Below are positions 1 to 64,000 of a stretch of DNA of 64,000 nucleotides, piece by piece. The stretch comes from Sphingobacteriales bacterium (lineage in GTDB: Bacteria > Bacteroidota > Bacteroidia > Sphingobacteriales > Sphingobacteriaceae). The stretch spans positions 18,850 to 82,849 of the forward strand of contig JAQBOG010000001.1 in NCBI GenBank assembly GCA_028288165.1, written 5' to 3'. The notes under the pieces are model-generated. The model made no database searches, was not told where the DNA came from, and worked only from the letters and a program-made list of their open reading frames with translations. Position 1 is the first letter of the stretch. Every line of letters starts with the position of its first letter. The position numbers and the translations under genes are program-made.

Positions 1-120
1 CGAAATGGCCGACCCTTCTTAGGGTAACGCCCAACCATGCTTGCTCTTTACATCAACATTATAATTATACGTGAATTCTGATTTTCATTAGTTATTTTGT
101 CGAACATCAAACAAAATTTA

Positions 121-582
121 ATGAACAAGCAAATTGAAAATTTAAAGAGCGTCCGGGAATTTATCCTGAATTTTACGCATGATCTAACCACTGAGCAATT
201 AAATGAAATTCCGGAAGGTTTTAGTAACAACATTATTTGGAATATTGCCCATTTAATTTCTGCACAGCAAGGTGTGTGTTACATGCGTTCGGGCCTGCCT
301 ATTGTTACCGAAGACAAATATTTTACGCTGTATAAACCCGGTACAAAACCTGAAGAGTTCGTTGATGCGGCAGAGATTGCTCGCATAAAAGAGCTGTTAC
401 TTACCACACTAGCCGAATTTCAACTAGATTACGAACAGAACGCATTTGTAAATTATAAAATCTGGACAACCAGATATGGCGTTGAAATAATAAACATCGA
501 TGATATTATCAATTTTTTAGAATTTCATGACGGCTTACATATAGGCTACATTATGGCCTTGAAACGTTGCATTAAAAAGTAA
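121..582 (+). CDS. DinB-family (DinB_2-like) protein
   Basis: A 153-residue helical protein resembling the DinB/YfiT superfamily, four-helix bundles that often bind a metal through three histidines. Histidines are seen in the NIAHLISAQQG segment and in the C-terminal FHDGLHIGYI segment, the usual places for this family. Its substrate is unknown; many relatives act as thiol-dependent transferases. The reading frame is open from a TTG at 97, but the ATG at 121 gives the normal family N-terminus and is preferred. It appears monocistronic and is followed by a strong hairpin terminator. Confidence 0.75.
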   Translation: MNKQIENLKSVREFILNFTHDLTTEQLNEIPEGFSNNIIWNIAHLISAQQGVCYMRSGLPIVTEDKYFTLYKPGTKPEEFVDAAEIARIKELLLTTLAEFQLDYEQNAFVNYKIWTTRYGVEIINIDDIINFLEFHDGLHIGYIMALKRCIKK

Positions 583-742
583 GTGTAAAATGGTTAGCAA
601 GCATTTTATTAAAAAATTAGAGAAAGCCGGATCATTAACATTGCTTCACCAGAGTGGATAAATGTAAAAAATGGAGAGGCCATGGTGAACATGTCATTGC
701 CAAACTAAGAGGTTTTCTTTACTTGCATTGTCATTCATATTC

Positions 743-793
743 AAAAAATATCCCTTATTTAAAATCTTATGTTTTAAATAAGGGATATTTTTT
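743..793. terminator. Bidirectional hairpin terminator
   Basis: Positions 743-764 and 772-793 form a perfect 22-bp inverted repeat with a 7-base loop; the arms begin with A-runs and end with T-runs, so it can terminate transcription from both sides. Apart from this hairpin, the stretch 583-1051 shows no convincing gene; the open frame at 654-893 runs through the hairpin and is rejected. Confidence 0.8.
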
Positions 794-1051
794 GTGCAAT
801 TTAATGTTCAAACTGTACAGGTTTTATGAGTCTTTGAAAGATAGTGCACCTTTAACAAAACAATTGGATTACCAAATAAAGGCTGCTTATTAATATGCTG
901 GTATACTTATTTAGTGATAGAAAATTTAAATTCGGCTGTTTTAGCTTGTCAGATTGATGGTGCAGTTTATGAATTCGAGTAGTGGAACAGTATTTGATTC
1001 TGGGAAATAGTTCAATCGATATAGATTGATTCATAACTTAAATCCAAGCAC

Positions 1052-1363
1052 ATGAAAAGGAAACTTTATCTACTAACTGCACTAATCATTTTTTCACTTG
1101 CCGGTTCGGTAGCGAATGCAAAAGATTCAAAACCAGAAAAGGCCCTTACTGAGCAACAACAACAACGTGTTGAACAAATTGAAGCACGTGTACTTGAAAT
1201 TAAAAGCATGGATAAATCTAACTTATCCAGAGCAGAACGTAAGCAGTTACGTCAGGAATTGGTTTCTATGAATAAAGAAGCTAAAGCAGTAACAGGTGGT
1301 GGTATTTATTTATCTGTAGGTGCAATTATTATAATCATTCTTTTACTGATACTTATTTTATAG
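1052..1363 (+). CDS. Small secreted/membrane protein, hypothetical
   Basis: A 103-residue protein with an N-terminal signal peptide (about residues 1-23, ending VANA), a charged glutamine- and lysine-rich helical middle (about 30-75) that could form a coiled coil, and a C-terminal hydrophobic segment rich in isoleucine and leucine (about 83-103). This layout suggests an envelope protein anchored at its C-terminus. I do not recognise a named family. It stands alone and ends just before a palindromic terminator. Confidence 0.7.
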   Translation: MKRKLYLLTALIIFSLAGSVANAKDSKPEKALTEQQQQRVEQIEARVLEIKSMDKSNLSRAERKQLRQELVSMNKEAKAVTGGGIYLSVGAIIIIILLLILIL

Positions 1364-1372
1364 TATTTAGTT

Positions 1373-1420
1373 AAACATAAAAAAACCGTTTTGAAATTTC
1401 AAAACGGTTTTTTTATGTTT
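1373..1420. terminator. Palindromic terminator
   Basis: A perfect palindrome with 24-base arms (1373-1396 and 1397-1420) containing CCGTTTTGAAATTTCAAAACGG and flanked by A-run and T-run. It lies 10 bases after the stop of the small secreted protein and probably terminates it and anything arriving from the right. Confidence 0.85.
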
Positions 1421-1452
1421 ATATTTTTGTAGAATCGTGTAGGGAGGTCAGT

Positions 1453-1632
1453 CTAGATTCCTTGAAAAACATCAGATGCATTTCTAACGTCAATAGTTCC
1501 TGCTTCCAGGATATCAACTATAGATAAACTGCTTAGATTGCCTTGATCTAACAGTTCGGCAATTTCTTTCAATAGCAACTCACGTTTCCTCTCATAATCT
1601 GAATTACATAACTTGTTAACAAAGGGGTTCAT
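1453..1632 (-). CDS. Possible 59-residue small protein
   Basis: Reading the minus strand from an ATG at 1632 gives an uninterrupted 59-codon frame (begins MNPFVNK, ends DVFQGI) with a protein-like composition: charged helical segment, then a hydrophobic SLSIVDIL segment. No signal peptide or known family is visible. No strong ribosome binding site is evident. It converges on the terminator at 1373-1420, which could end its transcript. It may be real or chance. Confidence 0.4.
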   Translation of the reverse strand: MNPFVNKLCNSDYERKRELLLKEIAELLDQGNLSSLSIVDILEAGTIDVRNASDVFQGI

Positions 1633-2165
1633 AAATAATAGAACTAATAGAATATTAAGTTAAACACGTTTACGATTGTTTGCAAATAAAAGGTACGAAC
1701 GGTACCTATTATTTAGTTAACGGAATTTTTTTAAATAATTAAGTTATAAGTAGTTAAGGATGAGTTTAAGCAACGATTCCGTTAATAATTTTATTGAAAG
1801 GGTTAGGTAGAAGCAACCGGGGCCCAAAAGCCAATTCTCAAATGGGCATGATTAGAAACGGTTTGGAGATCAGCAAAAGAAAGCTCCGTGATGGTAAAGT
1901 GCCGACTTATTTTTGAAAAGGTCACTAATCTGACGGCAAAGCGTACTCTTTTTAGAAGGTGTATAATCTAATTAATGTCCTAGCTAAGCGGTGAGTTATA
2001 GAATGGAGGTAATCCTCGGGCACAAGCCAAATTTCTCCTTTTGGGTCGAGATGATAAGATAATTTATTATTTTAAGCGCTTTGTCATCCCTGGGTGGGAC
2101 GGTGGGATCTATTTAACACGTTTAATAATCAACCACAATAATTAAAAATCTAATATAAATTAAGA
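1633..2165. other. Gene-poor stretch with GC-richer island
   Basis: About 530 bp without a convincing gene. Positions about 1800-2110 are richer in G and C than the surrounding DNA and contain short self-complementary pieces (for example GAGG-TAAT-CCTC near 2004-2016), which could mean a structured RNA or a decayed gene. The phrase ACACGTTTA occurs near both ends (about 1664 and 2117). No known RNA family is recognised. Confidence 0.3.
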
Positions 2166-3899
2166 ATGAAAAGAAGATCAGGTTTGGGCATTGGATTATT
2201 AACCATCATGTACGGCTTATTCTTTAACCCGGCAGTAGGTAACGCACAAATGGATGCTGCAGGTAATAAAGTCAATGCAGGTTTAAAAATCCCGGAAGGT
2301 TTTAATGCCAATATTTTGATAGACAATTTGGGACAAACAAGGCATTTACTAATAACTCCTCAAAATGATATTTATGTTCGGTTAGCCAAGCTTCATGATG
2401 GTAAAGGAACAATTGTTTTGCACGAAAGCAATGGCAAAGCAGTCATTAAGTCAACGTTCGGAAATTTTACCGGAACTGGCGTTTACATGCGGAACGGCTA
2501 CTTGTATACCTCCTCAAATACTGAAATATATCGCTATAAATTAGATGAGCAGAATGAGGTGATCAACCCCGAAGCACCCGAAGTGGTGGTTAAGGGATTG
2601 GTAGACCGCTGGCAACACAATACGAAATCCATTATGATGGATAATGAAGGAAATTTATTTATCCCGGTAGGGGCGCCTTCTAATTCATGCCAGATTAATG
2701 ATCGAGTGGTGGGTTCGTTAGGAATGGCTGGCTGCCCATTATTGGATTCTGCGGGTGGCGTGTGGCAATTTAAAGCAGATAAACTTAATCAAACGTATAG
2801 TGACGGGGTTCGATATGCGACTGGTTTACGTAATGTAGTTGCTGTGGATTGGAATACACAAACCAATCAATTATATGTGATGCAACATGGCAGGGATCAA
2901 TTGAATAACATGTTTCCGCAATATTATACCTTTAAACAATCGGCCGAATTACCTGCTGAATGTATGTATGCGCTGAAAAAAGGCGACAATGCCGGTTGGC
3001 CATATATTTACTATGATGGTTTCCAAAAGAAAAAAATGCTAGCACCCGAGTATGGTGGTGATGGCAAGAAAGAAGGGGCTGCGGAATTTTTAGAGCCAAC
3101 CGCTTCTTACCCAGCACACATGGCGCCAAACGGCTTATTATTTTATACCGGCAATCAGTTTCCTGCAAAATATAAAAACGGTGCTTTTATCGCTTTCCAT
3201 GGTTCCTGGAATCGTTCGCCAGAACCTCAGGCCGGTTATTTTGTAGTTTTTCAACCTTTTAAAGATGGTAAACCTGCTGGTGATTGGGAAGTATTTGCGG
3301 ATGGATTTTCAGGATCTCCAGAAAAAACCGCTTCCGGCCGTGCGGATAGAAGACCATGCGGTTTAGCGCAAAGTGCAGACGGTTCTTTATATATCTCGGA
3401 TGATGTAAAGGGTGCTATTTTTAAAATTACCTATAGCGGAGAATTCACTTCTAATAAAACAGAAGTACAAACTGGAATGAAATCTATAATAAGCTCTACC
3501 AAAGTAACCCCTAACATGGCTGGCAATAGTAAAACACCACCCGCCATTAAAAAAACAACGGCTCCGGCCAAGTTAAACCTTTCTGCTGGTAAAGCTTTAT
3601 ACGTTCAAAATTGTGTGGCTTGCCATCAGGTTGATGGAGGCGGGGTTCAAAATTTAAATCCGCCACTAATAAAAACCAGTTATGTATTAGGCGATAAAAC
3701 AAAATTGATTAACGTGCTCTTGAATGGCTTAAACCAAGTGGAAGTTGATGGCGAAAAATACAGTAATGTAATGCCTCCATTCAGTCATTTATCAGATAAA
3801 CAAATAGCGGATGTTTTGAGCTATGTAAGAAACAATTTCGGTAATAAGGCAAGTTTATTAACCGAAAAGGAAGTTTCAACTGCCAGGGCTAAGAAATAG
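2166..3899 (+). CDS. PQQ-type sugar/sorbosone dehydrogenase fused to cytochrome c
   Basis: A 577-residue periplasmic oxidoreductase. Residues 1-28 are a signal peptide (ends GNAQ). Residues about 40-430 match the glucose/sorbosone dehydrogenase beta-propeller, with phrases such as GLRNVVAVDW, QHGRDQL, HGSWNRSP and SADGSLYISDD. After a lysine/threonine-rich linker a class I cytochrome c domain follows, with heme motif CVACH at about 483-487 and a likely distal methionine at about 536 (NVMPPF). The fusion implies electrons from sugar or alcohol oxidation pass to the domain's own heme and then to the respiratory chain. Cofactor PQQ and substrate are inferred from the family. The gene stands alone. 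Confidence 0.88.
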   Translation: MKRRSGLGIGLLTIMYGLFFNPAVGNAQMDAAGNKVNAGLKIPEGFNANILIDNLGQTRHLLITPQNDIYVRLAKLHDGKGTIVLHESNGKAVIKSTFGNFTGTGVYMRNGYLYTSSNTEIYRYKLDEQNEVINPEAPEVVVKGLVDRWQHNTKSIMMDNEGNLFIPVGAPSNSCQINDRVVGSLGMAGCPLLDSAGGVWQFKADKLNQTYSDGVRYATGLRNVVAVDWNTQTNQLYVMQHGRDQLNNMFPQYYTFKQSAELPAECMYALKKGDNAGWPYIYYDGFQKKKMLAPEYGGDGKKEGAAEFLEPTASYPAHMAPNGLLFYTGNQFPAKYKNGAFIAFHGSWNRSPEPQAGYFVVFQPFKDGKPAGDWEVFADGFSGSPEKTASGRADRRPCGLAQSADGSLYISDDVKGAIFKITYSGEFTSNKTEVQTGMKSIISSTKVTPNMAGNSKTPPAIKKTTAPAKLNLSAGKALYVQNCVACHQVDGGGVQNLNPPLIKTSYVLGDKTKLINVLLNGLNQVEVDGEKYSNVMPPFSHLSDKQIADVLSYVRNNFGNKASLLTEKEVSTARAKK

Positions 3900-4026
3900 A
3901 TTTGTCAAAAGTGTTAAGTATTAGTATTAAGTGTAAAGTAGAGAGTCGTAAGTATAAAGTGTCAAATCTCGGTTAAGTACCTCATACCTGAAGCCTCAAA
4001 ACTCACACTCCTCAAACTAATAAAAA

Positions 4027-4368
4027 ATGAAAAAATATTGTTTAGCTCTTGACCTTGTAAATGATGAAGCATTGATTGCTGAGTACGAAAACTGGCATAA
4101 GGGTGAAAATGTATGGCCTGAAATTAAAGCTAGTATTACAAATAATGGTATCACCAATTTGGAGATATTCAGAACGGGTAACAGGCTATTTATGATTATG
4201 GAAACTGATGATTCTTTTAGTTTTGAACGTAAAGGCCAAATGGATGCGGATAACACAAAAGTACTTGAATGGGAAGCGCTGATGTGGAAATTTCAGCAGC
4301 CGCTACCATGGGCGAAAGGCAATGAAAAGTGGATATTAATGGACCAAATTTTTGGACTCAAGTTATAG
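4027..4368 (+). CDS. L-rhamnose/L-fucose mutarotase family protein
   Basis: A 113-residue protein of the L-rhamnose mutarotase (RhaM, DUF718) family, dimeric ferredoxin-like enzymes that interconvert alpha and beta anomers of deoxysugars. Family features visible are the N-terminal CLALDLVND, the YENWHKGENVWPEI segment with a conserved histidine, EIFRTGNRLFMIMET, and the C-terminal WKFQQPLPWA. It is first of a three-gene operon with a lactone-type amidohydrolase and a zinc dehydrogenase, which suggests oxidative, non-phosphorylating catabolism of L-fucose or L-rhamnose. Which sugar cannot be decided from the sequence. Confidence 0.85.
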   Translation: MKKYCLALDLVNDEALIAEYENWHKGENVWPEIKASITNNGITNLEIFRTGNRLFMIMETDDSFSFERKGQMDADNTKVLEWEALMWKFQQPLPWAKGNEKWILMDQIFGLKL

Positions 4369-4372
4369 TTTT

Positions 4373-5233
4373 ATGGAATATACAGTTGATGTTTTAAAAG
4401 GCAAAGGGCACATCGATGCACATCAGCATTTTTGGAAATATAATACACCTCGTGATAGTTGGATTACGGATGATATGGTGGTTATCCGGAGGGATTTTTT
4501 ACCTGAAGATTTACTGCCCATACTTCAGGAAAACGGTTTTGAGGGCTGCGTTACCGTACAATCTGACCAATCCGAGGAAGAGAACTTTTTTCAACTACAA
4601 AATGCAGATCGCAATGACTTTATTAAAGGAGTAGTAGGCTGGGTAGATTTTCGAGCTACGGATATTGAAGATCGATTGGCGGATTTGAGTCAGTATAAAA
4701 AACTGAAAGGGTTTCGGCATATTCTTCAAGGTGAAAGCAAACGTGATTTTATGTTAGAATCGGCATTTATGAACGGAATTAGCCACCTGAAAAAATACAA
4801 TTTTACTTATGATATTTTAGTCCTTCCGGATCAATTGCCATATGTAAAGCAGTTCGTGACTCAGTTTCCAGATCAGCCCTTTGTAATTAATCACTTGGCA
4901 AAACCAGATATAAAGGGACAGCAACTTACAGCTTGGAAAAAAGATATGGAACAAATTTCGTTATACCGAAACGTATCTTGCAAAATATCTGGAATGGTTA
5001 CCGAAGCTGATTGGAATTGCTGGAAAGCGGAAGATTTTACGCCGTATATGGACACAGTTGTTAATGCTTTTGGAACAGATAGAATCATGTTTGGTTCCGA
5101 TTGGCCAGTTTGCCTGCTGGCTGCATCTTATGAAAAGACCATTGAGATTGTAAAAAATTATTTCTCAGCATTTAGCGACACAGAATACAACAAGTTTTTT
5201 GGCGGTAATGCCAAATCTTTCTACCATTTATAG
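4373..5233 (+). CDS. Amidohydrolase, probable L-fucono/L-rhamnono-lactonase
   Basis: A 286-residue TIM-barrel metal hydrolase of the COG3618 amidohydrolase_2 group. The HxH metal motif is in IDAHQHFW near the N-terminus, further ligands are expected at INHLAKP, and the late aspartate is in MFGSDWPV. Relatives hydrolyse sugar lactones such as L-fuconolactone. A longer frame begins with TTG at 4352 inside the upstream gene, but the ATG at 4373, four bases after the previous stop, gives the usual N-terminus. The position between a mutarotase and a dehydrogenase fits the lactone-opening step. Confidence 0.85.
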   Translation: MEYTVDVLKGKGHIDAHQHFWKYNTPRDSWITDDMVVIRRDFLPEDLLPILQENGFEGCVTVQSDQSEEENFFQLQNADRNDFIKGVVGWVDFRATDIEDRLADLSQYKKLKGFRHILQGESKRDFMLESAFMNGISHLKKYNFTYDILVLPDQLPYVKQFVTQFPDQPFVINHLAKPDIKGQQLTAWKKDMEQISLYRNVSCKISGMVTEADWNCWKAEDFTPYMDTVVNAFGTDRIMFGSDWPVCLLAASYEKTIEIVKNYFSAFSDTEYNKFFGGNAKSFYHL

Positions 5234-5262
5234 AACCAAATTGTAATAACCTTCTCATACTT

Positions 5263-6279
5263 ATGAAGACTTTAGTATGTATTACGCCTGGTAATTTCAA
5301 ATATGAAGGTAAATTAATGCCCCAGCCAGAACAGGGAATGGCCATTATTAAGATTAAAAGAATTGGAATTTGTGGTACTGATCTTCATGCTTTTCAAGGA
5401 AACCAGCCTTTTTTCACCTATCCACGAATATTAGGGCATGAGCTAGCTGGTGAACTAATAAGTACCGACGATGCACCCGATTTCCAAATTAGCGAATCTG
5501 TTACGGTAATTCCGTACTATCATTGTGGTAAATGTATAGCCTGTCGGGGTGGTAATACCAATTGTTGTGCGGTTATGAAGGTTTTGGGTGTACATCAGGA
5601 TGGTGGAATGGTAGAGTATTTATCAGTTCCTGCTCATTTATTGGTTCATGGCGATGGTTTGAGTTTTGACCAACTCGCATTGGTTGAGCCTCTTGCAATT
5701 GGCGCTCATGGTGTTCGCAGGGCGGATGTTAAACCCAGTGAATTCGTTTTAGTAGTGGGTGCAGGCCCGATAGGATTAGGTGTGATGGAATTTGCAAGGA
5801 TTGCGGGGGCAAAAGTAATTGCTTTAGATATTCATGCGGGCAGGCTTGCCTTTTGTAAAGAAAAGTTACAGGTGGAATACCTTATAAATAGTAGCATAGA
5901 GAACGTTTTTGAAAAATTGCAAGAGATAACCAGCGGAGATATGCCTACTGTTATAATAGATGCGACGGGTAGTCTAAAAGCCATAGAAAACAGTTTCCAA
6001 TACCTCGCACATGGAGGTAGATTTGTTTTAGTGGGCTTACAAAAGGAGGCTATCTCTTTTAGTCACCCAGAATTTCATAAGCGGGAAGCTACCTTAATGA
6101 GTAGCCGTAATGCAACCCGTGCAGATTTTGAACATGTTATCCGCTCGATGAAAAACAATTTGTTAAATCCTTTAAATTACATTACTCATCGGGTAAACTT
6201 CGATCAGCTAGGCGACAAATTTGAAAGCTTTTTGAATCCTGCTAATGAGGTAATTAAAGCCATGGTATTACTCCACTAG
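5263..6279 (+). CDS. Zinc-dependent alcohol/polyol dehydrogenase
   Basis: A 338-residue medium-chain zinc dehydrogenase. The catalytic zinc site is seen in GICGTDLH and GHELAGE, a structural-zinc cysteine cluster in CGKCIACRGG followed by CC, and the Rossmann motif in VVGAGPIGLG. It probably oxidises a sugar or sugar acid with NAD(P) in the pathway encoded by the two genes before it; spacing to the amidohydrolase is 29 bases, so they are probably cotranscribed. L-fucose dehydrogenase and 5-dehydrogenation of a sugar acid are both possible. Confidence 0.83.
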   Translation: MKTLVCITPGNFKYEGKLMPQPEQGMAIIKIKRIGICGTDLHAFQGNQPFFTYPRILGHELAGELISTDDAPDFQISESVTVIPYYHCGKCIACRGGNTNCCAVMKVLGVHQDGGMVEYLSVPAHLLVHGDGLSFDQLALVEPLAIGAHGVRRADVKPSEFVLVVGAGPIGLGVMEFARIAGAKVIALDIHAGRLAFCKEKLQVEYLINSSIENVFEKLQEITSGDMPTVIIDATGSLKAIENSFQYLAHGGRFVLVGLQKEAISFSHPEFHKREATLMSSRNATRADFEHVIRSMKNNLLNPLNYITHRVNFDQLGDKFESFLNPANEVIKAMVLLH

Positions 6280-6763
6280 TATTCCTACTTATATTATAGT
6301 TCAAACCAAAAAGGAGTTTAATTCATTAGGTTCTTTTTGTACTACTACGCTCAGTTCGACTAGTTGCTAATGACACTTTTAAAAATCGAACTCAGGTTAC
6401 TAGCCTCACTGGGCTGCGCCCCTTTAGTATATTTTCCAGGTAGTGTTGCGTGTTTATTGTGCTGGGCTCTTTGTTAAGCGAAAATGAACTTTCATGGCTC
6501 AATTATGTTTTCTTGAGGGGCTATGTGATTGTGCTTTTCGCCTATCGGTGCACTTTTGGTATTTGTTATAATATCACCTACAGTTTTTTCTATCTACTTA
6601 TGAAACAGGTATCTATATGACTTTATAGTGAGTTATTGCTGTTCTGGTAATGATGAAATTGATTAAGAAATTATAAACCATTTAACAATTACATAACATT
6701 GGAATAACAGTAGGTTGATTTTGGTGCGGTTACTTTGTACCATTAAATCACATAAAATTAACA
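6280..6763. other. Intergenic stretch before phosphate operon
   Basis: No gene seen in 484 bp. It contains one isolated copy of the 15-bp terminal repeat (6384-6398, AATCGAACTCAGGTT) that bounds a ~180-bp repeated element elsewhere in the window, so this may be the footprint of a deleted copy. The AT-rich 200 bp before the porin probably hold the phosphate-operon promoter, but no site could be assigned with confidence. Confidence 0.4.
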
Positions 6764-8107
6764 ATGAGATTAAAATTGAAGGTTACGTTTGCAGCTATTG
6801 GTTTATGCCTTTTAGCACAACATATGGTAAATGCCCAAGAGGTATCAGTTGCAAAGGATAGTTTAAAAGCAACAGAACAAATCGATGAACCTGATACGTT
6901 GGTGTCGGCAATTCAAAAACTGCAATCAGATATTTTATCGTTACACAACCTTAAAATATCGGGCTATGTACAGGCTCAATACCAAATTGCCGATACTGCT
7001 GGTATTAATTCTTTTGATGGAGGTAATTTTGGTCTTAATATCGATAATAGATTCCAGATCCGCCGAGCCAGACTTAAATTCGTGTATAGTGCCAACCCGT
7101 ATGCAAAATATCAATTACAAGTAGATTTTAGAGAAACTGGAGTAACTGTTCGTGACGCTTTTGCTCAATTTACCGCTCCTTTTGCAGATGCATTATCATT
7201 AACGGCGGGTATGTTTGATCGTCCGTTTGGATATGCCATTTCGTATTCTTCTAACTTGCGTGAGGCACCAGAAAGAGCACGGATTTTCCAAACATTGTTT
7301 CCAAATGAGCGTGATCTTGGCGCTAAAATGACGATACAAGGATCAAAAACTTCTACGTGGAATTTTCTTAAAATTGATTTCGGCTTTTTTAGCGGAAACA
7401 ATATAAATCCTGAAACCGATAGCAAGAAGGACTTTATTGGTCACATTGGTATTAATAAAGCAAATAAAAATGAAAGCTTTAAATACGGATTTGGAGTTTC
7501 TTACTACAACGGTGGCGTATTACAAACGAATGATAACATCTTAAGTGTTGATAAAAGTTCAAACGTTCCGGTATTTGTGGCAAAAGCCATACCTGTTGTT
7601 GGTGCCTATAAAAATAAATATGCTTCAAGAGAATATGTAGGCGGCGATGCCGAATTCACCATTTCTTCTCCGGTAGGCTTCACAACTTTCAATGGAGAGT
7701 ATCTAACAGGTAATCAACCAGGATTTTCTTCTGCAACCAATGCGGGCAATGTAAGTCCGTCTGGACCGATAACTGTGGGTGATACGTATAACCGCAAATT
7801 TAACGGTGGTTACGTGAGTTTGGTTCAAGATTTCAGTAAAGCGCCAATTTCATTAGTAGCCAGATATGATCTGTATGACCCAAACAAGAATGTAAATGGT
7901 AACGATATTAAAGCTGCCAATAAATTTTCTGGTGCTGATATTAAATATACAACAGTTGGTTTTGGCTTACTCTATAAATTCGATGCAAACGTAAAGTTAA
8001 CCGGATATTATGATCTGGTTAAAAATGAAACCTCTGCAAACCTACCAGGCTTCACCAAAGATTTGAAGGACAATGTGATTACTCTTAGACTGCAATACAA
8101 ATTCTAA
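6764..8107 (+). CDS. Phosphate-selective porin (OprO/OprP family)
   Basis: A 447-residue outer-membrane beta-barrel. Residues 1-24 are a signal peptide (ends VNAQ). The family signatures ISGYVQAQYQ, QIRRARLKFVYSANPYAKYQLQVDF and FDRPFGY are present, alternating aromatic strands follow, and the last residues (LRLQYKF) have the terminal phenylalanine typical of barrel proteins. It starts the phosphate-uptake gene set, 27 bases before the first PstS, and should deliver phosphate to the periplasm. Its position suggests phosphate-starvation control, although no Pho box was recognised. Confidence 0.9.
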   Translation: MRLKLKVTFAAIGLCLLAQHMVNAQEVSVAKDSLKATEQIDEPDTLVSAIQKLQSDILSLHNLKISGYVQAQYQIADTAGINSFDGGNFGLNIDNRFQIRRARLKFVYSANPYAKYQLQVDFRETGVTVRDAFAQFTAPFADALSLTAGMFDRPFGYAISYSSNLREAPERARIFQTLFPNERDLGAKMTIQGSKTSTWNFLKIDFGFFSGNNINPETDSKKDFIGHIGINKANKNESFKYGFGVSYYNGGVLQTNDNILSVDKSSNVPVFVAKAIPVVGAYKNKYASREYVGGDAEFTISSPVGFTTFNGEYLTGNQPGFSSATNAGNVSPSGPITVGDTYNRKFNGGYVSLVQDFSKAPISLVARYDLYDPNKNVNGNDIKAANKFSGADIKYTTVGFGLLYKFDANVKLTGYYDLVKNETSANLPGFTKDLKDNVITLRLQYKF

Positions 8108-8134
8108 ACATCTATACTTTCTAAAATATTTATC

Positions 8135-9013
8135 ATGAAAAAAGGAATCAAAATACTATTGAGTTTACTTATCGTATTAAACTACGGATGTTCAAACTCA
8201 GATTCAGGAAAAAATAAAACGGAAGAAGCTAATAGAACAGAAGAAACAAAAGGCGGAATTAACATAAAAGGTAGTGATACCGTTTTGCCTCTTTCACAAA
8301 AGGAAGCAGAAGTTTTTGGTAAGGCTAATGCAGATTCACGAATTACCGTAACAGGTGGAGGTAGCGGAATCGGTTTTACTGCCTTGATTGATGACAATAC
8401 CGATATCGCCATGGCTTCCAGAAAAATTAAAGTGGATGAGCGCTTAAAGTTAGAACAAGCCGGAAAAGCTTTTAAGGAAGTGATTATTGCACATGATGCC
8501 CTGGCGGTGATTGTAAATCCAGCAAATAAAGTAAGCCAGTTAACTCGTGAACAATTAGAAGGCATTTTTACCGGTAAAATTGTTAATTGGAAAGAGGTAG
8601 GTGGTGATGATTTAAAGATTGTGGTGTACAGCCGCGAAACCAGTTCTGGTACTTATGAATTTTTTAAGGAGCACGTAATGAACAAAAAGAACTACGCTTC
8701 TAATGTTTTGAGTTTGCCTGCTACGGGAGCGATTGTAGAATCGGTCAGTCAGACCAAAGGAGCCATTGGTTATGTGGGTTTAGCATATCTTGAAAAAAAC
8801 ATTAAGCCATTAAAAGTTTCATTTGATGCAGGAAAGAATTTTACAGCACCTTCAATGGAAGCTGCTAAAGATCACTCGTATCCGATTGCTCGTCCGTTAT
8901 ATTACTATTATTTAGATACCAAGGAAACAACGATCAAGCCATTTGTCGATTTCATATTATCAACGGAAGGACAAAAAATTGTAGCTGAAGTAGGTTACGT
9001 ACCTGTAAATTAA
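8135..9013 (+). CDS. pstS: PstS-like phosphate-binding protein, lipoprotein form
   Basis: A 292-residue phosphate-binding component of the Pst transporter. The N-terminus has a signal followed by NYGC, an imperfect lipobox, then a Ser/Lys/Glu-rich linker, so it is probably a lipoprotein. The binding protein has the expected GSDTVLPLSQ, GGGSGIGF, NWKEVGGDD and SRETSSGT loops for oxyanion binding. It is followed after 47 bases by a closely similar paralogue that lacks the lipoprotein signal. Confidence 0.9.
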   Translation: MKKGIKILLSLLIVLNYGCSNSDSGKNKTEEANRTEETKGGINIKGSDTVLPLSQKEAEVFGKANADSRITVTGGGSGIGFTALIDDNTDIAMASRKIKVDERLKLEQAGKAFKEVIIAHDALAVIVNPANKVSQLTREQLEGIFTGKIVNWKEVGGDDLKIVVYSRETSSGTYEFFKEHVMNKKNYASNVLSLPATGAIVESVSQTKGAIGYVGLAYLEKNIKPLKVSFDAGKNFTAPSMEAAKDHSYPIARPLYYYYLDTKETTIKPFVDFILSTEGQKIVAEVGYVPVN

Positions 9014-9060
9014 CAAATCATTTTCTCCAACACGTTTATAGAAATTCCATTATTAAGATT

Positions 9061-9870
9061 ATGAAAAAAATATTAATCATCGCACTTTGCTTGTATTCAA
9101 GTTTAGGTTTTGCACAACGGATTAAAGGAAGTGATACCGTTTTACCGCTTTCACAAAAAGAAGCTGAAGTTTTCGGCAAGAAAAATAAAGGTTCTAAACT
9201 GATAGTAACAGGAGGCGGAACAGGTATTGGCTTTACTGCACTGATAGATGGTAACACAGATATCGCTATGGCATCACGTAAAATTAAATTAGACGAACGC
9301 CTAAAATTACAAGATGCTGGTAAAGCATTTAAAGAAGTAATTATCTCTTATGATGCTTTGGGTGTAGTAGTTAACCCAGCTAATAAAGTAAGTCAGCTTA
9401 CCCGCGAACAATTGGAAGGTATTTTTACCGGAAAAATCACTAACTGGAAAGCAGTTGGCGGCGATGATTTGAAAATTGTGGTTTACAGTCGCGAAACAAG
9501 CTCTGGAACGTATGAGTTTTTTAAAGAGCATGTGATGAACAAAAAGAACTATGCTTCTGCGGTTTTAAACTTGCCTGCAACAGGCGCTATCATCGAATCG
9601 GTAAGTCAAACAAAAGGATCCATTGGTTATGTGGGATTAGCTTACTTAGAAAAAGATGTGAAGGCGTTGAAAGTTTCGTTTGATAAAGGCAAGAATTACA
9701 TTGCACCATCAATGGCTACTGCGAAAAACAAAACGTATCCAATTACTCGTCCGCTGTACTTCTACTATTTAACTAAAAGCGAAAAGTCTTTAAAACCATT
9801 TATCGATTTTACTTTATCGGCAGAAGGACAAGATATAGTTGAAAAAGTAGGGTACGTACCACTTAACTAG
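9061..9870 (+). CDS. pstS: PstS-like phosphate-binding protein, periplasmic form
   Basis: A 269-residue second PstS. It has a cleavable signal (residues 1-18, ends GFAQ) and then runs colinearly with the previous protein, sharing long identical stretches around GSDTVLPLSQKEAEVF and SRETSSGTYEFFKEH, so the two arose by tandem duplication. One membrane-tethered and one soluble copy could differ in affinity or mobility; that is inference. The next gene, pstC, is 204 bases away, separated by a mobile-looking repeat. Confidence 0.9.
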   Translation: MKKILIIALCLYSSLGFAQRIKGSDTVLPLSQKEAEVFGKKNKGSKLIVTGGGTGIGFTALIDGNTDIAMASRKIKLDERLKLQDAGKAFKEVIISYDALGVVVNPANKVSQLTREQLEGIFTGKITNWKAVGGDDLKIVVYSRETSSGTYEFFKEHVMNKKNYASAVLNLPATGAIIESVSQTKGSIGYVGLAYLEKDVKALKVSFDKGKNYIAPSMATAKNKTYPITRPLYFYYLTKSEKSLKPFIDFTLSAEGQDIVEKVGYVPLN

Positions 9871-9938
9871 ATATAATATTGACTGGGATAGATCTTAGGG
9901 ATGTCTGTTCATAGGATATTTTTGAGATTTATCCGGGA

Positions 9939-10019
9939 TTTGCGTTAGGGATTGAAGTGAAAATCCTTTTTGCCCCTTCGCAAAAAGATTGCAACGAAAA
10001 GCCCGCCCGAACGCCCAAA
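9939..10019 (+). repeat. Dispersed ~85-bp hairpin repeat, copy 1
   Basis: Begins TTTGCGTTAGGGATTG and ends GAACGCCCAAA; the outer ends pair with each other and the centre contains CTTTTTGC/GCAAAAAG arms. Six further copies lie at 14153, 16686, 33530, 36064, 39585 and 51446. This one sits inside the phosphate operon between pstS and pstC, where its folded RNA could lower or stabilise downstream expression. Confidence 0.85.
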
Positions 10020-10074
10020 TTACATCGAATAACAGATCGTAATACCAAACTTTCCATCATACTTATAGCTCGCT

Positions 10075-11277
10075 TTGAAGAAGTTTTTAAAACAGATCCC
10101 GGAAAAGTTAATTGAACTATTAATGCGTATCAGTGCATTGGTGACTAGTATTACCATTATAATGATCGTATTCTTTTTGTTTCGCGAAGGTGTGGGAATT
10201 TTTAAATCCCCCTCCGTTGAGAAAGGATATGTGATTGCTGTTAATAAAAGCAATGCTGTTGAAACGCTGAACAGTACACAGTTAAAAAATATCTACGATC
10301 AGGAGATTACCAACTGGAAAACTTTAGGAGGTAAATCGCAAGAAATTACGGTGTTTCGGGTAGAAGATATCACCAACTATTACAGCGAAGAGGAGCTGGG
10401 GGCAAACATGGAATACCTGCCCGCAAAAATTAGCGAAGTGCTTGCTAAAACTCCGGGTATGATTGCCTTTTTTCCATCAACTTATCTGGTTAAAAATTTT
10501 AAAGGAAAAGTATTACCATTAAAAAACATTTCTGTAGCCAACTTTTTAGGCGGAACGGAATGGTTCCCAACAGCGCAACCTTCTGCACAATTCGGAGCCT
10601 GGCCCTTGATTTTAGGAACATTGTACGTAAGCTTAATTGCGATATTACTAGCATTACCCTTAGGACTTGCGACCGCCGTTTACCTGGCGGAAATTGCTGA
10701 CAAAAGAACCCGGAATTTTCTGAAACCAGTAATCGAACTGCTGGCAGGAATACCCTCAGTAGTTTATGGATTTTTTGGGTTGGTAGTGATTGTGCCGATA
10801 CTTAAAAACACGTTCCATTTAGATTCTGGTCAATCGGGTTTAGCAGGGGGGATTTTGTTAGCAATTATGGCTTTGCCCACCATTATTACCGTTTCGGAAG
10901 ATGCATTGCACAATACGCCTAACGCCATGCGGGAAGCAAGTTTAGCGATGGGAGCTTCCAAATGGCAAACCATCTGCCGAATTGTGGTGCCGTATTCTTC
11001 ATCGGGAATAACGGCTGCAGCAATATTAGGAATTGGCCGGGCAATGGGAGAAACCATGGCGGTATTAATGGTTACTGGTAATGCAGCAGTGGTTCCGCAT
11101 TCCATTTTTGAACCTTTAAGAACTATTCCGGCAACTATTGCAGCCGAATTAGGTGAAGCGCCACAAGGCGGGTTACATTATCAGGCCTTATTCACGCTAG
11201 GTTGTATCCTGTTTATCATGACCGTTTCGGCTAATTTAATGGCCGGCTATATCTCTAAAAAGAAAAGATTAGCCTAA
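10075..11277 (+). CDS. pstC: Phosphate ABC transporter permease PstC with PstS-like insert
   Basis: A 400-residue inner-membrane permease. One transmembrane helix (about 20-38) is followed by a periplasmic insert (about 50-165), then the usual permease helices. The insert contains VNKSNAVETLNSTQLKNI and ITNWKTLGG, which align with VNPANKVSQLTREQLEGI and ITNWKAVGG in the neighbouring PstS proteins, so it is a partial PstS lobe built into the permease, a layout known in Bacteroidetes PstC. The permease coupling motif EASLAMGASKWQTI and the GRAMGETMAV segment are present. The start is a TTG; the next in-frame ATG (10123) would cut into the first helix region. Confidence 0.9.
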   Translation: MKKFLKQIPEKLIELLMRISALVTSITIIMIVFFLFREGVGIFKSPSVEKGYVIAVNKSNAVETLNSTQLKNIYDQEITNWKTLGGKSQEITVFRVEDITNYYSEEELGANMEYLPAKISEVLAKTPGMIAFFPSTYLVKNFKGKVLPLKNISVANFLGGTEWFPTAQPSAQFGAWPLILGTLYVSLIAILLALPLGLATAVYLAEIADKRTRNFLKPVIELLAGIPSVVYGFFGLVVIVPILKNTFHLDSGQSGLAGGILLAIMALPTIITVSEDALHNTPNAMREASLAMGASKWQTICRIVVPYSSSGITAAAILGIGRAMGETMAVLMVTGNAAVVPHSIFEPLRTIPATIAAELGEAPQGGLHYQALFTLGCILFIMTVSANLMAGYISKKKRLA

Positions 11278-11329
11278 ATACGCACCAAATAACAAGCATT
11301 ACTCAATACGCATTACGCACAACGCAAAA

Positions 11330-12202
11330 ATGAAAATCAGTATCAACCAACGGAAACGCTATACCCAAAACATTGCTTTTTGGATATTTCGCTTACTCAG
11401 CTTCATGGTTGTGGCTATCTTATTCATCATTCTTTGTTTTTTAATTTACAACGGTATAAAGGTAATTAGTTGGGATTTTTTAACCCAAATGCCGGAGGAC
11501 GGAATGACTAAAGGGGGAATTTATCCTGCCATTATTGGTACACTTTGTTTAATTGCCGGGAGCATGGTTTTCGCTTTTCCTGTCGGAGTTTTATCGGCCA
11601 TTTACATGAACGAATATGCCAGTGATGGTTGGATAAAAAAGCTACTCAATCAAATGACAAGCAATTTAGCCGGGATTCCGTCGATTGTATTTGGCCTTTT
11701 TGGAATGGCTTTATTTGTAAACAAATTCGGATTTGGCGATAGCATTTTGGCAGGTTCGCTTACGTTGGGATTAATGGTTTTACCAGTGATTATTCGTACA
11801 ACGGAAGAAGCTTTGAAAGCAGTAAATGATACGTTTCGTCATGCCAGTTTAGCTTTGGGTTCCAGCAAATGGCAAACTACCCGTCGAGTGGTACTTCCTA
11901 TGGCATTCCCGAATATTATTACCGGTGTCATTCTTTCTATTGGTCGTGTTTCTGGTGAAACGGCCCCCATATTATTTACGGTTGCAGCATACTTTTTACC
12001 GAGGTTACCTCACGGGATATTTGACCAGGTAATGGCCTTGCCGTATCATTTATATGTGATTATTACCAGTGGAACTAACATCGAAGAAAGCCGACCAATT
12101 GCTTATGGAACTGCATTGGTTTTAATTACCATCGTTTTAATAATGAATTTAATTGCCAATGCTTTCCGCAGATATTTTGGAAAGAAAGTAAAAATGAACT
12201 AA
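11330..12202 (+). CDS. pstA: Phosphate ABC transporter permease PstA
   Basis: A 290-residue inner-membrane permease partner of PstC with about six helices. Family motifs include NEYASDGW, NLAGIPSIVFGLFG, the coupling loop HASLALGSSKWQTT and the GRVSGETAPILFT segment. It pairs with PstC to form the phosphate channel powered by PstB, the next gene 47 bases downstream. Confidence 0.93.
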   Translation: MKISINQRKRYTQNIAFWIFRLLSFMVVAILFIILCFLIYNGIKVISWDFLTQMPEDGMTKGGIYPAIIGTLCLIAGSMVFAFPVGVLSAIYMNEYASDGWIKKLLNQMTSNLAGIPSIVFGLFGMALFVNKFGFGDSILAGSLTLGLMVLPVIIRTTEEALKAVNDTFRHASLALGSSKWQTTRRVVLPMAFPNIITGVILSIGRVSGETAPILFTVAAYFLPRLPHGIFDQVMALPYHLYVIITSGTNIEESRPIAYGTALVLITIVLIMNLIANAFRRYFGKKVKMN

Positions 12203-12249
12203 GGCTTTAAAACAGAAGTTCAATAATCAGATTACAAGCAATACTGAAT

Positions 12250-13002
12250 ATGCATAAGATAGAAACTAAAGAGATAAACCTGCATTACGGCAACTTCCAT
12301 GCATTAAAAGGTATTAATTTAGTAGCAAAAGAAAACACGGTTACCGCCTTAATTGGCCCTTCTGGTTGTGGTAAATCAACCTATTTGCGTTTGTTTAACC
12401 GGATGAATGATCTGATTGATAATGTGGAAATAAGCGGTCAGGTTTTGGTGGATGGTGAAGATATTTATGGCCGGAAAGTGCAGGTAGACGATCTGAGGAA
12501 AAAGGTAGGGATGGTGTTTCAAAAGCCAAATCCGTTCCCGAAATCGATTTATGAAAACGTGGCTTATGGCTTACGGGTGAATGGCATAAACGACAAAAAA
12601 TTTATCGAAGAACGGGTAGTTAGTTCATTAGAGCAAGCGGCACTTTGGGAAGAAGTAAAAGATAAACTGAACAAGTCGGCATTTGAATTATCGGGCGGAC
12701 AACAACAACGCTTGTGTATTGCCAGGGCTTTGGCCGTTCAGCCTTCTGTTTTGTTGATGGATGAACCTGCATCTGCTTTAGATCCACTTTCTACCTCAAA
12801 AATTGAAGAATTAATTCATACATTAAAGAAGGATTATACCATCATCATTGTAACCCATAACATGCAGCAAGCAGGTCGGGTAAGTGATTATACAGCTTTC
12901 TTTTATATGGGTACGCTGGTTGAGTTTAATGAAACGAAAATCATTTTTACCAATCCTAAAAATATACAAACACAAAATTACATTACTGGTAGGTTTGGTT
13001 GA
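12250..13002 (+). CDS. pstB: Phosphate ABC transporter ATPase PstB
   Basis: A 250-residue ATPase of the Pst transporter. Walker A is GPSGCGKST (about residues 37-45), the Q-loop is in VFQKPNPFP, the ABC signature is LSGGQQQRL, Walker B is VLLMDEPAS and the switch histidine is in [20 protein letters not shown] is characteristic of PstB. It energises phosphate import through PstC and PstA and lies directly before phoU. Confidence 0.95.
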
Positions 13003-13061
13003 TGAACACGCCAAGTGCTTTCAGTATTTAATTCATTAACAATTTATCTAATACCCATTCT

Positions 13062-13736
13062 ATGACTCATCTTGAATCTGAATTACAACAACTAAAAAAC
13101 AACCTGGTAGAGATGTGGACGCTGGTAAAAAATCAGCTTTCAAAAGCCAAAGAGGCATTGGTTACAGAAGATAAAGATTTGGCCCGGGAAGTGATTTCGC
13201 TGGAAAAAAGGGTGAATTCATTTGAATTGAGCATTGATAAAGACAGCGAAAATATATTTGCCTTATTTAGTCCGGTTGCTGTTGATTTACGCCTGGTGCT
13301 GGCTGTTATAAAAATCAATAATAATTTAGAACGCCAGGGAGATTGTGCCAAAGGGATTGCCAAATTCGTGATTGATATTGATAGCTCATTTGATAAAAAC
13401 CTGCTTACGATCACTCGAATAATTGAGATGTTTGATGAAAACATTGTAATGCTCAACGAACTTATCGAAGCGTTCGAAAAAGAAGATGGTATCATTGCCC
13501 GTAAAACCTTCAAGCGTGATGAGTTTCTGGATATCATCAACGACGAATCAACTTCTATCGTAGCAAATTATATCCGCAGTAATCCGGATGGTGCGGAGCA
13601 AGCTTTACAAATTTTATCCATCATCCGCAAACTCGAAAGAGCTGGAGATCACTCGAAAAATATTGCTGAAGAGATCATTTTTTATGCCGAAGCGAAGATT
13701 TTGAAGCATGAGGTGAAGGAGAAAAAGAAGAAGTAA
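13062..13736 (+). CDS. phoU: Phosphate transport regulator PhoU
   Basis: A 224-residue helical protein made of two three-helix repeats, as in PhoU. The two metal-binding type motifs appear as LERQGDCAKGIAKF in the first half and LERAGDHSKNIAEEI in the second. PhoU connects the Pst transporter to phosphate-dependent signalling and restrains uptake when phosphate is sufficient. It closes the operon; the last residues are lysine-rich. Confidence 0.93.
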   Translation: MTHLESELQQLKNNLVEMWTLVKNQLSKAKEALVTEDKDLAREVISLEKRVNSFELSIDKDSENIFALFSPVAVDLRLVLAVIKINNNLERQGDCAKGIAKFVIDIDSSFDKNLLTITRIIEMFDENIVMLNELIEAFEKEDGIIARKTFKRDEFLDIINDESTSIVANYIRSNPDGAEQALQILSIIRKLERAGDHSKNIAEEIIFYAEAKILKHEVKEKKKK

Positions 13737-14152
13737 TTGTGAGTTTTCTGTGTGTTTGCAGCTCTGGTTTGCTGATTACCAATTTTCTTTTAACTGTGAA
13801 AAACCCGCCGATCGCAAATATGCAGAACGTATGTTGTAGTGATCTTTTATCTCAATTAATTGTATCATCTCAAGGCAAACACATCACAAAAATTTAGAAT
13901 TATCTGAAAAGCAAGTTTCTGGTTTTCATCGGTTGGTTCAGTCCCGTCATTCATTCCAAATCCTCATTTTGCCTGCCTTTAAGCCACCACACATTGCGGG
14001 TTTTCCATTGCTGCCGGGTTTATAAAGGAAAAGCCTGTTTCCTTCAGCGTTCAAATAAAGAAAGGTTGTAAGTTTGATTTAAGCGTATATATCTTCGATT
14101 TAAAAATGAGCGATTGTTATTAATAAACACAATATTTTGAAACTTAAAAGGG

Positions 14153-14257
14153 TTTTGCGTTAGGGATTGTAGTGAAAATCCTTTTTTTGTCACCTTGAGC
14201 GAAGTCGACAGGCGACAAAAAAAGATTGGAACGAAAAGCCCGCCCGAACGCCCAAAA
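14153..14257 (+). repeat. Dispersed hairpin repeat, copy 2 (long loop)
   Basis: Same ends as copy 1 but the central loop is longer, with TGTCACCTTGAGCGAAGTCG followed by ACAGGCGACA, giving an extra stem. It lies in an otherwise gene-free stretch (13737-14391) between phoU and the broken tauE gene. Confidence 0.8.
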
Positions 14258-14470
14258 ACAGATATTAATAATCGGAAAGTTAGGTTATAAGACAATAACT
14301 TCATTTAAATTCTATATACATTTTCAAATTAACAAGACCTAATAAATCTCCATTTTTTTTCATCTTTGCGTTTTCAATGTCAACCAATCAAAATGGAATT
14401 TGAAGAAATTGTTGAAGGAAGATATAAATGCCTAAGTGTATATATGGTAGACACTGATTTTGCGTAATTA

Positions 14471-15156
14471 ATGTCTCCCGGGAACGCAAACGTAATAAAT
14501 AAGATATCATCCTTACAATCGTATTCACTGTTTATTGTAGGCTTTACAAGCTTAATAGGCTCGATAAATAACCTCAGAAAAGGCGAAGTAAATATAAAAG
14601 CGGCATTGGTTTTCGAAGCTTCATCAATGGTTACAGTCCTGCTGATCCGGAAGTTTCTAATACCCATTATACCCAAAAATTTAATAACTATTAACGGTTT
14701 TACCGTGACCGAATCTTTACTAACCATGGTATTGTTTGGAGTGATTCGAGATAAAAATACAGTAGCCTTTGAAAAAGAATGTTCTGATTGCGTGAAGTTT
14801 TTCAAGGCTTTGGGATATGGGGTTAGCATTGGTTTAGTTACCGGATTACTTGGTGCCGGGGGTGGATTTTTACTGATTCCGGCTTTGGTGCATCTTATCA
14901 AATTACCCATGAAGAAAGCTATTGCCACTTCCTTGTTTATTATTTCACTGAATTCACTAATAGGTTTTACTGGAGACTTAGGGCATTTTAAAATACACTG
15001 GGCATTCCTTTTGATAATCACACTAATAGCTGTTATTGGCGTATTTGTGGAGGATTTATTGGTGAAAAAATCCCTGCTCAAAAGCTTAAAAAGGTCTTTG
15101 GTTGGTTCGTGTTATTAATGGGGATATTTGTTATCGTCAAAGAAGTGTTAAACTAA
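14471..15156 (+). pseudogene. Degenerate TauE/SafE sulfite exporter
   Basis: The frame encodes most of a TauE/SafE permease: YSLFIVGFTSLIGS near its start and a second copy of the motif GLVTGLLGAGGGFLLIPAL. Two defects show it is broken. The N-terminal helix pair with the first glycine-rich motif, normally about 45 residues, is absent before YSLFIV. Near 15050 one base is missing (GTGGAGGATTT where GTGGGAGGATTT would keep frame), so the annotated frame ends early at 15118, whereas the next frame continues with the expected C-terminus (KLKKVFGWFVLLMGIFVIVK) to a TAA at 15154-15156. It heads a sulfur cluster, so sulfite/sulfonate export was probably the lost function. Confidence 0.75.
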
Positions 15157-15226
15157 ATTACATGAGTCACATATGTCGAAGATTAGCTGTTAATGAATAA
15201 TGAAACTTGTATATTGATTTGAATCT

Positions 15227-16645
15227 ATGATTATTGAACAGATTTATACCGGATGTTTGGCACAGGGTGCTTATTACATTCAATCAGGAAGTGAAGCTGC
15301 TATTATTGATCCCCTACGAGAGATAAATCCATATTTGGAAAAAGCGAAAGCAAAAGGAGCAACCATTAAATATGTACTCGAAACGCACTTTCATGCCGAT
15401 TTTGTTTCCGGCCATATAGATCTTGCAAAGCACACTGGCGCCACAATCATTTACGGGCCTCATGCAAATCCAACATTCAATGCGTACATCGCAACAGATC
15501 AGGAAGAATTCAAAGTTGGCGATATTATCATCAAAATCCTTCACACGCCTGGTCACACCATGGAATCAACTTCCTACTTGTTATTGGATAAGGATGGTTC
15601 ACAAAAAGCATTATTTTCTGGCGACACCTTATTTATCGGCGATGTTGGCCGGCCGGATTTAGCTCAAAAGGCAGCCCACATGTCTCAGGAAGAACTTGCG
15701 GGACTCTTATTTGAATCGCTCCGGAGTAAAATAATGCCTTTGAATGATGATGTAATTGTTTATCCCGCACACGGAGCAGGTTCGGCTTGTGGCAAAAACA
15801 TGAGTAAAGAAACTACCGATACCTTGGGAAATCAAAAGAGAACCAACTATGCATTGCGGGCAAACATGACCAAGGAAGAATTTATTAAGGAAGTTACTGC
15901 TGGTTTAACCGCCCCGCCATCGTATTTTCCACTTAACGTTAAAATGAACCGGGAAGGCTACCAAAGTTTTGAAAAAGTGCTTGAGAAAGGCATGCACGAG
16001 TTAAACCCGGATGCATTTGAACTTGCAGCTAATGAAACCGGAGCTGTTTTATTAGATACCCGAAGCCCAGAAGTATATGCCGCTGGCTTTATTCCGAACG
16101 CTATAAACATTGGCATTGATGGTAATTTTGCGCCATGGGTAGGGGCACTCATTCCGGATATTAAACAAGAATTATTGATCATAACGGATAATGGGCGTGA
16201 AGAAGAAGTGATCACCCGACTATCCAGAGTTGGATATGATTACACGATTGGTTTTTTAAAAGGCGGCATAGAAGCTTGGAAAGCTGCAGGAAAGGAGGTT
16301 GACCTTATAGAATCTGTAACGGCAGAAGAGCTTGCAGAACGTTTGAATGAAGGCGACGAAGTGAATATTGTTGATGTTCGAAAAAGCACGGAGCATGTTT
16401 CAGAGCATGTGATAGACTCCAAAAATGTGCCTCTGGATTATATAAATGAACACATGAGCCAGGTTGATAAAAATAAAATCCAGTATGTGCATTGTGAAAG
16501 CGGGTATCGTTCCATGATTTTTGCTTCCATTCTTAGAGCTCGCGGGTATAATAATCTTATAAATATCAAGGGCGGCTTCAAAAGCTTAAAAGAATCGGGC
16601 AAGTTTAAATTGAGCCCTTTTGTTTGCCCAAGTGCACTAATTTAA
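15227..16645 (+). CDS. MBL-fold hydrolase with two rhodanese domains
   Basis: A 472-residue sulfur-handling protein. Residues 1-about 230 form an ETHE1-like metallo-beta-lactamase domain with THFHADFVSGH (metal ligands H54, H56, D58), TPGHTMES, SGDTLFIGDVGRPD and YPAHGAGSACG. Two rhodanese domains follow (about 260-360 and 370-470). The second has an active-site loop HCESGYRS with the sulfur-carrying cysteine at about 423; the first has TDNGREE in the matching place and lacks the cysteine, so is probably structural. Relatives oxidise glutathione or low-molecular-weight persulfides. The neighbouring YeeE/YedE genes support a role in sulfane sulfur metabolism. Confidence 0.9.
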   Translation: MIIEQIYTGCLAQGAYYIQSGSEAAIIDPLREINPYLEKAKAKGATIKYVLETHFHADFVSGHIDLAKHTGATIIYGPHANPTFNAYIATDQEEFKVGDIIIKILHTPGHTMESTSYLLLDKDGSQKALFSGDTLFIGDVGRPDLAQKAAHMSQEELAGLLFESLRSKIMPLNDDVIVYPAHGAGSACGKNMSKETTDTLGNQKRTNYALRANMTKEEFIKEVTAGLTAPPSYFPLNVKMNREGYQSFEKVLEKGMHELNPDAFELAANETGAVLLDTRSPEVYAAGFIPNAINIGIDGNFAPWVGALIPDIKQELLIITDNGREEEVITRLSRVGYDYTIGFLKGGIEAWKAAGKEVDLIESVTAEELAERLNEGDEVNIVDVRKSTEHVSEHVIDSKNVPLDYINEHMSQVDKNKIQYVHCESGYRSMIFASILRARGYNNLINIKGGFKSLKESGKFKLSPFVCPSALI

Positions 16646-16685
16646 GTGCGTAATACAGGAAGTAAAAAATAAAGAAATAAGTGCT

Positions 16686-16768
16686 TTTTGGCGTTCGGGC
16701 GGGCTTTTCGTTGCAATCTTTTTGCCGATAGGAGCAAAAAGGATTTTCACTTCAATCCCTAACGCAAA
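16686..16768 (-). repeat. Dispersed hairpin repeat, copy 3
   Basis: Opposite orientation to copies 1 and 2: starts TTTGGCGTTCGGGCGGG and ends CAATCCCTAACGCAAA. It lies between the MBL/rhodanese gene and the YeeE pair. Confidence 0.82.
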
Positions 16769-16937
16769 TCGGACTACGGGCTAAAAATTGTGCTTAATTC
16801 GATACAATTTTTGCGTAGCTAATAAGTATTGAACAATTGGAATAAAACCTATAAGTCTTTTTCACTTACCTCTTGGTTTTATTACGGTATTAATTTTTTT
16901 AAAATGATCTTTCACTTGTTCTATAATCTATTAAATA

Positions 16938-17495
16938 ATGCTTGAATTACTTAAACAACCATGGCCCTGGTATACTTCGGGCATTGCAATTGCTTTTACG
17001 ATGGTTTTACTCCTGTTTTTCGGAAAATCTTTTGGAGTTTCGTCTAATTTAAAAACCATGTGTACCATAGCCGGTGCAGGAAAAAGAGTTAAATTCTTTG
17101 ATTTCGACTGGAAAGCCCAGAAATGGAATCTCTTATTTTTGTTAGGGTCAGTGTTCGGTGGGGTAATCGCATCTAATTTTTTAACTAATGATGAACCCTT
17201 AAAATTATCAGCTGCTACAATAAAAGATATTAACGAGCTGGGAATAGTTTTCGATGGCGGACTTAATCCTTCTCAAATTTTTGGTCTTGAGTTTCTGAGT
17301 TCGTTTAAAGGATTTTTGACATTGCTATTAGGTGGTGTATTAGTTGGTTTTGGCTCCCGTTATGCTGGTGGCTGTACTTCTGGTCATGCAATTAGCGGCT
17401 TGTCGAATTTACAAATACCCTCACTGTTGGCGGTTATTGGTTTTTTTGCAGGTGGTTTAATCATGACTCATTTTCTGTTACCCTATATTTTCTAA
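16938..17495 (+). CDS. YeeE/YedE family transporter half (TsuA-like)
   Basis: A 185-residue integral membrane protein with four to five helices. It carries the family cysteine motif in GGCTSGHAISGLS and an additional conserved cysteine in KTMCTIAGAG, the kind of thiol path used by the thiosulfate transporter TsuA. The following gene encodes the second half, starting five bases after the stop, so the two probably assemble into one transporter. Confidence 0.88.
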   Translation: MLELLKQPWPWYTSGIAIAFTMVLLLFFGKSFGVSSNLKTMCTIAGAGKRVKFFDFDWKAQKWNLLFLLGSVFGGVIASNFLTNDEPLKLSAATIKDINELGIVFDGGLNPSQIFGLEFLSSFKGFLTLLLGGVLVGFGSRYAGGCTSGHAISGLSNLQIPSLLAVIGFFAGGLIMTHFLLPYIF

Positions 17496-17499
17496 GATC

Positions 17500-17913
17500 A
17501 TGAAAGGATTAAAATTCATATTAACAGGTATTTTTTTCGGAATTGTGATGGCAAAATCAGAGGCCATATCCTGGTACCGAATTCAAGAAATGTTCCGTTT
17601 CCAATCATTCCACATGTATGGAATTATCGGTACAGCAGTAATTCTTGGTGCAATTGCGGTGTTCGTAATCAAAAAATTCAAGTTAAAAGATTCGGCGGGG
17701 AATCCAATAACTTTTACGGATAAGGAAAAAAGCTGGAGAAAATACATTTTTGGGGGATCGATATTTGGTTTGGGCTGGGCGTTGACCGGTGCTTGTCCGG
17801 GGCCTATGTTTGTAAATGTGGGTTACGGATATTGGGCTATGTTGGTTGTTATTTTGGGAGCCCTATTGGGGACATATCTCTATGGTGTATTTCAAAAAAA
17901 ACTTCCTCATTAA
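17500..17913 (+). CDS. YeeE/YedE (DUF6691-type) transporter half
   Basis: A 137-residue membrane protein with about four helices. It has the second YeeE-type cysteine motif in LTGACPGPMFVNVG. It begins five bases after the preceding YeeE gene and is probably its partner in moving thiosulfate or a related sulfur compound across the inner membrane, feeding the MBL/rhodanese enzyme upstream. Confidence 0.87.
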   Translation: MKGLKFILTGIFFGIVMAKSEAISWYRIQEMFRFQSFHMYGIIGTAVILGAIAVFVIKKFKLKDSAGNPITFTDKEKSWRKYIFGGSIFGLGWALTGACPGPMFVNVGYGYWAMLVVILGALLGTYLYGVFQKKLPH

Positions 17914-17932
17914 GTAGTTTTTAATCAATGCT

Positions 17933-18112
17933 ATGTATTTATATATAGGTCTTTGGGTTACGCTGATAGGCTTACAAACCTCTCTGTTTTTAAACCCGAC
18001 AGCAATGGAAAACCCGGAATGGTGCGTCGGCATTAAAGCGATGGGACATGAGGATTTGCAATGCATGGCGGGACTGATGCAACCGATGATACACCGTAAC
18101 TTGCTTTTCTAA
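17933..18112 (+). CDS. Possible 59-residue small protein
   Basis: An ATG 19 bases after the YeeE pair opens 59 codons with a hydrophobic N-terminus (YLYIGLWVTLIGLQTSLFL) and a tail with two cysteines. It may be a small membrane protein of the same operon or a remnant of a larger gene. I do not recognise it. Confidence 0.4.
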   Translation: MYLYIGLWVTLIGLQTSLFLNPTAMENPEWCVGIKAMGHEDLQCMAGLMQPMIHRNLLF

Positions 18113-18137
18113 ACTATCTTAAAATCATATCTAGTAC

Positions 18138-18851
18138 TCAAGAAATGATCACTCGTTCACTAATTCCCTTAGCCTGATTTTTTGATTTAAAAGCCTGCCT
18201 TAGGCAAACTAAATGACAAAATAAAACAAGGGGCACCACTACGCTCGGCAACCAATTAAAAGGAAAGTAGGCAATAGCGATGTTGGGCTGCTGGAACCCG
18301 AATAGCTGAAAAGGGCTTTTGGCAGACAATACAGCGTGAATAACAATATTTGCCAGCAAACACAAACTTATCAGGTTCCAGATAATGTACACTTTGGTTG
18401 AAATTTTTGGTTTGATAAACGTAAAATAATAAATTATTGGAGCAGTAAGTCCGGCAATAATATCATAGTTCCTGCCTTCGAAAGTCATGATCTGTGGAAT
18501 CGTGTTTGCGACAAATAAAAAATACAAAACTAGTTCAACCGGTACACGGATTATATGTAATAAAGTAAGTTGTTTGATATTTAAACCATCAATAAACTTT
18601 TTGCCAGCGGGTATATTAAATAGAGTAACTATTACAATTATAGGTGGCAAAATCAAGAAAATAAACCGCGGTGGCAGGGCAACCCAGTTGGTATAAAACC
18701 CAGAATAGGCTAGCCCAAATTGTGCAGCCATCCATACTAGCAGAACAATTAACACTACTTTAGATTGCTGTGATGCCCGGTAAAATTGGAATACTGCGCA
18801 CAAAGTAATGATTGCAAAAATCACTTTTAGATAAATTGAAAGATGTTCCAT
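18138..18851 (-). CDS. Conserved-looking integral membrane protein
   Basis: A 237-residue protein of about seven transmembrane helices with short loops, opposite in direction to its neighbours. Recognisable pieces are NWVALPPRFIFLILPP and the C-terminal FPFNWLPSVVVPLVLF. No catalytic motif or named family is recognised; proteins of this layout are commonly annotated as hypothetical in Bacteroidetes. It is divergent from the YeiH exporter, with about 180 bases of promoter space between them. Confidence 0.75.
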   Translation of the reverse strand: MEHLSIYLKVIFAIITLCAVFQFYRASQQSKVVLIVLLVWMAAQFGLAYSGFYTNWVALPPRFIFLILPPIIVIVTLFNIPAGKKFIDGLNIKQLTLLHIIRVPVELVLYFLFVANTIPQIMTFEGRNYDIIAGLTAPIIYYFTFIKPKISTKVYIIWNLISLCLLANIVIHAVLSAKSPFQLFGFQQPNIAIAYFPFNWLPSVVVPLVLFCHLVCLRQAFKSKNQAKGISERVIIS

Positions 18852-19030
18852 CGCGTTGGTTAAGTTAAGGCTAATTCTGCAATAATCAGGTACTTACGAT
18901 GGTTAGTTAGCGATAAATAAACTAGATAAAATTGTATCTGTATAACTTAAAGTAATTGCAGAACACTTTTAAAAATAAGCGGTGGACGCCATAAAAGGTC
19001 ATCTTTGCCTAGATAACATAGCATACTTTC

Positions 19031-20002
19031 ATGAACGAAACACCAATAGCCATTCACAAAAATGGCTTTTTAGATAAGCAGATTACCACCCGCCAGTTAA
19101 TTTTTATTGTTCTTTTATTTTTATGTTTAACTCCGTGGATAACGCCGCCCATTGCGGTATTAATGGGTTTGATTGTTGCCCAATTTATTGGCCATCCTTT
19201 TCTGCATTTAAACCAGAAAGCAACCACTTTGCTGTTACAAATATCGGTAGTAGGCTTAGGTTTCGGAATGAATGTTACCAGCGCTTTTACCGCTAGCAAA
19301 CAAGGTGTCGTGCTAACCATTATCTCCATTATTGGCACCTTGCTTTTGGGCACCATTTTAGGAAAAGTATTTAAGATTGAGAAAAAGATAGCCCATTTAA
19401 TTGCTTGCGGAACCGCTATTTGTGGAGGGAGCGCTATCGCAACTATTGCCCCTGTTATTGAAGCGGAAGAAAAAGAAATATCTATGGCTTTAGGTACTAT
19501 TTTCATTTTGAACGCTGCCGCATTATTTATATTCCCGGCTTTAGGCCATTATTTTGCATTGAACGAAACTCAGTTCGGCATGTGGTGCGCCATTGCAATT
19601 CATGACACCAGTTCGGTTGTTGGTGCAGCAAGTAAATATGGCCCACATGCATTAGAAGTGGCAACGACTGTAAAATTAGCAAGAGCCTTATGGATTATTC
19701 CGGTTGCTTTAGGCTCATCGGTTATGCTAAAAAATAAGACATCTAAAATTAGAATTCCGTGGTTTATCTGTTTTTTTATTGCTGCCGTGGCTGTGAATAC
19801 ATATGTTCCAGGTATTAGCCATGTTGCCCCCTTGCTGGTTAGCATTTCCAAAACTGGCTTAATCCTCACCTTATTTTTGATCAGTGCAGGCTTGTCTACT
19901 AAAGTGTTAAAGGAAGTAGGGGTAAGGCCTTTATTGCAAGGTGTTATTTTGTGGGTTTTTGTTTCGGGTGCTACGCTTTGGGCGGTATTTACATTTGTAT
20001 AA
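19031..20002 (+). CDS. YeiH-family putative sulfate exporter
   Basis: A 323-residue inner-membrane protein with about ten helices, of the YeiH (conserved hypothetical 698) family. Typical segments are QISVVGLGFGMN, ACGTAICGGSAIATIAPVI and IHDTSSVVGAASKYG. Family members are predicted anion exporters, often near cysteine or sulfur genes, which fits the sulfur cluster just upstream. Transport direction and substrate are not proven by the sequence. Confidence 0.88.
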   Translation: MNETPIAIHKNGFLDKQITTRQLIFIVLLFLCLTPWITPPIAVLMGLIVAQFIGHPFLHLNQKATTLLLQISVVGLGFGMNVTSAFTASKQGVVLTIISIIGTLLLGTILGKVFKIEKKIAHLIACGTAICGGSAIATIAPVIEAEEKEISMALGTIFILNAAALFIFPALGHYFALNETQFGMWCAIAIHDTSSVVGAASKYGPHALEVATTVKLARALWIIPVALGSSVMLKNKTSKIRIPWFICFFIAAVAVNTYVPGISHVAPLLVSISKTGLILTLFLISAGLSTKVLKEVGVRPLLQGVILWVFVSGATLWAVFTFV

Positions 20003-20068
20003 AATTTTTAGATATGCGAGACTTCAAATAACTTTTTGAAAGACTTCGATATAAATCAAACCAATTAG

Positions 20069-20221
20069 ATATCAATTCTGGCAAATTCGATTTACGAGTT
20101 CTTAGAAAAATATTTAAAAGGTTCAGGCCTGTTTAGAGATAAAGGATTGTATACTTTGTTCGATTACGACGAGTGGGGAACAATCAGATTATCGCCCGGG
20201 AGAATAAAATTTGAAATTTAA
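20069..20221 (+). pseudogene. C-terminal gene remnant
   Basis: A 50-codon open stretch without a start codon ends at a TAA at 20219-20221. It encodes a protein-like tail (FLEKYLKGSGLFRDKGLY, then FDYDEWGTIRLSPGRI). It looks like the end of an unknown gene whose front was lost. Confidence 0.35.
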
Positions 20222-20252
20222 CGGGCGAAATTTACAGATGAATAGGTTGCTT

Positions 20253-21644
20253 TTAGTCTTCTGCTTTATGCTTAAAGTTAAAGCGGTATTTACGTAGCTT
20301 TTGATGGAGATAACCCCTACGTTTCATAGCATTAGCTAGTGATGCTTCGTCTGTAAAATACTCGTCGAATACTTTGGGTACGGCTATTTTTTGAGAAGTA
20401 TAAATTCCGGAATGCCCACTAAAAAAGTAAGCGGTAAAACAAGCAATTCCAAATAAAAGCACATGGTCGCCCCCGAATAATTCTACGCCCATAAAGGTGC
20501 AAGCCAAGGGCGTATTGGTAGCCCCCGCGAAAACGGCGATAAAACCAAGTGCTGCAAATAAGCTTACGGGAGCATTTAAAAAACCCGAAAGTGTGTTGCC
20601 TAGTGTGGCACCAATGTAAAATAAGGGGGTCACTTCGCCACCTTTAAAGCCTGTTCCCAGAGTAATTGTTGTATAAATGATTTTCCATAACCAGCTCCAG
20701 GTATAGGCGCCCCCTTGATGAAAGGCGGAGCTTATTGTAATGGCTCCAACATGCTCTGGTTCTACACCAAGGCTTAGGTAATCAGGTTTCCCAAGCAAAA
20801 ATGTAAATCCGATAATTACTAGTCCACCAAAAATAGGAATCATCCAATGATGTTTAAATAACTTCAACGAAACGGCCTTTACTTCATGCACCAATTTTGA
20901 AAATAAGTAACTCGTCAGTCCGAATATTGCCGAGGCGAAGAGCACTTTGCCTACTAAAACTAGATTTATGTGAAAATAACTAGCCATGAAAAATGGCGTT
21001 ACCGGAAGCGGATCGATGTAGTAATGAGTATGTTCTACATGCCAGGCTGCAACGGTTAAATCCCCAATTATAGCAGCAACTAGTGCTGGGAGCAAGGCGT
21101 CATATTTTACCCGCCCAACGGTTAAAACTTCCATTGCAAATACAGCGCCTGTTAGTGGTGTGCCGAATACTGCGCCAAAACCTGCGGCAATACCAGCAAT
21201 GATGATGACCCGCATATCTAGTCGGTTTAATTTAAACCATTTGCCAAACATGGCGGCAATGCTTCCTCCGATTTGAACAGCCGTACCTTCTCGTCCGGAT
21301 GATCCGCCAAATAAGTGAGTAATTACTGTGGTGATCAAAATAATTGGCGCCATTCTTTTTGGAATTCCCTCACCTTCCTGATGAAGCTCTTCCAAAATCA
21401 AATTGTTTCCTTTTTCAGATGATTTCCCTACACTTTGGTATATAAAATGAATAATCAATCCCGCTATCGGCAACAGGTACAACAACCAATTATGAGTAAA
21501 ACGGAAGTGAATTGCAGCGTTTAAAAGCCATAAAAATAAGGCAACTAAACTTCCGATAGCAATAGCAATTGGTAATACCAGCAGTATCCATCGTATTAAA
21601 TGCTTAAGTAAGGCGTAATGCTCTTTAGTTGTATTTTCTGCCAT
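20253..21644 (-). CDS. CLC-family channel, probable CLC-F fluoride/proton antiporter
   Basis: A 463-residue CLC protein with ten or more helices. In place of the chloride-binding GSGIP motif it has GNNLI (residues 79-83), and the second motif is GREGT (117-121) rather than GREGP. Both are hallmarks reported for the CLC-F clade that exports fluoride. The later motif GFKGGEVTPLFYIGA is also present. No fluoride riboswitch was recognisable in the roughly 100 bases upstream of its ATG. The gene is alone on the minus strand. Confidence 0.8.
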   Translation of the reverse strand: MAENTTKEHYALLKHLIRWILLVLPIAIAIGSLVALFLWLLNAAIHFRFTHNWLLYLLPIAGLIIHFIYQSVGKSSEKGNNLILEELHQEGEGIPKRMAPIILITTVITHLFGGSSGREGTAVQIGGSIAAMFGKWFKLNRLDMRVIIIAGIAAGFGAVFGTPLTGAVFAMEVLTVGRVKYDALLPALVAAIIGDLTVAAWHVEHTHYYIDPLPVTPFFMASYFHINLVLVGKVLFASAIFGLTSYLFSKLVHEVKAVSLKLFKHHWMIPIFGGLVIIGFTFLLGKPDYLSLGVEPEHVGAITISSAFHQGGAYTWSWLWKIIYTTITLGTGFKGGEVTPLFYIGATLGNTLSGFLNAPVSLFAALGFIAVFAGATNTPLACTFMGVELFGGDHVLLFGIACFTAYFFSGHSGIYTSQKIAVPKVFDEYFTDEASLANAMKRRGYLHQKLRKYRFNFKHKAED

Positions 21645-22301
21645 ATTTTCTGTTTCCCAACGGTAAAGGGTTTGTTTGCAAGCGATATTAGCAATCCATT
21701 TTTGAAGGAAGACCAGTTATTAAGGCTAATATAAATGTTTGTATTAAATAGCTTGAATTAAAATGGCAGGTAAGTTCTGGTAGATAGCAGAATAAAGAAT
21801 TTGTTAAGATAATGGGGCTTTATCAGGAGTAACACTAGCGTTACTACCTGATCGGTTCACTTCAAAGCTAGTTTTGTAACACAGAGCACACATTTGGGAA
21901 ATTTTTTGTGCCAGAGGTTTTTAATTCCAATCAAAGTAAAGGTTCACGCGACTCGGGCAATAAATTTTAAAATAATCGACGCAATTAGGGAAAGAAATAA
22001 CAAATACGCAAAGTAATTGATGGCTGATTGGGTGTTGTAATTTTTCATAACTGAAGTGGTTTATAGTTATTCGGCTGAGAATCCGATACACATATAAGTG
22101 CTAAAAATGTATAATGTTTTAAAACACCTGAACAGTTATAAACGTTGTTATCTGGCCTTTATAAATAAGTAATTTATAATGAAACTACTTTAACAAGCCA
22201 TTAAAAATTTATGGGTTGCAATTTCTATATTTCTGAATTTTACAAAGTTTTAGGGATTTCGATAATTACATGCTTTCAGGCGAAAGCGAATAAAGTAAAA
22301 T
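21645..22301. other. Gene-free stretch with one palindrome
   Basis: No gene seen in about 650 bp. An inverted repeat ATCAGGAGTAAC (21822-21833) / GTTACTACCTGAT (21840-21852, one bulged base) lies about 180 bp upstream of the CLC start. It has no T-run, so it is more likely a regulatory site than a terminator. Confidence 0.35.
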
Positions 22302-22335
22302 AAAAAACCACTTAGTGTATTTTACCAAGTGGTTT
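22302..22335 (-). terminator. Terminator after tRNA-Arg
   Basis: AAACCACTT (22305-22313) pairs with AAGTGGTTT (22327-22335); on the minus strand the stem is followed by a T-run, placing it immediately after the tRNA 3' end. Confidence 0.75.
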
Positions 22336-22337
22336 AG

Positions 22338-22409
22338 TGTTCCCGACGAGATTCGAACTCATATCGATGGTACCGGAAACCATAATTCTATCCATTGAAC
22401 TACGGGAAC
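22338..22409 (-). tRNA. tRNA-Arg (anticodon CCG)
   Basis: On the minus strand a complete cloverleaf reads: acceptor GTTCCCG/CGGGAAC, D arm with GTTC...GAAT, anticodon stem ATGGT/ACCAT around the loop TTCCGGT (anticodon CCG), and T arm ATGAG-TTCGAAT-CTCGT. The discriminator base is A (22338) and CCA is not encoded. The 3' end points away from the recombinase at 23 kb. Confidence 0.92.
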
Positions 22410-22732
22410 AGGCTGCAAATATATAAAATTGATATAACTCGAACTGACAATTTTCAAAATGAATATATAATTTCATGGTACTGTGATAATTTCGGTGATT
22501 AAGGGAAACCTGAAATAAAAGCTGGCTGTCGATGGATGCACAGCTTCCGAATTTTACATGAAATACGCACAATGAGGTTCAAATGAAACTATATAACACA
22601 TAACCCATGAAAAACTTACCTGATTTACAGATCTAATCATCTGACAAACAGCTACTTGAAAGATTTTTTTTTTCAATTTTATACCAACTTTTTCATTCAA
22701 AATATTAATCTATTAACTCTAACAATACTGTT

Positions 22733-22915
22733 ATGGATACGCTTCTAATTACAAATATGCCGCTAGTGGTAATTGTGATTGCGATATTAGAGGTATCACT
22801 GTTGACCGGCCAAGATCTCTATCTTTTTTTGGCCAAAGGAAGAAAAACCGAAGTATCAAGTTTGGCTAACCGGGCAGAAAGTGAAAAGGTAACAGGCAGG
22901 GGCGTTTTTCCATAG
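22733..22915 (+). CDS. Small membrane protein, hypothetical
   Basis: Sixty residues: a hydrophobic helix (about 8-32, PLVVIVIAILEVSLL) followed by a polar tail with LAKGRKTEVSS. It has no recognised family and lies between the tRNA and the recombinase. About 320 bp on its left (22412-22732) hold nothing recognised. Confidence 0.5.
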   Translation: MDTLLITNMPLVVIVIAILEVSLLTGQDLYLFLAKGRKTEVSSLANRAESEKVTGRGVFP

Positions 22916-22927
22916 TTATCTTATTAA

Positions 22928-22962
22928 ACGGATATATTCGGGTAAGATATGGATATATCCGT
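22928..22962. repeat. Inverted repeat upstream of the recombinase
   Basis: ACGGATATAT (22928-22937) and ATATATCCGT (22953-22962) form a perfect 10-bp inverted repeat with a 15-base loop, about 60 bp before the recombinase ATG. It could be an operator or terminator. Similar GGAATATA...CATATCC words occur in the putative att region after the recombinase. Confidence 0.55.
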
Positions 22963-23024
22963 ATAGAAATCGGATGCCGTGGTTTATGTAGCTAGTTTCG
23001 GTTTGAAATCAATAAATAAGATCC

Positions 23025-24446
23025 TTGATGCCCATTCCCGTTTACATTCGGCCCCTGACCTTGAAAAGCCAGGCGGTGTATAGTTATACCTTTAGAAAGA
23101 ATCTTCCTCTGTTCAGGTGGCTTATGGGTTTGTCCTACTTTAAATATGACAAGGCTGAGAAAATGCTTTACACCGAGGCTAAAGAAGAAATACTGGATTT
23201 TATAGAGATCGCTTCCATGGGCAAGCTTCTAATTAACAAGAGCAATCTTCACAGGAATTTTGTTATTCAGGCGCAGAACGCACCAGTAAGTGGACTTGCC
23301 AGGGTAGAGGTACCAAAGTATCGTTTTGAGATCAAGGTCACCGTTAAATCAGCGGTAATGGAGAATGTAAGCTATTATCTGCTTGCAACCGACCACGTCA
23401 ACAAGTGCAAGGAAATTTTGTCATCGTTAGAGATTGTTCATTTTAACCGGAAACTGTCCGTTTTCCTGATGCCCATGCTGGAAGTAAACATTTTAAAGTT
23501 ACTGAACGCGGTGAAGGGAAAAGTATTGGTTTCCCTTTACCAACACGTGAAGCTTCAGAGCCTTTTCCTGCAATCGTGCCTTTGGAACCAGACGTATGAT
23601 GCGGATGTTGTGGTACCACCAGGATATCTCAAGCACTTAAAAGCGAAGAACTACAGCCCGAACACCATACAAAACTATTACGGCTCATTTTTTACTTATT
23701 TGTATTACTGTAAAACCATAGCAATTGATGCTGAAGATGTTAGCCCCGAACAAGTAAACGATATCGTTCTGAAAATAGCCAGCTGTAATGGTCATTGTAC
23801 CAATACCACCCATATGATGATTAATGCGGTGCTGTACTTTTATAAAAATGTGCTAAATAAACCGGAGTATAAAAATCAGGTACACCGGCCCCAGAAAGAA
23901 AAGGCACTTCCTAAAGTAATAGCCAAAGAAGAAATCGAAAAGATCTTGAATAGCTGCACGAACCTAAAGCATAAAACGATGTTAAGCTTACTGTATGCCT
24001 GTGGGCTGAGAGCCGGCGAACTCATTAATTTGAAAGTAAGTGACGTAGACAGCAAACGAATGGTTATTGTGATTGTTAAAGGGAAGGGTTATAAAGACCG
24101 CACCGTGATGCTATCGGAAAAATTGCTGGAAAAATTAAAAGAGTATTATACATTATATAAACCCCGTACTTATCTGTTTGAAGGGCAGTATCATGATCAA
24201 TATTCGGTAAGTTCATTGCGGCAGGTGCTTGCTGAAGCCTGTAAGAAGGCGGGCTATAAGCAAAAAGCGACATTGCACTGGCTACGGCATTCATTTGCCA
24301 CCCATCTATTGGAAGCGGGAACAGATATTCGTTACATTCAGCAACTGCTTGGGCACAGCAGTAGCAAGACAACAGAAATTTACACGTATGTGAGCACGAA
24401 GCATATTAGCAAGATAAAAAGCCCACTGAATAGCTTAAATATTTAA
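23025..24446 (+). CDS. Tyrosine recombinase at the head of the cassette array
   Basis: A 473-residue site-specific recombinase. The catalytic domain (about 300-465) has GLRAGEL (first Arg about 328), HWLRHSF (His about 418, Arg about 421), LLGHSSS (His about 443) and the nucleophile in TEIYTYVS (about 452). A SAM-like core-binding domain covers about 205-290 (LKAKNYSPNTIQNYYGSF). The first ~200 residues are an extension not found in the usual ~300-residue Xer proteins. No insertion typical of integron IntI integrases is evident between the Arg and His-x-x-Arg boxes. It lies directly before the cassette array and points the same way, making it the best candidate for the cassette recombinase. 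Confidence 0.88.
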   Translation: MMPIPVYIRPLTLKSQAVYSYTFRKNLPLFRWLMGLSYFKYDKAEKMLYTEAKEEILDFIEIASMGKLLINKSNLHRNFVIQAQNAPVSGLARVEVPKYRFEIKVTVKSAVMENVSYYLLATDHVNKCKEILSSLEIVHFNRKLSVFLMPMLEVNILKLLNAVKGKVLVSLYQHVKLQSLFLQSCLWNQTYDADVVVPPGYLKHLKAKNYSPNTIQNYYGSFFTYLYYCKTIAIDAEDVSPEQVNDIVLKIASCNGHCTNTTHMMINAVLYFYKNVLNKPEYKNQVHRPQKEKALPKVIAKEEIEKILNSCTNLKHKTMLSLLYACGLRAGELINLKVSDVDSKRMVIVIVKGKGYKDRTVMLSEKLLEKLKEYYTLYKPRTYLFEGQYHDQYSVSSLRQVLAEACKKAGYKQKATLHWLRHSFATHLLEAGTDIRYIQQLLGHSSSKTTEIYTYVSTKHISKIKSPLNSLNI

Positions 24447-24519
24447 AATAAACTGTACGTTGGCTCACATAAGTGGAATATATACGCTATAGACAGCGCA
24501 TATCCGCTAGTTAGCAAAC
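24447..24519 (+). other. Putative attI-like primary recombination site
   Basis: The 83 bp between the recombinase stop and the first cassette gene contain GCGCATATCCGCTAGTTAGC (ends 24514). The crossover-type GTTAGCAAAC (24510-24519) is the exact reverse complement of the left box of the first attC-like site (25105-25114). The phrase TATCCGCTAGTTAGC recurs almost unchanged at 58061-58077. Confidence 0.6.
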
Positions 24520-24530
24520 ATTTTAAAAAC

Positions 24531-25100
24531 ATGACATTCGGCAAAACCCGACTTATATCAATGACTTTGACCTTAGTCCTGCTGACTTTTTTGACTGGAT
24601 GCAATTTAAATTATTTATCGTATTGTCAACATCTTAAATCTCCAGATGGACAATACAATTACTGCCTTTATTTTGATGGTATTGGTATGGGCGATCCAGG
24701 TTTTTATGTTTTAAAACTTAAAAAAAATATTGACCCGGAAAAATTAAAAATTGACTGGAACTTTAAAACTGGAACGAAATCAGAAGACATCGACTGGATA
24801 AATAAACACCAAATTCTCTTTAATTATGATGAGGCTGGTCTTTTAACTTCTAACCCGAAAATAGAGTTAATAAACGAGCGACATATAGTTTTTTCGAGAG
24901 GTGGCTATTATTTCGGACTATACGATTTGGAATCCCAAAAAGATACTTTCAATATTGGTTCACCTTGGAATGAATTTCGTGAAAAAAGTGGGTATATAAG
25001 CGAAAAATATGATAAGAAAAAAGAAGAAAAAGCTTACGGACACTGGGTGAAATTGAATATAAGTGACAGAATAGCGGACTATATATCGACAAATAAATAA
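24531..25100 (+). CDS. Cassette 1: hypothetical lipoprotein
   Basis: A 189-residue protein with a signal peptide and lipobox LLTFLTGC (cysteine about 24), followed by a soluble domain rich in Lys, Tyr and Asp. It contains SPDGQYNYCLYFDG, a phrase like those in small immunity or host-surface lipoproteins, but no family can be named. It is the first gene of the array, 12 bases after the putative att site. Confidence 0.7.
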   Translation: MTFGKTRLISMTLTLVLLTFLTGCNLNYLSYCQHLKSPDGQYNYCLYFDGIGMGDPGFYVLKLKKNIDPEKLKIDWNFKTGTKSEDIDWINKHQILFNYDEAGLLTSNPKIELINERHIVFSRGGYYFGLYDLESQKDTFNIGSPWNEFREKSGYISEKYDKKKEEKAYGHWVKLNISDRIADYISTNK

Positions 25101-25104
25101 AAAC

Positions 25105-25239
25105 GTTTGCTAACAGCAGGTTTACATTATGCCCTGGCGAGGTGGTTCTTGTTCTGTTGTAGTTTTTAACAACTTTAGTGCTTGGGCGACAAAGAAGTAC
25201 TTTCTATTCGGGCACAACGCAAACCTGTAAACGTTAAGC
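25105..25239 (+). repeat. attC-like site 1
   Basis: Left box GTTTGCTAAC (25105-25114), right box GTTAAGC (25233-25239). Between them the arms CAGGTTT...TGCCC and GGGCACAACGCAAACCTG pair with unpaired bases in one arm only, as in integron attC sites. It is a member of the common long (~130 bp) type in this array. Confidence 0.8.
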
Positions 25240-25452
25240 ACAACCCTGCATTCTCAATCTACCATCGGTGCTAATTTTTTGATTTGATTTTGCGAGGCGG
25301 ATGGCGTGCCCAGTTCCATGAATGCATGTAGAGTTTCAGCTTTTAGAATTGCCCAATTTTAGAAAAGATCAAATTTTAAGACATTTTGTTGTTGAATAAA
25401 TAATAAAATTAGAGGCATGGATGAGGCGGTGCATGCAACACTAATAAGGGCA
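25240..25452 (+). other. Cassette 2: cassette without a recognisable gene
   Basis: The interval between attC-like sites 1 and 2 has no credible frame on either strand. Its start GTTAAGCAC (25233-25241) is the exact reverse complement of the left box of site 2, so it behaves as a complete cassette of about 347 bp. It may carry a promoter or RNA. Confidence 0.55.
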
Positions 25453-25588
25453 GTGCTTAACAATTATTTTGTGCAATGCCGGGTTTGTGATTATTGAAAG
25501 TCCGGTGGTTTCTAATATCTTTAGTGCGAAGCTTTTTGGGTTTGTGCTGTTTTTATCCGGCACTGCACAAAGCATCAACGTTAGTGGC
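25453..25588 (+). repeat. attC-like site 2
   Basis: Left box GTGCTTAAC (25453-25461), right box GTTAGTGGC (25580-25588). The inner arms TTTTGTGCAATGCCGG and CCGGCACTGCACAAA pair. The central sequence is unlike site 1, so the fold rather than the sequence is conserved. Confidence 0.78.
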
Positions 25589-25634
25589 AATGCTAACGAA
25601 GACCATTCAAAACAATTTTTCTTATTAAACTAAA

Positions 25635-26534
25635 ATGAACATTAACTTTTTTTCTAACTTATTTCTTTGGTTATCATTAATAACTTTACCAGAAATGGTA
25701 TTTTCTCAATCGGCCGACTTTACAATTCAAGATGTAAAGTTTGAAAGTCAGGGCGTCACTCTTGCAGGCTCAATTTTAACGCCTAAAAAAAAATTTGCAG
25801 CAGTTGTAATTGTTCATGGGTCTGATCCTGTAAAAAGAGAAATGGAGTTCGCTAAACGTCTTGCCAAAGAAGGTGTTGCTGTATTGACATACGATAAACG
25901 TGGAGTTGGAGAATCTGGTGGTGTATATGTAGGACCATCTGTTGGCACGAATAATATAGACACTACTAATCTTAATTTATTATCTCACGATGCAAGTGCA
26001 GCAGTAAATACATTTCGAACCTATTTGAAAGATAAAAAAACACCAATTGGATTAGTTGGCTTCAGTCAAGCAGGATGGATAATCCCAATTGCTGCAAGCA
26101 AAAATCCACAAATAGAATTTATGGTTTTATTTAGTTGCCCTACAATTACAACTCTAGAACAACTTCGATTTCAGTTTTATACTAATGGAAACAATAATTT
26201 TTGGGAAAATCATACAGAATCAGATGCTCGTGAACATACTAAAAATGACCCAGACAGGTATCAATTCGTGGGGACTGACCCAAAAATTTTTCTGAATACT
26301 CTTTCAATTTCAGGACTTTGGCTTTTTGGCGAGAAAGATATACAGATTCCAGTAAAGTTGTGTATAGAGCAATTAAATACATTGAAAGCTCAAGGCAAAC
26401 CTTTCGAATATACTTTGTTTTCTAAATTAGGACACAATACTGCTTTTGACAATGATACAGCACCTTTTGATATTTCAATTCAATGGATAAAGCAGAAAAC
26501 TTTGAACATTAAGAAGTCTAAAGTATCAAAATAA
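25635..26534 (+). CDS. Cassette 3: alpha/beta hydrolase
   Basis: A 299-residue secreted alpha/beta hydrolase. Signal peptide about 1-25 (ends FSQ). The oxyanion region is VIVHGSDP, the nucleophile serine is in GFSQAGW, the acid in GEKDIQIP and the histidine in LGHNTAF. The KRGVGESGG phrase is typical of the serine aminopeptidase/esterase group. Substrate unknown. It is a single-gene cassette between attC-like sites 2 and 3. Confidence 0.85.
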   Translation: MNINFFSNLFLWLSLITLPEMVFSQSADFTIQDVKFESQGVTLAGSILTPKKKFAAVVIVHGSDPVKREMEFAKRLAKEGVAVLTYDKRGVGESGGVYVGPSVGTNNIDTTNLNLLSHDASAAVNTFRTYLKDKKTPIGLVGFSQAGWIIPIAASKNPQIEFMVLFSCPTITTLEQLRFQFYTNGNNNFWENHTESDAREHTKNDPDRYQFVGTDPKIFLNTLSISGLWLFGEKDIQIPVKLCIEQLNTLKAQGKPFEYTLFSKLGHNTAFDNDTAPFDISIQWIKQKTLNIKKSKVSK

Positions 26535-26540
26535 AGCACT

Positions 26541-26677
26541 GCCTACAACATCGGTTTGGCAATATGGCGGCTGAAGTACTTCTATGAAACATTTGTGCAA
26601 GTTTCAACATTAGGAATTTTATTGAACTTTTGTGCTAAAAATCCGCCACATCGCCACGCCGAAAACCGTTATAAGCC
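26541..26677 (+). repeat. attC-like site 3
   Basis: Left box GCCTACAAC (26541-26549), right box GTTATAAGCC (26668-26677). The arms CGGTTTGGCAATATGGCGG and CCGCCACATCGCCACGCCG are complementary with extra bases in one arm. It belongs to a second sequence subtype (GGTTTGGCAATATGG), also seen at 59612. Confidence 0.78.
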
Positions 26678-26703
26678 ATTTTAAACAAAGCAGACCACAC
26701 GAC

Positions 26704-27318
26704 ATGTTCGGACTATTTAAAAAGAAACTTCCTGACTGTGACGAACTTTTTGTGAAGTATCTTGCACGTTGGTACCCAGAGGAAGAAAGACCTAAAATGA
26801 CCAGACCTGATATGTATATAATTTCAGGTTATGAAGGGAAATCTCTTGACCTTTCATCGTTGCAATATTTACCTGACAAATTACTTGAGCAGACAAAGGA
26901 GCAAATTAGAACCATGGCAGGTGCTGCATTGGCGGACTACCAAGAAATAATAAAATCTGACCTACTCGACTTTAACGTCTTGGATGCAGTTGACAAATTT
27001 TATGACCGCCCAAAGATTGCAGAAATAATCAAAGAAAGTGACCCGAAAGACTATTTCAATTTGTATTTCGTAACTGTTTGTGAATTTGGTGCGACTTTGG
27101 GATATTTATATAACGAATTAGAAGGTTATGACTGGCTTTATTCATTCCCTTACTACCATTCAATAATTGTTCATCGAGACACAGGGTTTGGTATCACTGT
27201 ATTTGACTGGGCAGTAAAGAAGTTTAGTGAATATGGTGTTGATGATGGTTATGTTGCAAAATTTCATGCTGCAATGAATGGCATTAACGAGCATCAAGAA
27301 AAGAAAAACGGCTTATAA
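26704..27318 (+). CDS. Cassette 4: hypothetical cytosolic protein
   Basis: A 204-residue soluble protein with no signal peptide, starting FGLFKKKLPDCDELFVKY. The ATG at 26704 is chosen because the longer frame from 26632 would run back through attC-like site 3. It is acidic and helical with aromatic-rich segments (FNLYFVTVCEFGATLGYLYN). No family recognised. The stop codon lies inside the left box of the next attC-like site. Confidence 0.7.
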   Translation: MFGLFKKKLPDCDELFVKYLARWYPEEERPKMTRPDMYIISGYEGKSLDLSSLQYLPDKLLEQTKEQIRTMAGAALADYQEIIKSDLLDFNVLDAVDKFYDRPKIAEIIKESDPKDYFNLYFVTVCEFGATLGYLYNELEGYDWLYSFPYYHSIIVHRDTGFGITVFDWAVKKFSEYGVDDGYVAKFHAAMNGINEHQEKKNGL

Positions 27319-27402
27319 CAACTAGGGCTTCGTTGCGTGCGAAGCACGAACAATGAAGCCAGGGTTGCACGGAACCTTCGGTAGTTTTTTAGACGTTATG
27401 GG
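27310..27402 (+). repeat. attC-like site 4
   Basis: Left box GGCTTATAAC (27310-27319) is the exact reverse complement of the start of this cassette (26668-26677). The right box is GTTATGGG (27395-27402). At about 93 bp it is shorter than the main type. Confidence 0.72.
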
Positions 27403-27590
27403 TTTTACGGTTACTCGTTGTATTTTTCAGGTCAAGCCGTGTTGGCTTTTAGTTTGAATTTCAGATTTTCAAAGTCCTGTTTTCTTTTTTCTGGCTTCAT
27501 TCTCAAGAGGTTTAAGGCTCTTTTTCGGTAACAGATCGATCATTTATCTCTCATTTGGATCCTTGGGGCATAGCTCCGCCAGGCCGTATT

Positions 27591-28727
27591 TCAGCTGTTA
27601 TTTTCCATTCGTACAATTTCCATAAGTTGTGCATGGGACGGAGGGCCACGTTTAGGCAGGATTTCCAGATTGGTCATCGTTTGCGTTTTACAATGCGGGC
27701 AAAGTTTGGGGTTGTATGTTTCAAGGATTCGTGGCCCCACTGGCACTAATGTTTCTTTGGGGAACTGATCTTTAATCAGGGGGATAGCCTGTTTTTTACT
27801 GTTACTGCTGAGTATCCCGAAATGCCTGATACGGACAAAACCCTTGGGTAAAATGTGCATGGAAAACCTGCGGATGAACTCGATGGAATCTAGAGTCGTT
27901 AGGCTCTTTTGCGCTCCATTGCGGTAATCTTTATAACTGAAGGAGACCGTTTTGTGATCGATGTTTTTGATCCGGTGATTGCTGATGGCGATCTTATGGG
28001 TATACCTGCCCAGGTATTCCACCACGCTTTTTGGGTTGCCAAAGGGGCGTTTGGCAAATACCACCCACTCTTTTTTGAACAGGGAATCAATCAGGGATTT
28101 ACCCGGATTGATCCTGGCTTTAAGAGCTTCCACATATTTAGCCCGGAATACTTTGCTCATGGCCTTGACGGGGAAAAGGTATTTGCCTTTGCTTTTTGCC
28201 GTTTTCCACTTCCCTTGTTTAGAAATCCCGCCGCCGGGAACAATACAATGCAAATGAGGATGGAGGCTTACCTGTTGCCCCCAGGTATGTAAGATGGAAA
28301 TCATTCCGGTGGCTGCCCCCAGGTTCCTGGGATTATTTCCAAAGGTGCCGATGGTTCCCCAGGCGGCTTCAAACAGAGCATCATAAACAGCTTTGGGCTG
28401 GTGCAAGGCCAGCTGGTTCAGCGTATCGGGCAGTGTAAAAACCACGTGAAAATAAGGGACCGGCAAGAGCTCGGCTTCCCGGTTAGCGATCCAACGTTCC
28501 CTGTTTTTGCCCTGGCACTTTGGGCAATGGCGATTCCCGCAGCTATTATAGCTGATGCGCAGGATTCCACAATCCGTGCAGGCATCCACATGCCCGCCCA
28601 TGGCAGCGGTGCGGCAATTCTTTAAAGCACTCAATACCCGTACTTGCCAGGAATTGATCCCGGCATGGGTAAGCACCTGTGGCCAGTGTTTTTTCAAAAC
28701 ACCGGCCACCTCAAAATCAGGTTGCAA
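27591..28727 (-). CDS. IS91-family rolling-circle transposase
   Basis: A 378-residue transposase. The N-terminal zinc-binding region has CTDCGILR...CGNRHCPKCQG; the HUH motif is LHPHLHCIVPGGG; the catalytic tyrosines are in EYLGRYTHKIAIS, giving the YxxxY spacing of IS91. A second cysteine pair (LCPHC) is near the C-terminus. It starts with TTG directly after the stop codon of the recombinase gene (TAATTG), which suggests translational coupling. Confidence 0.9.
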   Translation of the reverse strand: MQPDFEVAGVLKKHWPQVLTHAGINSWQVRVLSALKNCRTAAMGGHVDACTDCGILRISYNSCGNRHCPKCQGKNRERWIANREAELLPVPYFHVVFTLPDTLNQLALHQPKAVYDALFEAAWGTIGTFGNNPRNLGAATGMISILHTWGQQVSLHPHLHCIVPGGGISKQGKWKTAKSKGKYLFPVKAMSKVFRAKYVEALKARINPGKSLIDSLFKKEWVVFAKRPFGNPKSVVEYLGRYTHKIAISNHRIKNIDHKTVSFSYKDYRNGAQKSLTTLDSIEFIRRFSMHILPKGFVRIRHFGILSSNSKKQAIPLIKDQFPKETLVPVGPRILETYNPKLCPHCKTQTMTNLEILPKRGPPSHAQLMEIVRMENNS

Positions 28728-29582
28728 TTAGGATTTACTGTAAAGGGTATCCAGCGGACTAAAAGGTTTCCTTCTGCCGGATTGAGCCACATGCAGATAA
28801 ACCATGGTGGTGTCGATGCACTCATGGCCCAACAAGTCTTTGATGGATATAATATCCAGCCCCTCTTCCAGCAGATGGGTGGCGAAGGTATGACGAAGGG
28901 TATGTACCGTCATTTCCTTAATAATGCCAGCCGCTTTTTTTGCTTCTTTCACCGCCCACTGCACCCCACGCTGGGAGTACCGGCCGTCAAAGTCACCTCC
29001 GGCCCGGCCATCTGGCTGACCGTTAAAGAGCCATTCTTCTGGGTTTTCTGCTTCGATGTACAAGCGGAGTCCCCGGATCAGGATAGGACTCAAGGGTACA
29101 TACCGATCTTTTTTGCCTTTCCCTTTTTGCACATGAAGCATCTGGCGGTCAAAGTCCAGATCTGCCAGCCTGACATTCCGGGCCTCAAAACAGCGTAAGC
29201 CACAACCATAGAGCAAACCAATTAGAATCCGGTGCTTGAGCAGTTTGGGCGCTTTTAGCAGGCGCTTCATTTCCTCTCTGCTCAATACAACGGGAAGTTT
29301 TTTCTCATGCCGAATGCTGGGCAGTTCAATGTGTTTATCTTTCAAACCCAACATCCGGAAGGCGAAACGCAGTCCATACACGGTGAACTTGAAATAGGAA
29401 TCAGAAAGCGTAGGGTGTTCCTGTTGTACCAGATACAGGTAATCATTGATCTGATCGGTGTCAAGGTCCGTAGGCAAACAACCGAAATGAAGAGCCATTT
29501 TCGCTAAATGGGTACTATAACCATTTAAGGTACTCCGGCTTTTGCCGGTGATAGAAACTTTCTGCTGCATCAGGGCATACAA
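28728..29582 (-). CDS. Tyrosine recombinase of the IS91 element
   Basis: A 284-residue XerC/D-like recombinase. It has an N-terminal SAM-like domain (SRSTLNGYSTHLAKM) and the catalytic boxes GLRCFEARN, HTLRHTFATHLLEEG, LLGHECIDTT and nucleophile tyrosine in MVYLHV. Such recombinases accompany IS91-family transposases in Bacteroidetes. It is a separate protein from the 473-residue recombinase at 23 kb and lacks that protein's N-terminal extension. Confidence 0.88.
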   Translation of the reverse strand: MYALMQQKVSITGKSRSTLNGYSTHLAKMALHFGCLPTDLDTDQINDYLYLVQQEHPTLSDSYFKFTVYGLRFAFRMLGLKDKHIELPSIRHEKKLPVVLSREEMKRLLKAPKLLKHRILIGLLYGCGLRCFEARNVRLADLDFDRQMLHVQKGKGKKDRYVPLSPILIRGLRLYIEAENPEEWLFNGQPDGRAGGDFDGRYSQRGVQWAVKEAKKAAGIIKEMTVHTLRHTFATHLLEEGLDIISIKDLLGHECIDTTMVYLHVAQSGRRKPFSPLDTLYSKS

Positions 29583-29736
29583 CTGGGAAAATCCAGCTAC
29601 ATTCGTACAAGCTGAGCTAATTAAGGTAGGACTATTGTCTTTTTTTTCATGATACTTATTTTGAAGGTTTGTTTCTGTAAAGAAAGCGGTTCTGCTTTAA
29701 TTTGCTAGGCTCGCTTGCAAAAACTACCGAAGGTTT

Positions 29737-29814
29737 AGTGCAACACATATTTTGCGCTATTTCCCAACGCTCTTTTGGCGACCGCTCACAGCGCAAACTA
29801 TAACCGTTAGCTGC
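29737..29814 (+). repeat. attC-like site 5
   Basis: Left box AGTGCAAC (29737-29744), right box GTTAGCTGC (29806-29814). Arms TTTTGCGCTATTT and AGCGCAAACTATAACC partly pair. The right box is the exact partner of the left box at 30429-30437. Confidence 0.6.
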
Positions 29815-29839
29815 AACTACAAGAAGACTAGACACCTCC

Positions 29840-30436
29840 ATGAATCACGGAATCGAAAAAGCTATTTCAGGACTTAGTGAATGTGCAAAGCATTATAAAA
29901 AGCAACATTTGATCAAGATTTCCAAGGAGACGATTATTGTTAAAGTCAATGATAATCAATTGTGGGGAACGCTGCTTTATTTACTGTTAATTATGTTAAC
30001 ACCGTTATTGATTCTCGTTTATTACCTATATGTTGATAACACTAATTCTGACATTTTCTGGGCTTTGATTTGGCTACTTTGGTTTGGTTATGAATTATAT
30101 AGAATTCTTCGTGGTGACAATATTTTAATAATCAATCTAGAAGGAAGATATTTTGAAGTTGAAAACATAAATGCTATTTTTAAAACGCTCGTCCGAAAAC
30201 GTAGAGTTTTGTTTTCTGACATAGCGAAAGCTAATATGGAAGAAAAATTTATTTATAGCAGGTATAGGAGAATTAAGTGGTACGAATTGACCATTTATGA
30301 CAAAGAAAAAAGCAGGATTGTATTATCAAGTTTCGATGAAAAGTTTCCTTTGCCATCAATTGGTAATCGAGTAAAGCTCATAGTTGACCTTATCTTAAAA
30401 GAACAAAAACAATTCATTAAAAGTAGCAGCAGCTAA
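29840..30436 (+). CDS. Cassette: hypothetical membrane protein
   Basis: A 198-residue protein with a short cytosolic N-terminus, two transmembrane helices (about 55-75 and 80-98) and a soluble C-terminal part rich in basic and aromatic residues (YSRYRRIKWYELTIYDK). This resembles membrane proteins with a PH-like tail, but the family is not certain. Single-gene cassette; its end overlaps the left box of the next site. Confidence 0.68.
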   Translation: MNHGIEKAISGLSECAKHYKKQHLIKISKETIIVKVNDNQLWGTLLYLLLIMLTPLLILVYYLYVDNTNSDIFWALIWLLWFGYELYRILRGDNILIINLEGRYFEVENINAIFKTLVRKRRVLFSDIAKANMEEKFIYSRYRRIKWYELTIYDKEKSRIVLSSFDEKFPLPSIGNRVKLIVDLILKEQKQFIKSSSS

Positions 30437-30446
30437 CATCAGTAGC
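30429..30446 (+). repeat. attC-like site 6, left part
   Basis: Left box GCAGCTAAC (30429-30437) pairs exactly with the start of this cassette (29806-29814). The site is cut off by an IS1182-type element after 30446 and resumes at 32142. Confidence 0.68.
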
Positions 30447-32141
30447 TGTTGCACAACGTTTTTATAAACAGAATTATTCCGATTTATTCCGCTAAATAAT
30501 GACAGCCCCTATTTATACTAAGCATTCGATGTATTAAACATTCAGGGCTGTTTGATCGCAGATAAAGAAGCGCAAACAGGTTGTTCTTGAGCTTTGTCAG
30601 ATCTTCCTGGATCATTGCTCTGATTTTATTCTTTTTTGGGGCATGTTTGAGCCATTTTTTAAGGTTGTATGCAATAGCCGCCCCGATCATAAATTTAGTT
30701 GCCTGCTGAATTCCCCTGGTCCAGATCCTGCGCATCCCGGTAAAGTTGATCAGCGTTCCCAACACCGGTTCGACCGTGGAGCTTCGGAGCTTTTTCATCC
30801 GTCTGGCTTTGGCCGTTTGCAGGCGCTCATGCATTTGATCGTAAAGTGCTTTGTCCACGGTTTCTGTAATACTTTTAAAATCCGCTTTGCCGATGCAAGT
30901 GCCCCGGAGCGGGCAATTACGGCAGTCCTTACTGCTGCTGCTGTAACGCTTCATTTGGTTTTTACCATGATAGCTACTTATTTTTTTGAATGTCAGGCTC
31001 GCTTTATTTCCCAGCTGACATTCATACCGGTCCAGCAGTTCATTGTAAACAAACCCTTCACGGGTGTTTTTGTATTGGCCAAAGTTGGGGATGTACCCTT
31101 CGATATTTTGTTTGTTAAGGTACTTCAATGCTTCCCCGCTGGAATAGCCGGTATCGGCTAATACCTCTTCAATGTGCAGATCATGTTCCCTTAAGTTCTC
31201 CTGTGCCTGGTCAATGGCTTTGGCTAAAGATTGGCTATCCCTTTTGTCACTATAATCGGCCATAATGGTGGTGATCACATGGCTGGACGTGTCGACCACT
31301 GTTTGAGCGGTATAGTTCAGCTGCCGTGGTTTTCCCGGTTTGACACTGATACGGGCATCCGGGTCGGTTTTGCTGTAATGGGTATGATTGCTTAAAAACC
31401 TGGGTCGTATCGTATTTCCATACTCATCCAGATCCCGGTCTTTGTTGGTATTTCCCTTATGCTGGTCTTTATACTCCTTGGTTTTCCATTGGTGATGTCC
31501 TTCTACTTCCCGCTTTTTGGCTGCACTTACGGTTTTGTTTTCTTCTTCTTCTTCATGGAGCCCATCCATATAGCTGTCGGCATCCTGGATGACCTGCTTT
31601 TCAATCAGGCTGTCCATGCTTGCATTGGCTTTGATGTAAGCACTGTCAATGGCCTGGCGTTTACCGTTGACCATTCCCTTGTTTACGCACAGGCGTAATA
31701 CTTCTTTAAATAACGCCCTGAATACTTCTTCCCCGAACAATTGGCGGGTTCGGCTGATCGTGCTATGCCATGGAAGGGCCTCATCGATGTCATACCCGAT
31801 AAAATAAAGCATATCCATGCGCATGCCCGCATGGGCCATGATTTTTCGGTCGCTGTTCAGGTTCTCCAGGTAACCGATCAAGATCAGCTTGAAAAACACA
31901 ACCGGATCGATGCTCGACTGCCCTTCCAAACCGTAATACTTGCGGGTGGTCTTCCGCAGGAAACCCAGGTCGAGTTCCTCTTTGAGCTTCCGGTAAAAAT
32001 TCTCAGCCGGGATCCGGTCCGATAACTGAAAATTCATGAAAAGCTTCTCGTTATAGTCTTTTTTGCCTTGCATGTCTTAAGTTACCCAATAACCGGTTTT
32101 TCACCTATCTTCACTTTTCAACAGGTGTGAGTTGTGCAACA
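30447..32141 (-). mobile_element. IS1182-type insertion sequence
   Basis: About 1.7 kb bounded by the exact 11-bp inverted repeats TGTTGCACAAC (30447-30457) and GTTGTGCAACA (32131-32141). AGC flanks both sides (30444-30446 and 32142-32144) and may be a short target duplication. It carries one transposase gene and interrupts an attC-like site. Confidence 0.78.
30484..32073 (-). CDS. IS1182-family DDE transposase
   Basis: A 529-residue transposase. The N-terminal DUF772-type domain has GLEGQSSIDPVVFFKLILIG, the first catalytic aspartate region is RQAIDSAYIKANASMDSL, the second VLADTGYSSGEAL, and the C-terminal glutamate region lies in SSTVEPVLGTLINFTGMRR. A zinc-like cysteine group (CRNCPLRGTC) precedes the last part. 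Length and motif order fit the intact family, so it is probably active. Confidence 0.9.
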   Translation of the reverse strand: MQGKKDYNEKLFMNFQLSDRIPAENFYRKLKEELDLGFLRKTTRKYYGLEGQSSIDPVVFFKLILIGYLENLNSDRKIMAHAGMRMDMLYFIGYDIDEALPWHSTISRTRQLFGEEVFRALFKEVLRLCVNKGMVNGKRQAIDSAYIKANASMDSLIEKQVIQDADSYMDGLHEEEEENKTVSAAKKREVEGHHQWKTKEYKDQHKGNTNKDRDLDEYGNTIRPRFLSNHTHYSKTDPDARISVKPGKPRQLNYTAQTVVDTSSHVITTIMADYSDKRDSQSLAKAIDQAQENLREHDLHIEEVLADTGYSSGEALKYLNKQNIEGYIPNFGQYKNTREGFVYNELLDRYECQLGNKASLTFKKISSYHGKNQMKRYSSSSKDCRNCPLRGTCIGKADFKSITETVDKALYDQMHERLQTAKARRMKKLRSSTVEPVLGTLINFTGMRRIWTRGIQQATKFMIGAAIAYNLKKWLKHAPKKNKIRAMIQEDLTKLKNNLFALLYLRSNSPECLIHRMLSINRGCHYLAE

Positions 32142-32271
32142 AGCACAGCAGGTTTAAATTATGCCCGGGTGACATGGTTCTTATTCTGTAATGGTTTTTA
32201 ACGAGATTGGTGCTTAGGCGACAGTGAAGTGCTTTTAATCGGGCACAATATAACCTGTAACCGTTATTGGC
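32142..32271 (+). repeat. attC-like site 6, right part
   Basis: Continues the interrupted site: CAGCAGGTTTAAATTATGCC on the left arm and GGGCACAATATAACCTG on the right arm, then right box GTTATTGGC (32263-32271). Sequence matches the common long type. Confidence 0.7.
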
Positions 32272-32392
32272 AATTTTAAAGACACACAGCCGATACGATG
32301 TAACATTTGTCCACAATTTGGAATGTTCTTGTTAAAATCAACCAATTAACTATTTTTGAATATTCACATTGCTTAGGTTGTATCCGATATAA

Positions 32393-33475
32393 ATGAATGA
32401 AACCCAGCTATCTCCTGACATTTTAAAAACCAAACAACATTTTGAAATTCTCGATGGTTTAAGAGGCCTGGCCGCAATGGCGGTGGTTATCTTCCACTTT
32501 ATGGAATGGGCCTATTCAGACTTTAGCCAAAATTTTATTGGGCATGGTTTTCTTGCGGTCGATTTCTTTTTTTGTCTATCCGGTTTTGTTATCGGCTATG
32601 CCTATGACGACCGCATTGGCAAAATGGGCGTGATGAAATTTCTTAAAATAAGGCTCATCAGGCTGCATCCGCTAATTGTGTTTGGTTCAGTATTAGGCTT
32701 ACTTACCTTTTTGTTTGATCCGTTTGGCGGCCACCCTGAATCGTACAGCATCGGTAAAATTATATTGGTATTTATAAGTTCTATTTTGCTGATACCTTTC
32801 CCGGTGATGGAGGAGCGGGCTTTTAATTTGTTCGGCTTAAATGCACCAGCATGGTCGTTATTTTGGGAGTATATTGCCAATATTTTTTATGTGTTGATCC
32901 TTTATCGCATTAGTCGTAAAGTTTTGCTGTTGTTAACCCTGCTTGCTGCAGCAACACTCTGCTTGGTTAGCTACCGGGCGGGCAATTTACTCGGTGGCTG
33001 GAATGATATCACCTTTTGGGATGGCGGTGCCCGCATCTTTTATTCATTTTTAGCGGGACTTGCCATTTACCGTTTCAACTGGATCATAAAAAACAAACTG
33101 GGTTTTATAGGGATGTGCGTGTTGCTGTCATTAGCTTTTTTAATGCCATTTGGCAAATGGAACTGGCTAACAGAACCTGCAGTGGTATTGTGTTACTTCC
33201 CGCTGTTGATAGCATTGGGCGCCGGGGCTACCTTAACAAAAGGTTTAAAAAAACTTTGTGTGTTTTCCGGCAAAATATCCTACCCATTGTATATGGCGCA
33301 CTATGCGGTATTATGGATGTTTGGAAACTATTACACAAGTCATAAACCTGCCGCCGAGCAGCTGACCGTCATTATTATAACCTCGTTAATCCTTTTAGTC
33401 GGTATTGCTTATCTGGTTATGATAGTTTATGATATTCCAGTAAGGAAATACTTGACTAATAAAATGAAAGAGTAA
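32393..33475 (+). CDS. Acyltransferase family 3 protein
   Basis: A 360-residue integral membrane O-acyltransferase with about ten helices. It starts with the family motif ILDGLRGLAAMAVVIFHF containing the active-site histidine, followed by FFCLSGFVIGYAYDDR. Such enzymes transfer acyl groups to surface polysaccharides or peptidoglycan. It follows attC-like site 6, but no convincing closing site was found, so cassette status is uncertain. Confidence 0.9.
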   Translation: MNETQLSPDILKTKQHFEILDGLRGLAAMAVVIFHFMEWAYSDFSQNFIGHGFLAVDFFFCLSGFVIGYAYDDRIGKMGVMKFLKIRLIRLHPLIVFGSVLGLLTFLFDPFGGHPESYSIGKIILVFISSILLIPFPVMEERAFNLFGLNAPAWSLFWEYIANIFYVLILYRISRKVLLLLTLLAAATLCLVSYRAGNLLGGWNDITFWDGGARIFYSFLAGLAIYRFNWIIKNKLGFIGMCVLLSLAFLMPFGKWNWLTEPAVVLCYFPLLIALGAGATLTKGLKKLCVFSGKISYPLYMAHYAVLWMFGNYYTSHKPAAEQLTVIIITSLILLVGIAYLVMIVYDIPVRKYLTNKMKE

Positions 33476-33529
33476 ATAGCCGCAAAGTGACCACGTATTA
33501 ATAACTCGAGTTCTATTATTAATATCAGT

Positions 33530-33617
33530 TTTTGGGCGTTCGAGCGGGCTTTCCGTTCCAATCTTTTTGCTCTGGAGAAGAGCAAAAAGGATTTCCTCTG
33601 CAATCCCTAACGCAAAA
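33530..33617 (-). repeat. Dispersed hairpin repeat, copy 4
   Basis: Starts TTTTTGGGCGTTCGAGCGGG and ends CAATCCCTAACGCAAAA; centre TTTTTGCTCTGGAGAAGAGC then AAAAA. Flanked by degenerate AACTCGAGTTCTATT (left) and ATCGAACTTAGGTTA (right), relatives of the terminal repeats seen in copy 7. Confidence 0.83.
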
Positions 33618-33742
33618 CCCTTCTAGCTTTCAAAGAAAATATTGCAGTTATTAAACACAATCACCCATTGTTACATCGAACTTAGGTTAATAGTGCTCAC
33701 AGACCACACTACCTACCTTTTTAGCCGAACTATTTTGATAGT

Positions 33743-34069
33743 TTATTTTTGATGGAGGCACAAACTATTTCCGTCTAAGTCTTTCAACCATGCAAACCGA
33801 CCGAAGGGTGTATTGTCAATATTTCCCACTTCAATTCCTTTTGCTTTAAAGTCTTTAACCTCTTGTTCAATATCATCTGTTTCACAAATAATACCCTGAA
33901 AACCTGCAAGTGATATAGTGGTGTTACTATTCGGAAAGCCCATTTGTATCCACGGTTCACCATGTGGGTCGGTTGCTTCTATAATAATTTGAAAGCCAAG
34001 TTTCAAATAAAACTCTTTCGCTTTTTGTCTGTCCTTTACAGGAAGCATAATAATTTCTACTGATTTCAT
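33743..34069 (-). CDS. Glyoxalase/VOC-family protein
   Basis: A 108-residue single VOC domain (glyoxalase/bleomycin-resistance/dioxygenase superfamily). Visible pieces are the N-terminal beta strand VEIIMLPVKDRQKAKEFYLK, the mid-domain PWIQMGFP and the C-terminal FAWLKDLDGNSLCLHQK. It is the only minus-strand gene in this part of the accessory region apart from transposon genes and is divergent from a GlxA-like regulator, which may control it. Confidence 0.82.
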   Translation of the reverse strand: MKSVEIIMLPVKDRQKAKEFYLKLGFQIIIEATDPHGEPWIQMGFPNSNTTISLAGFQGIICETDDIEQEVKDFKAKGIEVGNIDNTPFGRFAWLKDLDGNSLCLHQK

Positions 34070-34194
34070 TTTTATCTTTTTAGAATTTACGAATTATCTT
34101 CAATACAAAGTTATTTGCGGAAAGGTATAACAACACCCGGTAAATACGACAATCTTACCGGTTGATTGCGACATGCAATTTATATATTTATTAT

Positions 34195-35160
34195 ATGAAA
34201 CACATTTCCATCTTGCCGCTTTATGATGCAACCCTCACAAGCATTGACAGCAGTCTTCAGCTTTTTTCACGAGTTAATGATTTTATGAAATATCAAGGGA
34301 AACCGCCCTTTTATAATGTTGAAATAGTAGGCATAGAAAAGAAAACAAAGCTTAATAACGGGCTTTATAATATTCATGCGGATAAGACAATAGATGAAAT
34401 CACAAAAACAGATGTAATCGTTATTCCGTTGTTGTGTGGTGATTTTCACAAAGCAATTTCAAAAAATGAAAGATATAAAGATTGGATAATAGCACAATAT
34501 CACAACCATGCAGAGATTGTTTGTCTTTGTGTTGGTTCATTTTTTCTTGCATCAACGGGACTTTTGAAAGATAAAAAATGTGCTGTGCATTGGGCGGCAA
34601 AAAATGAGTTTAAAACGATGTTTCCCGACATAAAAGTTATTGATGACTTAATCATTACAGACGAAAAAGGAATTTACACCTGTGGTGGAGGGTTTTCATA
34701 TTTGAACCTGCTACTTTACATTATTGAAAAACATTTGGGTAGAGAAATTTCAATCCTTGCATCAAAGATGTTTGAAATTGACATTGAAAGAAAAAGTCAA
34801 AATCCCTTTATGATTTTTATAGGGCAAAAACAACACGGTGATGAAGTTGTTTTAAAAGCACAAGAATTTATAGAAAATAATCCGACTGCAACTTTTACAG
34901 TTGACGAAATTTGCCGCAAGTTTGGTGTTGGACGAAGAACATTTGAAAGACGATTTAAAAAACACACAAGTAACTCAATCGTGGAATATATACAAAGAGT
35001 AAAAGTTGAGGTCGCAAAAAAACAGTTGGAAACGGGAAGAAAAACTGTAAACGAAATTATCTACGAGGCTGGTTACAATGACATTGATGCGTTTAGAAAA
35101 GTATTTAAAAAGTTTACGGACTTATCACCGATTGACTATCGCAAAAAGTACGCGGTGTAA
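34195..35160 (+). CDS. GlxA-type AraC-family regulator
   Basis: A 321-residue transcription factor. Residues about 1-190 are a DJ-1/PfpI-like domain (VIVIPLLCGDFHKAI, EIVCLCVGSFFLASTGLL with the nucleophile-elbow cysteine, CAVHWAA). The C-terminus is a double HTH of the AraC family (VDEICRKFGVGRRTFERRFK, INEIIYEAGYNDIDAFRKVFKK type). The ATG at 34195 is preferred over upstream codons because it gives the normal start MKHISILPLYDA. A 125-bp divergent promoter region separates it from the VOC gene. Confidence 0.88.
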   Translation: MKHISILPLYDATLTSIDSSLQLFSRVNDFMKYQGKPPFYNVEIVGIEKKTKLNNGLYNIHADKTIDEITKTDVIVIPLLCGDFHKAISKNERYKDWIIAQYHNHAEIVCLCVGSFFLASTGLLKDKKCAVHWAAKNEFKTMFPDIKVIDDLIITDEKGIYTCGGGFSYLNLLLYIIEKHLGREISILASKMFEIDIERKSQNPFMIFIGQKQHGDEVVLKAQEFIENNPTATFTVDEICRKFGVGRRTFERRFKKHTSNSIVEYIQRVKVEVAKKQLETGRKTVNEIIYEAGYNDIDAFRKVFKKFTDLSPIDYRKKYAV

Positions 35161-35173
35161 CACGATGCTCACA

Positions 35174-35282
35174 AATTTAACAACAGTGCACCAACCGAAA
35201 AACAGGCATTGCAGCAATGGGCTCACTAGCAAATCAGCATTTATACTACTCTGATACTTTAGTGCTAAATTCGGTTAACGGC
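35174..35282 (+). repeat. Weak attC-like site
   Basis: Left TTTAACAAC (about 35175-35183), right GTTAACGGC (35274-35282), with CCAACCGAA and TTCGG as short pairing arms. The cassette-end complementarity test is not met here, so it may be degenerate or a chance match. Confidence 0.35.
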
Positions 35283-35374
35283 TTTCAAATTCCTCAATGT
35301 GACAATACCCGGAACGCTTTGCGATCTTCAAAAAAGCGAACGTGCAAACATATACGAATAGAAATTTGAACAAG

Positions 35375-35908
35375 ATGAAAAGATTACTGACAATAATTTC
35401 GCTTGTAACGTTTCTTGCAAGCTGTGATTCGATACCTAAAAAAACAAACAATATGGAAGACCAAAAAAACCAAATGGACAACTCAACTTCACCGGCTGAT
35501 ACAACACCAAAGGTGACAGGCATTGGTGGTATTTTCTTTTTTTCAGATAACCCGAAGGAAACGAAAGAATGGTACGCTAAAAATTTAGGACTTGAAATCA
35601 ATGAGTGGGGTTCGGTGAGTTTTGAGTCTAGAAACCTTAACAAACCTGAGGAAATTGACTCTCTTCAATGGAGTCCTTTCAAAAAAGGAGATGAGTATTT
35701 TTCTCCATCCAAAAAAAATTTCATGATTAATTACCGGGTTCAGAATATTGAAGGACTTGTAAATAAATTGAAAGAAAACGGAGTAACCATACTTGACAGC
35801 ATTGCAACTTACGACTATGGAAAGTTTGTACATATTATGGACGCAGAAGGCAACAAGATTGAATTGTGGGAGCCTGCTGACAGTAAAGGCAGCCAACTAA
35901 TCGAGTAA
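35375..35908 (+). CDS. VOC-domain lipoprotein
   Basis: A 177-residue protein with signal and lipobox FLASC (cysteine about 17), a polar linker, and one VOC domain (about 48-165) containing FFSDNPKETKEWYAKNLGLE and DAEGNKIELWEP. The ATG at 35375 is chosen because it gives a normal lipoprotein signal. It may bind or modify a small molecule in the envelope. Substrate unknown. Confidence 0.8.
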   Translation: MKRLLTIISLVTFLASCDSIPKKTNNMEDQKNQMDNSTSPADTTPKVTGIGGIFFFSDNPKETKEWYAKNLGLEINEWGSVSFESRNLNKPEEIDSLQWSPFKKGDEYFSPSKKNFMINYRVQNIEGLVNKLKENGVTILDSIATYDYGKFVHIMDAEGNKIELWEPADSKGSQLIE

Positions 35909-36063
35909 ATAGCGGTGAGCCGCAAGCCTCTCCACTACCGTACATACTAAGTTCCCCGAATCAAGTTCGAGGCAGGCCGTATACAGCAGTTTATTAAGAG
36001 CCTGGGGTCGATTCTAAAGGGTGATTTTGATTAATAACTGCAATCTTTTAAGACCTAGAAGGG

Positions 36064-36152
36064 TTTTGCGTTAGGGATTGCAGAGGAAATCCTTTTTGCT
36101 CTTCTCCAGAGCAAAAAGATTGGAACGGAAAGCCCGCTCGAACGCCCAAAAA
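36064..36152 (+). repeat. Dispersed hairpin repeat, copy 5
   Basis: Begins TTTTGCGTTAGGGATTGCAG and ends CGAACGCCCAAAA. It is nearly identical but inverted relative to copies 4 and 7. The 3' flank AATAGAACTTAGGTTAA is a degenerate terminal repeat. The rest of 35909-36365 has no recognised gene. Confidence 0.83.
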
Positions 36153-36365
36153 CTAATATTAATAATAGAACTTAGGTTAAGCACAATATAATATCTTTTT
36201 TCAGCAATTGTACCTTTGAGATACGGTTAGCAAATTCGAAATTGGAATCTCCGTGTCGAATTTTTGACCATTCAACGCTCAGTTTTTCAACGCTTTGTGA
36301 GTTCTATGTGGTTTCTGTTAGGGGCTCATATTTCTCTTTTTAAAAAAATGTCGACAAAAAGTTGC

Positions 36366-36407
36366 GCAAGCAAATGCTTGCTTATATATTTGCAAGCAAA
36401 TACTTGC
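36366..36407. promoter_or_regulatory. Tandem palindromic operators before ArsR-type gene
   Basis: Two near-identical dyads, GCAAGCAAATGCTTGC (36366-36381) and GCAAGCAAATACTTGC (36392-36407), sit 26 bp centre to centre just before the ArsR-type start codon. This is the expected place for autoregulatory binding sites; the TATATATTT between them may be the -7 region. Confidence 0.65.
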
Positions 36408-36412
36408 ATAAT

Positions 36413-36793
36413 ATGGAGATACGCAGAGATGTTTTTCAGGCAATAGCCGACCCAACAAGACGAGCAATAATAGGTTTAATAGCAAAACAACCTATTAATG
36501 TTAACACAATTGCAGAACAATTTGATGTCAGTCGTCAAGCTATTTCTTTACATCTTAAAATTCTTTCTGAATGCGGTTTGCTGAACATTAAGCAAAATGG
36601 CCGGGAACGCTTATATGAAGCAAAACTCGAAAAATTAAACGAAGTGCACGAGTGGGTTGCGCAGTATCATAAATTGTGGACAGGAAGATTAAATGCACTT
36701 AAAAATTTCGTTGAGCAAGGAGAAGTACAATATAATAGTGCAAAGGCATTGAACAAGAAAAGCGCTAAGAGTATTAACAAATTAAAAAAGTAA
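36413..36793 (+). CDS. ArsR-family HTH regulator
   Basis: A 126-residue winged-helix regulator with FQAIADPTRRAIIGLIAKQP and the recognition region FDVSRQAISLHLKILSECGL. It has no cysteine metal site, so it belongs to the ArsR subgroup usually paired with AHSA1/SRPBCC genes, which is the next gene. The start at 36413 follows the palindromic operators and replaces an upstream ATG that lies inside them. Confidence 0.88.
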   Translation: MEIRRDVFQAIADPTRRAIIGLIAKQPINVNTIAEQFDVSRQAISLHLKILSECGLLNIKQNGRERLYEAKLEKLNEVHEWVAQYHKLWTGRLNALKNFVEQGEVQYNSAKALNKKSAKSINKLKK

Positions 36794-36797
36794 AAAA

Positions 36798-37280
36798 ATG
36801 GAGAATCGTGTAAAAAATGAGGAAGTTTTCATAGAAGAAATCTTTAACGCAAGCATTGAACGAGTTTTTGAGGCTTGGACAAACCCTGAAAAGTTAATGA
36901 AATGGTTTGCGCCTGATGGTTGCACTATTCATTTTAAAAAAATTAATATTGAAGAAGGTGGGCAGTTCCACTCATGCATTTCTAATCCTCAATTCGGAGA
37001 ATGTTGGTGTATAGGAGAATACCAAGAGATTGTGGCTAATTCAAAACTTGTGTTTACAATGATTAACGCAGATGAAAACGGCAATCCAATAAATCCAGCC
37101 GAAATAGGAATGGACCCTGATTGGCCAATGGAAACGCTTGTTAACGTTACGCTAACGGAAGAAAACGGACAAACCAAATTGCAATTACGACAAACCGTTT
37201 CGCAGGAGTTAGCCAAAAAAACTGGGGCATACCCAAGTTGGTTGCAAATGCTTAACAATATGCGAACATTCCTTAATTAA
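36798..37280 (+). CDS. SRPBCC (AHSA1-type) domain protein
   Basis: A 160-residue START-like domain with the family opening FNASIERVFEAWTNPEKLMKWFAPDG and a C-terminal helix (WLQMLNNMRTFLN). It binds an unknown small hydrophobic ligand. Four bases separate it from the ArsR gene, so the two form an operon and probably a ligand-responsive pair. Confidence 0.88.
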   Translation: MENRVKNEEVFIEEIFNASIERVFEAWTNPEKLMKWFAPDGCTIHFKKINIEEGGQFHSCISNPQFGECWCIGEYQEIVANSKLVFTMINADENGNPINPAEIGMDPDWPMETLVNVTLTEENGQTKLQLRQTVSQELAKKTGAYPSWLQMLNNMRTFLN

Positions 37281-37290
37281 AACTGACAAA

Positions 37291-38190
37291 ATGAAAAGGA
37301 TAATCATTTATTCTGTGCTAGCACTTTTAAGTTTAGCATCATGCACTAACACAACCCGTTCGGGGGAAAACAGCGATCCAAAGAACGCAACAGTAAATGA
37401 CACCCTGGTTTCCAAAAATGGCTACTCAGAAGTCAACGGAATTAAGATGTATTACGAGATTTATGGACAAGGCCAACCGCTTGTTTTACTGCACGGTGGT
37501 GGTTCTACAATTCAAACTACATTCGGCAAAGTAATTCCTGTTCTTGCCCAACACAAACAACTAATCTGCATTGAACTCCAGGCTCACGGAAGAACAAGCG
37601 ACCGAGACAAAGACGTTTCCTTTGAACAAGATGCAGATGATGTAGTAACCCTTCTGAAAAATCTTAACATTGGCAAAGCAGATTTTTTTGGTTTCAGTAA
37701 TGGTGGAACAACAACGATTCAAATTGCTATTCGCCACCCTGAAGTAGTTAATAAAATCATATTGGGTTCTGCACTTTGCAAACGCAATGGGGTTCCTGCA
37801 CCGTTTTGGGATTTTATGAAACAGGCAACGTTGGCCAATATGCCGAAACAGCTAAAGGAAGCGTATTTAAAAGTTTCAAACAACCCAAAAGGCCTTCAAA
37901 TAATGCACGACAAGGATGCAAAAAGGATGGTTAATTTTAAAAACATACCAGACCAACAAATCAAATCTATTAAAGCACCAACTTTAATCATAATAGGCGA
38001 CAAAGATGTGATAACACCTGAACACGCCCTTGAAATGCACAGACTAATTGCTAACTCTCAATTAGCTATAATTCCTGGTGGACACGGCGAATATATTGGT
38101 GAAGTTACAACGTTGAAACGGGGTGATAAGGAGAACCTATTGGCAGTTCCGTTAATTGAGAAATTTCTGGACGAAAAGCCGAAAGAGTAA
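37291..38190 (+). CDS. Alpha/beta hydrolase lipoprotein
   Basis: A 299-residue hydrolase with lipoprotein signal SLASC (cysteine about 18). Fold motifs are VLLHGGG, nucleophile serine in GFSNGGTT, acid in IIGDKDVITPEH and histidine in GGHGEY. It follows the SRPBCC gene by 10 bases and is probably in the same operon. Possible ester or lactone substrate is unknown. Confidence 0.85.
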   Translation: MKRIIIYSVLALLSLASCTNTTRSGENSDPKNATVNDTLVSKNGYSEVNGIKMYYEIYGQGQPLVLLHGGGSTIQTTFGKVIPVLAQHKQLICIELQAHGRTSDRDKDVSFEQDADDVVTLLKNLNIGKADFFGFSNGGTTTIQIAIRHPEVVNKIILGSALCKRNGVPAPFWDFMKQATLANMPKQLKEAYLKVSNNPKGLQIMHDKDAKRMVNFKNIPDQQIKSIKAPTLIIIGDKDVITPEHALEMHRLIANSQLAIIPGGHGEYIGEVTTLKRGDKENLLAVPLIEKFLDEKPKE

Positions 38191-38283
38191 CAGCCAAGCA
38201 CAAATCTTCTAAAAAACACTTAGGGTCATTGTAAGAAGACTAGTGAATAAACACTCAATAATAATCAAACATAGACTTTGACG

Positions 38284-38730
38284 ATGGAACAAAACAAAGA
38301 AGAAAATAAACTAAACGTACAAGGTGCAGCACCGTTCGCTCAAACATATTTTCACGGAACAAGGGCCGAATTAAAGGTTGGTGACCTAGTCGAAGTTGGT
38401 TTCAACTCGAACTATGGACAAAGAAAAATTACGAAATACATTTTTCTAACAGCTACATTGGATGCTGCTATTTGGGGTGCTGAACTGGCATTTGGAGAAG
38501 GACGTCAAAAAATATATCTGGTAGAACCAACAGGACCAATTGAAGATGACCCTGACTTAACAGATAAAAAATTTCCAGGTAACCCAACAAAATCTTATCG
38601 CTCCACACACCCTTTTAGAGTTGTTGGAGAAGTTACAAATTGGCAAGGACACCCAACAGAACAAGTTAATGTAATGAAAGAACACCTTAAGCAACTTAAA
38701 GAAAAAGGTGTTGATTCACTAAACGACTAA
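38284..38730 (+). CDS. arr: Rifampin ADP-ribosyltransferase Arr
   Basis: A 148-residue protein that matches the Arr family: it inactivates rifamycins by ADP-ribosylation with NAD. Conserved stretches are AQTYFHGTRAELKVGDLV, SNYGQRK, FLTATLDAAIWGAELA, YLVEPTGPIEDDPD, DKKFPGNPTKSYRS and PFRVVGEV. The His-Tyr-Asp type active-site positions fall in FHGT, YGQ and EDDPD. The ATG at 38284 is used; a TTG two codons upstream is possible. Arr is a classic integron cassette in other bacteria, but no clear attC-like site flanks this copy. Confidence 0.93.
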   Translation: MEQNKEENKLNVQGAAPFAQTYFHGTRAELKVGDLVEVGFNSNYGQRKITKYIFLTATLDAAIWGAELAFGEGRQKIYLVEPTGPIEDDPDLTDKKFPGNPTKSYRSTHPFRVVGEVTNWQGHPTEQVNVMKEHLKQLKEKGVDSLND

Positions 38731-39000
38731 ATTGCGAATCTTAAAAACGAATCGATTAAGGAATAAAGACAGACCAAAATGGACAGACATCTTTTTACAG
38801 AAAGAGGGCGTTTCGCTGAGATAGGCATCCGTAGCAAATCTCAAATCATGCTCTTTAGGCAGTTCGGCACTAGCGGTCGTTCTAAAACTACAAGCATACA
38901 AAAGCGACGGACATAAAAATCAAAACAGTGCCAACAAAGCCTAAACAAGAGTGTTTTTGATTTGAAATAATATGAAAAATTAACCGCTAAAACACAAGGC

Positions 39001-39366
39001 ATGAATAATTCCAACACACACAATCAGCGTTTCGCAAAAATGACCTTCGCCTCAGTTTATCCTTTGTATCTAACAAAAATAGAGAGGAAAGGCAGAACGA
39101 AAGAAGAGCTGCATCAGGTAATAGCGTGGTTAACAAACTTTGATGGCAAGAAGCTGCAGGAGCTGATAAAAGAAAATGTAACCTTTGAAACATTCTTCCA
39201 ACAAGCTTCGCTAAACCCCAATGCGCACCTCATTACCGGAGTAATCTGTGGGTATCGTGTAGAGGAAATCGAGGATTCTTTGACGCAACAAGTTAGGTAT
39301 TTGGATAAGTTGGTTGATGAGCTGGCTAAAGGCAGGAAGATGGAGAAGATTTTACGCGGTTCGTAA
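39001..39366 (+). CDS. DUF2200 family protein
   Basis: A 121-residue cytosolic protein with DUF2200 features: FAKMTFASVYPLYLTKIERKG, TKEELHQVIAWLT, NPNAHLITGVICGYRVEEIED and RYLDKLVDELAKGRKMEKIL. Function unknown. It is preceded by a 270-bp stretch (38731-39000) without a recognised gene. Confidence 0.88.
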   Translation: MNNSNTHNQRFAKMTFASVYPLYLTKIERKGRTKEELHQVIAWLTNFDGKKLQELIKENVTFETFFQQASLNPNAHLITGVICGYRVEEIEDSLTQQVRYLDKLVDELAKGRKMEKILRGS

Positions 39367-39584
39367 GGTGTTCTGAAGATTCATTATTTATGGTTGCTCA
39401 GCTCGTTAATAATGACCGCTGGTAACGTCTATTCATACATAACCACGATGAAAAGGCAGGCGACTAGCGTCGAGGTATAATTTGTGCCGAATGTAATATC
39501 GTTTTATTTGTTCTTACTAAAAATTAGCCGGCTGCAATCAGTATAATCTTGACTTGTAACCTGAGTTCCATTGTTAACATCTGC

Positions 39585-39666
39585 TTTTGGGCGTTCGAGC
39601 GGGCTTTCGTTGCAATCTTTTTGCGAAGGGAGCAAAAAGGATTTTCACTTCAATCCCTAACGCAAA
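39585..39666 (-). repeat. Dispersed hairpin repeat, copy 6
   Basis: Starts TTTTGGGCGTTCGAGCGGGC and ends CAATCCCTAACGCAAA. The left flank AACCTGAGTTCCATT (39559-39573) is a near-exact terminal repeat. The remainder of 39367-39802 contains nothing else recognised. Confidence 0.83.
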
Positions 39667-39802
39667 CCCTTTCTAGGCTACAAAAAACTGGTGCTTTTCA
39701 GAAACACTCGTATTTAAGTTTAACTCTGCTTATTATGTCTTATTTGCTTCCTGCAACGTAACTTGATTTTAATATTTTTACAAAATAACTAAGCATAAAC
39801 GA

Positions 39803-40249
39803 ATGAAATTTAAAACAAAACTTTTCGAAGCAGGCAAAACGGCAACAGGAATCAAAGTTCCCGCTGAAATAGTGGAAAGTTTTGAAGCCGGGAAGAAACC
39901 TCCTGTCCGAATTACAATTAATGGCTACACCTATCGAAACACCATTGCAGTGATGGGCGGGGTATATATGGTAGGCGTAAGTGCAGAACATCGCAAAGGC
40001 GCAGGAGTTAAAGGAGGCGACGAAATTGAAGTTACCATTGAATTAGATACAGATCCTCGTGTGGTAGATGTCCCGATAAAACTCCAAAAAACACTGGATG
40101 AAAACCCTGCTGCAAAGGAATATTTTGAAGGGTTATCAAATAGTAAAAAGAAAGGAATTGTAATTCCAATCAACGATGCCAAATCAGATGAAACTCGAGA
40201 TAGGAGGATAGAAAAGGCGATTAGCGCATTGACAGAAGGGAAACTATAA
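39803..40249 (+). CDS. DUF1905/YdeI-type protein
   Basis: A 148-residue protein combining a DUF1905 barrel-like domain (FKTKLFEAGKTATGIKVP through GDEIEVTIELD) with a C-terminal YdeI/OmpD-associated type helix region (DENPAAKEYFEGLSNSKKK, ETRDRRIEKAISALTEGKL). E. coli YdeI relatives are linked to peptide or bacteriocin tolerance, but the role here is unknown. Confidence 0.85.
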   Translation: MKFKTKLFEAGKTATGIKVPAEIVESFEAGKKPPVRITINGYTYRNTIAVMGGVYMVGVSAEHRKGAGVKGGDEIEVTIELDTDPRVVDVPIKLQKTLDENPAAKEYFEGLSNSKKKGIVIPINDAKSDETRDRRIEKAISALTEGKL

Positions 40250-40536
40250 GAAGGTATCTCCTGTTTATCTCCGCTGTACAGTTTTTATTTTATTCACTTT
40301 AGGAATACCTATTCTTTAATTAAAATATTCCCACCTGAAACGTTGCTAAAATGTGTGTGGCCTGCGGGTTTCTGCTACAATGAGTGCGGGAACCGATTTG
40401 CCACACACGGGATAACGTTGAACGGATTTTGGCGGGTTTGGCAAAGGGGCGTTGAACAATAAGATAAAATCTATTGCGTAAACCCCTTAATTTTTGAGAT
40501 ATTGTGCATGTATGCGCAAAGCCATACGTTAGTGGC
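40250..40536 (+). repeat. Stretch ending in an attC-like right half
   Basis: No gene. Two hairpin-prone segments occur: GTGTGTGGC (about 40353) with GCCACACAC (about 40401), and the end CGCAAAGCCATACGTTAGTGGC whose right box GTTAGTGGC (40528-40536) is the exact reverse complement of the left box at 40860-40868. A full left arm for this site cannot be assigned. Confidence 0.5.
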
Positions 40537-40580
40537 AAATGCAAGAAACCTAACCATTTACCTAAGAATTAAATTGGACA

Positions 40581-40850
40581 ATGAAGACCAGAGAAAAAGC
40601 TTTTACAGGCTTTCTTGCGACGCTATTAACTTTTGTTATTGTGTATTTTGGAGTTCAGTTGTTTACAAGCGACCTTGTTTTATCAGGCACTCCAGGTTGG
40701 CATACAACAATTTATCCTTCAGAAATAATACTCACAAGGCTGACTTTTACAATCTTGGTGTTGACTCTAATTGTTTATTTAATTTATAGTCAGACTAGAA
40801 AAATATTGAATTTACTGTGGACAAGATTTAAGAATAAATATGCGGACTAA
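40581..40850 (+). CDS. Cassette: small membrane protein
   Basis: An 89-residue protein with two predicted helices (about 8-28 and 50-70) and a basic tail. No family recognised. The cassette boundaries (40528 and 40868) satisfy the complementarity rule exactly. Confidence 0.65.
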   Translation: MKTREKAFTGFLATLLTFVIVYFGVQLFTSDLVLSGTPGWHTTIYPSEIILTRLTFTILVLTLIVYLIYSQTRKILNLLWTRFKNKYAD

Positions 40851-40859
40851 AAAGCATCA

Positions 40860-40996
40860 GCCACTAACAGCAGGTTTAATTTATGCCCGGGCGACGTGGT
40901 TCTTGTTCTGTTCTGCTTTTTATTACTTTTAGTGCTCGGGCGACAGTGAAGTGCTATTAATTCGGGCACAACTCAAACCTGTAAACGTTTAGTGGC
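40860..40996 (+). repeat. attC-like site 8
   Basis: Left box GCCACTAAC (40860-40868), right box GTTTAGTGGC (40987-40996). The arms CAGGTTTAATTTATGCCCGG and CGGGCACAACTCAAACCTG pair strongly. A member of the main long type. Confidence 0.82.
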
Positions 40997-41060
40997 AAAT
41001 GTAATAAGCTGATTCAACGCCATCACGACAAACAATATTATAAAAGACCATGAAGTTACC

Positions 41061-41336
41061 ATGACCTTAGAAACTCAATTGAGTATTGCTGCGACCTTTA
41101 TTCGAATTTCAATAGGTACAATGATTTTTGACGTCTTCTTTCCAATTATAGCGGGACCTGAAATTTCACATTATATTAATTTGTCGGCTTTATTCCTGAC
41201 GACTGTAGCAGTTACTATTTTATTAATACATCGTAAAGAAGTTGACTTTATTAAAGGAGGACTTCTTATTCAAATAATAATTAATCTTTGCCTCGGAATT
41301 GGACTTTGGGTTATTAATTACGGTTATTTTAATTGA
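41061..41336 (+). CDS. Cassette: small membrane protein
   Basis: A 91-residue protein that is mostly three hydrophobic helices with short loops (IAATFIRISIGTMIFDVFF, LSALFLTTVAVTILLIH, GGLLIQIIINLCLGIGLW). No known family. It starts at the ATG 65 bases after the previous site. Confidence 0.62.
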   Translation: MTLETQLSIAATFIRISIGTMIFDVFFPIIAGPEISHYINLSALFLTTVAVTILLIHRKEVDFIKGGLLIQIIINLCLGIGLWVINYGYFN

Positions 41337-41379
41337 CTTTTAATACGTTTTTTAGTTGACCATACAAAAATGACTAATG

Positions 41380-41442
41380 AGAAAGACACAGAGAAGTGCT
41401 TTCTATTCGCCATCTTCGCAAAGCCCTAACCGGTTATATGCC
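41380..41442 (+). repeat. attC-like site 9, right half
   Basis: Only the right side is clear: GAAGTGCTTTCTATTCGCCA through AACCGGTTATATGCC, right box GTTATATGCC (41433-41442). It pairs with the left box at 42189 with one mismatch. A related right half (CTATCCTCAATCTTCGCAAA) occurs near 48611. Confidence 0.55.
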
Positions 41443-41448
41443 ATTTAA

Positions 41449-42216
41449 ATGAACGATAGGATAAACATAGAAGAACGGAAACCTATTTGGATAGCTTTAT
41501 CTGAATTTTATCTTGACACTGAACTTCAAGAATCGGACTTCAGACACATTGCTTTCAAAATTATTGAAAGTCCGTATTCTATTGATGAAGTTAAGGATAT
41601 TAACAAATATGAAGTCTTTCCTGTGCTACAACCAAATCTTCTAAGCGTAGTGGGAGAATGGGCAGGATTTGACAAGGAATGGCTCATCAGCAGTATCTTA
41701 GATTCGTTAGCTAAAAGAAACGTGATTAAAAAACTTGGAATCGAAAGTTCATTCTTGACCCTTAAGTGGATGCAAAAGAATTATTGGGAAAAACTCGAGA
41801 AAGTTTATAATCAGGTAAAAACTAATCCTGACTCATTCATATTAACTTGTAAAGAGATTTGGAAGAATGGAATTGAACCATTTGAGTTTCAGCAAAAGGA
41901 TGCTCAGCTATTTGAAAGACTAAAAGGAATTGCTGCATCTTTCAAAGAACAAAATAGACTAACTGCCTTCTACCAATATCTGCAAGAAGGACAATATTGG
42001 ATAAACCTTTGGACTGCCTACTTCCTGCTGGAGCTATTTGAATTGAAGGACTCCGACAAACTGATAGGGCTTAATGACAATGAAAAGATTTTTGATTTCT
42101 GTTTAAATGAGGTTGAACAGAATCAACAATACTTAAAAACTGAACAGGCAAAAGTGAATTGCAGAAATTGGATTGAAAATAAAAAAACGGCATACAACAA
42201 AACCTATGAGCAATAA
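41449..42216 (+). CDS. Cassette: DUF7079-like protein
   Basis: A 255-residue cytosolic protein. The N-terminal half resembles DUF7079-type proteins (PIWIALSEFYLDTELQ, EVFPVLQPNLLSVVGEWAGF); the rest is acidic and helical with many aromatic residues. The function is unknown and the family assignment is from memory. The 3' end overlaps the short attC-like site. Confidence 0.65.
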   Translation: MNDRINIEERKPIWIALSEFYLDTELQESDFRHIAFKIIESPYSIDEVKDINKYEVFPVLQPNLLSVVGEWAGFDKEWLISSILDSLAKRNVIKKLGIESSFLTLKWMQKNYWEKLEKVYNQVKTNPDSFILTCKEIWKNGIEPFEFQQKDAQLFERLKGIAASFKEQNRLTAFYQYLQEGQYWINLWTAYFLLELFELKDSDKLIGLNDNEKIFDFCLNEVEQNQQYLKTEQAKVNCRNWIENKKTAYNKTYEQ

Positions 42217-42259
42217 CGCCCTACGGGACGCTACTGCTCATAGGCAAACCGTTAGCAGT
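42189..42259 (+). repeat. attC-like site 10 (short type)
   Basis: Left box GGCATACAAC (42189-42198), right box GTTAGCAGT (42251-42259). Arms CCTATGAGCA and TGCTCATAGG form a perfect 10-bp stem. At 71 bp it is the shortest site and overlaps the end of the preceding gene. Confidence 0.8.
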
Positions 42260-42279
42260 AAGGCAAAAAGACGATCAAA

Positions 42280-43080
42280 ATGACGACACAAATAGTTATA
42301 GTTCTAATCCTGACTTTTGTAATTAACTTAATTACAACACTTTCATATTCGGTAAGAATAGTAGGAATTAGGACGGGTAGAGTAGCTATTTCATTCGCCC
42401 TTTTTAATATTCTTGTTTTAGTATCAAGGACTGCAAATGGTTTTCAAGCACCACTGCTTGCTAAGACAGTTGAAAACGATATAAAAATTGGAGTATTTGA
42501 CAATTTAGAAACTTTTCGACTAATAATACTTTCTTGCTCTATTGCCACAATCCTTGGTGCATGGCTCATTCCTACCTTTCAAAGAGTTTTATCAAAAGCA
42601 GTAATTAATTTCAGCATTCACAAATCAATGGGGAAACTGATACTTCATAGTTTTTCTAAAGCAGGCATTCTATACTTTAAAGACAATATGACTATTCCGA
42701 CCAAGCTGAATATTTCGCAAATAAAACTTGACCGTGAATTTCCTTGGAGAATTTTCATACTAAATATTTTTGCTGTTGCCATTTTGACTATAGGGGTTCT
42801 TTCTGCTGTTTATGCATCATATTTAAATCCGGATTATAGGACAACGGCTAGTAATTTATCGGCATTTGTAAATGGTTTTGCGACAATATTAATGTTTGCA
42901 TTTATTGATCCGCATTTATCGGCAATGACTGACGATGTAACTTTAGGTCAATGTTCAGAGACCACTTTTAGGAAATACATAGTGTATATGATAATTGCTC
43001 GCGTAATTGGGACAATTTTAGCTCAAGTATTATTTTTACCAAGTGCACAATTATTAGCGTGGGCAGCGACACATATATAG
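42280..43080 (+). CDS. amj: Amj-type lipid II flippase family protein
   Basis: A 266-residue integral membrane protein matching the Amj family (DUF2837), which can flip lipid II across the inner membrane in place of MurJ. The characteristic beginning is seen: VINLITTLSYSVRIVGIRTG, VAISFALFNILVLVSRTANG and FQAPLL. The C-terminal part has YASYLNPDYRTTASNLSAFV and FAFIDPHLSAMTDD. As a cassette gene it could protect against inhibitors of MurJ; that is inference. Confidence 0.88.
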   Translation: MTTQIVIVLILTFVINLITTLSYSVRIVGIRTGRVAISFALFNILVLVSRTANGFQAPLLAKTVENDIKIGVFDNLETFRLIILSCSIATILGAWLIPTFQRVLSKAVINFSIHKSMGKLILHSFSKAGILYFKDNMTIPTKLNISQIKLDREFPWRIFILNIFAVAILTIGVLSAVYASYLNPDYRTTASNLSAFVNGFATILMFAFIDPHLSAMTDDVTLGQCSETTFRKYIVYMIIARVIGTILAQVLFLPSAQLLAWAATHI

Positions 43081-43097
43081 ACAAAGAAAATGAGCAG

Positions 43098-43232
43098 CTG
43101 CTGACAGCAGGTTTAAATTATGCCCGGGTGATGTGATTCTTGTTCTGTTCTGCTTTTTATTTACTTTTAGTGCTTGGCAACAGGGAAGTGCTTTCTATTC
43201 GGGCACAACGCAAACCTGTAAACGTCAGACTG
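43098..43232 (+). repeat. attC-like site 11
   Basis: Left box CTGCTGAC (43098-43105), right box GTCAGACTG (43224-43232). The arms CAGGTTTAAATTATGCCCGG and CGGGCACAACGCAAACCTG match the main type. The right box departs from GTTAG, probably because the next small element is inserted at the crossover position. Confidence 0.75.
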
Positions 43233-43336
43233 TCTAAAAACCGTGATTTGACGATTTGCTCTACGGGTACCTATCTTAGCAAAAAGCCGAATATGAAAAT
43301 CTCAGGCGTTAGCTTTTAGTTTTTAGACAGACTGAC
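43224..43336. repeat. 113-bp element with inverted ends at the crossover
   Basis: It begins GTCAGACTGTCTAAAAAC and ends GTTTTTAGACAGACTGAC, arms pairing with one mismatch over 18 bases. Removing it would restore AAC followed by GTTAGGGC, a normal right box. It has no gene and may be a minimal cassette or a MITE using the site. Confidence 0.6.
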
Positions 43337-43388
43337 GTTAGGGCACATTTTAAAAGACCCGACAATTCTCACATAATCTAAGGACAGA

Positions 43389-43658
43389 ATGGTTACAGCT
43401 TTATTCATCGGACTTTTTCTTTTTTATCTGACCTACACGACCATATTTGCCATAAAATTTAATAGGACTTCTAGAATTTTTAACAAAAAACAGCAATTAG
43501 TTCACAATATTTTAATTTGGGTTTTACCATTCGTTTGGGTAGTGATTTTAAAAAGTTTAATAAAGCCAGTTAGGACTAAAAAATCAAAGCTAGGCAACTT
43601 CTATGAAAGTGAATTAGGTTTTATGGCTAATGTGACTAATGAGACAAAAGCGGACTAA
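43389..43658 (+). CDS. Cassette: small membrane protein
   Basis: An 89-residue protein with two hydrophobic helices (about 2-22 and 38-60) and a basic loop, ending in a polar tail. No family recognised. The cassette start GTTAGGGC (43337-43344) is exactly complementary to its left box at 43668-43675. Confidence 0.63.
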   Translation: MVTALFIGLFLFYLTYTTIFAIKFNRTSRIFNKKQQLVHNILIWVLPFVWVVILKSLIKPVRTKKSKLGNFYESELGFMANVTNETKAD

Positions 43659-43667
43659 AGAAAACGA

Positions 43668-43801
43668 GCCCTAACATCAGGTTTAAATTATGCCCGGCCA
43701 ACGTGGTTCTGGTTCTGTAGTGCTTTTTATTTACTTTAGTAATATGCGGCAATGAAGTGCCTTCTAATCGGGCACAATATAAACCTGTAATCGTTAACTG
43801 C
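43668..43801 (+). repeat. attC-like site 12
   Basis: Left box GCCCTAAC (43668-43675), right box GTTAACTGC (43793-43801). Arms CAGGTTTAAATTATGCCCGG and CGGGCACAATATAAACCTG pair; main type. Confidence 0.83.
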
Positions 43802-43850
43802 AAGTGTAATAACCCGAAAAAATCTTACAAATAGACATATCTGACTGTAA

Positions 43851-44453
43851 ATGAATAAATATAAGGACGACCTTAAGACCATTTTTCAAGTCTCGACTTA
43901 TATTTTCATATCTATGAGTTTTGCGACAATGGATCATCCAATACTTTCTTACACTTTCATAGGACTTTTTATCGTCTCAATAGCATATGAGCTATACTCA
44001 AAAATGCAATACAGAAAAGGAAAAGCTAATTATGTATTATTTCCGACCTTAAATGATCTATATTCCAAAATGACCTCAATCACCATAGGTCTTATGGCAA
44101 TTGCTGCATCAATTATTGCTATTATTTGGACTAATACTTTTAATCATTATTGTGTTATTGGACTTTGTGTAGGTTTATTAGTCTTTCTAAATGGCATTTT
44201 TGATTTACCCAATGGACTAATAAAAATCAAAGATAATTCTCTTGTTATAACTGGTTTAAAAACTAATGTTGACCAAAGACAACTTAAAGAAATTAAAATA
44301 TTTAAGGAGAAAATATTGTTGACCAATGTTTACGATGAATTGATAAGAATTGACAATTTCAAAATTGACTCAAAATCAGCAAAATTAATTGGCTCATATC
44401 TAACTGAACACAAAACCAATATTGAGTTGAAAATAATAAACAACGTCAATTAA
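43851..44453 (+). CDS. Cassette: hypothetical membrane protein
   Basis: A 200-residue protein with four predicted helices in its first 120 residues and a soluble C-terminal part (DNSLVITGLKTNVDQRQL onward) that could be a small beta domain. No family recognised. Both cassette ends match exactly (43793 and 44542). Confidence 0.68.
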   Translation: MNKYKDDLKTIFQVSTYIFISMSFATMDHPILSYTFIGLFIVSIAYELYSKMQYRKGKANYVLFPTLNDLYSKMTSITIGLMAIAASIIAIIWTNTFNHYCVIGLCVGLLVFLNGIFDLPNGLIKIKDNSLVITGLKTNVDQRQLKEIKIFKEKILLTNVYDELIRIDNFKIDSKSAKLIGSYLTEHKTNIELKIINNVN

Positions 44454-44541
44454 ATAAACGACTTGCAATTCTGACCTAACGGCTAGAATAATAAACCTGT
44501 TTATAAAATTGCCGTTTTAGTGGACTAAAGGAAAAACACCA

Positions 44542-44678
44542 GCAGTTAACATAAGGTTTAAGTTATGCACGGGAGACGTGGTTCTTGTTCTGTTGTGCTT
44601 TTTATTACTTTTAGTGCTCGGGCGACAAAGAAGTGCTATTTATTCGGGCACAATATAAACCTATAACCGTTATCGGTT
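44542..44678 (+). repeat. attC-like site 13
   Basis: Left box GCAGTTAAC (44542-44550), right box GTTATCGGTT (44669-44678). Arms AAGGTTTAAGTTATGCACGG and CGGGCACAATATAAACCT pair. A second GACCTAACGGC word at about 44475 may be a remnant of another site. Confidence 0.82.
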
Positions 44679-44690
44679 ATTTAACAAGAC

Positions 44691-45572
44691 ATGCAACCAC
44701 GACATATTGTATACTTAGGATTGCTTCTGACGGCTTGTACTAATTCAACACAAACGACATCGCAAAAGAGCTCAAATAAATGTGACTCTGTAGGGCGAAA
44801 AGAGTCTATCCAAGGAACAAAAAAGATAAATATCGAAAAGGTAGATACTATTTCAAAGACTACCGATTTAACAAAAAAAGAAACAAGTGTAAATAGTGCA
44901 GAAGTTGTGCATTTGTTTGATGGAGATGTATTAGATAAACTTCCAAAATTCACGTTCAATACAATCACTAAAAGTGAGTTTTTTAGTGATGAAAAGATAC
45001 CGACTCTAATCACCGACCGAACAAAAACCAAATCAACTGATTCATCTTTTACAGTAGCAACAGCCAAGGCGAAACTGAAATTCAATAAAGAATATAATAA
45101 AAATTACTCAAAAAGAGATGGCTTATCTTGGACTGACTACCATGGATTTTTTGATGAATTGAAACTATATGTACTAAGCTCAAATTATATTACAGAGGGA
45201 TTGGAGTTCAGTTCAATGTTTTTTATTGATAGTACTACCAACGTAAGATATGAACTTACATCCCAATTTGACGAAGGCTATCAAGTTCCTCTTCTATCCC
45301 CCAATAATAAATTTATGGTATTATATGCTAATGTTATAGCGACGAGAGAAAGTGAAAACAGTTTTATTGGAGTTTTAAAAATTTCCGATACAGATAATGT
45401 CCGACATTACAAGGAGTTTGCAGGGTTTACAAGCACGAAATGGAATATTGAATCAGTTATTTGGATAAATGAAACATCATTTGCATTGAAAATTAATCGA
45501 CCCAAATATTCCGGCGACAAAATCATCAATAATTATAGTTATTTAAAAGCGACCTTGCCAATGAGCAGATGA
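44691..45572 (+). CDS. Cassette: hypothetical lipoprotein
   Basis: A 293-residue protein with signal and lipobox LLLTAC (cysteine about 16), a long Ser/Thr/Lys linker, and a soluble domain (about 110-290) with beta-strand-like phrases (YQVPLLSPNNKFMVLYANVI, WNIESVIWINETSFALKINR). It may be a beta-propeller-like or immunity-type lipoprotein; no family is named. Ten-base cassette-end match is exact. Confidence 0.7.
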   Translation: MQPRHIVYLGLLLTACTNSTQTTSQKSSNKCDSVGRKESIQGTKKINIEKVDTISKTTDLTKKETSVNSAEVVHLFDGDVLDKLPKFTFNTITKSEFFSDEKIPTLITDRTKTKSTDSSFTVATAKAKLKFNKEYNKNYSKRDGLSWTDYHGFFDELKLYVLSSNYITEGLEFSSMFFIDSTTNVRYELTSQFDEGYQVPLLSPNNKFMVLYANVIATRESENSFIGVLKISDTDNVRHYKEFAGFTSTKWNIESVIWINETSFALKINRPKYSGDKIINNYSYLKATLPMSR

Positions 45573-45580
45573 AAATAAAC

Positions 45581-45706
45581 AACCGATAACATCAGGTTTA
45601 AATTATGCCCGGAGACGTGGTTCTTGTTCTGTTGTGCTTTTTAATTACTTTAGTGCTTGGGCGATAGTGTAATCAGGCACAATATAAACCTATCAACATT
45701 AACTGC
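45581..45706 (+). repeat. attC-like site 14
   Basis: Left box AACCGATAAC (45581-45590), right box ATTAACTGC (45698-45706) with A for the usual G. Main type but slightly shortened in the centre. Confidence 0.8.
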
Positions 45707-45712
45707 AATTTC

Positions 45713-46210
45713 ATGAATGCACGACTCATCATACTGTTCCTGCTGACCTTGCTTGGAATCAGCTGTTCAAATTTAGATACTAGGACCTTGCCTTCCGCTT
45801 TGGGACAAGAAAATGCAAAGGAAACAGCAGATTCTAATAGTAAAGATGGTAAATCTCAACTTTCCATTCCTGCCGACCTTGATTCGAAATTTGAAACATT
45901 CATAAAATACTTTAGTAAAGACTCTGTATTTCAAGTTAGTCGCATTGACTTTCCATTGAAAGTTAAAAATGTAGATGAGGAAAACGAACAAGAAATAATT
46001 ATAAAAAAATCCCAATTTCATAAACAGGACTTTGACGATAAGACGACCGAAACCAGAGAGTTTGACAAATATAAACAGGAGATTAAAGTAAACAGAAATA
46101 AAGCTATTGTTGAAATAAGAGGAATAGATAACGGAATCTATATTGACGTCTATTTCGAAAAGAAAAACAACAAATGGAAATTACTGACTTGGGTCGACTC
46201 ATCGGACTAA
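45713..46210 (+). CDS. Cassette: DUF4348-like lipoprotein
   Basis: A 165-residue lipoprotein (lipobox LLGISC, cysteine about 18). After a polar linker it has FETFIKYFSKDSVFQVSRIDFPLKV and a C-terminal DVYFEKKNNKWKLLTWVDSS, a pattern like DUF4348 lipoproteins of Bacteroidetes. Function unknown; assignment is moderate. Single-gene cassette. Confidence 0.72.
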   Translation: MNARLIILFLLTLLGISCSNLDTRTLPSALGQENAKETADSNSKDGKSQLSIPADLDSKFETFIKYFSKDSVFQVSRIDFPLKVKNVDEENEQEIIIKKSQFHKQDFDDKTTETREFDKYKQEIKVNRNKAIVEIRGIDNGIYIDVYFEKKNNKWKLLTWVDSSD

Positions 46211-46219
46211 AAAGAAACA

Positions 46220-46353
46220 GCAGTTAACATCAGGTTTAAATTAGGCCCGGTGACGTGGTTCTTCTTCTGTTCTCCTTTTTATTTACTTTAGTGCTCGGGC
46301 GAGAGAGAAGTGCTTTTAATCGGGCACAATATAAACCTGTGACCATCACCGGC
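46220..46353 (+). repeat. attC-like site 15 (degenerate right box)
   Basis: Left box GCAGTTAAC (46220-46228). The right end reads CCATCACCGGC (box 46345-46353 ATCACCGGC) instead of GTTAxxGGC. It still matches the left box at 48021-48029 at 8 of 9 positions. Main type. Confidence 0.72.
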
Positions 46354-46455
46354 AAGCATAAAACAAAAGCATCGTAACCACATGAACAATGAATATATAC
46401 CTGTTTCTTTCAAAAAAGCAGGACGCACGCTGATAACTCAATTTGATTAAATTCT

Positions 46456-47049
46456 ATGCTGTCTTTTAACAATTTCAAAATATACTTAAACGATAAAGCT
46501 GGTTTGACAGATGATGAGTTAATGCAACTCCCATATATTCCAAAATCCAAGCAGTTCAAAAAAGGAGAATCACTCATATATAAAGGACAAGTATGTAAAG
46601 ACATTTTTTTTGTTGAGAAGGGCCTTATACGACAGTTCACTATTGATGAACAGGGTAAAGAACATATTATTCATTTTGCACCTGAAAGTTGGATAGTGAG
46701 CGATAGAAGCAGTTCATACTTCAATCAATCAGGTGAATATTTTATTGATGCGATTGAAGATTCGGAGGTTATTGTAATGGACGAAATATTTATTAATAAA
46801 GCTTCTGAAATAAGTAAAACATACCGGGAAAATAACCATAGAGCATTGCACAACCATGTAAGGCACTTGCAAAAGCGTATAAATCTATTACTCAGTGGCA
46901 CAGCGGAAACAAGATACTTAGAGTTTTTAAAGCTATATCCCAACTTATCGCTTCGTGTCCCACAATGGATGATAGCTTCTTATTTGGGTATTACGCCTGA
47001 AAGTTTAAGCAGGGTTAGAAAGGAATTAACTAAAAAGAGTTTCAAATAG
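46456..47049 (+). CDS. Crp/Fnr-family transcription regulator
   Basis: A 197-residue regulator. An N-terminal cyclic-nucleotide-binding-like domain (FKKGESLIYKGQVCKDIFFV, GLIRQFTIDEQGKEHIIHFA) is followed by a C-terminal helix-turn-helix (RVPQWMIASYLGITPESLSRVRKEL). Typical cAMP-contact residues are not evident, so a ligand is unknown. It is the first of several genes in one long cassette interval (46345-48021). Confidence 0.85.
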   Translation: MLSFNNFKIYLNDKAGLTDDELMQLPYIPKSKQFKKGESLIYKGQVCKDIFFVEKGLIRQFTIDEQGKEHIIHFAPESWIVSDRSSSYFNQSGEYFIDAIEDSEVIVMDEIFINKASEISKTYRENNHRALHNHVRHLQKRINLLLSGTAETRYLEFLKLYPNLSLRVPQWMIASYLGITPESLSRVRKELTKKSFK

Positions 47050-47129
47050 CTCCCTTAGCATTTCTTACCATACATCAATGCACCGGCTATTTTACCATTA
47101 TACCTTTGTTTCATCAAAAAATAAAAAGT

Positions 47130-47382
47130 ATGAAACAGATAAATCCTTATTTAACCTTCAACGGAAATTGCGAAGAAGCATTTAATTTCTACAAATCCGT
47201 ATTTGACGGAGAATTTAGTTATATAAAACGTCTTTCAGAAACTCCGCCAATTGGAAGGCTTTAGCTTCACCGAAGAACAACTGCAAAAAAATATGAACAT
47301 TACTTTACCCATCAATGAGGTTTGCACCTTAATTGGCGGTGATGGACATCCTGCAATGGGTCAGGTAGTGTTTGTTTTATGA
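47130..47382 (+). pseudogene. PhnB-like VOC gene, disrupted
   Basis: The ATG at 47130 begins INPYLTFNGNCEEAFNFYKS and FDGEFSYIKRLSETPP, the normal start of PhnB-like VOC proteins, but stops at a TAG near 47257. A further piece in another frame (FSFTEEQLQKNMNI, VCTLIGGDGHPAMGQ) continues to a TGA at 47380. It is a deletion/frameshift remnant of one gene. Confidence 0.6.
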
Positions 47383-47428
47383 GCGGGCTTATGCTTACAC
47401 TTTTTATAGTTGTTCTAAGCTCTGTTAA

Positions 47429-47644
47429 TCAACTCATCACATCCTACATTATACACCAGATTACTTTACCAATGTAATTGAACATACAGTCAAAACAGGC
47501 ATGTTTACGCAGGAACAAGCCGAACAACAATTCAGTATCAAAAATTATCTGATTACAAGTGCGGTTGGAGGTTTAGTAACAGGTATTATTTTCAGTGCTA
47601 TCATTTCATTTTTCACCAAATCAAAAACAAATAATCATGAGTAA
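47429..47644 (+). pseudogene. Remnant of DUF4199-like membrane protein
   Basis: A start-less frame ends with DYFTNVIEHTVKTGMFTQEQ, then KNYLITSAVGGLVTGIIF and a lysine-rich end at the TAA 47642. This resembles the C-terminus of DUF4199 membrane proteins. Its stop overlaps the ATG of the next gene (ATGAGTAA), so they were once translationally coupled. Confidence 0.5.
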
Positions 47645-47996
47645 GACAACTAAAATTGATGAGTTTGTAAGCAAGCTCAAACATCCCTTAAAAGCTGAAA
47701 TAGAAGCGGTAATAAAAATTATCCGTGAAACCAGTCCTAAGATTGAAGAAGATGTAAAATGGGGCGGTCCGAGTTTTGACTACAAAGAACCAATGGCAAC
47801 ATTTAATCCAAGAGTAACAGATTTTGTAGCAGTGATTTTTCATAAAGGCGAGCTATTAAATGACAAAACGGGACTTCTCGAACCGGGGCCTAAAGGTAAA
47901 GCGTATGCCAAATTCCATTCAATGGAAGAAGTGAAAAAGCACAAAGCGAATGTTCAAAAAGTAGTAAGAGACTGGATAGAACTAATGAATAGTTAG
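47637..47996 (+). CDS. DUF1801 family protein
   Basis: A 119-residue cytosolic protein of DUF1801 (YdhG-like), with LKAEIEAVIKIIRETSPKIEE, VKWGGPSFDYKEPM and the C-terminal VVRDWIELM. Function unknown. The ATG at 47637 is chosen over a longer frame from 47595, which would read through the preceding remnant. Confidence 0.86.
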   Translation: MSKTTKIDEFVSKLKHPLKAEIEAVIKIIRETSPKIEEDVKWGGPSFDYKEPMATFNPRVTDFVAVIFHKGELLNDKTGLLEPGPKGKAYAKFHSMEEVKKHKANVQKVVRDWIELMNS

Positions 47997-48020
47997 TGTG
48001 ATACGGATGACAAAATGCCA

Positions 48021-48157
48021 GCCGGTAATAGCGGTTTGGCGCAAGCGGAGGTTTAGTGCTTCGTATGACGGTTTTTCTTAAATTTGAACATTGCCGCCTC
48101 GTAAGGAAGTTTAGTAGTGAAAGTCACAGCCTGCGCCAAGCCTCACCGTTATCTGCT
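48021..48157 (+). repeat. attC-like site 16
   Basis: Left box GCCGGTAAT (48021-48029), right box GTTATCTGC (48149-48157). The arms CGGTTTGGCGCAAGCGG and CTGCGCCAAGCC pair; related to the GGTTTGGC subtype. Confidence 0.75.
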
Positions 48158-48247
48158 AATTTTTAATGATCAACTTTAAGCCACCAATAGCAACCAGGAC
48201 TACTAAATAGTTGTTAAAGATTGTTGGAGCCGTTGAAAAATGGAACG

Positions 48248-48550
48248 ATGAAGCAGTCAGTCGAACAAGCGAGAGTTGAATTAGAATTAAGAAACGTTCC
48301 TCAAGACCAAATACAACACGCAGAATACCTTTCCAAAAAAACAGATAGATATGAAGACTTGAAAAGAGCCAAAGAATCATATTCGGTTTGTGATTTTATC
48401 TTTGAACCTGCCGGGACTATTTTTGAAGTACTCGTTTCATGGGAATTGAAGAAAGACGGCTTTTTGAAGAAAGCAGAACAACAAAAGCGACTTAGAATCA
48501 TCTTCGGACTTATGATTTTAATTGTAGTAATCTACATAAAGCTGACCTAA
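48248..48550 (+). CDS. Cassette: small protein with C-terminal membrane helix
   Basis: A 100-residue protein with a charged helical N-terminal part and one hydrophobic helix near the end (IIFGLMILIVVIYI), a tail-anchored layout. A TTG at 48221 could extend it by nine residues. No family recognised. Cassette-end match 8 of 9. Confidence 0.6.
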   Translation: MKQSVEQARVELELRNVPQDQIQHAEYLSKKTDRYEDLKRAKESYSVCDFIFEPAGTIFEVLVSWELKKDGFLKKAEQQKRLRIIFGLMILIVVIYIKLT

Positions 48551-48569
48551 TTGAATAGAAATAAAATCA

Positions 48570-48648
48570 GCAGGTAACACTTTAATATTTGGGCTACAAT
48601 GAGTTGCTTTCTATCCTCAATCTTCGCAAACCCCTAACCGGAAATAGA
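48570..48648 (+). repeat. attC-like site 17 (degenerate)
   Basis: Left box GCAGGTAAC (48570-48578); right part ends AACCGGAAATAG (to 48648) where GTTAT would be expected. The centre CTTTCTATCCTCAATCTTCG resembles site 9. After this site the array can no longer be followed until about 52.5 kb. Confidence 0.55.
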
Positions 48649-48734
48649 AATTTAACCAAGCGGATCGCAAATCCTTTTTATCTGTAGTACAACATGCCTG
48701 CAGAACCTATCGAACAGCAGTAAGATTAAATAAA

Positions 48735-48763
48735 AAAGCGGAAGTTTTAATAACAACCGCTTT
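48735..48763. terminator. Possible terminator hairpin
   Basis: AAAGCGG and CCGCTTT pair around a GTT...AAC inner pair. A similar AGCGG...CCGCT hairpin lies after the nucleoside hydrolase gene (about 49998-50023). Confidence 0.4.
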
Positions 48764-48775
48764 ACTGACACTTAT

Positions 48776-48875
48776 AACCCACAACCCACACCCCACAACT
48801 CACAACCCTCAACTCACAACCCACAACTCACACCCCACACCCCACAACTCACAACTCACAACCCACAACCCACAC
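48776..48875. repeat. Low-complexity CACAACCCACA tract
   Basis: A stretch of about 100 bp made almost only of C and A plus occasional T, from repeats like ACAACCCACACC and ACAACTCACAAC. It lies between the array and the nucleoside hydrolase. Similar tracts are at 50052-50205 and 51690-51830. Confidence 0.7.
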
Positions 48876-48931
48876 CTTACCTCAAACCAAAAACATTTTT
48901 TTATCTTCACTACTACCAAAACCATCTATTT

Positions 48932-49942
48932 ATGCCTAAATGTTTGTGTGTTACGCTTTTGCTATGTTTTGCAAGCATTCAGCTTTTTTCACAGTCTGTA
49001 AAAAGTACATCTAAGAAGCCTGTCTCAATCATTTTTGATACGGATATTGGGCCAGACTATGATGATGTTGGCGCAATAGCCATGTTGCATGCGTTTGCAG
49101 ATAATAATGAGTGTAAAATACTGGCTACTGTGGCCAGTAATCAGCATAAAAGAATCGGTGCATTGCTTAGTCTTTTCAACACCTATTTTAACAGGCCTGA
49201 TGTTCCAGTGGGGGTAGTAAGAGGCAAGGCTGTTAACCTGGAAGCCGTTCAAAAATGGGACTCCATCATTGTAGATAAATACCCGCATAGTATTAAAATG
49301 AATGATGAAGCTGAAGATGCGGTAACCCTGTACCGCCGCATATTATCGAAGCAGCCAGATAAAAGTGTAACAATTGTAACGGTTGGTTTCTTAACTAACA
49401 TGGCCAACCTTTTAAAATCTCAACCTGATGATTACTCGCCGCTTAATGGAAAAGACTTGATTGCAAAAAAGGTAAAGCATCTGGTTAGCATGGCGGGAAG
49501 ATTTAATAATGAAATGAGCACCTTCAAAGAGTTCAATGTGGAGAGAGATGCAGCGGCTTCTAAAAACGTTTTCGACAACTGGAATACGCCCATCATTTTT
49601 ACCGGCTGGGAAATAGGCAGTAAAGTTTTTACAGGTATCCCTCTTATTAAAAGTGATATTTCAAATTCTCCTGTAAAAGAGGTATTTGAAATTAGTATTC
49701 CCAAAGATCCTGCAGATAAAAATGGACGAATGAGTTGGGATGAAACTGCTGTACTTATTGCTGTAAGGGGATATGATACCTATTATCTGGGCATCAAAGG
49801 AAGAATCATTAGTAACGAAGATGGCAGCCACGGATGGGATCCCAAAGGGAAAGGGCACGTATATGTAAAAGAGAAAATGCCTGTTAAACAAGTAGAAGAG
49901 CTTATCAATACGCTCATAATGCATCAACCGATCAAGAGATAG
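48932..49942 (+). CDS. Secreted nucleoside hydrolase (IUNH family)
   Basis: A 336-residue inosine/uridine-preferring nucleoside hydrolase-like protein. Signal peptide about 1-20 (ends LFSQ). The calcium-binding aspartate cluster is FDTDIGPDYDDVGAIAML; further features are ATVASNQHK, VTVGFLTNMANLL and WDETAVLIAVRG. It probably cleaves ribosides in the periplasm. It is flanked by low-complexity tracts and not part of a recognisable cassette. Confidence 0.88.
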   Translation: MPKCLCVTLLLCFASIQLFSQSVKSTSKKPVSIIFDTDIGPDYDDVGAIAMLHAFADNNECKILATVASNQHKRIGALLSLFNTYFNRPDVPVGVVRGKAVNLEAVQKWDSIIVDKYPHSIKMNDEAEDAVTLYRRILSKQPDKSVTIVTVGFLTNMANLLKSQPDDYSPLNGKDLIAKKVKHLVSMAGRFNNEMSTFKEFNVERDAAASKNVFDNWNTPIIFTGWEIGSKVFTGIPLIKSDISNSPVKEVFEISIPKDPADKNGRMSWDETAVLIAVRGYDTYYLGIKGRIISNEDGSHGWDPKGKGHVYVKEKMPVKQVEELINTLIMHQPIKR

Positions 49943-50051
49943 TAATCAAAAGCCTCAGTCCCAACCCGTCTCCAGAAGAGAGCGAAGGTATAGCGTAAAG
50001 CGGAAGTTTTTAAAACAACCGCTTCTACCAATCCTCAATTTCGCATCTCAC

Positions 50052-50205
50052 AACCCATACCTGAAACCTCATACCTGATACCTCATACCTCACACCTGAT
50101 ACCTCATACCTGAAACCTCATACCTGATACCTGATACCTGAAACCTCATACCTCATACCTCACACCTGAAACCTCATACCAACCCACAACCCACAACTCA
50201 CAACT
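50052..50205. repeat. Low-complexity ACCTCATACCTGA tract
   Basis: About 150 bp of tandem-like words ACCTCATACCTGA, ACCTGATACCT and ACCTCACACCTG. A short similar tract lies at 3980-4015 before the mutarotase gene, so this is a genome feature and not special to the array. Confidence 0.75.
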
Positions 50206-50213
50206 CCCTTCCC

Positions 50214-50837
50214 TTACTGCACAATCCGAGAAATAATCGACGTAAACGCTTCCTGCCCTTTACGACCAATGGCACCTACACGGCAGAAAATTCGCACACC
50301 GCTGGTAAGGCCGGTGAAAAGATATTCACGAGTACTGGCAGTTTTTGAAATCCATTTGCTGTCTTCGGTAAGCACCGCATCAACCGTATATTCAAATACA
50401 TAGGCAACAGCTTGTGGAGCCGCTTTCACAGTAAACCGCATTTCTCCAATATTAATTCCGTCTGTAAGCTGCATATCTGTCGGGGCACTTAAGGCCGGAA
50501 CGCTTTCGCTCTCGTTGTTTATCTCCATTCCGCTGCTCACTAGTTTTACCCGATCACCTAGCGCAATAGATTCTAAGTTGATGGCCAGTAAATTAAGGTT
50601 GGCTAGCAATGCGGCTTTAGCAACCTTTTTCTGAGCAACAGCGGTGCGGTCACGGTTACTGGCTTTTGCAAAACTAGCAGAATAGGTGTTTTTGATGCCC
50701 GTAAAAATAGCCAGGGTAGGTGCCGTAACCGGAAAATTTGCGTTACCAGTCAATGCAGAAATAATAGACTGTGCTTTTGCATCTAATACCGCATCATTGA
50801 ATTTGTTGTAATCACGCAATAAAATTGTTCTTTTCAT
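50214..50837 (-). CDS. Protein with fibronectin-III-like C-terminal domain
   Basis: A 207-residue protein without a signal peptide. The first ~100 residues are helical and alanine/lysine rich (TAVAQKKVAKAALLANLNLLA), and the C-terminal ~95 resemble a fibronectin type III beta domain (ALSAPTDMQLTDG, VAYVFEYTVD, YLFTGLTSGVRIFCRVGAIG). Such proteins are often annotated as hypothetical or phage-like in Bacteroidetes. Function unknown. Confidence 0.72.
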   Translation of the reverse strand: MKRTILLRDYNKFNDAVLDAKAQSIISALTGNANFPVTAPTLAIFTGIKNTYSASFAKASNRDRTAVAQKKVAKAALLANLNLLAINLESIALGDRVKLVSSGMEINNESESVPALSAPTDMQLTDGINIGEMRFTVKAAPQAVAYVFEYTVDAVLTEDSKWISKTASTREYLFTGLTSGVRIFCRVGAIGRKGQEAFTSIISRIVQ

Positions 50838-51137
50838 TCTTTGTAGTTTATTTTTCTTTGAGACGGAAGATAGCAGCGTAACTTGAAAGCCACAACTCCT
50901 TGGGTATCAATCGACTCAAATGATACCCAATGATACCAAATTGACATAAAATGTAAGCCCAATTCTCGTTGCCTCACCTAAACGGATGTTTTCCTGAATA
51001 CCCTCAATAGCTGAGCTGTTTTTGAATTTAATACCGTTCGGCGAATAAAAAATCAGTAAAAAATTAGGACGAAAAACGACAATCTGGTTTTAAACTACTT
51101 TAAAGGTGCTTTTGATCAAAATGATATATAATAGAAT

Positions 51138-51326
51138 GGACTTCCGGTTGAACTGGAAGGATCTCCTGTTCAACTGGAAGGACGTCGGGTTCAATTGGAA
51201 GGATGTCCGGTTCAACTGGAAGGACGTCCGGTTTGTCTAGAAGGACGTCCGGTTTCACTGGAAGGACGTCAAGTTCAACCGGAAGGTTGGCCGGTTCAAC
51301 TGGAAGGACGTCCGGTTCAACCAGAC
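51138..51326 (+). repeat. Nine 21-bp tandem repeats
   Basis: Nine consecutive 21-bp units, consensus GGACGTCCGGTTCAACTGGAA, exactly in phase. In the frame from the ATG at 51136 each unit encodes a seven-residue repeat like FNWKDVR, but a TAG inside unit 5 stops it after 34 codons. So it is either a decayed repeat protein or non-coding tandem DNA. The rest of 50838-51419 holds no recognised gene. Confidence 0.85.
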
Positions 51327-51419
51327 ATCGTATAAATACAAAATGGTTGGCTTCCTAAAAGGGTCGACCATCATTGATCAAACAAACATTTTTATAATCT
51401 CGTAAGTGATTTTGATATT

Positions 51420-51601
51420 AACCTGAGTTCGATTAATAATATGTGTTTTTGGGCGTTCGGGCGGGCTTTTCGTTCCAATCTTTTTGCTCTGGAGAAGAGC
51501 AAAAAGGATTTCCTCTTCAATCCCTAACGCAAACCCCGACTAAAATCCAAAGTATTGAGTTTATGAACCACAATCGGCTTTTTTAAATCGAACTCAGGTT
51601 A
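51420..51601. repeat. Best-preserved ~180-bp MITE-like element (hairpin repeat copy 7)
   Basis: Bounded by perfect 15-bp inverted repeats AACCTGAGTTCGATT (51420-51434) and AATCGAACTCAGGTT (51587-51601). Inside is the ~85-bp hairpin repeat (51446-51533, minus orientation). It has no coding capacity and looks like a non-autonomous transposable element. Confidence 0.75.
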
Positions 51602-51689
51602 TTAGGTTTATCAGATATGCTCGAGTCTTTGAAGCTTTAGACTTTACAATTACTAAAGGACTTTCCAATTTTACCAGATAGCACTTATC

Positions 51690-51830
51690 CCCTGAAACTT
51701 ACAACATAAAAAGGCACTTACAACTTATAACTTAAAACCTACAACTTAAAAAGGCACTTATAACTTAAAACTTAAAACTTACAACTTAAAAGGCGCTTAC
51801 AACTTATAACTTAACACTTACAACTTAAAA
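51690..51830. repeat. Low-complexity ACTTACAACTTAAAA tract
   Basis: About 140 bp of repeats such as ACTTATAACTTAAAACTT with AAAAGGCACTTACAACTT spaced through it. It lies directly downstream of the small minus-strand gene at 51831-52046. Confidence 0.7.
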
Positions 51831-52046
51831 CTAAAGCTTCCGCCTGTTCATAATGGCATCTTCCAGCCTTGATACAGGTACATTATATGAAATAGAAAGA
51901 TGGTCAATGGTTAATTTCTGATTGAGTATAATACTGAATTCCGCTTTCAATCGCTTTAGTTCTTTAAGTGCCCATTTATATGACTTACTAAATAATATTC
52001 TCAATTCTATGTGGGAAATAAACAACGGGACTTTTTCTGGCTTCAT
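51831..52046 (-). CDS. Small protein, possible HTH
   Basis: Seventy-one residues, basic, with two predicted helices and a segment SISYNVPVSRLEDAIMNRRK that could form a helix-turn-helix. No family recognised. ATG at 52046. Confidence 0.5.
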   Translation of the reverse strand: MKPEKVPLFISHIELRILFSKSYKWALKELKRLKAEFSIILNQKLTIDHLSISYNVPVSRLEDAIMNRRKL

Positions 52047-52593
52047 GGGATTGGTTTATATTTTGATTGATTTTAGGCTTTAGTTAGTTTAGATTGAAAG
52101 TAGTTTAAGTTTAGGAGAGTGGTTTTTAATTATAGTACTAAATGTAGTGTATTTGAAATGATACTTGCAAATTATTTTCTTTAACTATCGATTTTTCTTT
52201 GGGTCGATTAATATTGTGTGCGGAATTGCTGTGATTTAAGGGTGATTTAATAATAATATAGAATTAGGTGAATTTTTAGGTATTAATGGGTAGATTCTGT
52301 TTACACTGTCGATATTTTATTTACCTTGCTTCAGTGATAACTGTTTTTGACTATAGATTAGAAGCAATATTATCGAAGTTATAGGCATATAGAATTTGTC
52401 TACGTTTATTAAGCCTCAAAGTGCTGGATTGATGGGATAAGATTAGAGGATTTTACTATGCGCAAAACCATCTATACTAGGGTATTTACGCATATATGCG
52501 CAAAGGCATTCATTATCCGTCATCGTAACAAGACCATTCACAATATTAGGACATTTAACAATGAAAGATAATTAACCACAAAAACCAATAAAA
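52047..52593. other. Intergenic stretch with attC-like right end
   Basis: No gene seen. Near the end, ATGCGCAAAACC (about 52458) and ACGCATATATGCGCAAAGGC (about 52489-52508) followed by ATTCATTATCCG look like a degenerate attC-like right half similar to the one ending at 40536, and could mark where the array restarts. Confidence 0.4.
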
Positions 52594-53055
52594 ATGAGCA
52601 GACCAATAATAGAAAATTTGAGGACGTGGCCACGCAATCTTAATGCATCACAAGGTGGTGGTTTGTCGACATCCCAGTATGGCGGTATGTCGACATCACA
52701 ATACGGTGGTATGTCAACATCGCAATATGGCGGTATGTCAACTTCACAGTATGGCGGTATGTCGACGTCACAATATGGTGGACTTTCAACATCACAGTAT
52801 GGTGGACTTTCAACATCACAATATGGTGGGCTTTCGACATCGCAGTATGGCGGACTTTCGACATCACAATATGGTGGTTTATCAACTTCGCAAGGTGGTG
52901 GTATGTCGACATCTTCATCGAACGTATATAAAAGTAATATTCCACCTTGGCCTGTATTCCTAAGAGAACTTGAAAGCAGAGGCTACTACTCTCAAGCAAG
53001 ACTAATTCGACAATATTTGCCTGAATTTCTTTGGCCTGAGAACTTTTCTAGGTAG
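52594..53055 (+). CDS. STSQYGG-repeat protein, hypothetical
   Basis: A 153-residue protein. After a short N-terminus ([20 protein letters not shown]) come nine perfect eight-residue units of (L or M)STSQYGG (about residues 24-95), then LSTSQGGG, and a non-repetitive tail ([20 protein letters not shown], then [10 protein letters not shown]). The DNA is a 24-bp tandem repeat with varied third bases, so selection appears to keep the peptide. No signal peptide. Could be a low-complexity scaffold or a peptide precursor; I do not know it. Confidence 0.75.
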
Positions 53056-53102
53056 ATAGAACATTTAATAACAAGACAACCTGGACAGCAAAAAACAACG
53101 AG

Positions 53103-53242
53103 CGCATAACCACATATTTGCAATAGGTGGGGTTTCGTGCTCCGCAGACAGTTTTGTGGTAGACGAAGGTTCTGTACTCCGCATAACATTGAGGTAAAAA
53201 ACTCGGTTATCGTATCATCGTAAATGTGCAAACGGTTGCCTG
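53103..53242 (+). repeat. attC-like site 18 (tentative)
   Basis: Left box CGCATAAC (53103-53110), right box GTTGCCTG (53235-53242). Arms CACATATTTGCA and TGTGCAAACGG pair. Box complementarity with the flanking cassettes is weaker than elsewhere. Confidence 0.45.
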
Positions 53243-53270
53243 TAATCCAATAAGCAAGACTCAAAAATAA

Positions 53271-55412
53271 ATGTATATATCCAAGGTTACTCTTCTCAAT
53301 TATAGAAATTTCGCAAATGCAAATTTTCAATTTCAGAAAGGCATAAACACAATCATTGGAGAAAATGGTTCAGGTAAAACGAATGTTTTTAAAGCTATCA
53401 GATTGCTTTTGGAAGATGCATCCCTGCAATTTGCATATAAACTTACTGAAGGCGATTTTAACCGAAAATTGGATAAAAATAAATGGAAGGGGCATTGGAT
53501 TATAATAAGTATCGAATTTGATGAACTTAATAATGAAGAAGCAATACAATCTCTTTTTATACACGGGGCTGGTATTGCAGAAGAAGATTATGTAAAAAAA
53601 GCGACTTACAATTTATTTTTTCGACCGAAGGCGGATATTAGACAAAAGTTATCTGAATTAGCTGAAGGAGATACTGTGGGATTACAAACTGTACTTGATG
53701 ACATTACTATTCAGGATAACTACGAAACTTTCTTTACTGGAAAAAGCACGGCCGATTTTAACGATCCGGCGTTATATAAAGAACTTGTCGGAGATTTTGA
53801 AAATGTGATTTTTCCTTCAACTATAGATGCCTCAAAATTTGGCTCTAAAATTCCACATCAAATGTCTGTTGCGAAGGAAATATCTTTTACGTTCATTCAA
53901 GCCTTAAGAGATGTTGTAAGCGATTTCCATAACAATAGGACAAATCCATTATTTACGCTCTTAAAAAATAAAAGCGGTGAAATCAAAGAAGCGGATTATA
54001 GGCCTATTAGTGATTTGGTTAACGATTTAAATGCAAGCATCGAGGCTCTACCTGATGTACAAAATATAAGGGCTGATATTAAATCCACAATTCAAGATGC
54101 GGTTGGACTTACGTATTCGCCTTCGTCTTTGTCTATTAAATCTAGCGTGCCAGATGAACCGGAAAAACTTCTTCAATCTTTAAAATTGTTTATCGGCGAG
54201 CCTGGAGAGGAATATGAAGGTGGTATTCATGAGTTAAGCTTAGGAGGTGCAAATCTTATATTCCTTACCTTAAAGCTCTTGGAATTTAAGTATCGCAAAT
54301 CGAAAGATACCTTTGCTAATTTCTTAATTATTGAAGAACCGGAAGCCCATATCCATAACCATATTCAAAAAACATTATTTGATAAGTTAGATTATGGCGA
54401 TACACAAATTATATATTCTACCCATTCCACTCAAATATCTGAGGTAAGTAATGTTGAAAACATAAATATCCTTGCCAAGAAACTGAACTATGCGGAGGTA
54501 TATCAGCCTTCAACAGGTTTGGACCCTGAAAACATCAATCAAATACAACGCTATTTGGATGCCGTAAGAACTAATTTACTTTTTGCTAAAGGCGTAATTT
54601 TGGTAGAGGGTGATGCCGAAGAAATTTTAATTCCAATAATGGTTAAGAAAGTTCTTGGAATAAGTCTTGACGAATTCGGGATTAGCTTGATAAATATTCG
54701 AAGCACAGGCTTTGAAAATGTTGCCCAGCTTTTCCATAGCGACCGGATACAAAGGAAATGTGCAATCCTTACAGATTTGGACGACGCTATTTGTGATATT
54801 ACTGAAATTGCTGATGATAGTGATGCCTTGAAAAAGTATAAAAAGAAAGTTGCCGGCTCTCAAAAAAAGGGTTTTGCAAGAAAGGTCAAATTAGATGCGT
54901 TTGAGATAGGTAATGCTTGGGTTAAGGCTTTTTACGCAAATTATACTTTCGAGGTTGACTTTTTTGCTGAAGGGAATGAATGGGAAGTTATACAACTAAT
55001 CGATCAGGTTTATATTGACAGCCCCACAAGACATCGATCCAAAACAGACCTCGGAGACGATGACGTTGCGATTCATGCAAAACGTATACTTACTATGGCA
55101 AATCAAGAAGGGAAAGGCTGGTTTGCAATTATGTTAGGCAAGCACATTTCCTATAAGACTGTTATACCAAAATATATTTTAGATGGAATCTTTTTCGCCA
55201 AAGAAACCTATTCCACAAACATCATTGCAGATATAATTGAGTATCGAATTAGTAAAAATTTCGAATCCAATAATGCATTGGACTTTACCATTTGCCGTGC
55301 AGAGCTTTTAAAATATAGAAATGGAGGAATCATTTTAGAAGACTTAGTCTTTGACATCGACCTTGTAATTCCTGGCGATCAGATCTTAACCCTAATTGAA
55401 AAATTGAAATAG
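53271..55412 (+). CDS. OLD-family ATPase-TOPRIM nuclease (GajA-like)
   Basis: A 713-residue protein with an N-terminal ABC-like ATPase interrupted by a long insert and a C-terminal TOPRIM nuclease. Walker A GENGSGKT is at 30-37, signature LSLGGANL at about 321, Walker B LIIEEPEAHIH at about 352-362 and the H-loop STHSTQ follows. The TOPRIM glutamate is in VEGDAEEILIP (about 444) and the acidic pair in LTDLDD (about 499). Together with the UvrD-type helicase two bases downstream it resembles the Gabija anti-phage system, in which GajA is a nuclease activated by nucleotide depletion. It is longer than typical GajA. Confidence 0.85.
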   Translation: MYISKVTLLNYRNFANANFQFQKGINTIIGENGSGKTNVFKAIRLLLEDASLQFAYKLTEGDFNRKLDKNKWKGHWIIISIEFDELNNEEAIQSLFIHGAGIAEEDYVKKATYNLFFRPKADIRQKLSELAEGDTVGLQTVLDDITIQDNYETFFTGKSTADFNDPALYKELVGDFENVIFPSTIDASKFGSKIPHQMSVAKEISFTFIQALRDVVSDFHNNRTNPLFTLLKNKSGEIKEADYRPISDLVNDLNASIEALPDVQNIRADIKSTIQDAVGLTYSPSSLSIKSSVPDEPEKLLQSLKLFIGEPGEEYEGGIHELSLGGANLIFLTLKLLEFKYRKSKDTFANFLIIEEPEAHIHNHIQKTLFDKLDYGDTQIIYSTHSTQISEVSNVENINILAKKLNYAEVYQPSTGLDPENINQIQRYLDAVRTNLLFAKGVILVEGDAEEILIPIMVKKVLGISLDEFGISLINIRSTGFENVAQLFHSDRIQRKCAILTDLDDAICDITEIADDSDALKKYKKKVAGSQKKGFARKVKLDAFEIGNAWVKAFYANYTFEVDFFAEGNEWEVIQLIDQVYIDSPTRHRSKTDLGDDDVAIHAKRILTMANQEGKGWFAIMLGKHISYKTVIPKYILDGIFFAKETYSTNIIADIIEYRISKNFESNNALDFTICRAELLKYRNGGIILEDLVFDIDLVIPGDQILTLIEKLK

Positions 55413-55414
55413 TT

Positions 55415-57223
55415 ATGTTTGTTTGGGAAAAAGATAGCATCAATAAAGAACAGGAAGATGCAATTTTAAAAGATAAAAGTGTGCTTCTTATTGCTTGCCC
55501 AGGTAGTGGTAAAACAAGAACCTTGACCTATAAAATTGCTTATGAGTTAAGTAGGTTGAAATCGGAGAAGGAGTTTGTAATTGCAATCACTTATACTAAT
55601 AATGCTTCTGATGAGATAAAAGAAAGAGTTGAATTATTAGGTGTCGATACAAGCCAATTATGGATTGGTACCATTCATTCCTTTTGTATGGAATGGATTT
55701 TAAAACCGTACCATCTGTATGCTGAAAGATTGAAGAATGGTTTCAAAGTTATCAATTCTTTTGATTCAGAAAAAATCCTGACAGAATTATGTGAGCCTTA
55801 TAAAAAAGAAAAAATAACCTATTATGATTGCGGTATTCTTGCCAAAACGGATATGTTTTATTTAACGTGTCTGGACGTCAGAAGGCACAATTCTTTAAAA
55901 AAAATTCTAACTGAGTATTTTACTATTCTTGAAAAAAATAGACAGATAGATTTTGAACAAATTCTGTTCTATGCCTACCAATTACTTAAATCAAAACCGG
56001 TTATAGCTAACATATTATGCAAGCTGTTTCCCTTTATTTTAATTGATGAATATCAAGATACTAAGGAAATTCAGTATCACATTATATCTAAAATACTAAG
56101 GGCAAATAAAGGTGCTTCAAAAACTCTAATTGTGGGTGATCCCAACCAATCAATTTATGATTCACTGGGAGGATACCCTATGCCCAAGGAGGAATTGGAA
56201 CAATTATTTGGATTTGAATTAACCCCTTTAAGCTTGGACAAAAACTACAGATCCTCGTCAGCTATAATCGATTACTTTGACTATTACAAAACTTTTGCGA
56301 CCCCGATTATTGCCTTTGGCCGAGAAAAAGATTATCCAAGCTCCATTACATTTAATTCAACCGTTTCGGTCGATGATTTGATTGAAGAAATAGCTCAATT
56401 GATACTTTTTAATGTGGAGGAAGCAGGTATTAGTCCTAACGAAATCTGTATAACCGCACCACAATGGGTTCATATTGCCAGCATCACCAGAAAACTTATC
56501 GTTAGACTTCCTGACTTTAGTTTTGATGGTCCGGGAATGGCCCCCTTTTCCAGAGACATTGATAATTTTTGGTTTAAAGTCTCGAGAATTGCATTAACAG
56601 AGCCATCTCCCTTTATGTATGTGAGACGCATGAGGTGGAGCAGAGAGATATTGAGTGAACTCGATGCGGCAGGAGTGGATGTTTCAAACATATCCAACAA
56701 GGAGTTTTTAAAAATTTGTAATTCTATAGAGATTATCGAAACTGATGGATTAGCTTATTTGAAATCATTTTTTAATCAAATCTGCCAACAACTCAAAATC
56801 ACATTAACCAGCTTCCCTTTATTATATGAGCATTTTACTTCATTTTTTGCAAGCTCCGAAAATAGAATTGAGAAGCTCATAAAAGAAGGCAATACATTTA
56901 TCGGTGAAATTGAAAACTTTAGAAAAGTTTTCAGACAAAGAGATGGCATTACTGTTTCCACTATTCACGGGACAAAGGGTGAAGAATATGATACAGTTAT
57001 AGGTTTCGGGTTATTGGATGGATATGTTCCACACTTTAATGACGACAATGGTGTTGAAAACTCAAAGAAACTATTATATGTTTTAGCATCGAGGGCAAGA
57101 AAAAATTTGCACCTGATTTCAGAAAAGCAAAGAAATGTACATCATTATTATGCACCAGAAGGAAAACCTCCAACATGTCATTTAGTTGAATATGATTACT
57201 CATATGCGACTTTGGACAGCTAA
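55415..57223 (+). CDS. UvrD/Rep-type helicase (GajB-like)
   Basis: A 602-residue superfamily 1 helicase. Walker A is ACPGSGKTRT (about 27-36), the DEXX box is FILIDEYQDTKE (about 207-218), motif IV region LDKNYRSS (about 273-280), and motif V region VSTIHGTKGEEYDTVI (about 513-528). It starts two bases after the nuclease gene, so they are cotranscribed. In Gabija-type systems the helicase senses DNA ends and cooperates with the nuclease. It is longer than typical GajB, so a related OLD/UvrD system is possible. The stop codon overlaps the start of an attC-like left half. Confidence 0.85.
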   Translation: MFVWEKDSINKEQEDAILKDKSVLLIACPGSGKTRTLTYKIAYELSRLKSEKEFVIAITYTNNASDEIKERVELLGVDTSQLWIGTIHSFCMEWILKPYHLYAERLKNGFKVINSFDSEKILTELCEPYKKEKITYYDCGILAKTDMFYLTCLDVRRHNSLKKILTEYFTILEKNRQIDFEQILFYAYQLLKSKPVIANILCKLFPFILIDEYQDTKEIQYHIISKILRANKGASKTLIVGDPNQSIYDSLGGYPMPKEELEQLFGFELTPLSLDKNYRSSSAIIDYFDYYKTFATPIIAFGREKDYPSSITFNSTVSVDDLIEEIAQLILFNVEEAGISPNEICITAPQWVHIASITRKLIVRLPDFSFDGPGMAPFSRDIDNFWFKVSRIALTEPSPFMYVRRMRWSREILSELDAAGVDVSNISNKEFLKICNSIEIIETDGLAYLKSFFNQICQQLKITLTSFPLLYEHFTSFFASSENRIEKLIKEGNTFIGEIENFRKVFRQRDGITVSTIHGTKGEEYDTVIGFGLLDGYVPHFNDDNGVENSKKLLYVLASRARKNLHLISEKQRNVHHYYAPEGKPPTCHLVEYDYSYATLDS

Positions 57224-57290
57224 TAGCAGCTTGGCAAAAAAGCGGGTTCAGCAGTAAATCAAGTTCAATTTTTCAATGGAACTTAGTAGA
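57215..57290 (+). repeat. attC-like site 19, left part
   Basis: GACAGCTAATAGCAGCTTGG at 57215 onward resembles the left arm of the GGTTTGGC subtype, and GCGGGTTCAGCAG follows. The site is interrupted by a REP/RAYT element and appears to resume at 58052. Confidence 0.5.
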
Positions 57291-57304
57291 AAATAGAAAA
57301 TCTC

Positions 57305-57335
57305 CTCCTTGGTCTGTGTCTTCACAGACCATAAA
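57305..57335. repeat. REP hairpin, left end of RAYT copy 1
   Basis: CTCCTTGGTCTGTG, four bases, then CACAGACCA: a 9-bp perfect stem TGGTCTGTG/CACAGACCA (57310-57331). The same REP occurs inverted after the RAYT gene and at 61931 and 63745. Confidence 0.8.
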
Positions 57336-57370
57336 TACTAACCTTTTAATTAAATTTTCTACTTTTAAAT

Positions 57371-57927
57371 ATGATAGACATTTTTAAAAAGGACCGTAAT
57401 TCTAAAATGTGCCTGAATGAGGTGTATTTTTGGACGAGTACAATTTATCAATGGAAACATTTATAAAAGCAAGATGAGTATAAAGAAATAATCATTGATA
57501 GTCTGGCTAATTTAACTGAACGAAAGAAAATAAAAGTATATGGCTTTGTTATCATGCCCAATCATGTTCATTTATTATGGAAAATGATTGAGAAGAATGG
57601 AAAAGAAGTGCCACATGCTTCATTTCAAAAGCATACAGCTCATGCTATTCAATCTGACCTTAAGATAAACCATCCGAATGTACTCGCTCGCTCAAAGTAG
57701 AAGAAAAAGAACGTTTTTATAGGTTTTGGCAAAGAGATCCATTGGCGGTGCTAATACAAGATCGAGAGATGGCAGAACAAAAGTTTAACTATATGCATCT
57801 TAATCCTCTTCAAACCCACTGGAACTTATGCCCAGACCCTCCAGGTTACTATTATTCTTCTGCCTCTTTTTATGAGTCATCTCAATCTGATTTTGGTTTT
57901 CTATCTGATTATAGAGAGAGGGTTTAA
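57371..57927 (+). pseudogene. RAYT (REP-associated Y1 transposase), copy 1, broken
   Basis: A small HUH transposase of the IS200/RAYT type. The frame begins IDIFKKDRNSK and has the HUH motif in VIMPNHVHLLW, the catalytic tyrosine in NYMHLNPLQ and the C-terminal YYYSSASFYE. A TAA interrupts it after WKHL, and a base is missing near 57690 (CTCGCTCAAAG where another copy has CTCATTTCAAAG), shifting frame. So it cannot make an intact protein. Flanking REP hairpins show it as a REPtron. Confidence 0.82.
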
Positions 57928-58054
57928 AGGTTTATTTGAGTGATTGTTCTGTGAGGACACAGACCAAGGAGTAGTTTTCTATCTGATTATAGAGAGCGGG
58001 TTTAAAGGTTTATATGAGTGATTGTTCTGTGAGGACACAGACCAAGGAGTAGAT
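57899..58054. repeat. Duplicated REP end of RAYT copy 1
   Basis: The segment from TCTATCTGATTATAGAGAG through the REP TCTGTGAGGACACAGACC AAGGAGTAG is present twice in tandem (57899-57976 and 57977-58054) with two base differences, giving two REP hairpins in a row. Confidence 0.75.
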
Positions 58055-58080
58055 CGGCGTTATCTCCGCTAGTTAGCCGT
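58052..58080 (+). repeat. attC-like site 19, right part
   Basis: GATCGGCGTTATCTCCGCTA followed by right box GTTAGCCGT (58072-58080), which is the exact reverse complement of the left box at 59612-59620. The same CCGCTAGTTAGC ends the putative attI at 24.5 kb. Confidence 0.7.
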
Positions 58081-58102
58081 CAGTTTACAAAAAGTAGAAA
58101 CA

Positions 58103-59605
58103 ATGAAAAAAATAACTTTAGTCATTATGATGTTTATGTCTTTCAACACTTTTGCACAAAAAGTAAATGATAAGATAAAATTTTTCGAAAGCGATTTAAT
58201 TCACTGGGATCAATCAAAAAGTAAAAAGTGGACATTAAAGGAAAGAATGGCTTTTTACAACGCAAACACAGTAAGTATTGCCGTTATCAAAGATTATAAA
58301 ATAGAATGGGTAAAAGCTTACGGTTTTGCAGATGTTTTTCACAAGAGAGTTGCTACTCCTCAAACGCTTTTTCAGGCGGCTTCCATTAGTAAATCCATCA
58401 ATAGTCTGGGAATCTTAAAATTGGTTCAGGAAGGGAAGTTAGGTTTGGATGATGATATCAATAATTATTTAAAAACATGGAAATTCCCTTATGATTCTCT
58501 TTCGAACGGGAAAAAAATCACAATAGCAAACTTATTAAGCCACAAAGCCGGCGTGTCCGTTGGTGGTTTTGATGGTTATGAAGAAGGTTCGGTTCTACCT
58601 ACCACAATACAAATTGTTGATGGGCAAAAACCTGCTAATTCACCTGCAGTTCGTTCTATGTTTGAACCAGGTTCCAAAGCTGAATATTCAGGGGGTGGCA
58701 TTATAATTTCGCAACTAATACTTGAAAGCACAACGGGAAAAGAGTACGAAAATTATATGCTTAAAAATGTATTGATCCCTCTCAGAATGAAGAGCAGTTC
58801 TTTCAATCAACCGCCTAAAAACAAAGGAACATTGTTAGCAACAGGTTATGTCAACGGAAAACAGGTGAAAGGGAACTACCATATTTATCCTGAAAAAGCC
58901 GCTGCTGGCTTATGGTCAACCCCCACAGATTTAGCCAAATACCTCATCGACGCACAGTTATCTTTGTCAGGTAAATCAAATAAAGTTTTGAATAAAGAAA
59001 TGTCTGTAAGAAGAATAGCGGATAACATGGGTGTGTTTGTAAGCGACTTTAAAGGCACAAAATATTTTGCACACGATGGAAAAAACGAAGGCTTTGTTTG
59101 CAGTTATATGGGAAGTGTGGAAGGTGGAAACGGGGTTGTAGTAATGACAAATGGCGATAATATCAAATTGGTTTATGAAATTGTTACCAGTATTGCAGGT
59201 TTAAATCACTGGAAAAGTTATCCTTTTGAATCCGTTAAAGAATCTGTTTCGTTATCCATCAAAAAAGCCTGCGAAAAAAATATTGATAAAGGCATTGAAC
59301 TCTATAAAACGCTTAAGAAAAACAAACCTAATGATTATAATTTCTCTGATGAAAGTGAACTCAATACGCTTGGTTATGAATTTATGCAAGACAATAAAAT
59401 AGATAAAGCAATAAAGATTTTCAGTCTGAATGTTAGTGAGTTTCCAACTTCGTCAAATGTTTACGACAGTCGGGGTGAAGCATATTTTAATAAAAAAGAT
59501 TATTTGTTATCAAAAACAGATTATCTAAAAGTATTAGAATTAGATCCTGCCAATCAAAATGCAAAAGAAATTCTTTTAAAAATTGAAGAAGTATTACGAA
59601 AATAA
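58103..59605 (+). CDS. Cassette: serine beta-lactamase-like hydrolase with TPR tail
   Basis: A 500-residue secreted protein. Signal peptide about 1-18 (ends TFAQ). The beta-lactamase class C/PBP-like domain (about 40-370) has the SxxK motif in AASISKS, a YSG motif in AEYSGGG and HDGKNEG in place of KTG. A C-terminal region (about 400-500) contains tetratricopeptide repeats (DKAIKIFSLNVSEFP, ynkkdyllsk-type). It is more likely an esterase or peptidase than a true beta-lactamase. Single-gene cassette with exact end match. Confidence 0.87.
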   Translation: MKKITLVIMMFMSFNTFAQKVNDKIKFFESDLIHWDQSKSKKWTLKERMAFYNANTVSIAVIKDYKIEWVKAYGFADVFHKRVATPQTLFQAASISKSINSLGILKLVQEGKLGLDDDINNYLKTWKFPYDSLSNGKKITIANLLSHKAGVSVGGFDGYEEGSVLPTTIQIVDGQKPANSPAVRSMFEPGSKAEYSGGGIIISQLILESTTGKEYENYMLKNVLIPLRMKSSSFNQPPKNKGTLLATGYVNGKQVKGNYHIYPEKAAAGLWSTPTDLAKYLIDAQLSLSGKSNKVLNKEMSVRRIADNMGVFVSDFKGTKYFAHDGKNEGFVCSYMGSVEGGNGVVVMTNGDNIKLVYEIVTSIAGLNHWKSYPFESVKESVSLSIKKACEKNIDKGIELYKTLKKNKPNDYNFSDESELNTLGYEFMQDNKIDKAIKIFSLNVSEFPTSSNVYDSRGEAYFNKKDYLLSKTDYLKVLELDPANQNAKEILLKIEEVLRK

Positions 59606-59611
59606 AACCGA

Positions 59612-59644
59612 ACGGCTAACATTGGTTTGGCAATATGGTGGCTC
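59612..59644 (+). repeat. attC-like site 20, left part
   Basis: Left box ACGGCTAAC (59612-59620) then ATTGGTTTGGCAATATGGTG, the same left arm as site 3. The right half is replaced by a 135-bp repeat. Confidence 0.65.
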
Positions 59645-59780
59645 AGCTAGTCCGAGCATACAAGTTAAGTTTGCTGGTGCGACCTTGTAGCTCATTCATT
59701 AGTAGTATTGGCTTTGAGAAGTAGAGTAGACAAATCCTTTTATATGAAGATAGAAACGAGCTGCAAGCTCGCAACCAGCA
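59645..59780. repeat. 135-bp dispersed repeat, copy A
   Basis: Begins AGCTAGTCCGAGCATACAAG and ends GAGCTGCAAGCTCGCAACCA GC; the halves GCTGGTGCGACCTTGTAGCTC and GAGCTGCAAGCTCGCAACCA GC are inverted. A second copy lies at 60449-60582 in the next attC-like site. Confidence 0.78.
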
Positions 59781-59790
59781 TATGAAAAAT

Positions 59791-60342
59791 ATGAAAAAAG
59801 TAATTGCAGCATTTAATATGACGCTAGATGGTGTTTGCGATCATACTACAGGAATTGCTGACGAAGGACTACACCAACATTATTCTGATTTAGTAGATAA
59901 TGCTGGAGTCATTTTATACGGACGAACAACCTACGAACTTATGCAATTTTGGCAAACACTATTGCAAAATCCTTCTGGAAAAAAATCAATGGACGACTTT
60001 GCCATTTCAATAGACAAAATTCCAAAACTTGTTTTCTCCAACACACTAAAGGACACGAACTGGGACACTGCAATACTTTCAGACAGTTCACTTAACGAAA
60101 AAGTTTTGGAACTCAAACAACAATCAGGAAAGAACATTTTGGTGGGAAGTCGGAGTTTGATTATTCAACTGTTAAACAGTAATCTTATTGACGAATTTCA
60201 AATTTGTGTACACCCTATTATAGAAGGGAAAGGACTAAGGCTTTTCGACCAAATCAAGAACCGGATTATGTTGAAACTCATTAAGACAAAAACACTAAAC
60301 TCTGGTGCGACAGTATTTTATTACGAACCGACACGAGAATAA
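59791..60342 (+). CDS. Cassette: dihydrofolate reductase/RibD-like protein
   Basis: A 183-residue protein of the RibD C-terminal/DHFR-like superfamily. It starts KKVIAAFNMTLDGV, has VILYGRTTYELMQFWQT, then NILVGSRSLIIQLLNS and DEFQICVHPIIEGKGLRLF. It probably reduces a pterin- or pyrimidine-like substrate with NADPH; true DHFR activity is not assured. An ATG nine bases upstream (59782) is an alternative start; it overlaps the repeat. Confidence 0.86.
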   Translation: MKKVIAAFNMTLDGVCDHTTGIADEGLHQHYSDLVDNAGVILYGRTTYELMQFWQTLLQNPSGKKSMDDFAISIDKIPKLVFSNTLKDTNWDTAILSDSSLNEKVLELKQQSGKNILVGSRSLIIQLLNSNLIDEFQICVHPIIEGKGLRLFDQIKNRIMLKLIKTKTLNSGATVFYYEPTRE

Positions 60343-60350
60343 ACAATGAA

Positions 60351-60656
60351 TCGCTAACAGCGGCTTTGCGTAATGGCGGGTTCAGTGATCAATTGAACAA
60401 TAGTAATTCGAATAAGCATTTGTGCTTGGTTGACAGTGAAGTGTTCCCAGCTAGTCCGAGCATACAAGTTGAGTATGCTGGTGCGAGTTTGTAGCTCGTT
60501 CAATAGTAGTATTGGCTCGAGAAGTAGATAGACAAATGCTTTAATATGAAGATAGAAATGAGCTGCAAGCTCGCACTAGCATGGTAATTTGCTGTTCGGA
60601 CGACAGTAAGTGCCTTTCTATTCGGGCACAGCTAAACCTGTAACCGGGTAATTGGC
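60351..60656 (+). repeat. attC-like site 21, interrupted
   Basis: Left box TCGCTAAC (60351-60358) with GCGGCTTTGCGTAATGGCGG; right end GGGCACAGCTAAACCTGTAA CC then GGGTAATTGGC (60646-60656). The main-type centre is split by copy B of the 135-bp repeat. Confidence 0.62.
60449..60582. repeat. 135-bp dispersed repeat, copy B
   Basis: About 85 percent the same as copy A by eye, with the inverted halves GCTGGTGCGAGTTTGTAGCTC and GAGCTGCAAGCTCGCACTAGC. It inserted in the same orientation into an attC-like site. Confidence 0.78.
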
Positions 60657-60868
60657 ATTGTAAAAAGATATCGAAACTCCGATAACTTATATTCAAACAA
60701 ACGCACCTTCATATTCGGACTTATGCACTCAATGACAAATATTTAAGTAATCAAGAACTTGTCACAAACCTTTCGGCGTTTCAAACATATTTTTTGAAAA
60801 AGAATATTTATTTGTTGTTTATCAATAAATATTTATTATGTTTGTGGTATTAATTGAACTTTACAGTT

Positions 60869-61405
60869 ATGTCAAAAGCAAACAAATTCGTATTCACAGG
60901 CTTAAATATTGTAGCTTGTCTCATCTTCGCGGGCTTATGTGTTGAAGCTGGTGCCTTGGTAGTCAATTTTTTCTTCAGTCTATACAAGCCGGAGTTTGTA
61001 CAAAACTTATATCAAAAGCTAGACTTAAGTCAAATGTATGAACATAGCAAATGGGCTTTTTTCAGTATGTATAGTTTTATCCTCTCCATAGCGATTTTGA
61101 AAGCAGTAATGTTTTATGTGCTAATGATGCTATCAATGGAAATTGATATGAAAAAGCCCTTCAATAGCCATGTTTCGAGACAGATTTCCAAGATTAGCTA
61201 CTACACGCTTTCAATCGGGCTTTTAAGTTACATAGCACGAGAGTCAGCGAGAAACCTGCAACACCATGGTTATGTTATAGACACACTAAATCAGTTTTGG
61301 GCAGACAGCCAGGCATTCATTTTAATGGCGGCTGTAATTTATGTTATCGCTACTATTTTTAAGAAAGGGGTTGAAATTCAAAACGAAAACGATTTAACAG
61401 TTTAA
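60869..61405 (+). CDS. DUF2975 membrane protein
   Basis: A 178-residue protein with four transmembrane helices (about 10-32, 58-82, 105-125, 145-168). Its layout and the HTH gene three bases downstream match the common DUF2975/YozG pair. The ATG at 60869 is preferred to a start at 60854. The upstream 200 bp are AT-rich and carry no other gene. Confidence 0.82.
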   Translation: MSKANKFVFTGLNIVACLIFAGLCVEAGALVVNFFFSLYKPEFVQNLYQKLDLSQMYEHSKWAFFSMYSFILSIAILKAVMFYVLMMLSMEIDMKKPFNSHVSRQISKISYYTLSIGLLSYIARESARNLQHHGYVIDTLNQFWADSQAFILMAAVIYVIATIFKKGVEIQNENDLTV

Positions 61406-61408
61406 GCT

Positions 61409-61624
61409 ATGCCAATCATTGTAAACTTAGATGTAATGATGGCAAAGCGAAAAATGTCGCTTAATGAGCTATCAGAAAAAGTTGAGCTAACACTTTCTAA
61501 CCTTTCCATCTTAAAGACCGGTAAAGCAAAAGCTGTACGCTTTAGCACTTTAGAAGCTATTTGTAAAGCACTAAACTGTCAGCCTGCTGATATACTTGAA
61601 TACGTAGAAGAGAATCAAAACTAA
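61409..61624 (+). CDS. XRE-family HTH regulator (YozG-like)
   Basis: A 71-residue Cro/CI-type DNA-binding protein with the helix-turn-helix in NLDVMMAKRKMSLNELSEKV through VRFSTLEAICKALNCQPADILEY. It begins three bases after the DUF2975 gene; the pair is often a small regulatory unit in which the membrane protein modulates the HTH. Confidence 0.88.
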   Translation: MPIIVNLDVMMAKRKMSLNELSEKVELTLSNLSILKTGKAKAVRFSTLEAICKALNCQPADILEYVEENQN

Positions 61625-61655
61625 TTTTATGAAAACAATATTCATATCGTCCCTT

Positions 61656-61914
61656 GCTAGCGCACATGTGCCAAGTGTGCGTTTTAGAAAGATCAAGCTA
61701 ACTTGAAAATAAGACAAAATCTACTCAATGAGCGAAAGTGAAAGTTCTTAAATAAGGAAGGTCTTTACTTTGTACGTTTTGTGATGGAGGCTTGGTATTG
61801 GAAATATTCTAGTGTGATAAATTATTCTGGAGGAAAGGGTTGATAGAAATAGACTACTTATAAAAGTAGCGTATTGGCTTTATGCTTTTTAACACCTGGC
61901 ACACGTGCGCTAGC
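61656..61914. repeat. Inverted repeats GCTAGCGCAC...GTGCGCTAGC
   Basis: GCTAGCGCACATGTGCCA (61656-61673) and TGGCACACGTGCGCTAGC (61897-61914) pair with one mismatch over 18 bases, bounding 223 bp without a gene. It sits at the place where a cassette-ending site would be expected but lacks AAC/GTT boxes. Confidence 0.65.
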
Positions 61915-61930
61915 TGTGATATTACTACAC

Positions 61931-61959
61931 TCCTCCTTGGTCTGTGTCCTCACAGACCA
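61931..61959. repeat. REP hairpin, left end of RAYT copy 2
   Basis: CTCCTTGGTCTGTGTCCTCA CAGACCA: same 9-bp stem as the first REP. Confidence 0.8.
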
Positions 61960-61998
61960 TAAATACTAACCTCTTAATTAAATTTCTACTTTTAAATA

Positions 61999-62420
61999 TG
62001 ATAGACATTTTTAAGAAGGACCGTAATTCTAAATTGTACCTGAATGAGGTGTATTTTGGACGAGTACAATTTATCAATGGAAACATTTATTGAAGCAAGA
62101 TAAGTATAAAGAAATAATCATTGATAGTCTGGCTAATCTAACTGAACGAAAGAAAATAAAAGTATATAGCTTTGTTATCATGCCTAATCATGTTCATTTA
62201 TTATGGGAAATGATTGAGAAGAATGGAAAATAAGTGCACATGCTTCATTTCAAAAGCATACAGCTCATGCTATTCAATCCAACCTTAAGATAAACCATTC
62301 GAATGTTCTTGCTCATTTCAAAGTAGAAGAAAAAGAACGCTTTTATAGGTTTTGGCAAAGAGATCATTGGCGGTGCTTATACAAGATCGAGAGATGGCAG
62401 AACAAAAACTTAATTTATAT
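61999..62420 (+). pseudogene. RAYT copy 2, truncated
   Basis: Aligns with copy 1 from IDIFKKDRNSK to DREMAEQK but lacks the C-terminus with YMHLNP. It also has one T fewer in the TATTTTGG segment, changing frame, a premature TAA after AATGGAAAA, and a base lost in AAAGAGATCATTGG. It is clearly decayed. Confidence 0.8.
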
Positions 62421-62517
62421 GGTTTAGGATTTGAACGGTTAGTACTCTTTGTTACCGGCATGACCAATATCAGGGATGTAATTCCTTTCCCGAGGACGCC
62501 AAAGAATGCGGAATTTT

Positions 62518-62625
62518 AAGCGAAGAAAGTATCGCAAAGAACCGCAAGGATCGCAAAGAAGTAAAGAAGACAAAGAATGAACACAAAAACTTTGCGTCCT
62601 TTGCGAAAACTTTGCGTCCTTTGCG
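62518..62625. repeat. Low-complexity CGCAAAGAA/CTTTGCGTCC tract
   Basis: First ATCGCAAAGAACCGCAAGGA, then the inverse form AAAACTTTGCGTCCTTTGCG repeated twice in tandem (about 62585-62625). It lies directly upstream of the reductase ATG and could affect its mRNA leader. Confidence 0.7.
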
Positions 62626-62633
62626 ATACCAAC

Positions 62634-63680
62634 ATGGAAGAAGATCTCCTTAAATTTCGGATTGTTGCGATAAAGCAGGAAACAGCTAAAGCAAAAACGT
62701 ATGAGTTGGATCCTGTTGATGAAAGTATCATAGATTTTCAACCAGGACAGTTTCTTACCTTCATTATCCACACAGAAAAGCAGGATGTAAGACGCTCTTA
62801 TTCCATAGTTTCTCTTCCTGGGGAAGCTCTAAAAATAACGGTTAAAAAAGTTGATAATGGCCTAATTTCAAGATATATTCTTAGAAACTGGCAAATCGGA
62901 ACTATTGTAAATTCTTTACCTCCTGCCGGGAGGTTTATTATTCGACCGCAGCAAGAAATTGAACGGGATATTTTTTGCTTTGCAGCCGGTAGTGGCATCG
63001 CTCCTATTTTACCTCAAATTCGCAAACTACTTCTGGAAGAGAATCAAAGTATTATTCATTTGATTTATAGCAACACAAATGAAACCGAAGCTTTATTCAT
63101 GGATGAAATAAGAAAACTTGAAAATCATTTCCCAAAGCTTGAGGTTATTCATATGTTTTCAGAACCCATTTTCCGATTGAAAGAACGTGGTCGTTTAAGT
63201 AATTTATTTGCGCAGGAATTGGTGCATAAACATTTAAGATATCTAAAGGAAGATGCTGTTTTTCTAATCTGCGGACCGTTTACTTATATGAGAATGCTGA
63301 GCATCACCCTTATATCGATGCATTTTTTAAAAGAGAATATCCTTAAAGAAAACTTTATACCGGAGATTATGCGATCCGGGAATATTTTTCATCCAAATTT
63401 TCCAGATCGAAACGTCGAGATAAACATTAAGGATAAACATTTTAGTATTTTGGTTAAATCCGGGCAAGATATACTAAGCGCAACTCTTGAAAATGGGTTA
63501 AAACTTCCATATAGTTGCAGAGGTGGAGTTTGCGGCAGTTGTGCAGCCATTTGCAAATCAGGAAAAGTAACCATGAGTATAAATGAAGTACTAACTGATA
63601 AAGATATTGATGAAGGTTGGGTACTTATTTGTACGGGATATCCGGAAGAAGAAAATACACAAATTTCTTTCAATCCTTAA
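62634..63680 (+). CDS. Ferredoxin-NAD(P)H reductase with 2Fe-2S domain (PaaE-like)
   Basis: A 348-residue flavoprotein electron-transfer subunit. FAD domain: QPGQFLTFII and RRSYSIVS (about 48-62). NAD domain: FAAGSGIAPILPQIRKLL and ICGPFTYMRMLS. C-terminal plant-type 2Fe-2S ferredoxin domain with PYSCRGGVCGSCAAICKSG and a distal cysteine in LICTGYP. Relatives supply electrons to oxygenases such as PaaABC. The ATG at 62634 is chosen over an upstream ATG at 62577 that lies in the repeat. No oxygenase gene is in the window. Confidence 0.88.
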   Translation: MEEDLLKFRIVAIKQETAKAKTYELDPVDESIIDFQPGQFLTFIIHTEKQDVRRSYSIVSLPGEALKITVKKVDNGLISRYILRNWQIGTIVNSLPPAGRFIIRPQQEIERDIFCFAAGSGIAPILPQIRKLLLEENQSIIHLIYSNTNETEALFMDEIRKLENHFPKLEVIHMFSEPIFRLKERGRLSNLFAQELVHKHLRYLKEDAVFLICGPFTYMRMLSITLISMHFLKENILKENFIPEIMRSGNIFHPNFPDRNVEINIKDKHFSILVKSGQDILSATLENGLKLPYSCRGGVCGSCAAICKSGKVTMSINEVLTDKDIDEGWVLICTGYPEEENTQISFNP

Positions 63681-63744
63681 AATTTAACAATCAAATCTTA
63701 TCAAACCATACAGACCAATGCTTCTGGTTATTCATTAAATTCCA

Positions 63745-63771
63745 CCTTGGTCTGTGTCCTCACAGACCATA
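63745..63771. repeat. REP hairpin, left end of RAYT copy 3
   Basis: CCTTGGTCTGTGTCCTCACA GACCA; identical stem to the other REPs. Confidence 0.8.
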
Positions 63772-63808
63772 AATATTAACCTTTTAATTAAATTATCTAC
63801 TTTTAAAT

Positions 63809-64000
63809 ATGATAGACATTTTTAAAAAGGATCGTAATTCAAAAATGTACCTGAATGAGGTGTATTTTGGACGAGTACAATTTATCAATGGAAACACTTA
63901 TTGAAGCAAGATAAGTATAAAGAAATAATCATTGATAGTCTGGCTAATTTAACTGAACGAAAGAAAATAAAAGTATATGGCTTTGTTATCATGCCCAATC
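63809..64000 (+). pseudogene. RAYT copy 3, partial at window end
   Basis: Starts like the other copies and runs past the window. It shares with copy 2 the missing T in TATTTTGGACG, which shifts the frame and leads to an early stop, so it is probably also inactive. Confidence 0.7.

Follow-up and report, generated by a model that had tools for sequence, protein, structure and literature searches.

Can cassettes be captured in the manner of an integron by a recombinase that is not IntI? Integrons are a principal means by which bacteria capture cassettes, and current opinion considers the IntI-specific domain necessary for it. The question is raised by a relative of Pedobacter in which a row of interchangeable cassettes stands behind a non-IntI recombinase. 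In what follows, the window is the whole 64,000-nucleotide stretch of DNA that was analysed. Judged from sequence, the locus very probably has the anatomy of an integron, with a recombinase, an attI-like G^TT and same-strand cassettes closed by attC-like sites, and cassette insertion and excision at G^TT are likely the work of the recombinase.

Architecture of the array

The covariance model (CM) used here rests on 38 diverse sites of this type, including two from the window (alignment A2, 38 of 62 selected sites, the 62 being drawn from 121 with inner pairing and these from 220). It recovered 15 sites in the window at E <= 0.0015, spread over 25106-60476 and without exception on the + strand, while further degenerate sites were read by eye at 27311-27403, 30429, 40528, about 41360-41436 and 43337. 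The array starts at 24510, right behind a recombinase gene that directly adjoins it on the 5' side and lies on the same strand. The features are as follows.

23028-24446, +, tyrosine recombinase, 472 aa (PF00589, 139 bits; PF13495 below cut-off)
24447-24511, +, attI-like site, predicted exchange point G^TT at 24510/24511 (TAT..CTAG^TTA motif common to relatives)
24531-25100, +, gene of cassette 1, lipoprotein-like, weak DUF5412
25106-25241, +, attC-like site 1 (CM 94.5 bits), left arm the reverse complement of its own 5' end at 24510 (0/6 mismatches)
25453-25588, +, attC-like site 2 (CM 80.5 bits), closing the ORF-less cassette 25233-25579, own-end exact
25635-26534, +, cassette gene, alpha/beta hydrolase (PF12146)
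26541-26676, +, attC-like site 3 (CM 95.6 bits), core unlike site 1, own-end 3/6 mismatches
26704-27318, +, cassette gene, no Pfam match
27311-27403, +, degenerate site (from sequence; no CM match at E <= 1), left arm GGCTTATAAC complementary to its own cassette 5' end at 26668
27591-29582, -, IS91 transposase with its own Xer-like recombinase, inserted in the array (NF033538, 444 bits)
29736-29814, +, truncated site abutting the IS91 end (CM E 0.0015)
29840-30436, +, cassette gene, no Pfam match; left arm 30429-30437 complementary to GTTAGCTGC at 29806
30484-32073, -, IS1182 transposase inside a site (NF033551, 320 bits)
32139-32271, +, rest of the site that IS1182 interrupts (CM 65.5 bits)
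40581-40850, +, cassette gene (small protein), 5' end GTTAGTGGC at 40528
40860-40996, +, attC-like site (CM 92.4 bits), left arm GCCACTAAC matching its own cassette 5' end at 40528
41061-41336, +, cassette gene (small protein)
41449-42216, +, cassette gene, DUF7079
42190-42259, +, short attC-like site (CM 39.1 bits)
42280-43080, +, cassette gene, Amj (alternate to MurJ; PF10997, 313.7 bits)
43097-43232, +, attC-like site (CM 70.6 bits)
43389-43658, +, cassette gene (small protein)
43667-43801, +, attC-like site (CM 80.8 bits), left arm matching its own cassette 5' end GTTAGGGC at 43337
43851-44453, +, cassette gene, no Pfam match
44542-44677, +, attC-like site (CM 85.1 bits), own-end exact
44691-45572, +, cassette gene, no Pfam match, lipoprotein-like start
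45582-45706, +, attC-like site (CM 69.9 bits), own-end exact
45713-46210, +, cassette gene, DUF4348
46220-46353, +, attC-like site (CM 74.1 bits), own-end exact
48021-48156, +, attC-like site (CM 61.8 bits), six variable letters matching the preceding site's end, junction ATC instead of GTT
53102-53243, +, outlying weaker site (CM 31.6 bits)
60350-60476, +, outlying weaker site (CM 43.2 bits)

A first-pass annotation of this DNA had described an integron-like cassette array and proposed a covariance-model search for its sites; the 15 sites, together with the own-end rule and the turnover at G^TT described below, bear that description out. The cargo is made up of short, mutually unrelated same-strand genes, an Amj-type flippase and a hydrolase among them as annotated, and of ORF-less units (25233-25579 and 43224-43336 hold no ORF of 60 aa). 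The longest ORF lies on the array strand in 104 of 115 cassettes. The extent given for the array, 24447-48648, holds in part: sites run from 25106 to 48156 and the array is split by two insertion sequences, IS91 and IS1182, but the CM finds no significant site in 32272-40527, where an acyltransferase, AraC, other genes and Flavo-1 RNAs are located, and for that reason these genes are not claimed as cassettes. Similarly, the damaged continuation to about 61 kb is reduced to the two weaker outlying sites, with no other site beyond 48156.

Across the whole genome the CM gave 31 matches at E <= 1, six of them single and 25 on four contigs (13, 5, 4 and 3 on C42, C26, C8 and C10, respectively), with one strand used within each contig. 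Such clustering differs from the random scatter of spacers between core genes that had been named in advance as evidence against an integron. A core-pattern search allowing up to three mismatches found eight places with at most one mismatch, seven of them inside the array. Among the 38 model sites, 15 of 16 consensus pairs changed on both sides with pairing kept, and the paired boxes are conserved in structure more than in sequence, as in attC. The folding of single strands is unexceptional, three sites on both strands being no more stable than shuffles (z 0.05 to -1.44), as might be expected if the palindromes were passive intergenic elements such as terminators or REP-like repeats that undergo no recombination. 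That reading is scarcely credible given the same-strand clusters of sites, and it has no place for own-5'-end complementarity, cassette sharing and duplication, or breaks at G^TT.

Complementarity of sites to cassette ends

The left arm of the 3' hairpin is complementary to the 5' end of the same cassette, a tendency that is explained if a circular cassette is opened at G^TT. In arrays of relatives, an exact own-end match was found in 54 of 86 consecutive pairs, as compared with 2/86 for the same linear site and 2/86 for a random site, and 24 of the 86 pairs had three or more mismatches. For contig G015:C7 of the same genus, with sites taken from the CM, the match was exact in 17 of 18 cases. 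These counts (54/86 and 17/18) contradict the view of the palindromes as passive elements. In the window itself an exact match to the end of the CM site before it is found for only six of the 15 CM sites, a low score attributable to the IS insertions, decayed junctions and sites missed by the CM.

The lengths of the sites peak at 127 nt, most being 125-130 nt. A scan in which the variable arm letters play no part and from which L195, L145, L144 and L216 are omitted detected 160 sites across 58 arrays, as against 15 when each array was shuffled once, and is cleaner than an earlier length-based count (237 at 122-131 nt versus 9 in one shuffle; 780 versus 214 over all lengths, with small excesses elsewhere, e.g. 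at 38 nt), which includes duplicate genome records (L052/L195 and L086/L145) and several candidates for the left arm of a site. An initial chain search in which every junction had to read GTTA gave little in the window (longest chain 2, tag length 8, 1 mismatch), because of the decayed junctions there and the IS elements that break up the array. Chain search also yields reverse-strand chains, since the own-end rule is symmetric, and strand was therefore judged by the CM, attI and ORFs.

Insertion point and cassette turnover

The attI motif, which was defined after inspection of recombinase loci, follows the stop codon of the recombinase gene at 65 of 80 loci, while the other 15 lack it as written; among controls it occurs in 97 of 1600 random windows and in five of 79 upstream regions. 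In all three pairs of relatives compared, agreement extends as far as G^TT and not beyond. The alignment of the window with G015 stops at 24513, i.e. at GTTA itself; Flavobacterium sp. NRK F7 and G177, with 98.6% identical recombinases and syntenic upstream regions, begin to diverge at G^TT; and in two Chryseobacterium plasmids the alignment, at 89.7%, reaches GTT, after which they are different. Sequence comparison indicates that an attI adjoins the recombinase gene and that G^TT is the point at which cassettes enter. Variation between close relatives had been set in advance as a test of the integron reading; such variation was found, and the shared sequence stops where the exchange point was predicted, at G^TT.

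Entire cassettes turn up again in other genomes, and their ends match. Among 26 shared cassettes, 12 represent duplicate genome records and 14 are shared between different genomes. For instance, Flavobacterium denitrificans (L136) and a Bacteroidia MAG (L140) have one cassette in common (94% over 1435 nt) within different flanks, while the sharing in L098/L100 and L087/L146 concerns same-genus pairs, the upstream neighbour site being alike too in the latter (0.85 over 60 nt). Duplicate cassettes also occur within single arrays, at 520/520 identical positions in L105 and 99.5% identity over 568 nt in L249. Cassettes are thus gained and lost between relatives, as seen in breaks at G^TT and in shared and duplicated cassettes.

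The recombinase and its relationship to IntI

The recombinase comprises an N-terminal domain of about 75 aa present twice (residues ~3-62 and ~103-162), a core-binding domain and a catalytic domain. A structure model predicts the fold of the N-terminal part as strand-strand-helix-strand-strand-helix, repeated, and HARP/XPB-like matches to this domain in sequence and fold comparison are weak. The first-pass annotation mentioned neither this gene nor an attI; the recombinase of the array is not a canonical integron integrase.

As tested on its sequence, the protein is not IntI. It scores 192.9 against the 265-bit curated cut-off of TIGR02249 (IntI), the range for it and nine relatives being 188-209 bits (ten scored, all below). 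The IntI-specific insertion is absent from its catalytic domain, profile positions ~180-240 being unmatched; the distance between boxes I and II is 91 versus 133 in IntI (measurable in three of ten IntI rows), and the longer distance is found in none of the 38 family rows. In the tree, the ten canonical IntI rows group together in a single clade (100/100) that includes neither any of the 38 family rows nor the window recombinase. The curated XerC and XerD cut-offs were not reached either (183.3 of 329.6 and 179 of 335.15 bits, respectively), and the protein is outside both of these clades. The nearest sequence and fold neighbours of its catalytic half are XerA and archaeal Xer recombinases (NF040815, PDB 4a8e). 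For NF040815 (recomb_XerA_Arch) the window protein scores 206.3 against a curated cut-off of 220 bits, which four of the nine relatives exceed (220.9-233.3 bits).

It is conceivable, if unlikely, that this is an ordinary integron whose IntI has diverged and secondarily lost its insertion, or that the enzyme belongs to a broad integron-like recombinase subgroup. The family and IntI share one clade (100/100) apart from XerC/XerD, at whose deep forks a single clade for the family is neither required nor rejected (AU p 0.48). In addition, NF040815, the nearest NCBI model, reached by some relatives and not by the window protein, is worded 'site-specific tyrosine recombinase/integron integrase'. PMC9668308 gives the IntI insertion as unique to IntI and necessary, and PMC8138268 as essential though incompletely conserved in its integron-like subgroup. 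The exclusive IntI clade, the short box distance in every family row and the ten TIGR02249 scores argue against this alternative.

Distribution and proposed mechanism

Strong relatives of the recombinase are encoded in 79 of 197 genomes of the class Bacteroidia (~40%), and a system thought to be rare in these bacteria is therefore probably common; canonical IntI was found in one of the 197. Plasmid-borne forms of the system exist as well. In a survey of 20 genomes of the genus, the recombinase was present in nine, all nine of which carry sites, while among the 11 with no recombinase match at E <= 1e-50 six still have 1-12 sites, so that sites may remain without the recombinase or be moved by another agent. 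Such genomes, and the other recombinases that the source genome encodes, would fit a CALIN, i.e. leftover cassettes moved by XerC/XerD, the IS91 recombinase or an IntI encoded elsewhere, with the adjacent gene a bystander. This is very improbable, however, given the frequency of the attI motif behind the recombinase, the identity break located in that attI and the lack of any match above the IntI cut-off in the source genome (68.6% complete).

We put at roughly one half the probability of a bolder reading, namely that Bacteroidia own a second integron lineage, with a non-IntI recombinase, a downstream attI and a presence in about two-fifths of genomes, in which the folded site would be read by the HARP/XPB-like N-terminal domain (duplicated here) and not by the IntI insertion. 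The enzyme encoded at 23028-24446 would move the cassettes, each a circle that may be opened and inserted at G^TT; by analogy with integrons, the folded single strand of the site would be the substrate, and the extra N-terminal domain may help to read it. Should such a second lineage exist, IntI-based searches would have missed a common system in a class where IntI is rare, the recombinase requirements for using such sites would become directly testable, and a large cassette pool, plasmid-borne forms included, would be opened to study.

Comparison with known systems

Bacteroidota integrons have already been reported in PMC8618304 and PMC9668308, and the IntegronFinder 2.0 paper names one complete integron in Bacteroidetes proper, Salinibacter ruber M1 (PMC9024848). 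No description of such a system was found in the open-access literature, a scope that excludes preprints and most subscription papers. The likeness of the N-terminal domain to the HARP and XPB damage-recognition domains is a weak lead. Xer enzymes resolve chromosome dimers; XerA and the archaeal Xer recombinases resemble the catalytic half and, unlike the present enzyme, are not known to be accompanied by a cassette array. The IS91-associated Xer-like recombinases fall in the same large tree clade as the family and one is located in this array, but they are 277-280 aa long, lack the N-terminal domain and, in the window, lie beside an IS91 transposase. In Treponema chromosomal integrons the recombinase is likewise transcribed toward attI, in the cassette direction (PMC3607928), whereas their intI gene is of the commonly defined type. 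The sedentary chromosomal integrons (IntI/attI/attC) share the recombinase beside the insertion site, the same-strand array, palindromic sites with GTT exchange, ORF-less cassettes, cassette turnover between relatives and plasmid-borne forms; the present system differs from them in sites that are mostly 125-130 nt and in a recombinase that lies outside the IntI clade, lacks the IntI insertion and carries an extra N-terminal domain.

Cassette array and adjoining recombinase

A first-pass annotation had claimed an integron-like array of cassettes separated by palindromic sites at 24447-48648, with a damaged continuation to about 61 kb. The array was confirmed with a covariance model built from 38 diverse attC-like sites (137 positions, 16 pairs), which recognizes 15 sites in the window at E <= 0.0015, all on the + strand. 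The integron-like interpretation was supported and extended, as a recombinase gene and an insertion point, G^TT (predicted exchange at 24510), were found adjoining the array:

23028-24446, + strand, tyrosine recombinase of 472 aa
24510 onward, + strand, cassettes on one strand with the recombinase, with imperfect palindromes between them

The array is broken by two insertion sequences, IS1182 and an IS91 with its own recombinase, and no significant model match falls within 32272-40527. The host draft genome (3.69 Mb, 42 contigs, 68.6% complete) yields 31 matches at E <= 1, and contigs C42, C26, C8 and C10 hold 25 of these, on one strand per contig. By its sequence the locus is a complete integron-like platform, in all likelihood driven by a recombinase other than IntI, the canonical integron integrase; no published description of such a system was found in the open-access literature, preprints being outside the scope.

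Insertion point

The motif TATA..AG^TT[AG], defined only after inspection of an earlier set of such loci, occurs downstream of the recombinase stop codon in 65 of 80 loci from named records, compared with 97 hits in 1600 random windows and 5 in 79 upstream regions. When the window is compared with G015, a genome of the same genus whose recombinase is 81% identical, the alignment stops at 24513, that is, at GTTA itself, and no further alignment appears in the 1.5 kb compared beyond it. The alignment between a pair of Chryseobacterium plasmids runs at 89.7% as far as GTT, after which the two differ.

Pairing of sites with their own cassettes

An integron cassette leaves the array as a circle and re-enters at G^TT, which parts its 5' letters from the site with which they pair. 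In a linear array, complementarity is therefore expected between the left arm of a site and the 5' end of the cassette it belongs to, an end that coincides with the right end of the site before it. This rule holds exactly for 6 of the 15 window sites, including one that follows an ATC rather than a GTT junction; those lacking an exact match lie behind insertion sequences, decayed sites or missed sites. A scan of 58 relatives' arrays, in which the variable letters were not used for finding sites, gave 160 sites versus 15 in one shuffle of each, the commonest length being 127 nt. In 54 of 86 consecutive pairs, all six variable letters agreed with the cassette's own 5' end, compared with 2 of 86 for the same linear site and 2 of 86 for a random site. 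On contig C7 of G015 (15.4 kb, 19 sites chosen by the model), 17 of 18 matched.

Pair-keeping changes on both sides were seen at 15 of the 16 consensus pairs of the 38 diverse sites. The hairpin is thus supported by covariation and not by energy, because single-strand folds predicted for three sites were no more stable than shuffles.

Cassette turnover among relatives

The recombinases of Flavobacterium sp. NRK F7 and G177, a genome from the genus of Flavobacterium sp. 7A, are 98.6% identical, and their upstream flanks are syntenic (91% over 8.8 kb, 96% over 1.4 kb). The two loci diverge at G^TT, beyond which (6.6 and 10 kb compared) only four alignments of 84-190 nt remain, all at sites. Fourteen cassettes were found to be common to different genomes; one, in Flavobacterium denitrificans and a Bacteroidia MAG, is 94% identical over 1435 nt with the same G^TT start, its flanks being 20% alike. 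Duplicated cassettes occur as well, of 520 nt (520/520 identical) in array L105 and of 568 nt (99.5% identical) in array L249. The longest ORF lies on the array strand in 104 of 115 cassettes.

Identity of the recombinase

In its catalytic half the protein is similar to archaeal XerA and to IntI (PDB 4a8e, 2a3v). Against the IntI model it reaches 192.9 bits, under the cut-off of 265 and with the IntI-insertion region unmatched, and 206.3 bits against NF040815, under a cut-off of 220 that 4 of 9 of its relatives exceed. A 66-row tree places ten canonical IntI in a single clade (100/100) and all 38 rows of the recombinase family outside it; the family joins IntI and two IS91-type recombinases in a larger clade separate from XerC and XerD, with no settled branching order inside and a single family clade not rejected. 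Catalytic boxes I and II are separated by a distance of 91-92 in 38/38 family rows, versus 133 in the three measurable IntI rows. In anatomy the window recombinase is thus like an integron integrase, yet by these scores, the tree and the box distance it falls outside the IntI family.

Insertion sequences and other repeats

At 30429-32160 an attC-like site has an IS1182 element within its left arm. In the Pedobacter glucosidilyticus array, close to the end of the contig, an end sequence of the same kind (TGTTGCACAAC) likewise lies within a left arm (L052, 9230-9260); it looks as if such sites were favoured targets. The locus of G037, a relative of the same family as the window genome, is identical to the P. 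glucosidilyticus DSM 23534 record. At 27591-29760 the IS91 with its own Xer-like recombinase adjoins the AACA of a site, and on contig C26 (L054, 1-130) the same IS91 end adjoins the AACA of another site.

Of seven Flavo-1 RNA copies (RF01705), three lie in the part of the array that has no significant site (33538-33618, 36063-36143, 39593-39683); one of the others is at 51455-51545, and the remaining three are within 9927-16786. Repeats at 52622-52937, 51096-51347, 48778-48890 and 50033-50201 comprise a 24-nt tandem (in a small gene), a 21-nt tandem and short units of about 7 nt. A repeated stretch has three copies (57302-57690, 61930-62315, 63740-64000) with a common palindrome at the start (CTTGGTCTGTGTC..CACAGACC).

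Distribution and comparison with integrons

Strong family matches (E <= 1e-100), which count recombinases and not arrays, occur in 79 of 197 genomes of the class and 52 of 118 genera. Canonical IntI exceeds its cut-off in one of these 197 genomes and in 84 of 296 phylum-wide, outside the class in all but one. The recombinase is also plasmid-borne in Chryseobacterium sp. SNU WT5 (5 sites at E <= 0.01), in C. oryzae, where an IS91-recombinase pair adjoins it, and in Pontibacter kalidii pls1; the latter two carry an attI and an attI-like motif, respectively, and no site at E <= 0.01 within the stretch examined.

Among 20 genomes of the window's genus, 9 have the recombinase (E <= 1e-50, window genome counted) and every one of these carries sites, 2-48 per genome; 6 of the 11 without such a match carry 1-12. 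One genome of this genus lacking a strong recombinase match, G013, holds seven consecutive sites (C92, 311273-315693), a site cluster without an integrase, whose own ends match exactly in 4/6 and with one mismatch in 2/6. The sites in genomes without such a match resemble the attC clusters that occur without an integrase.
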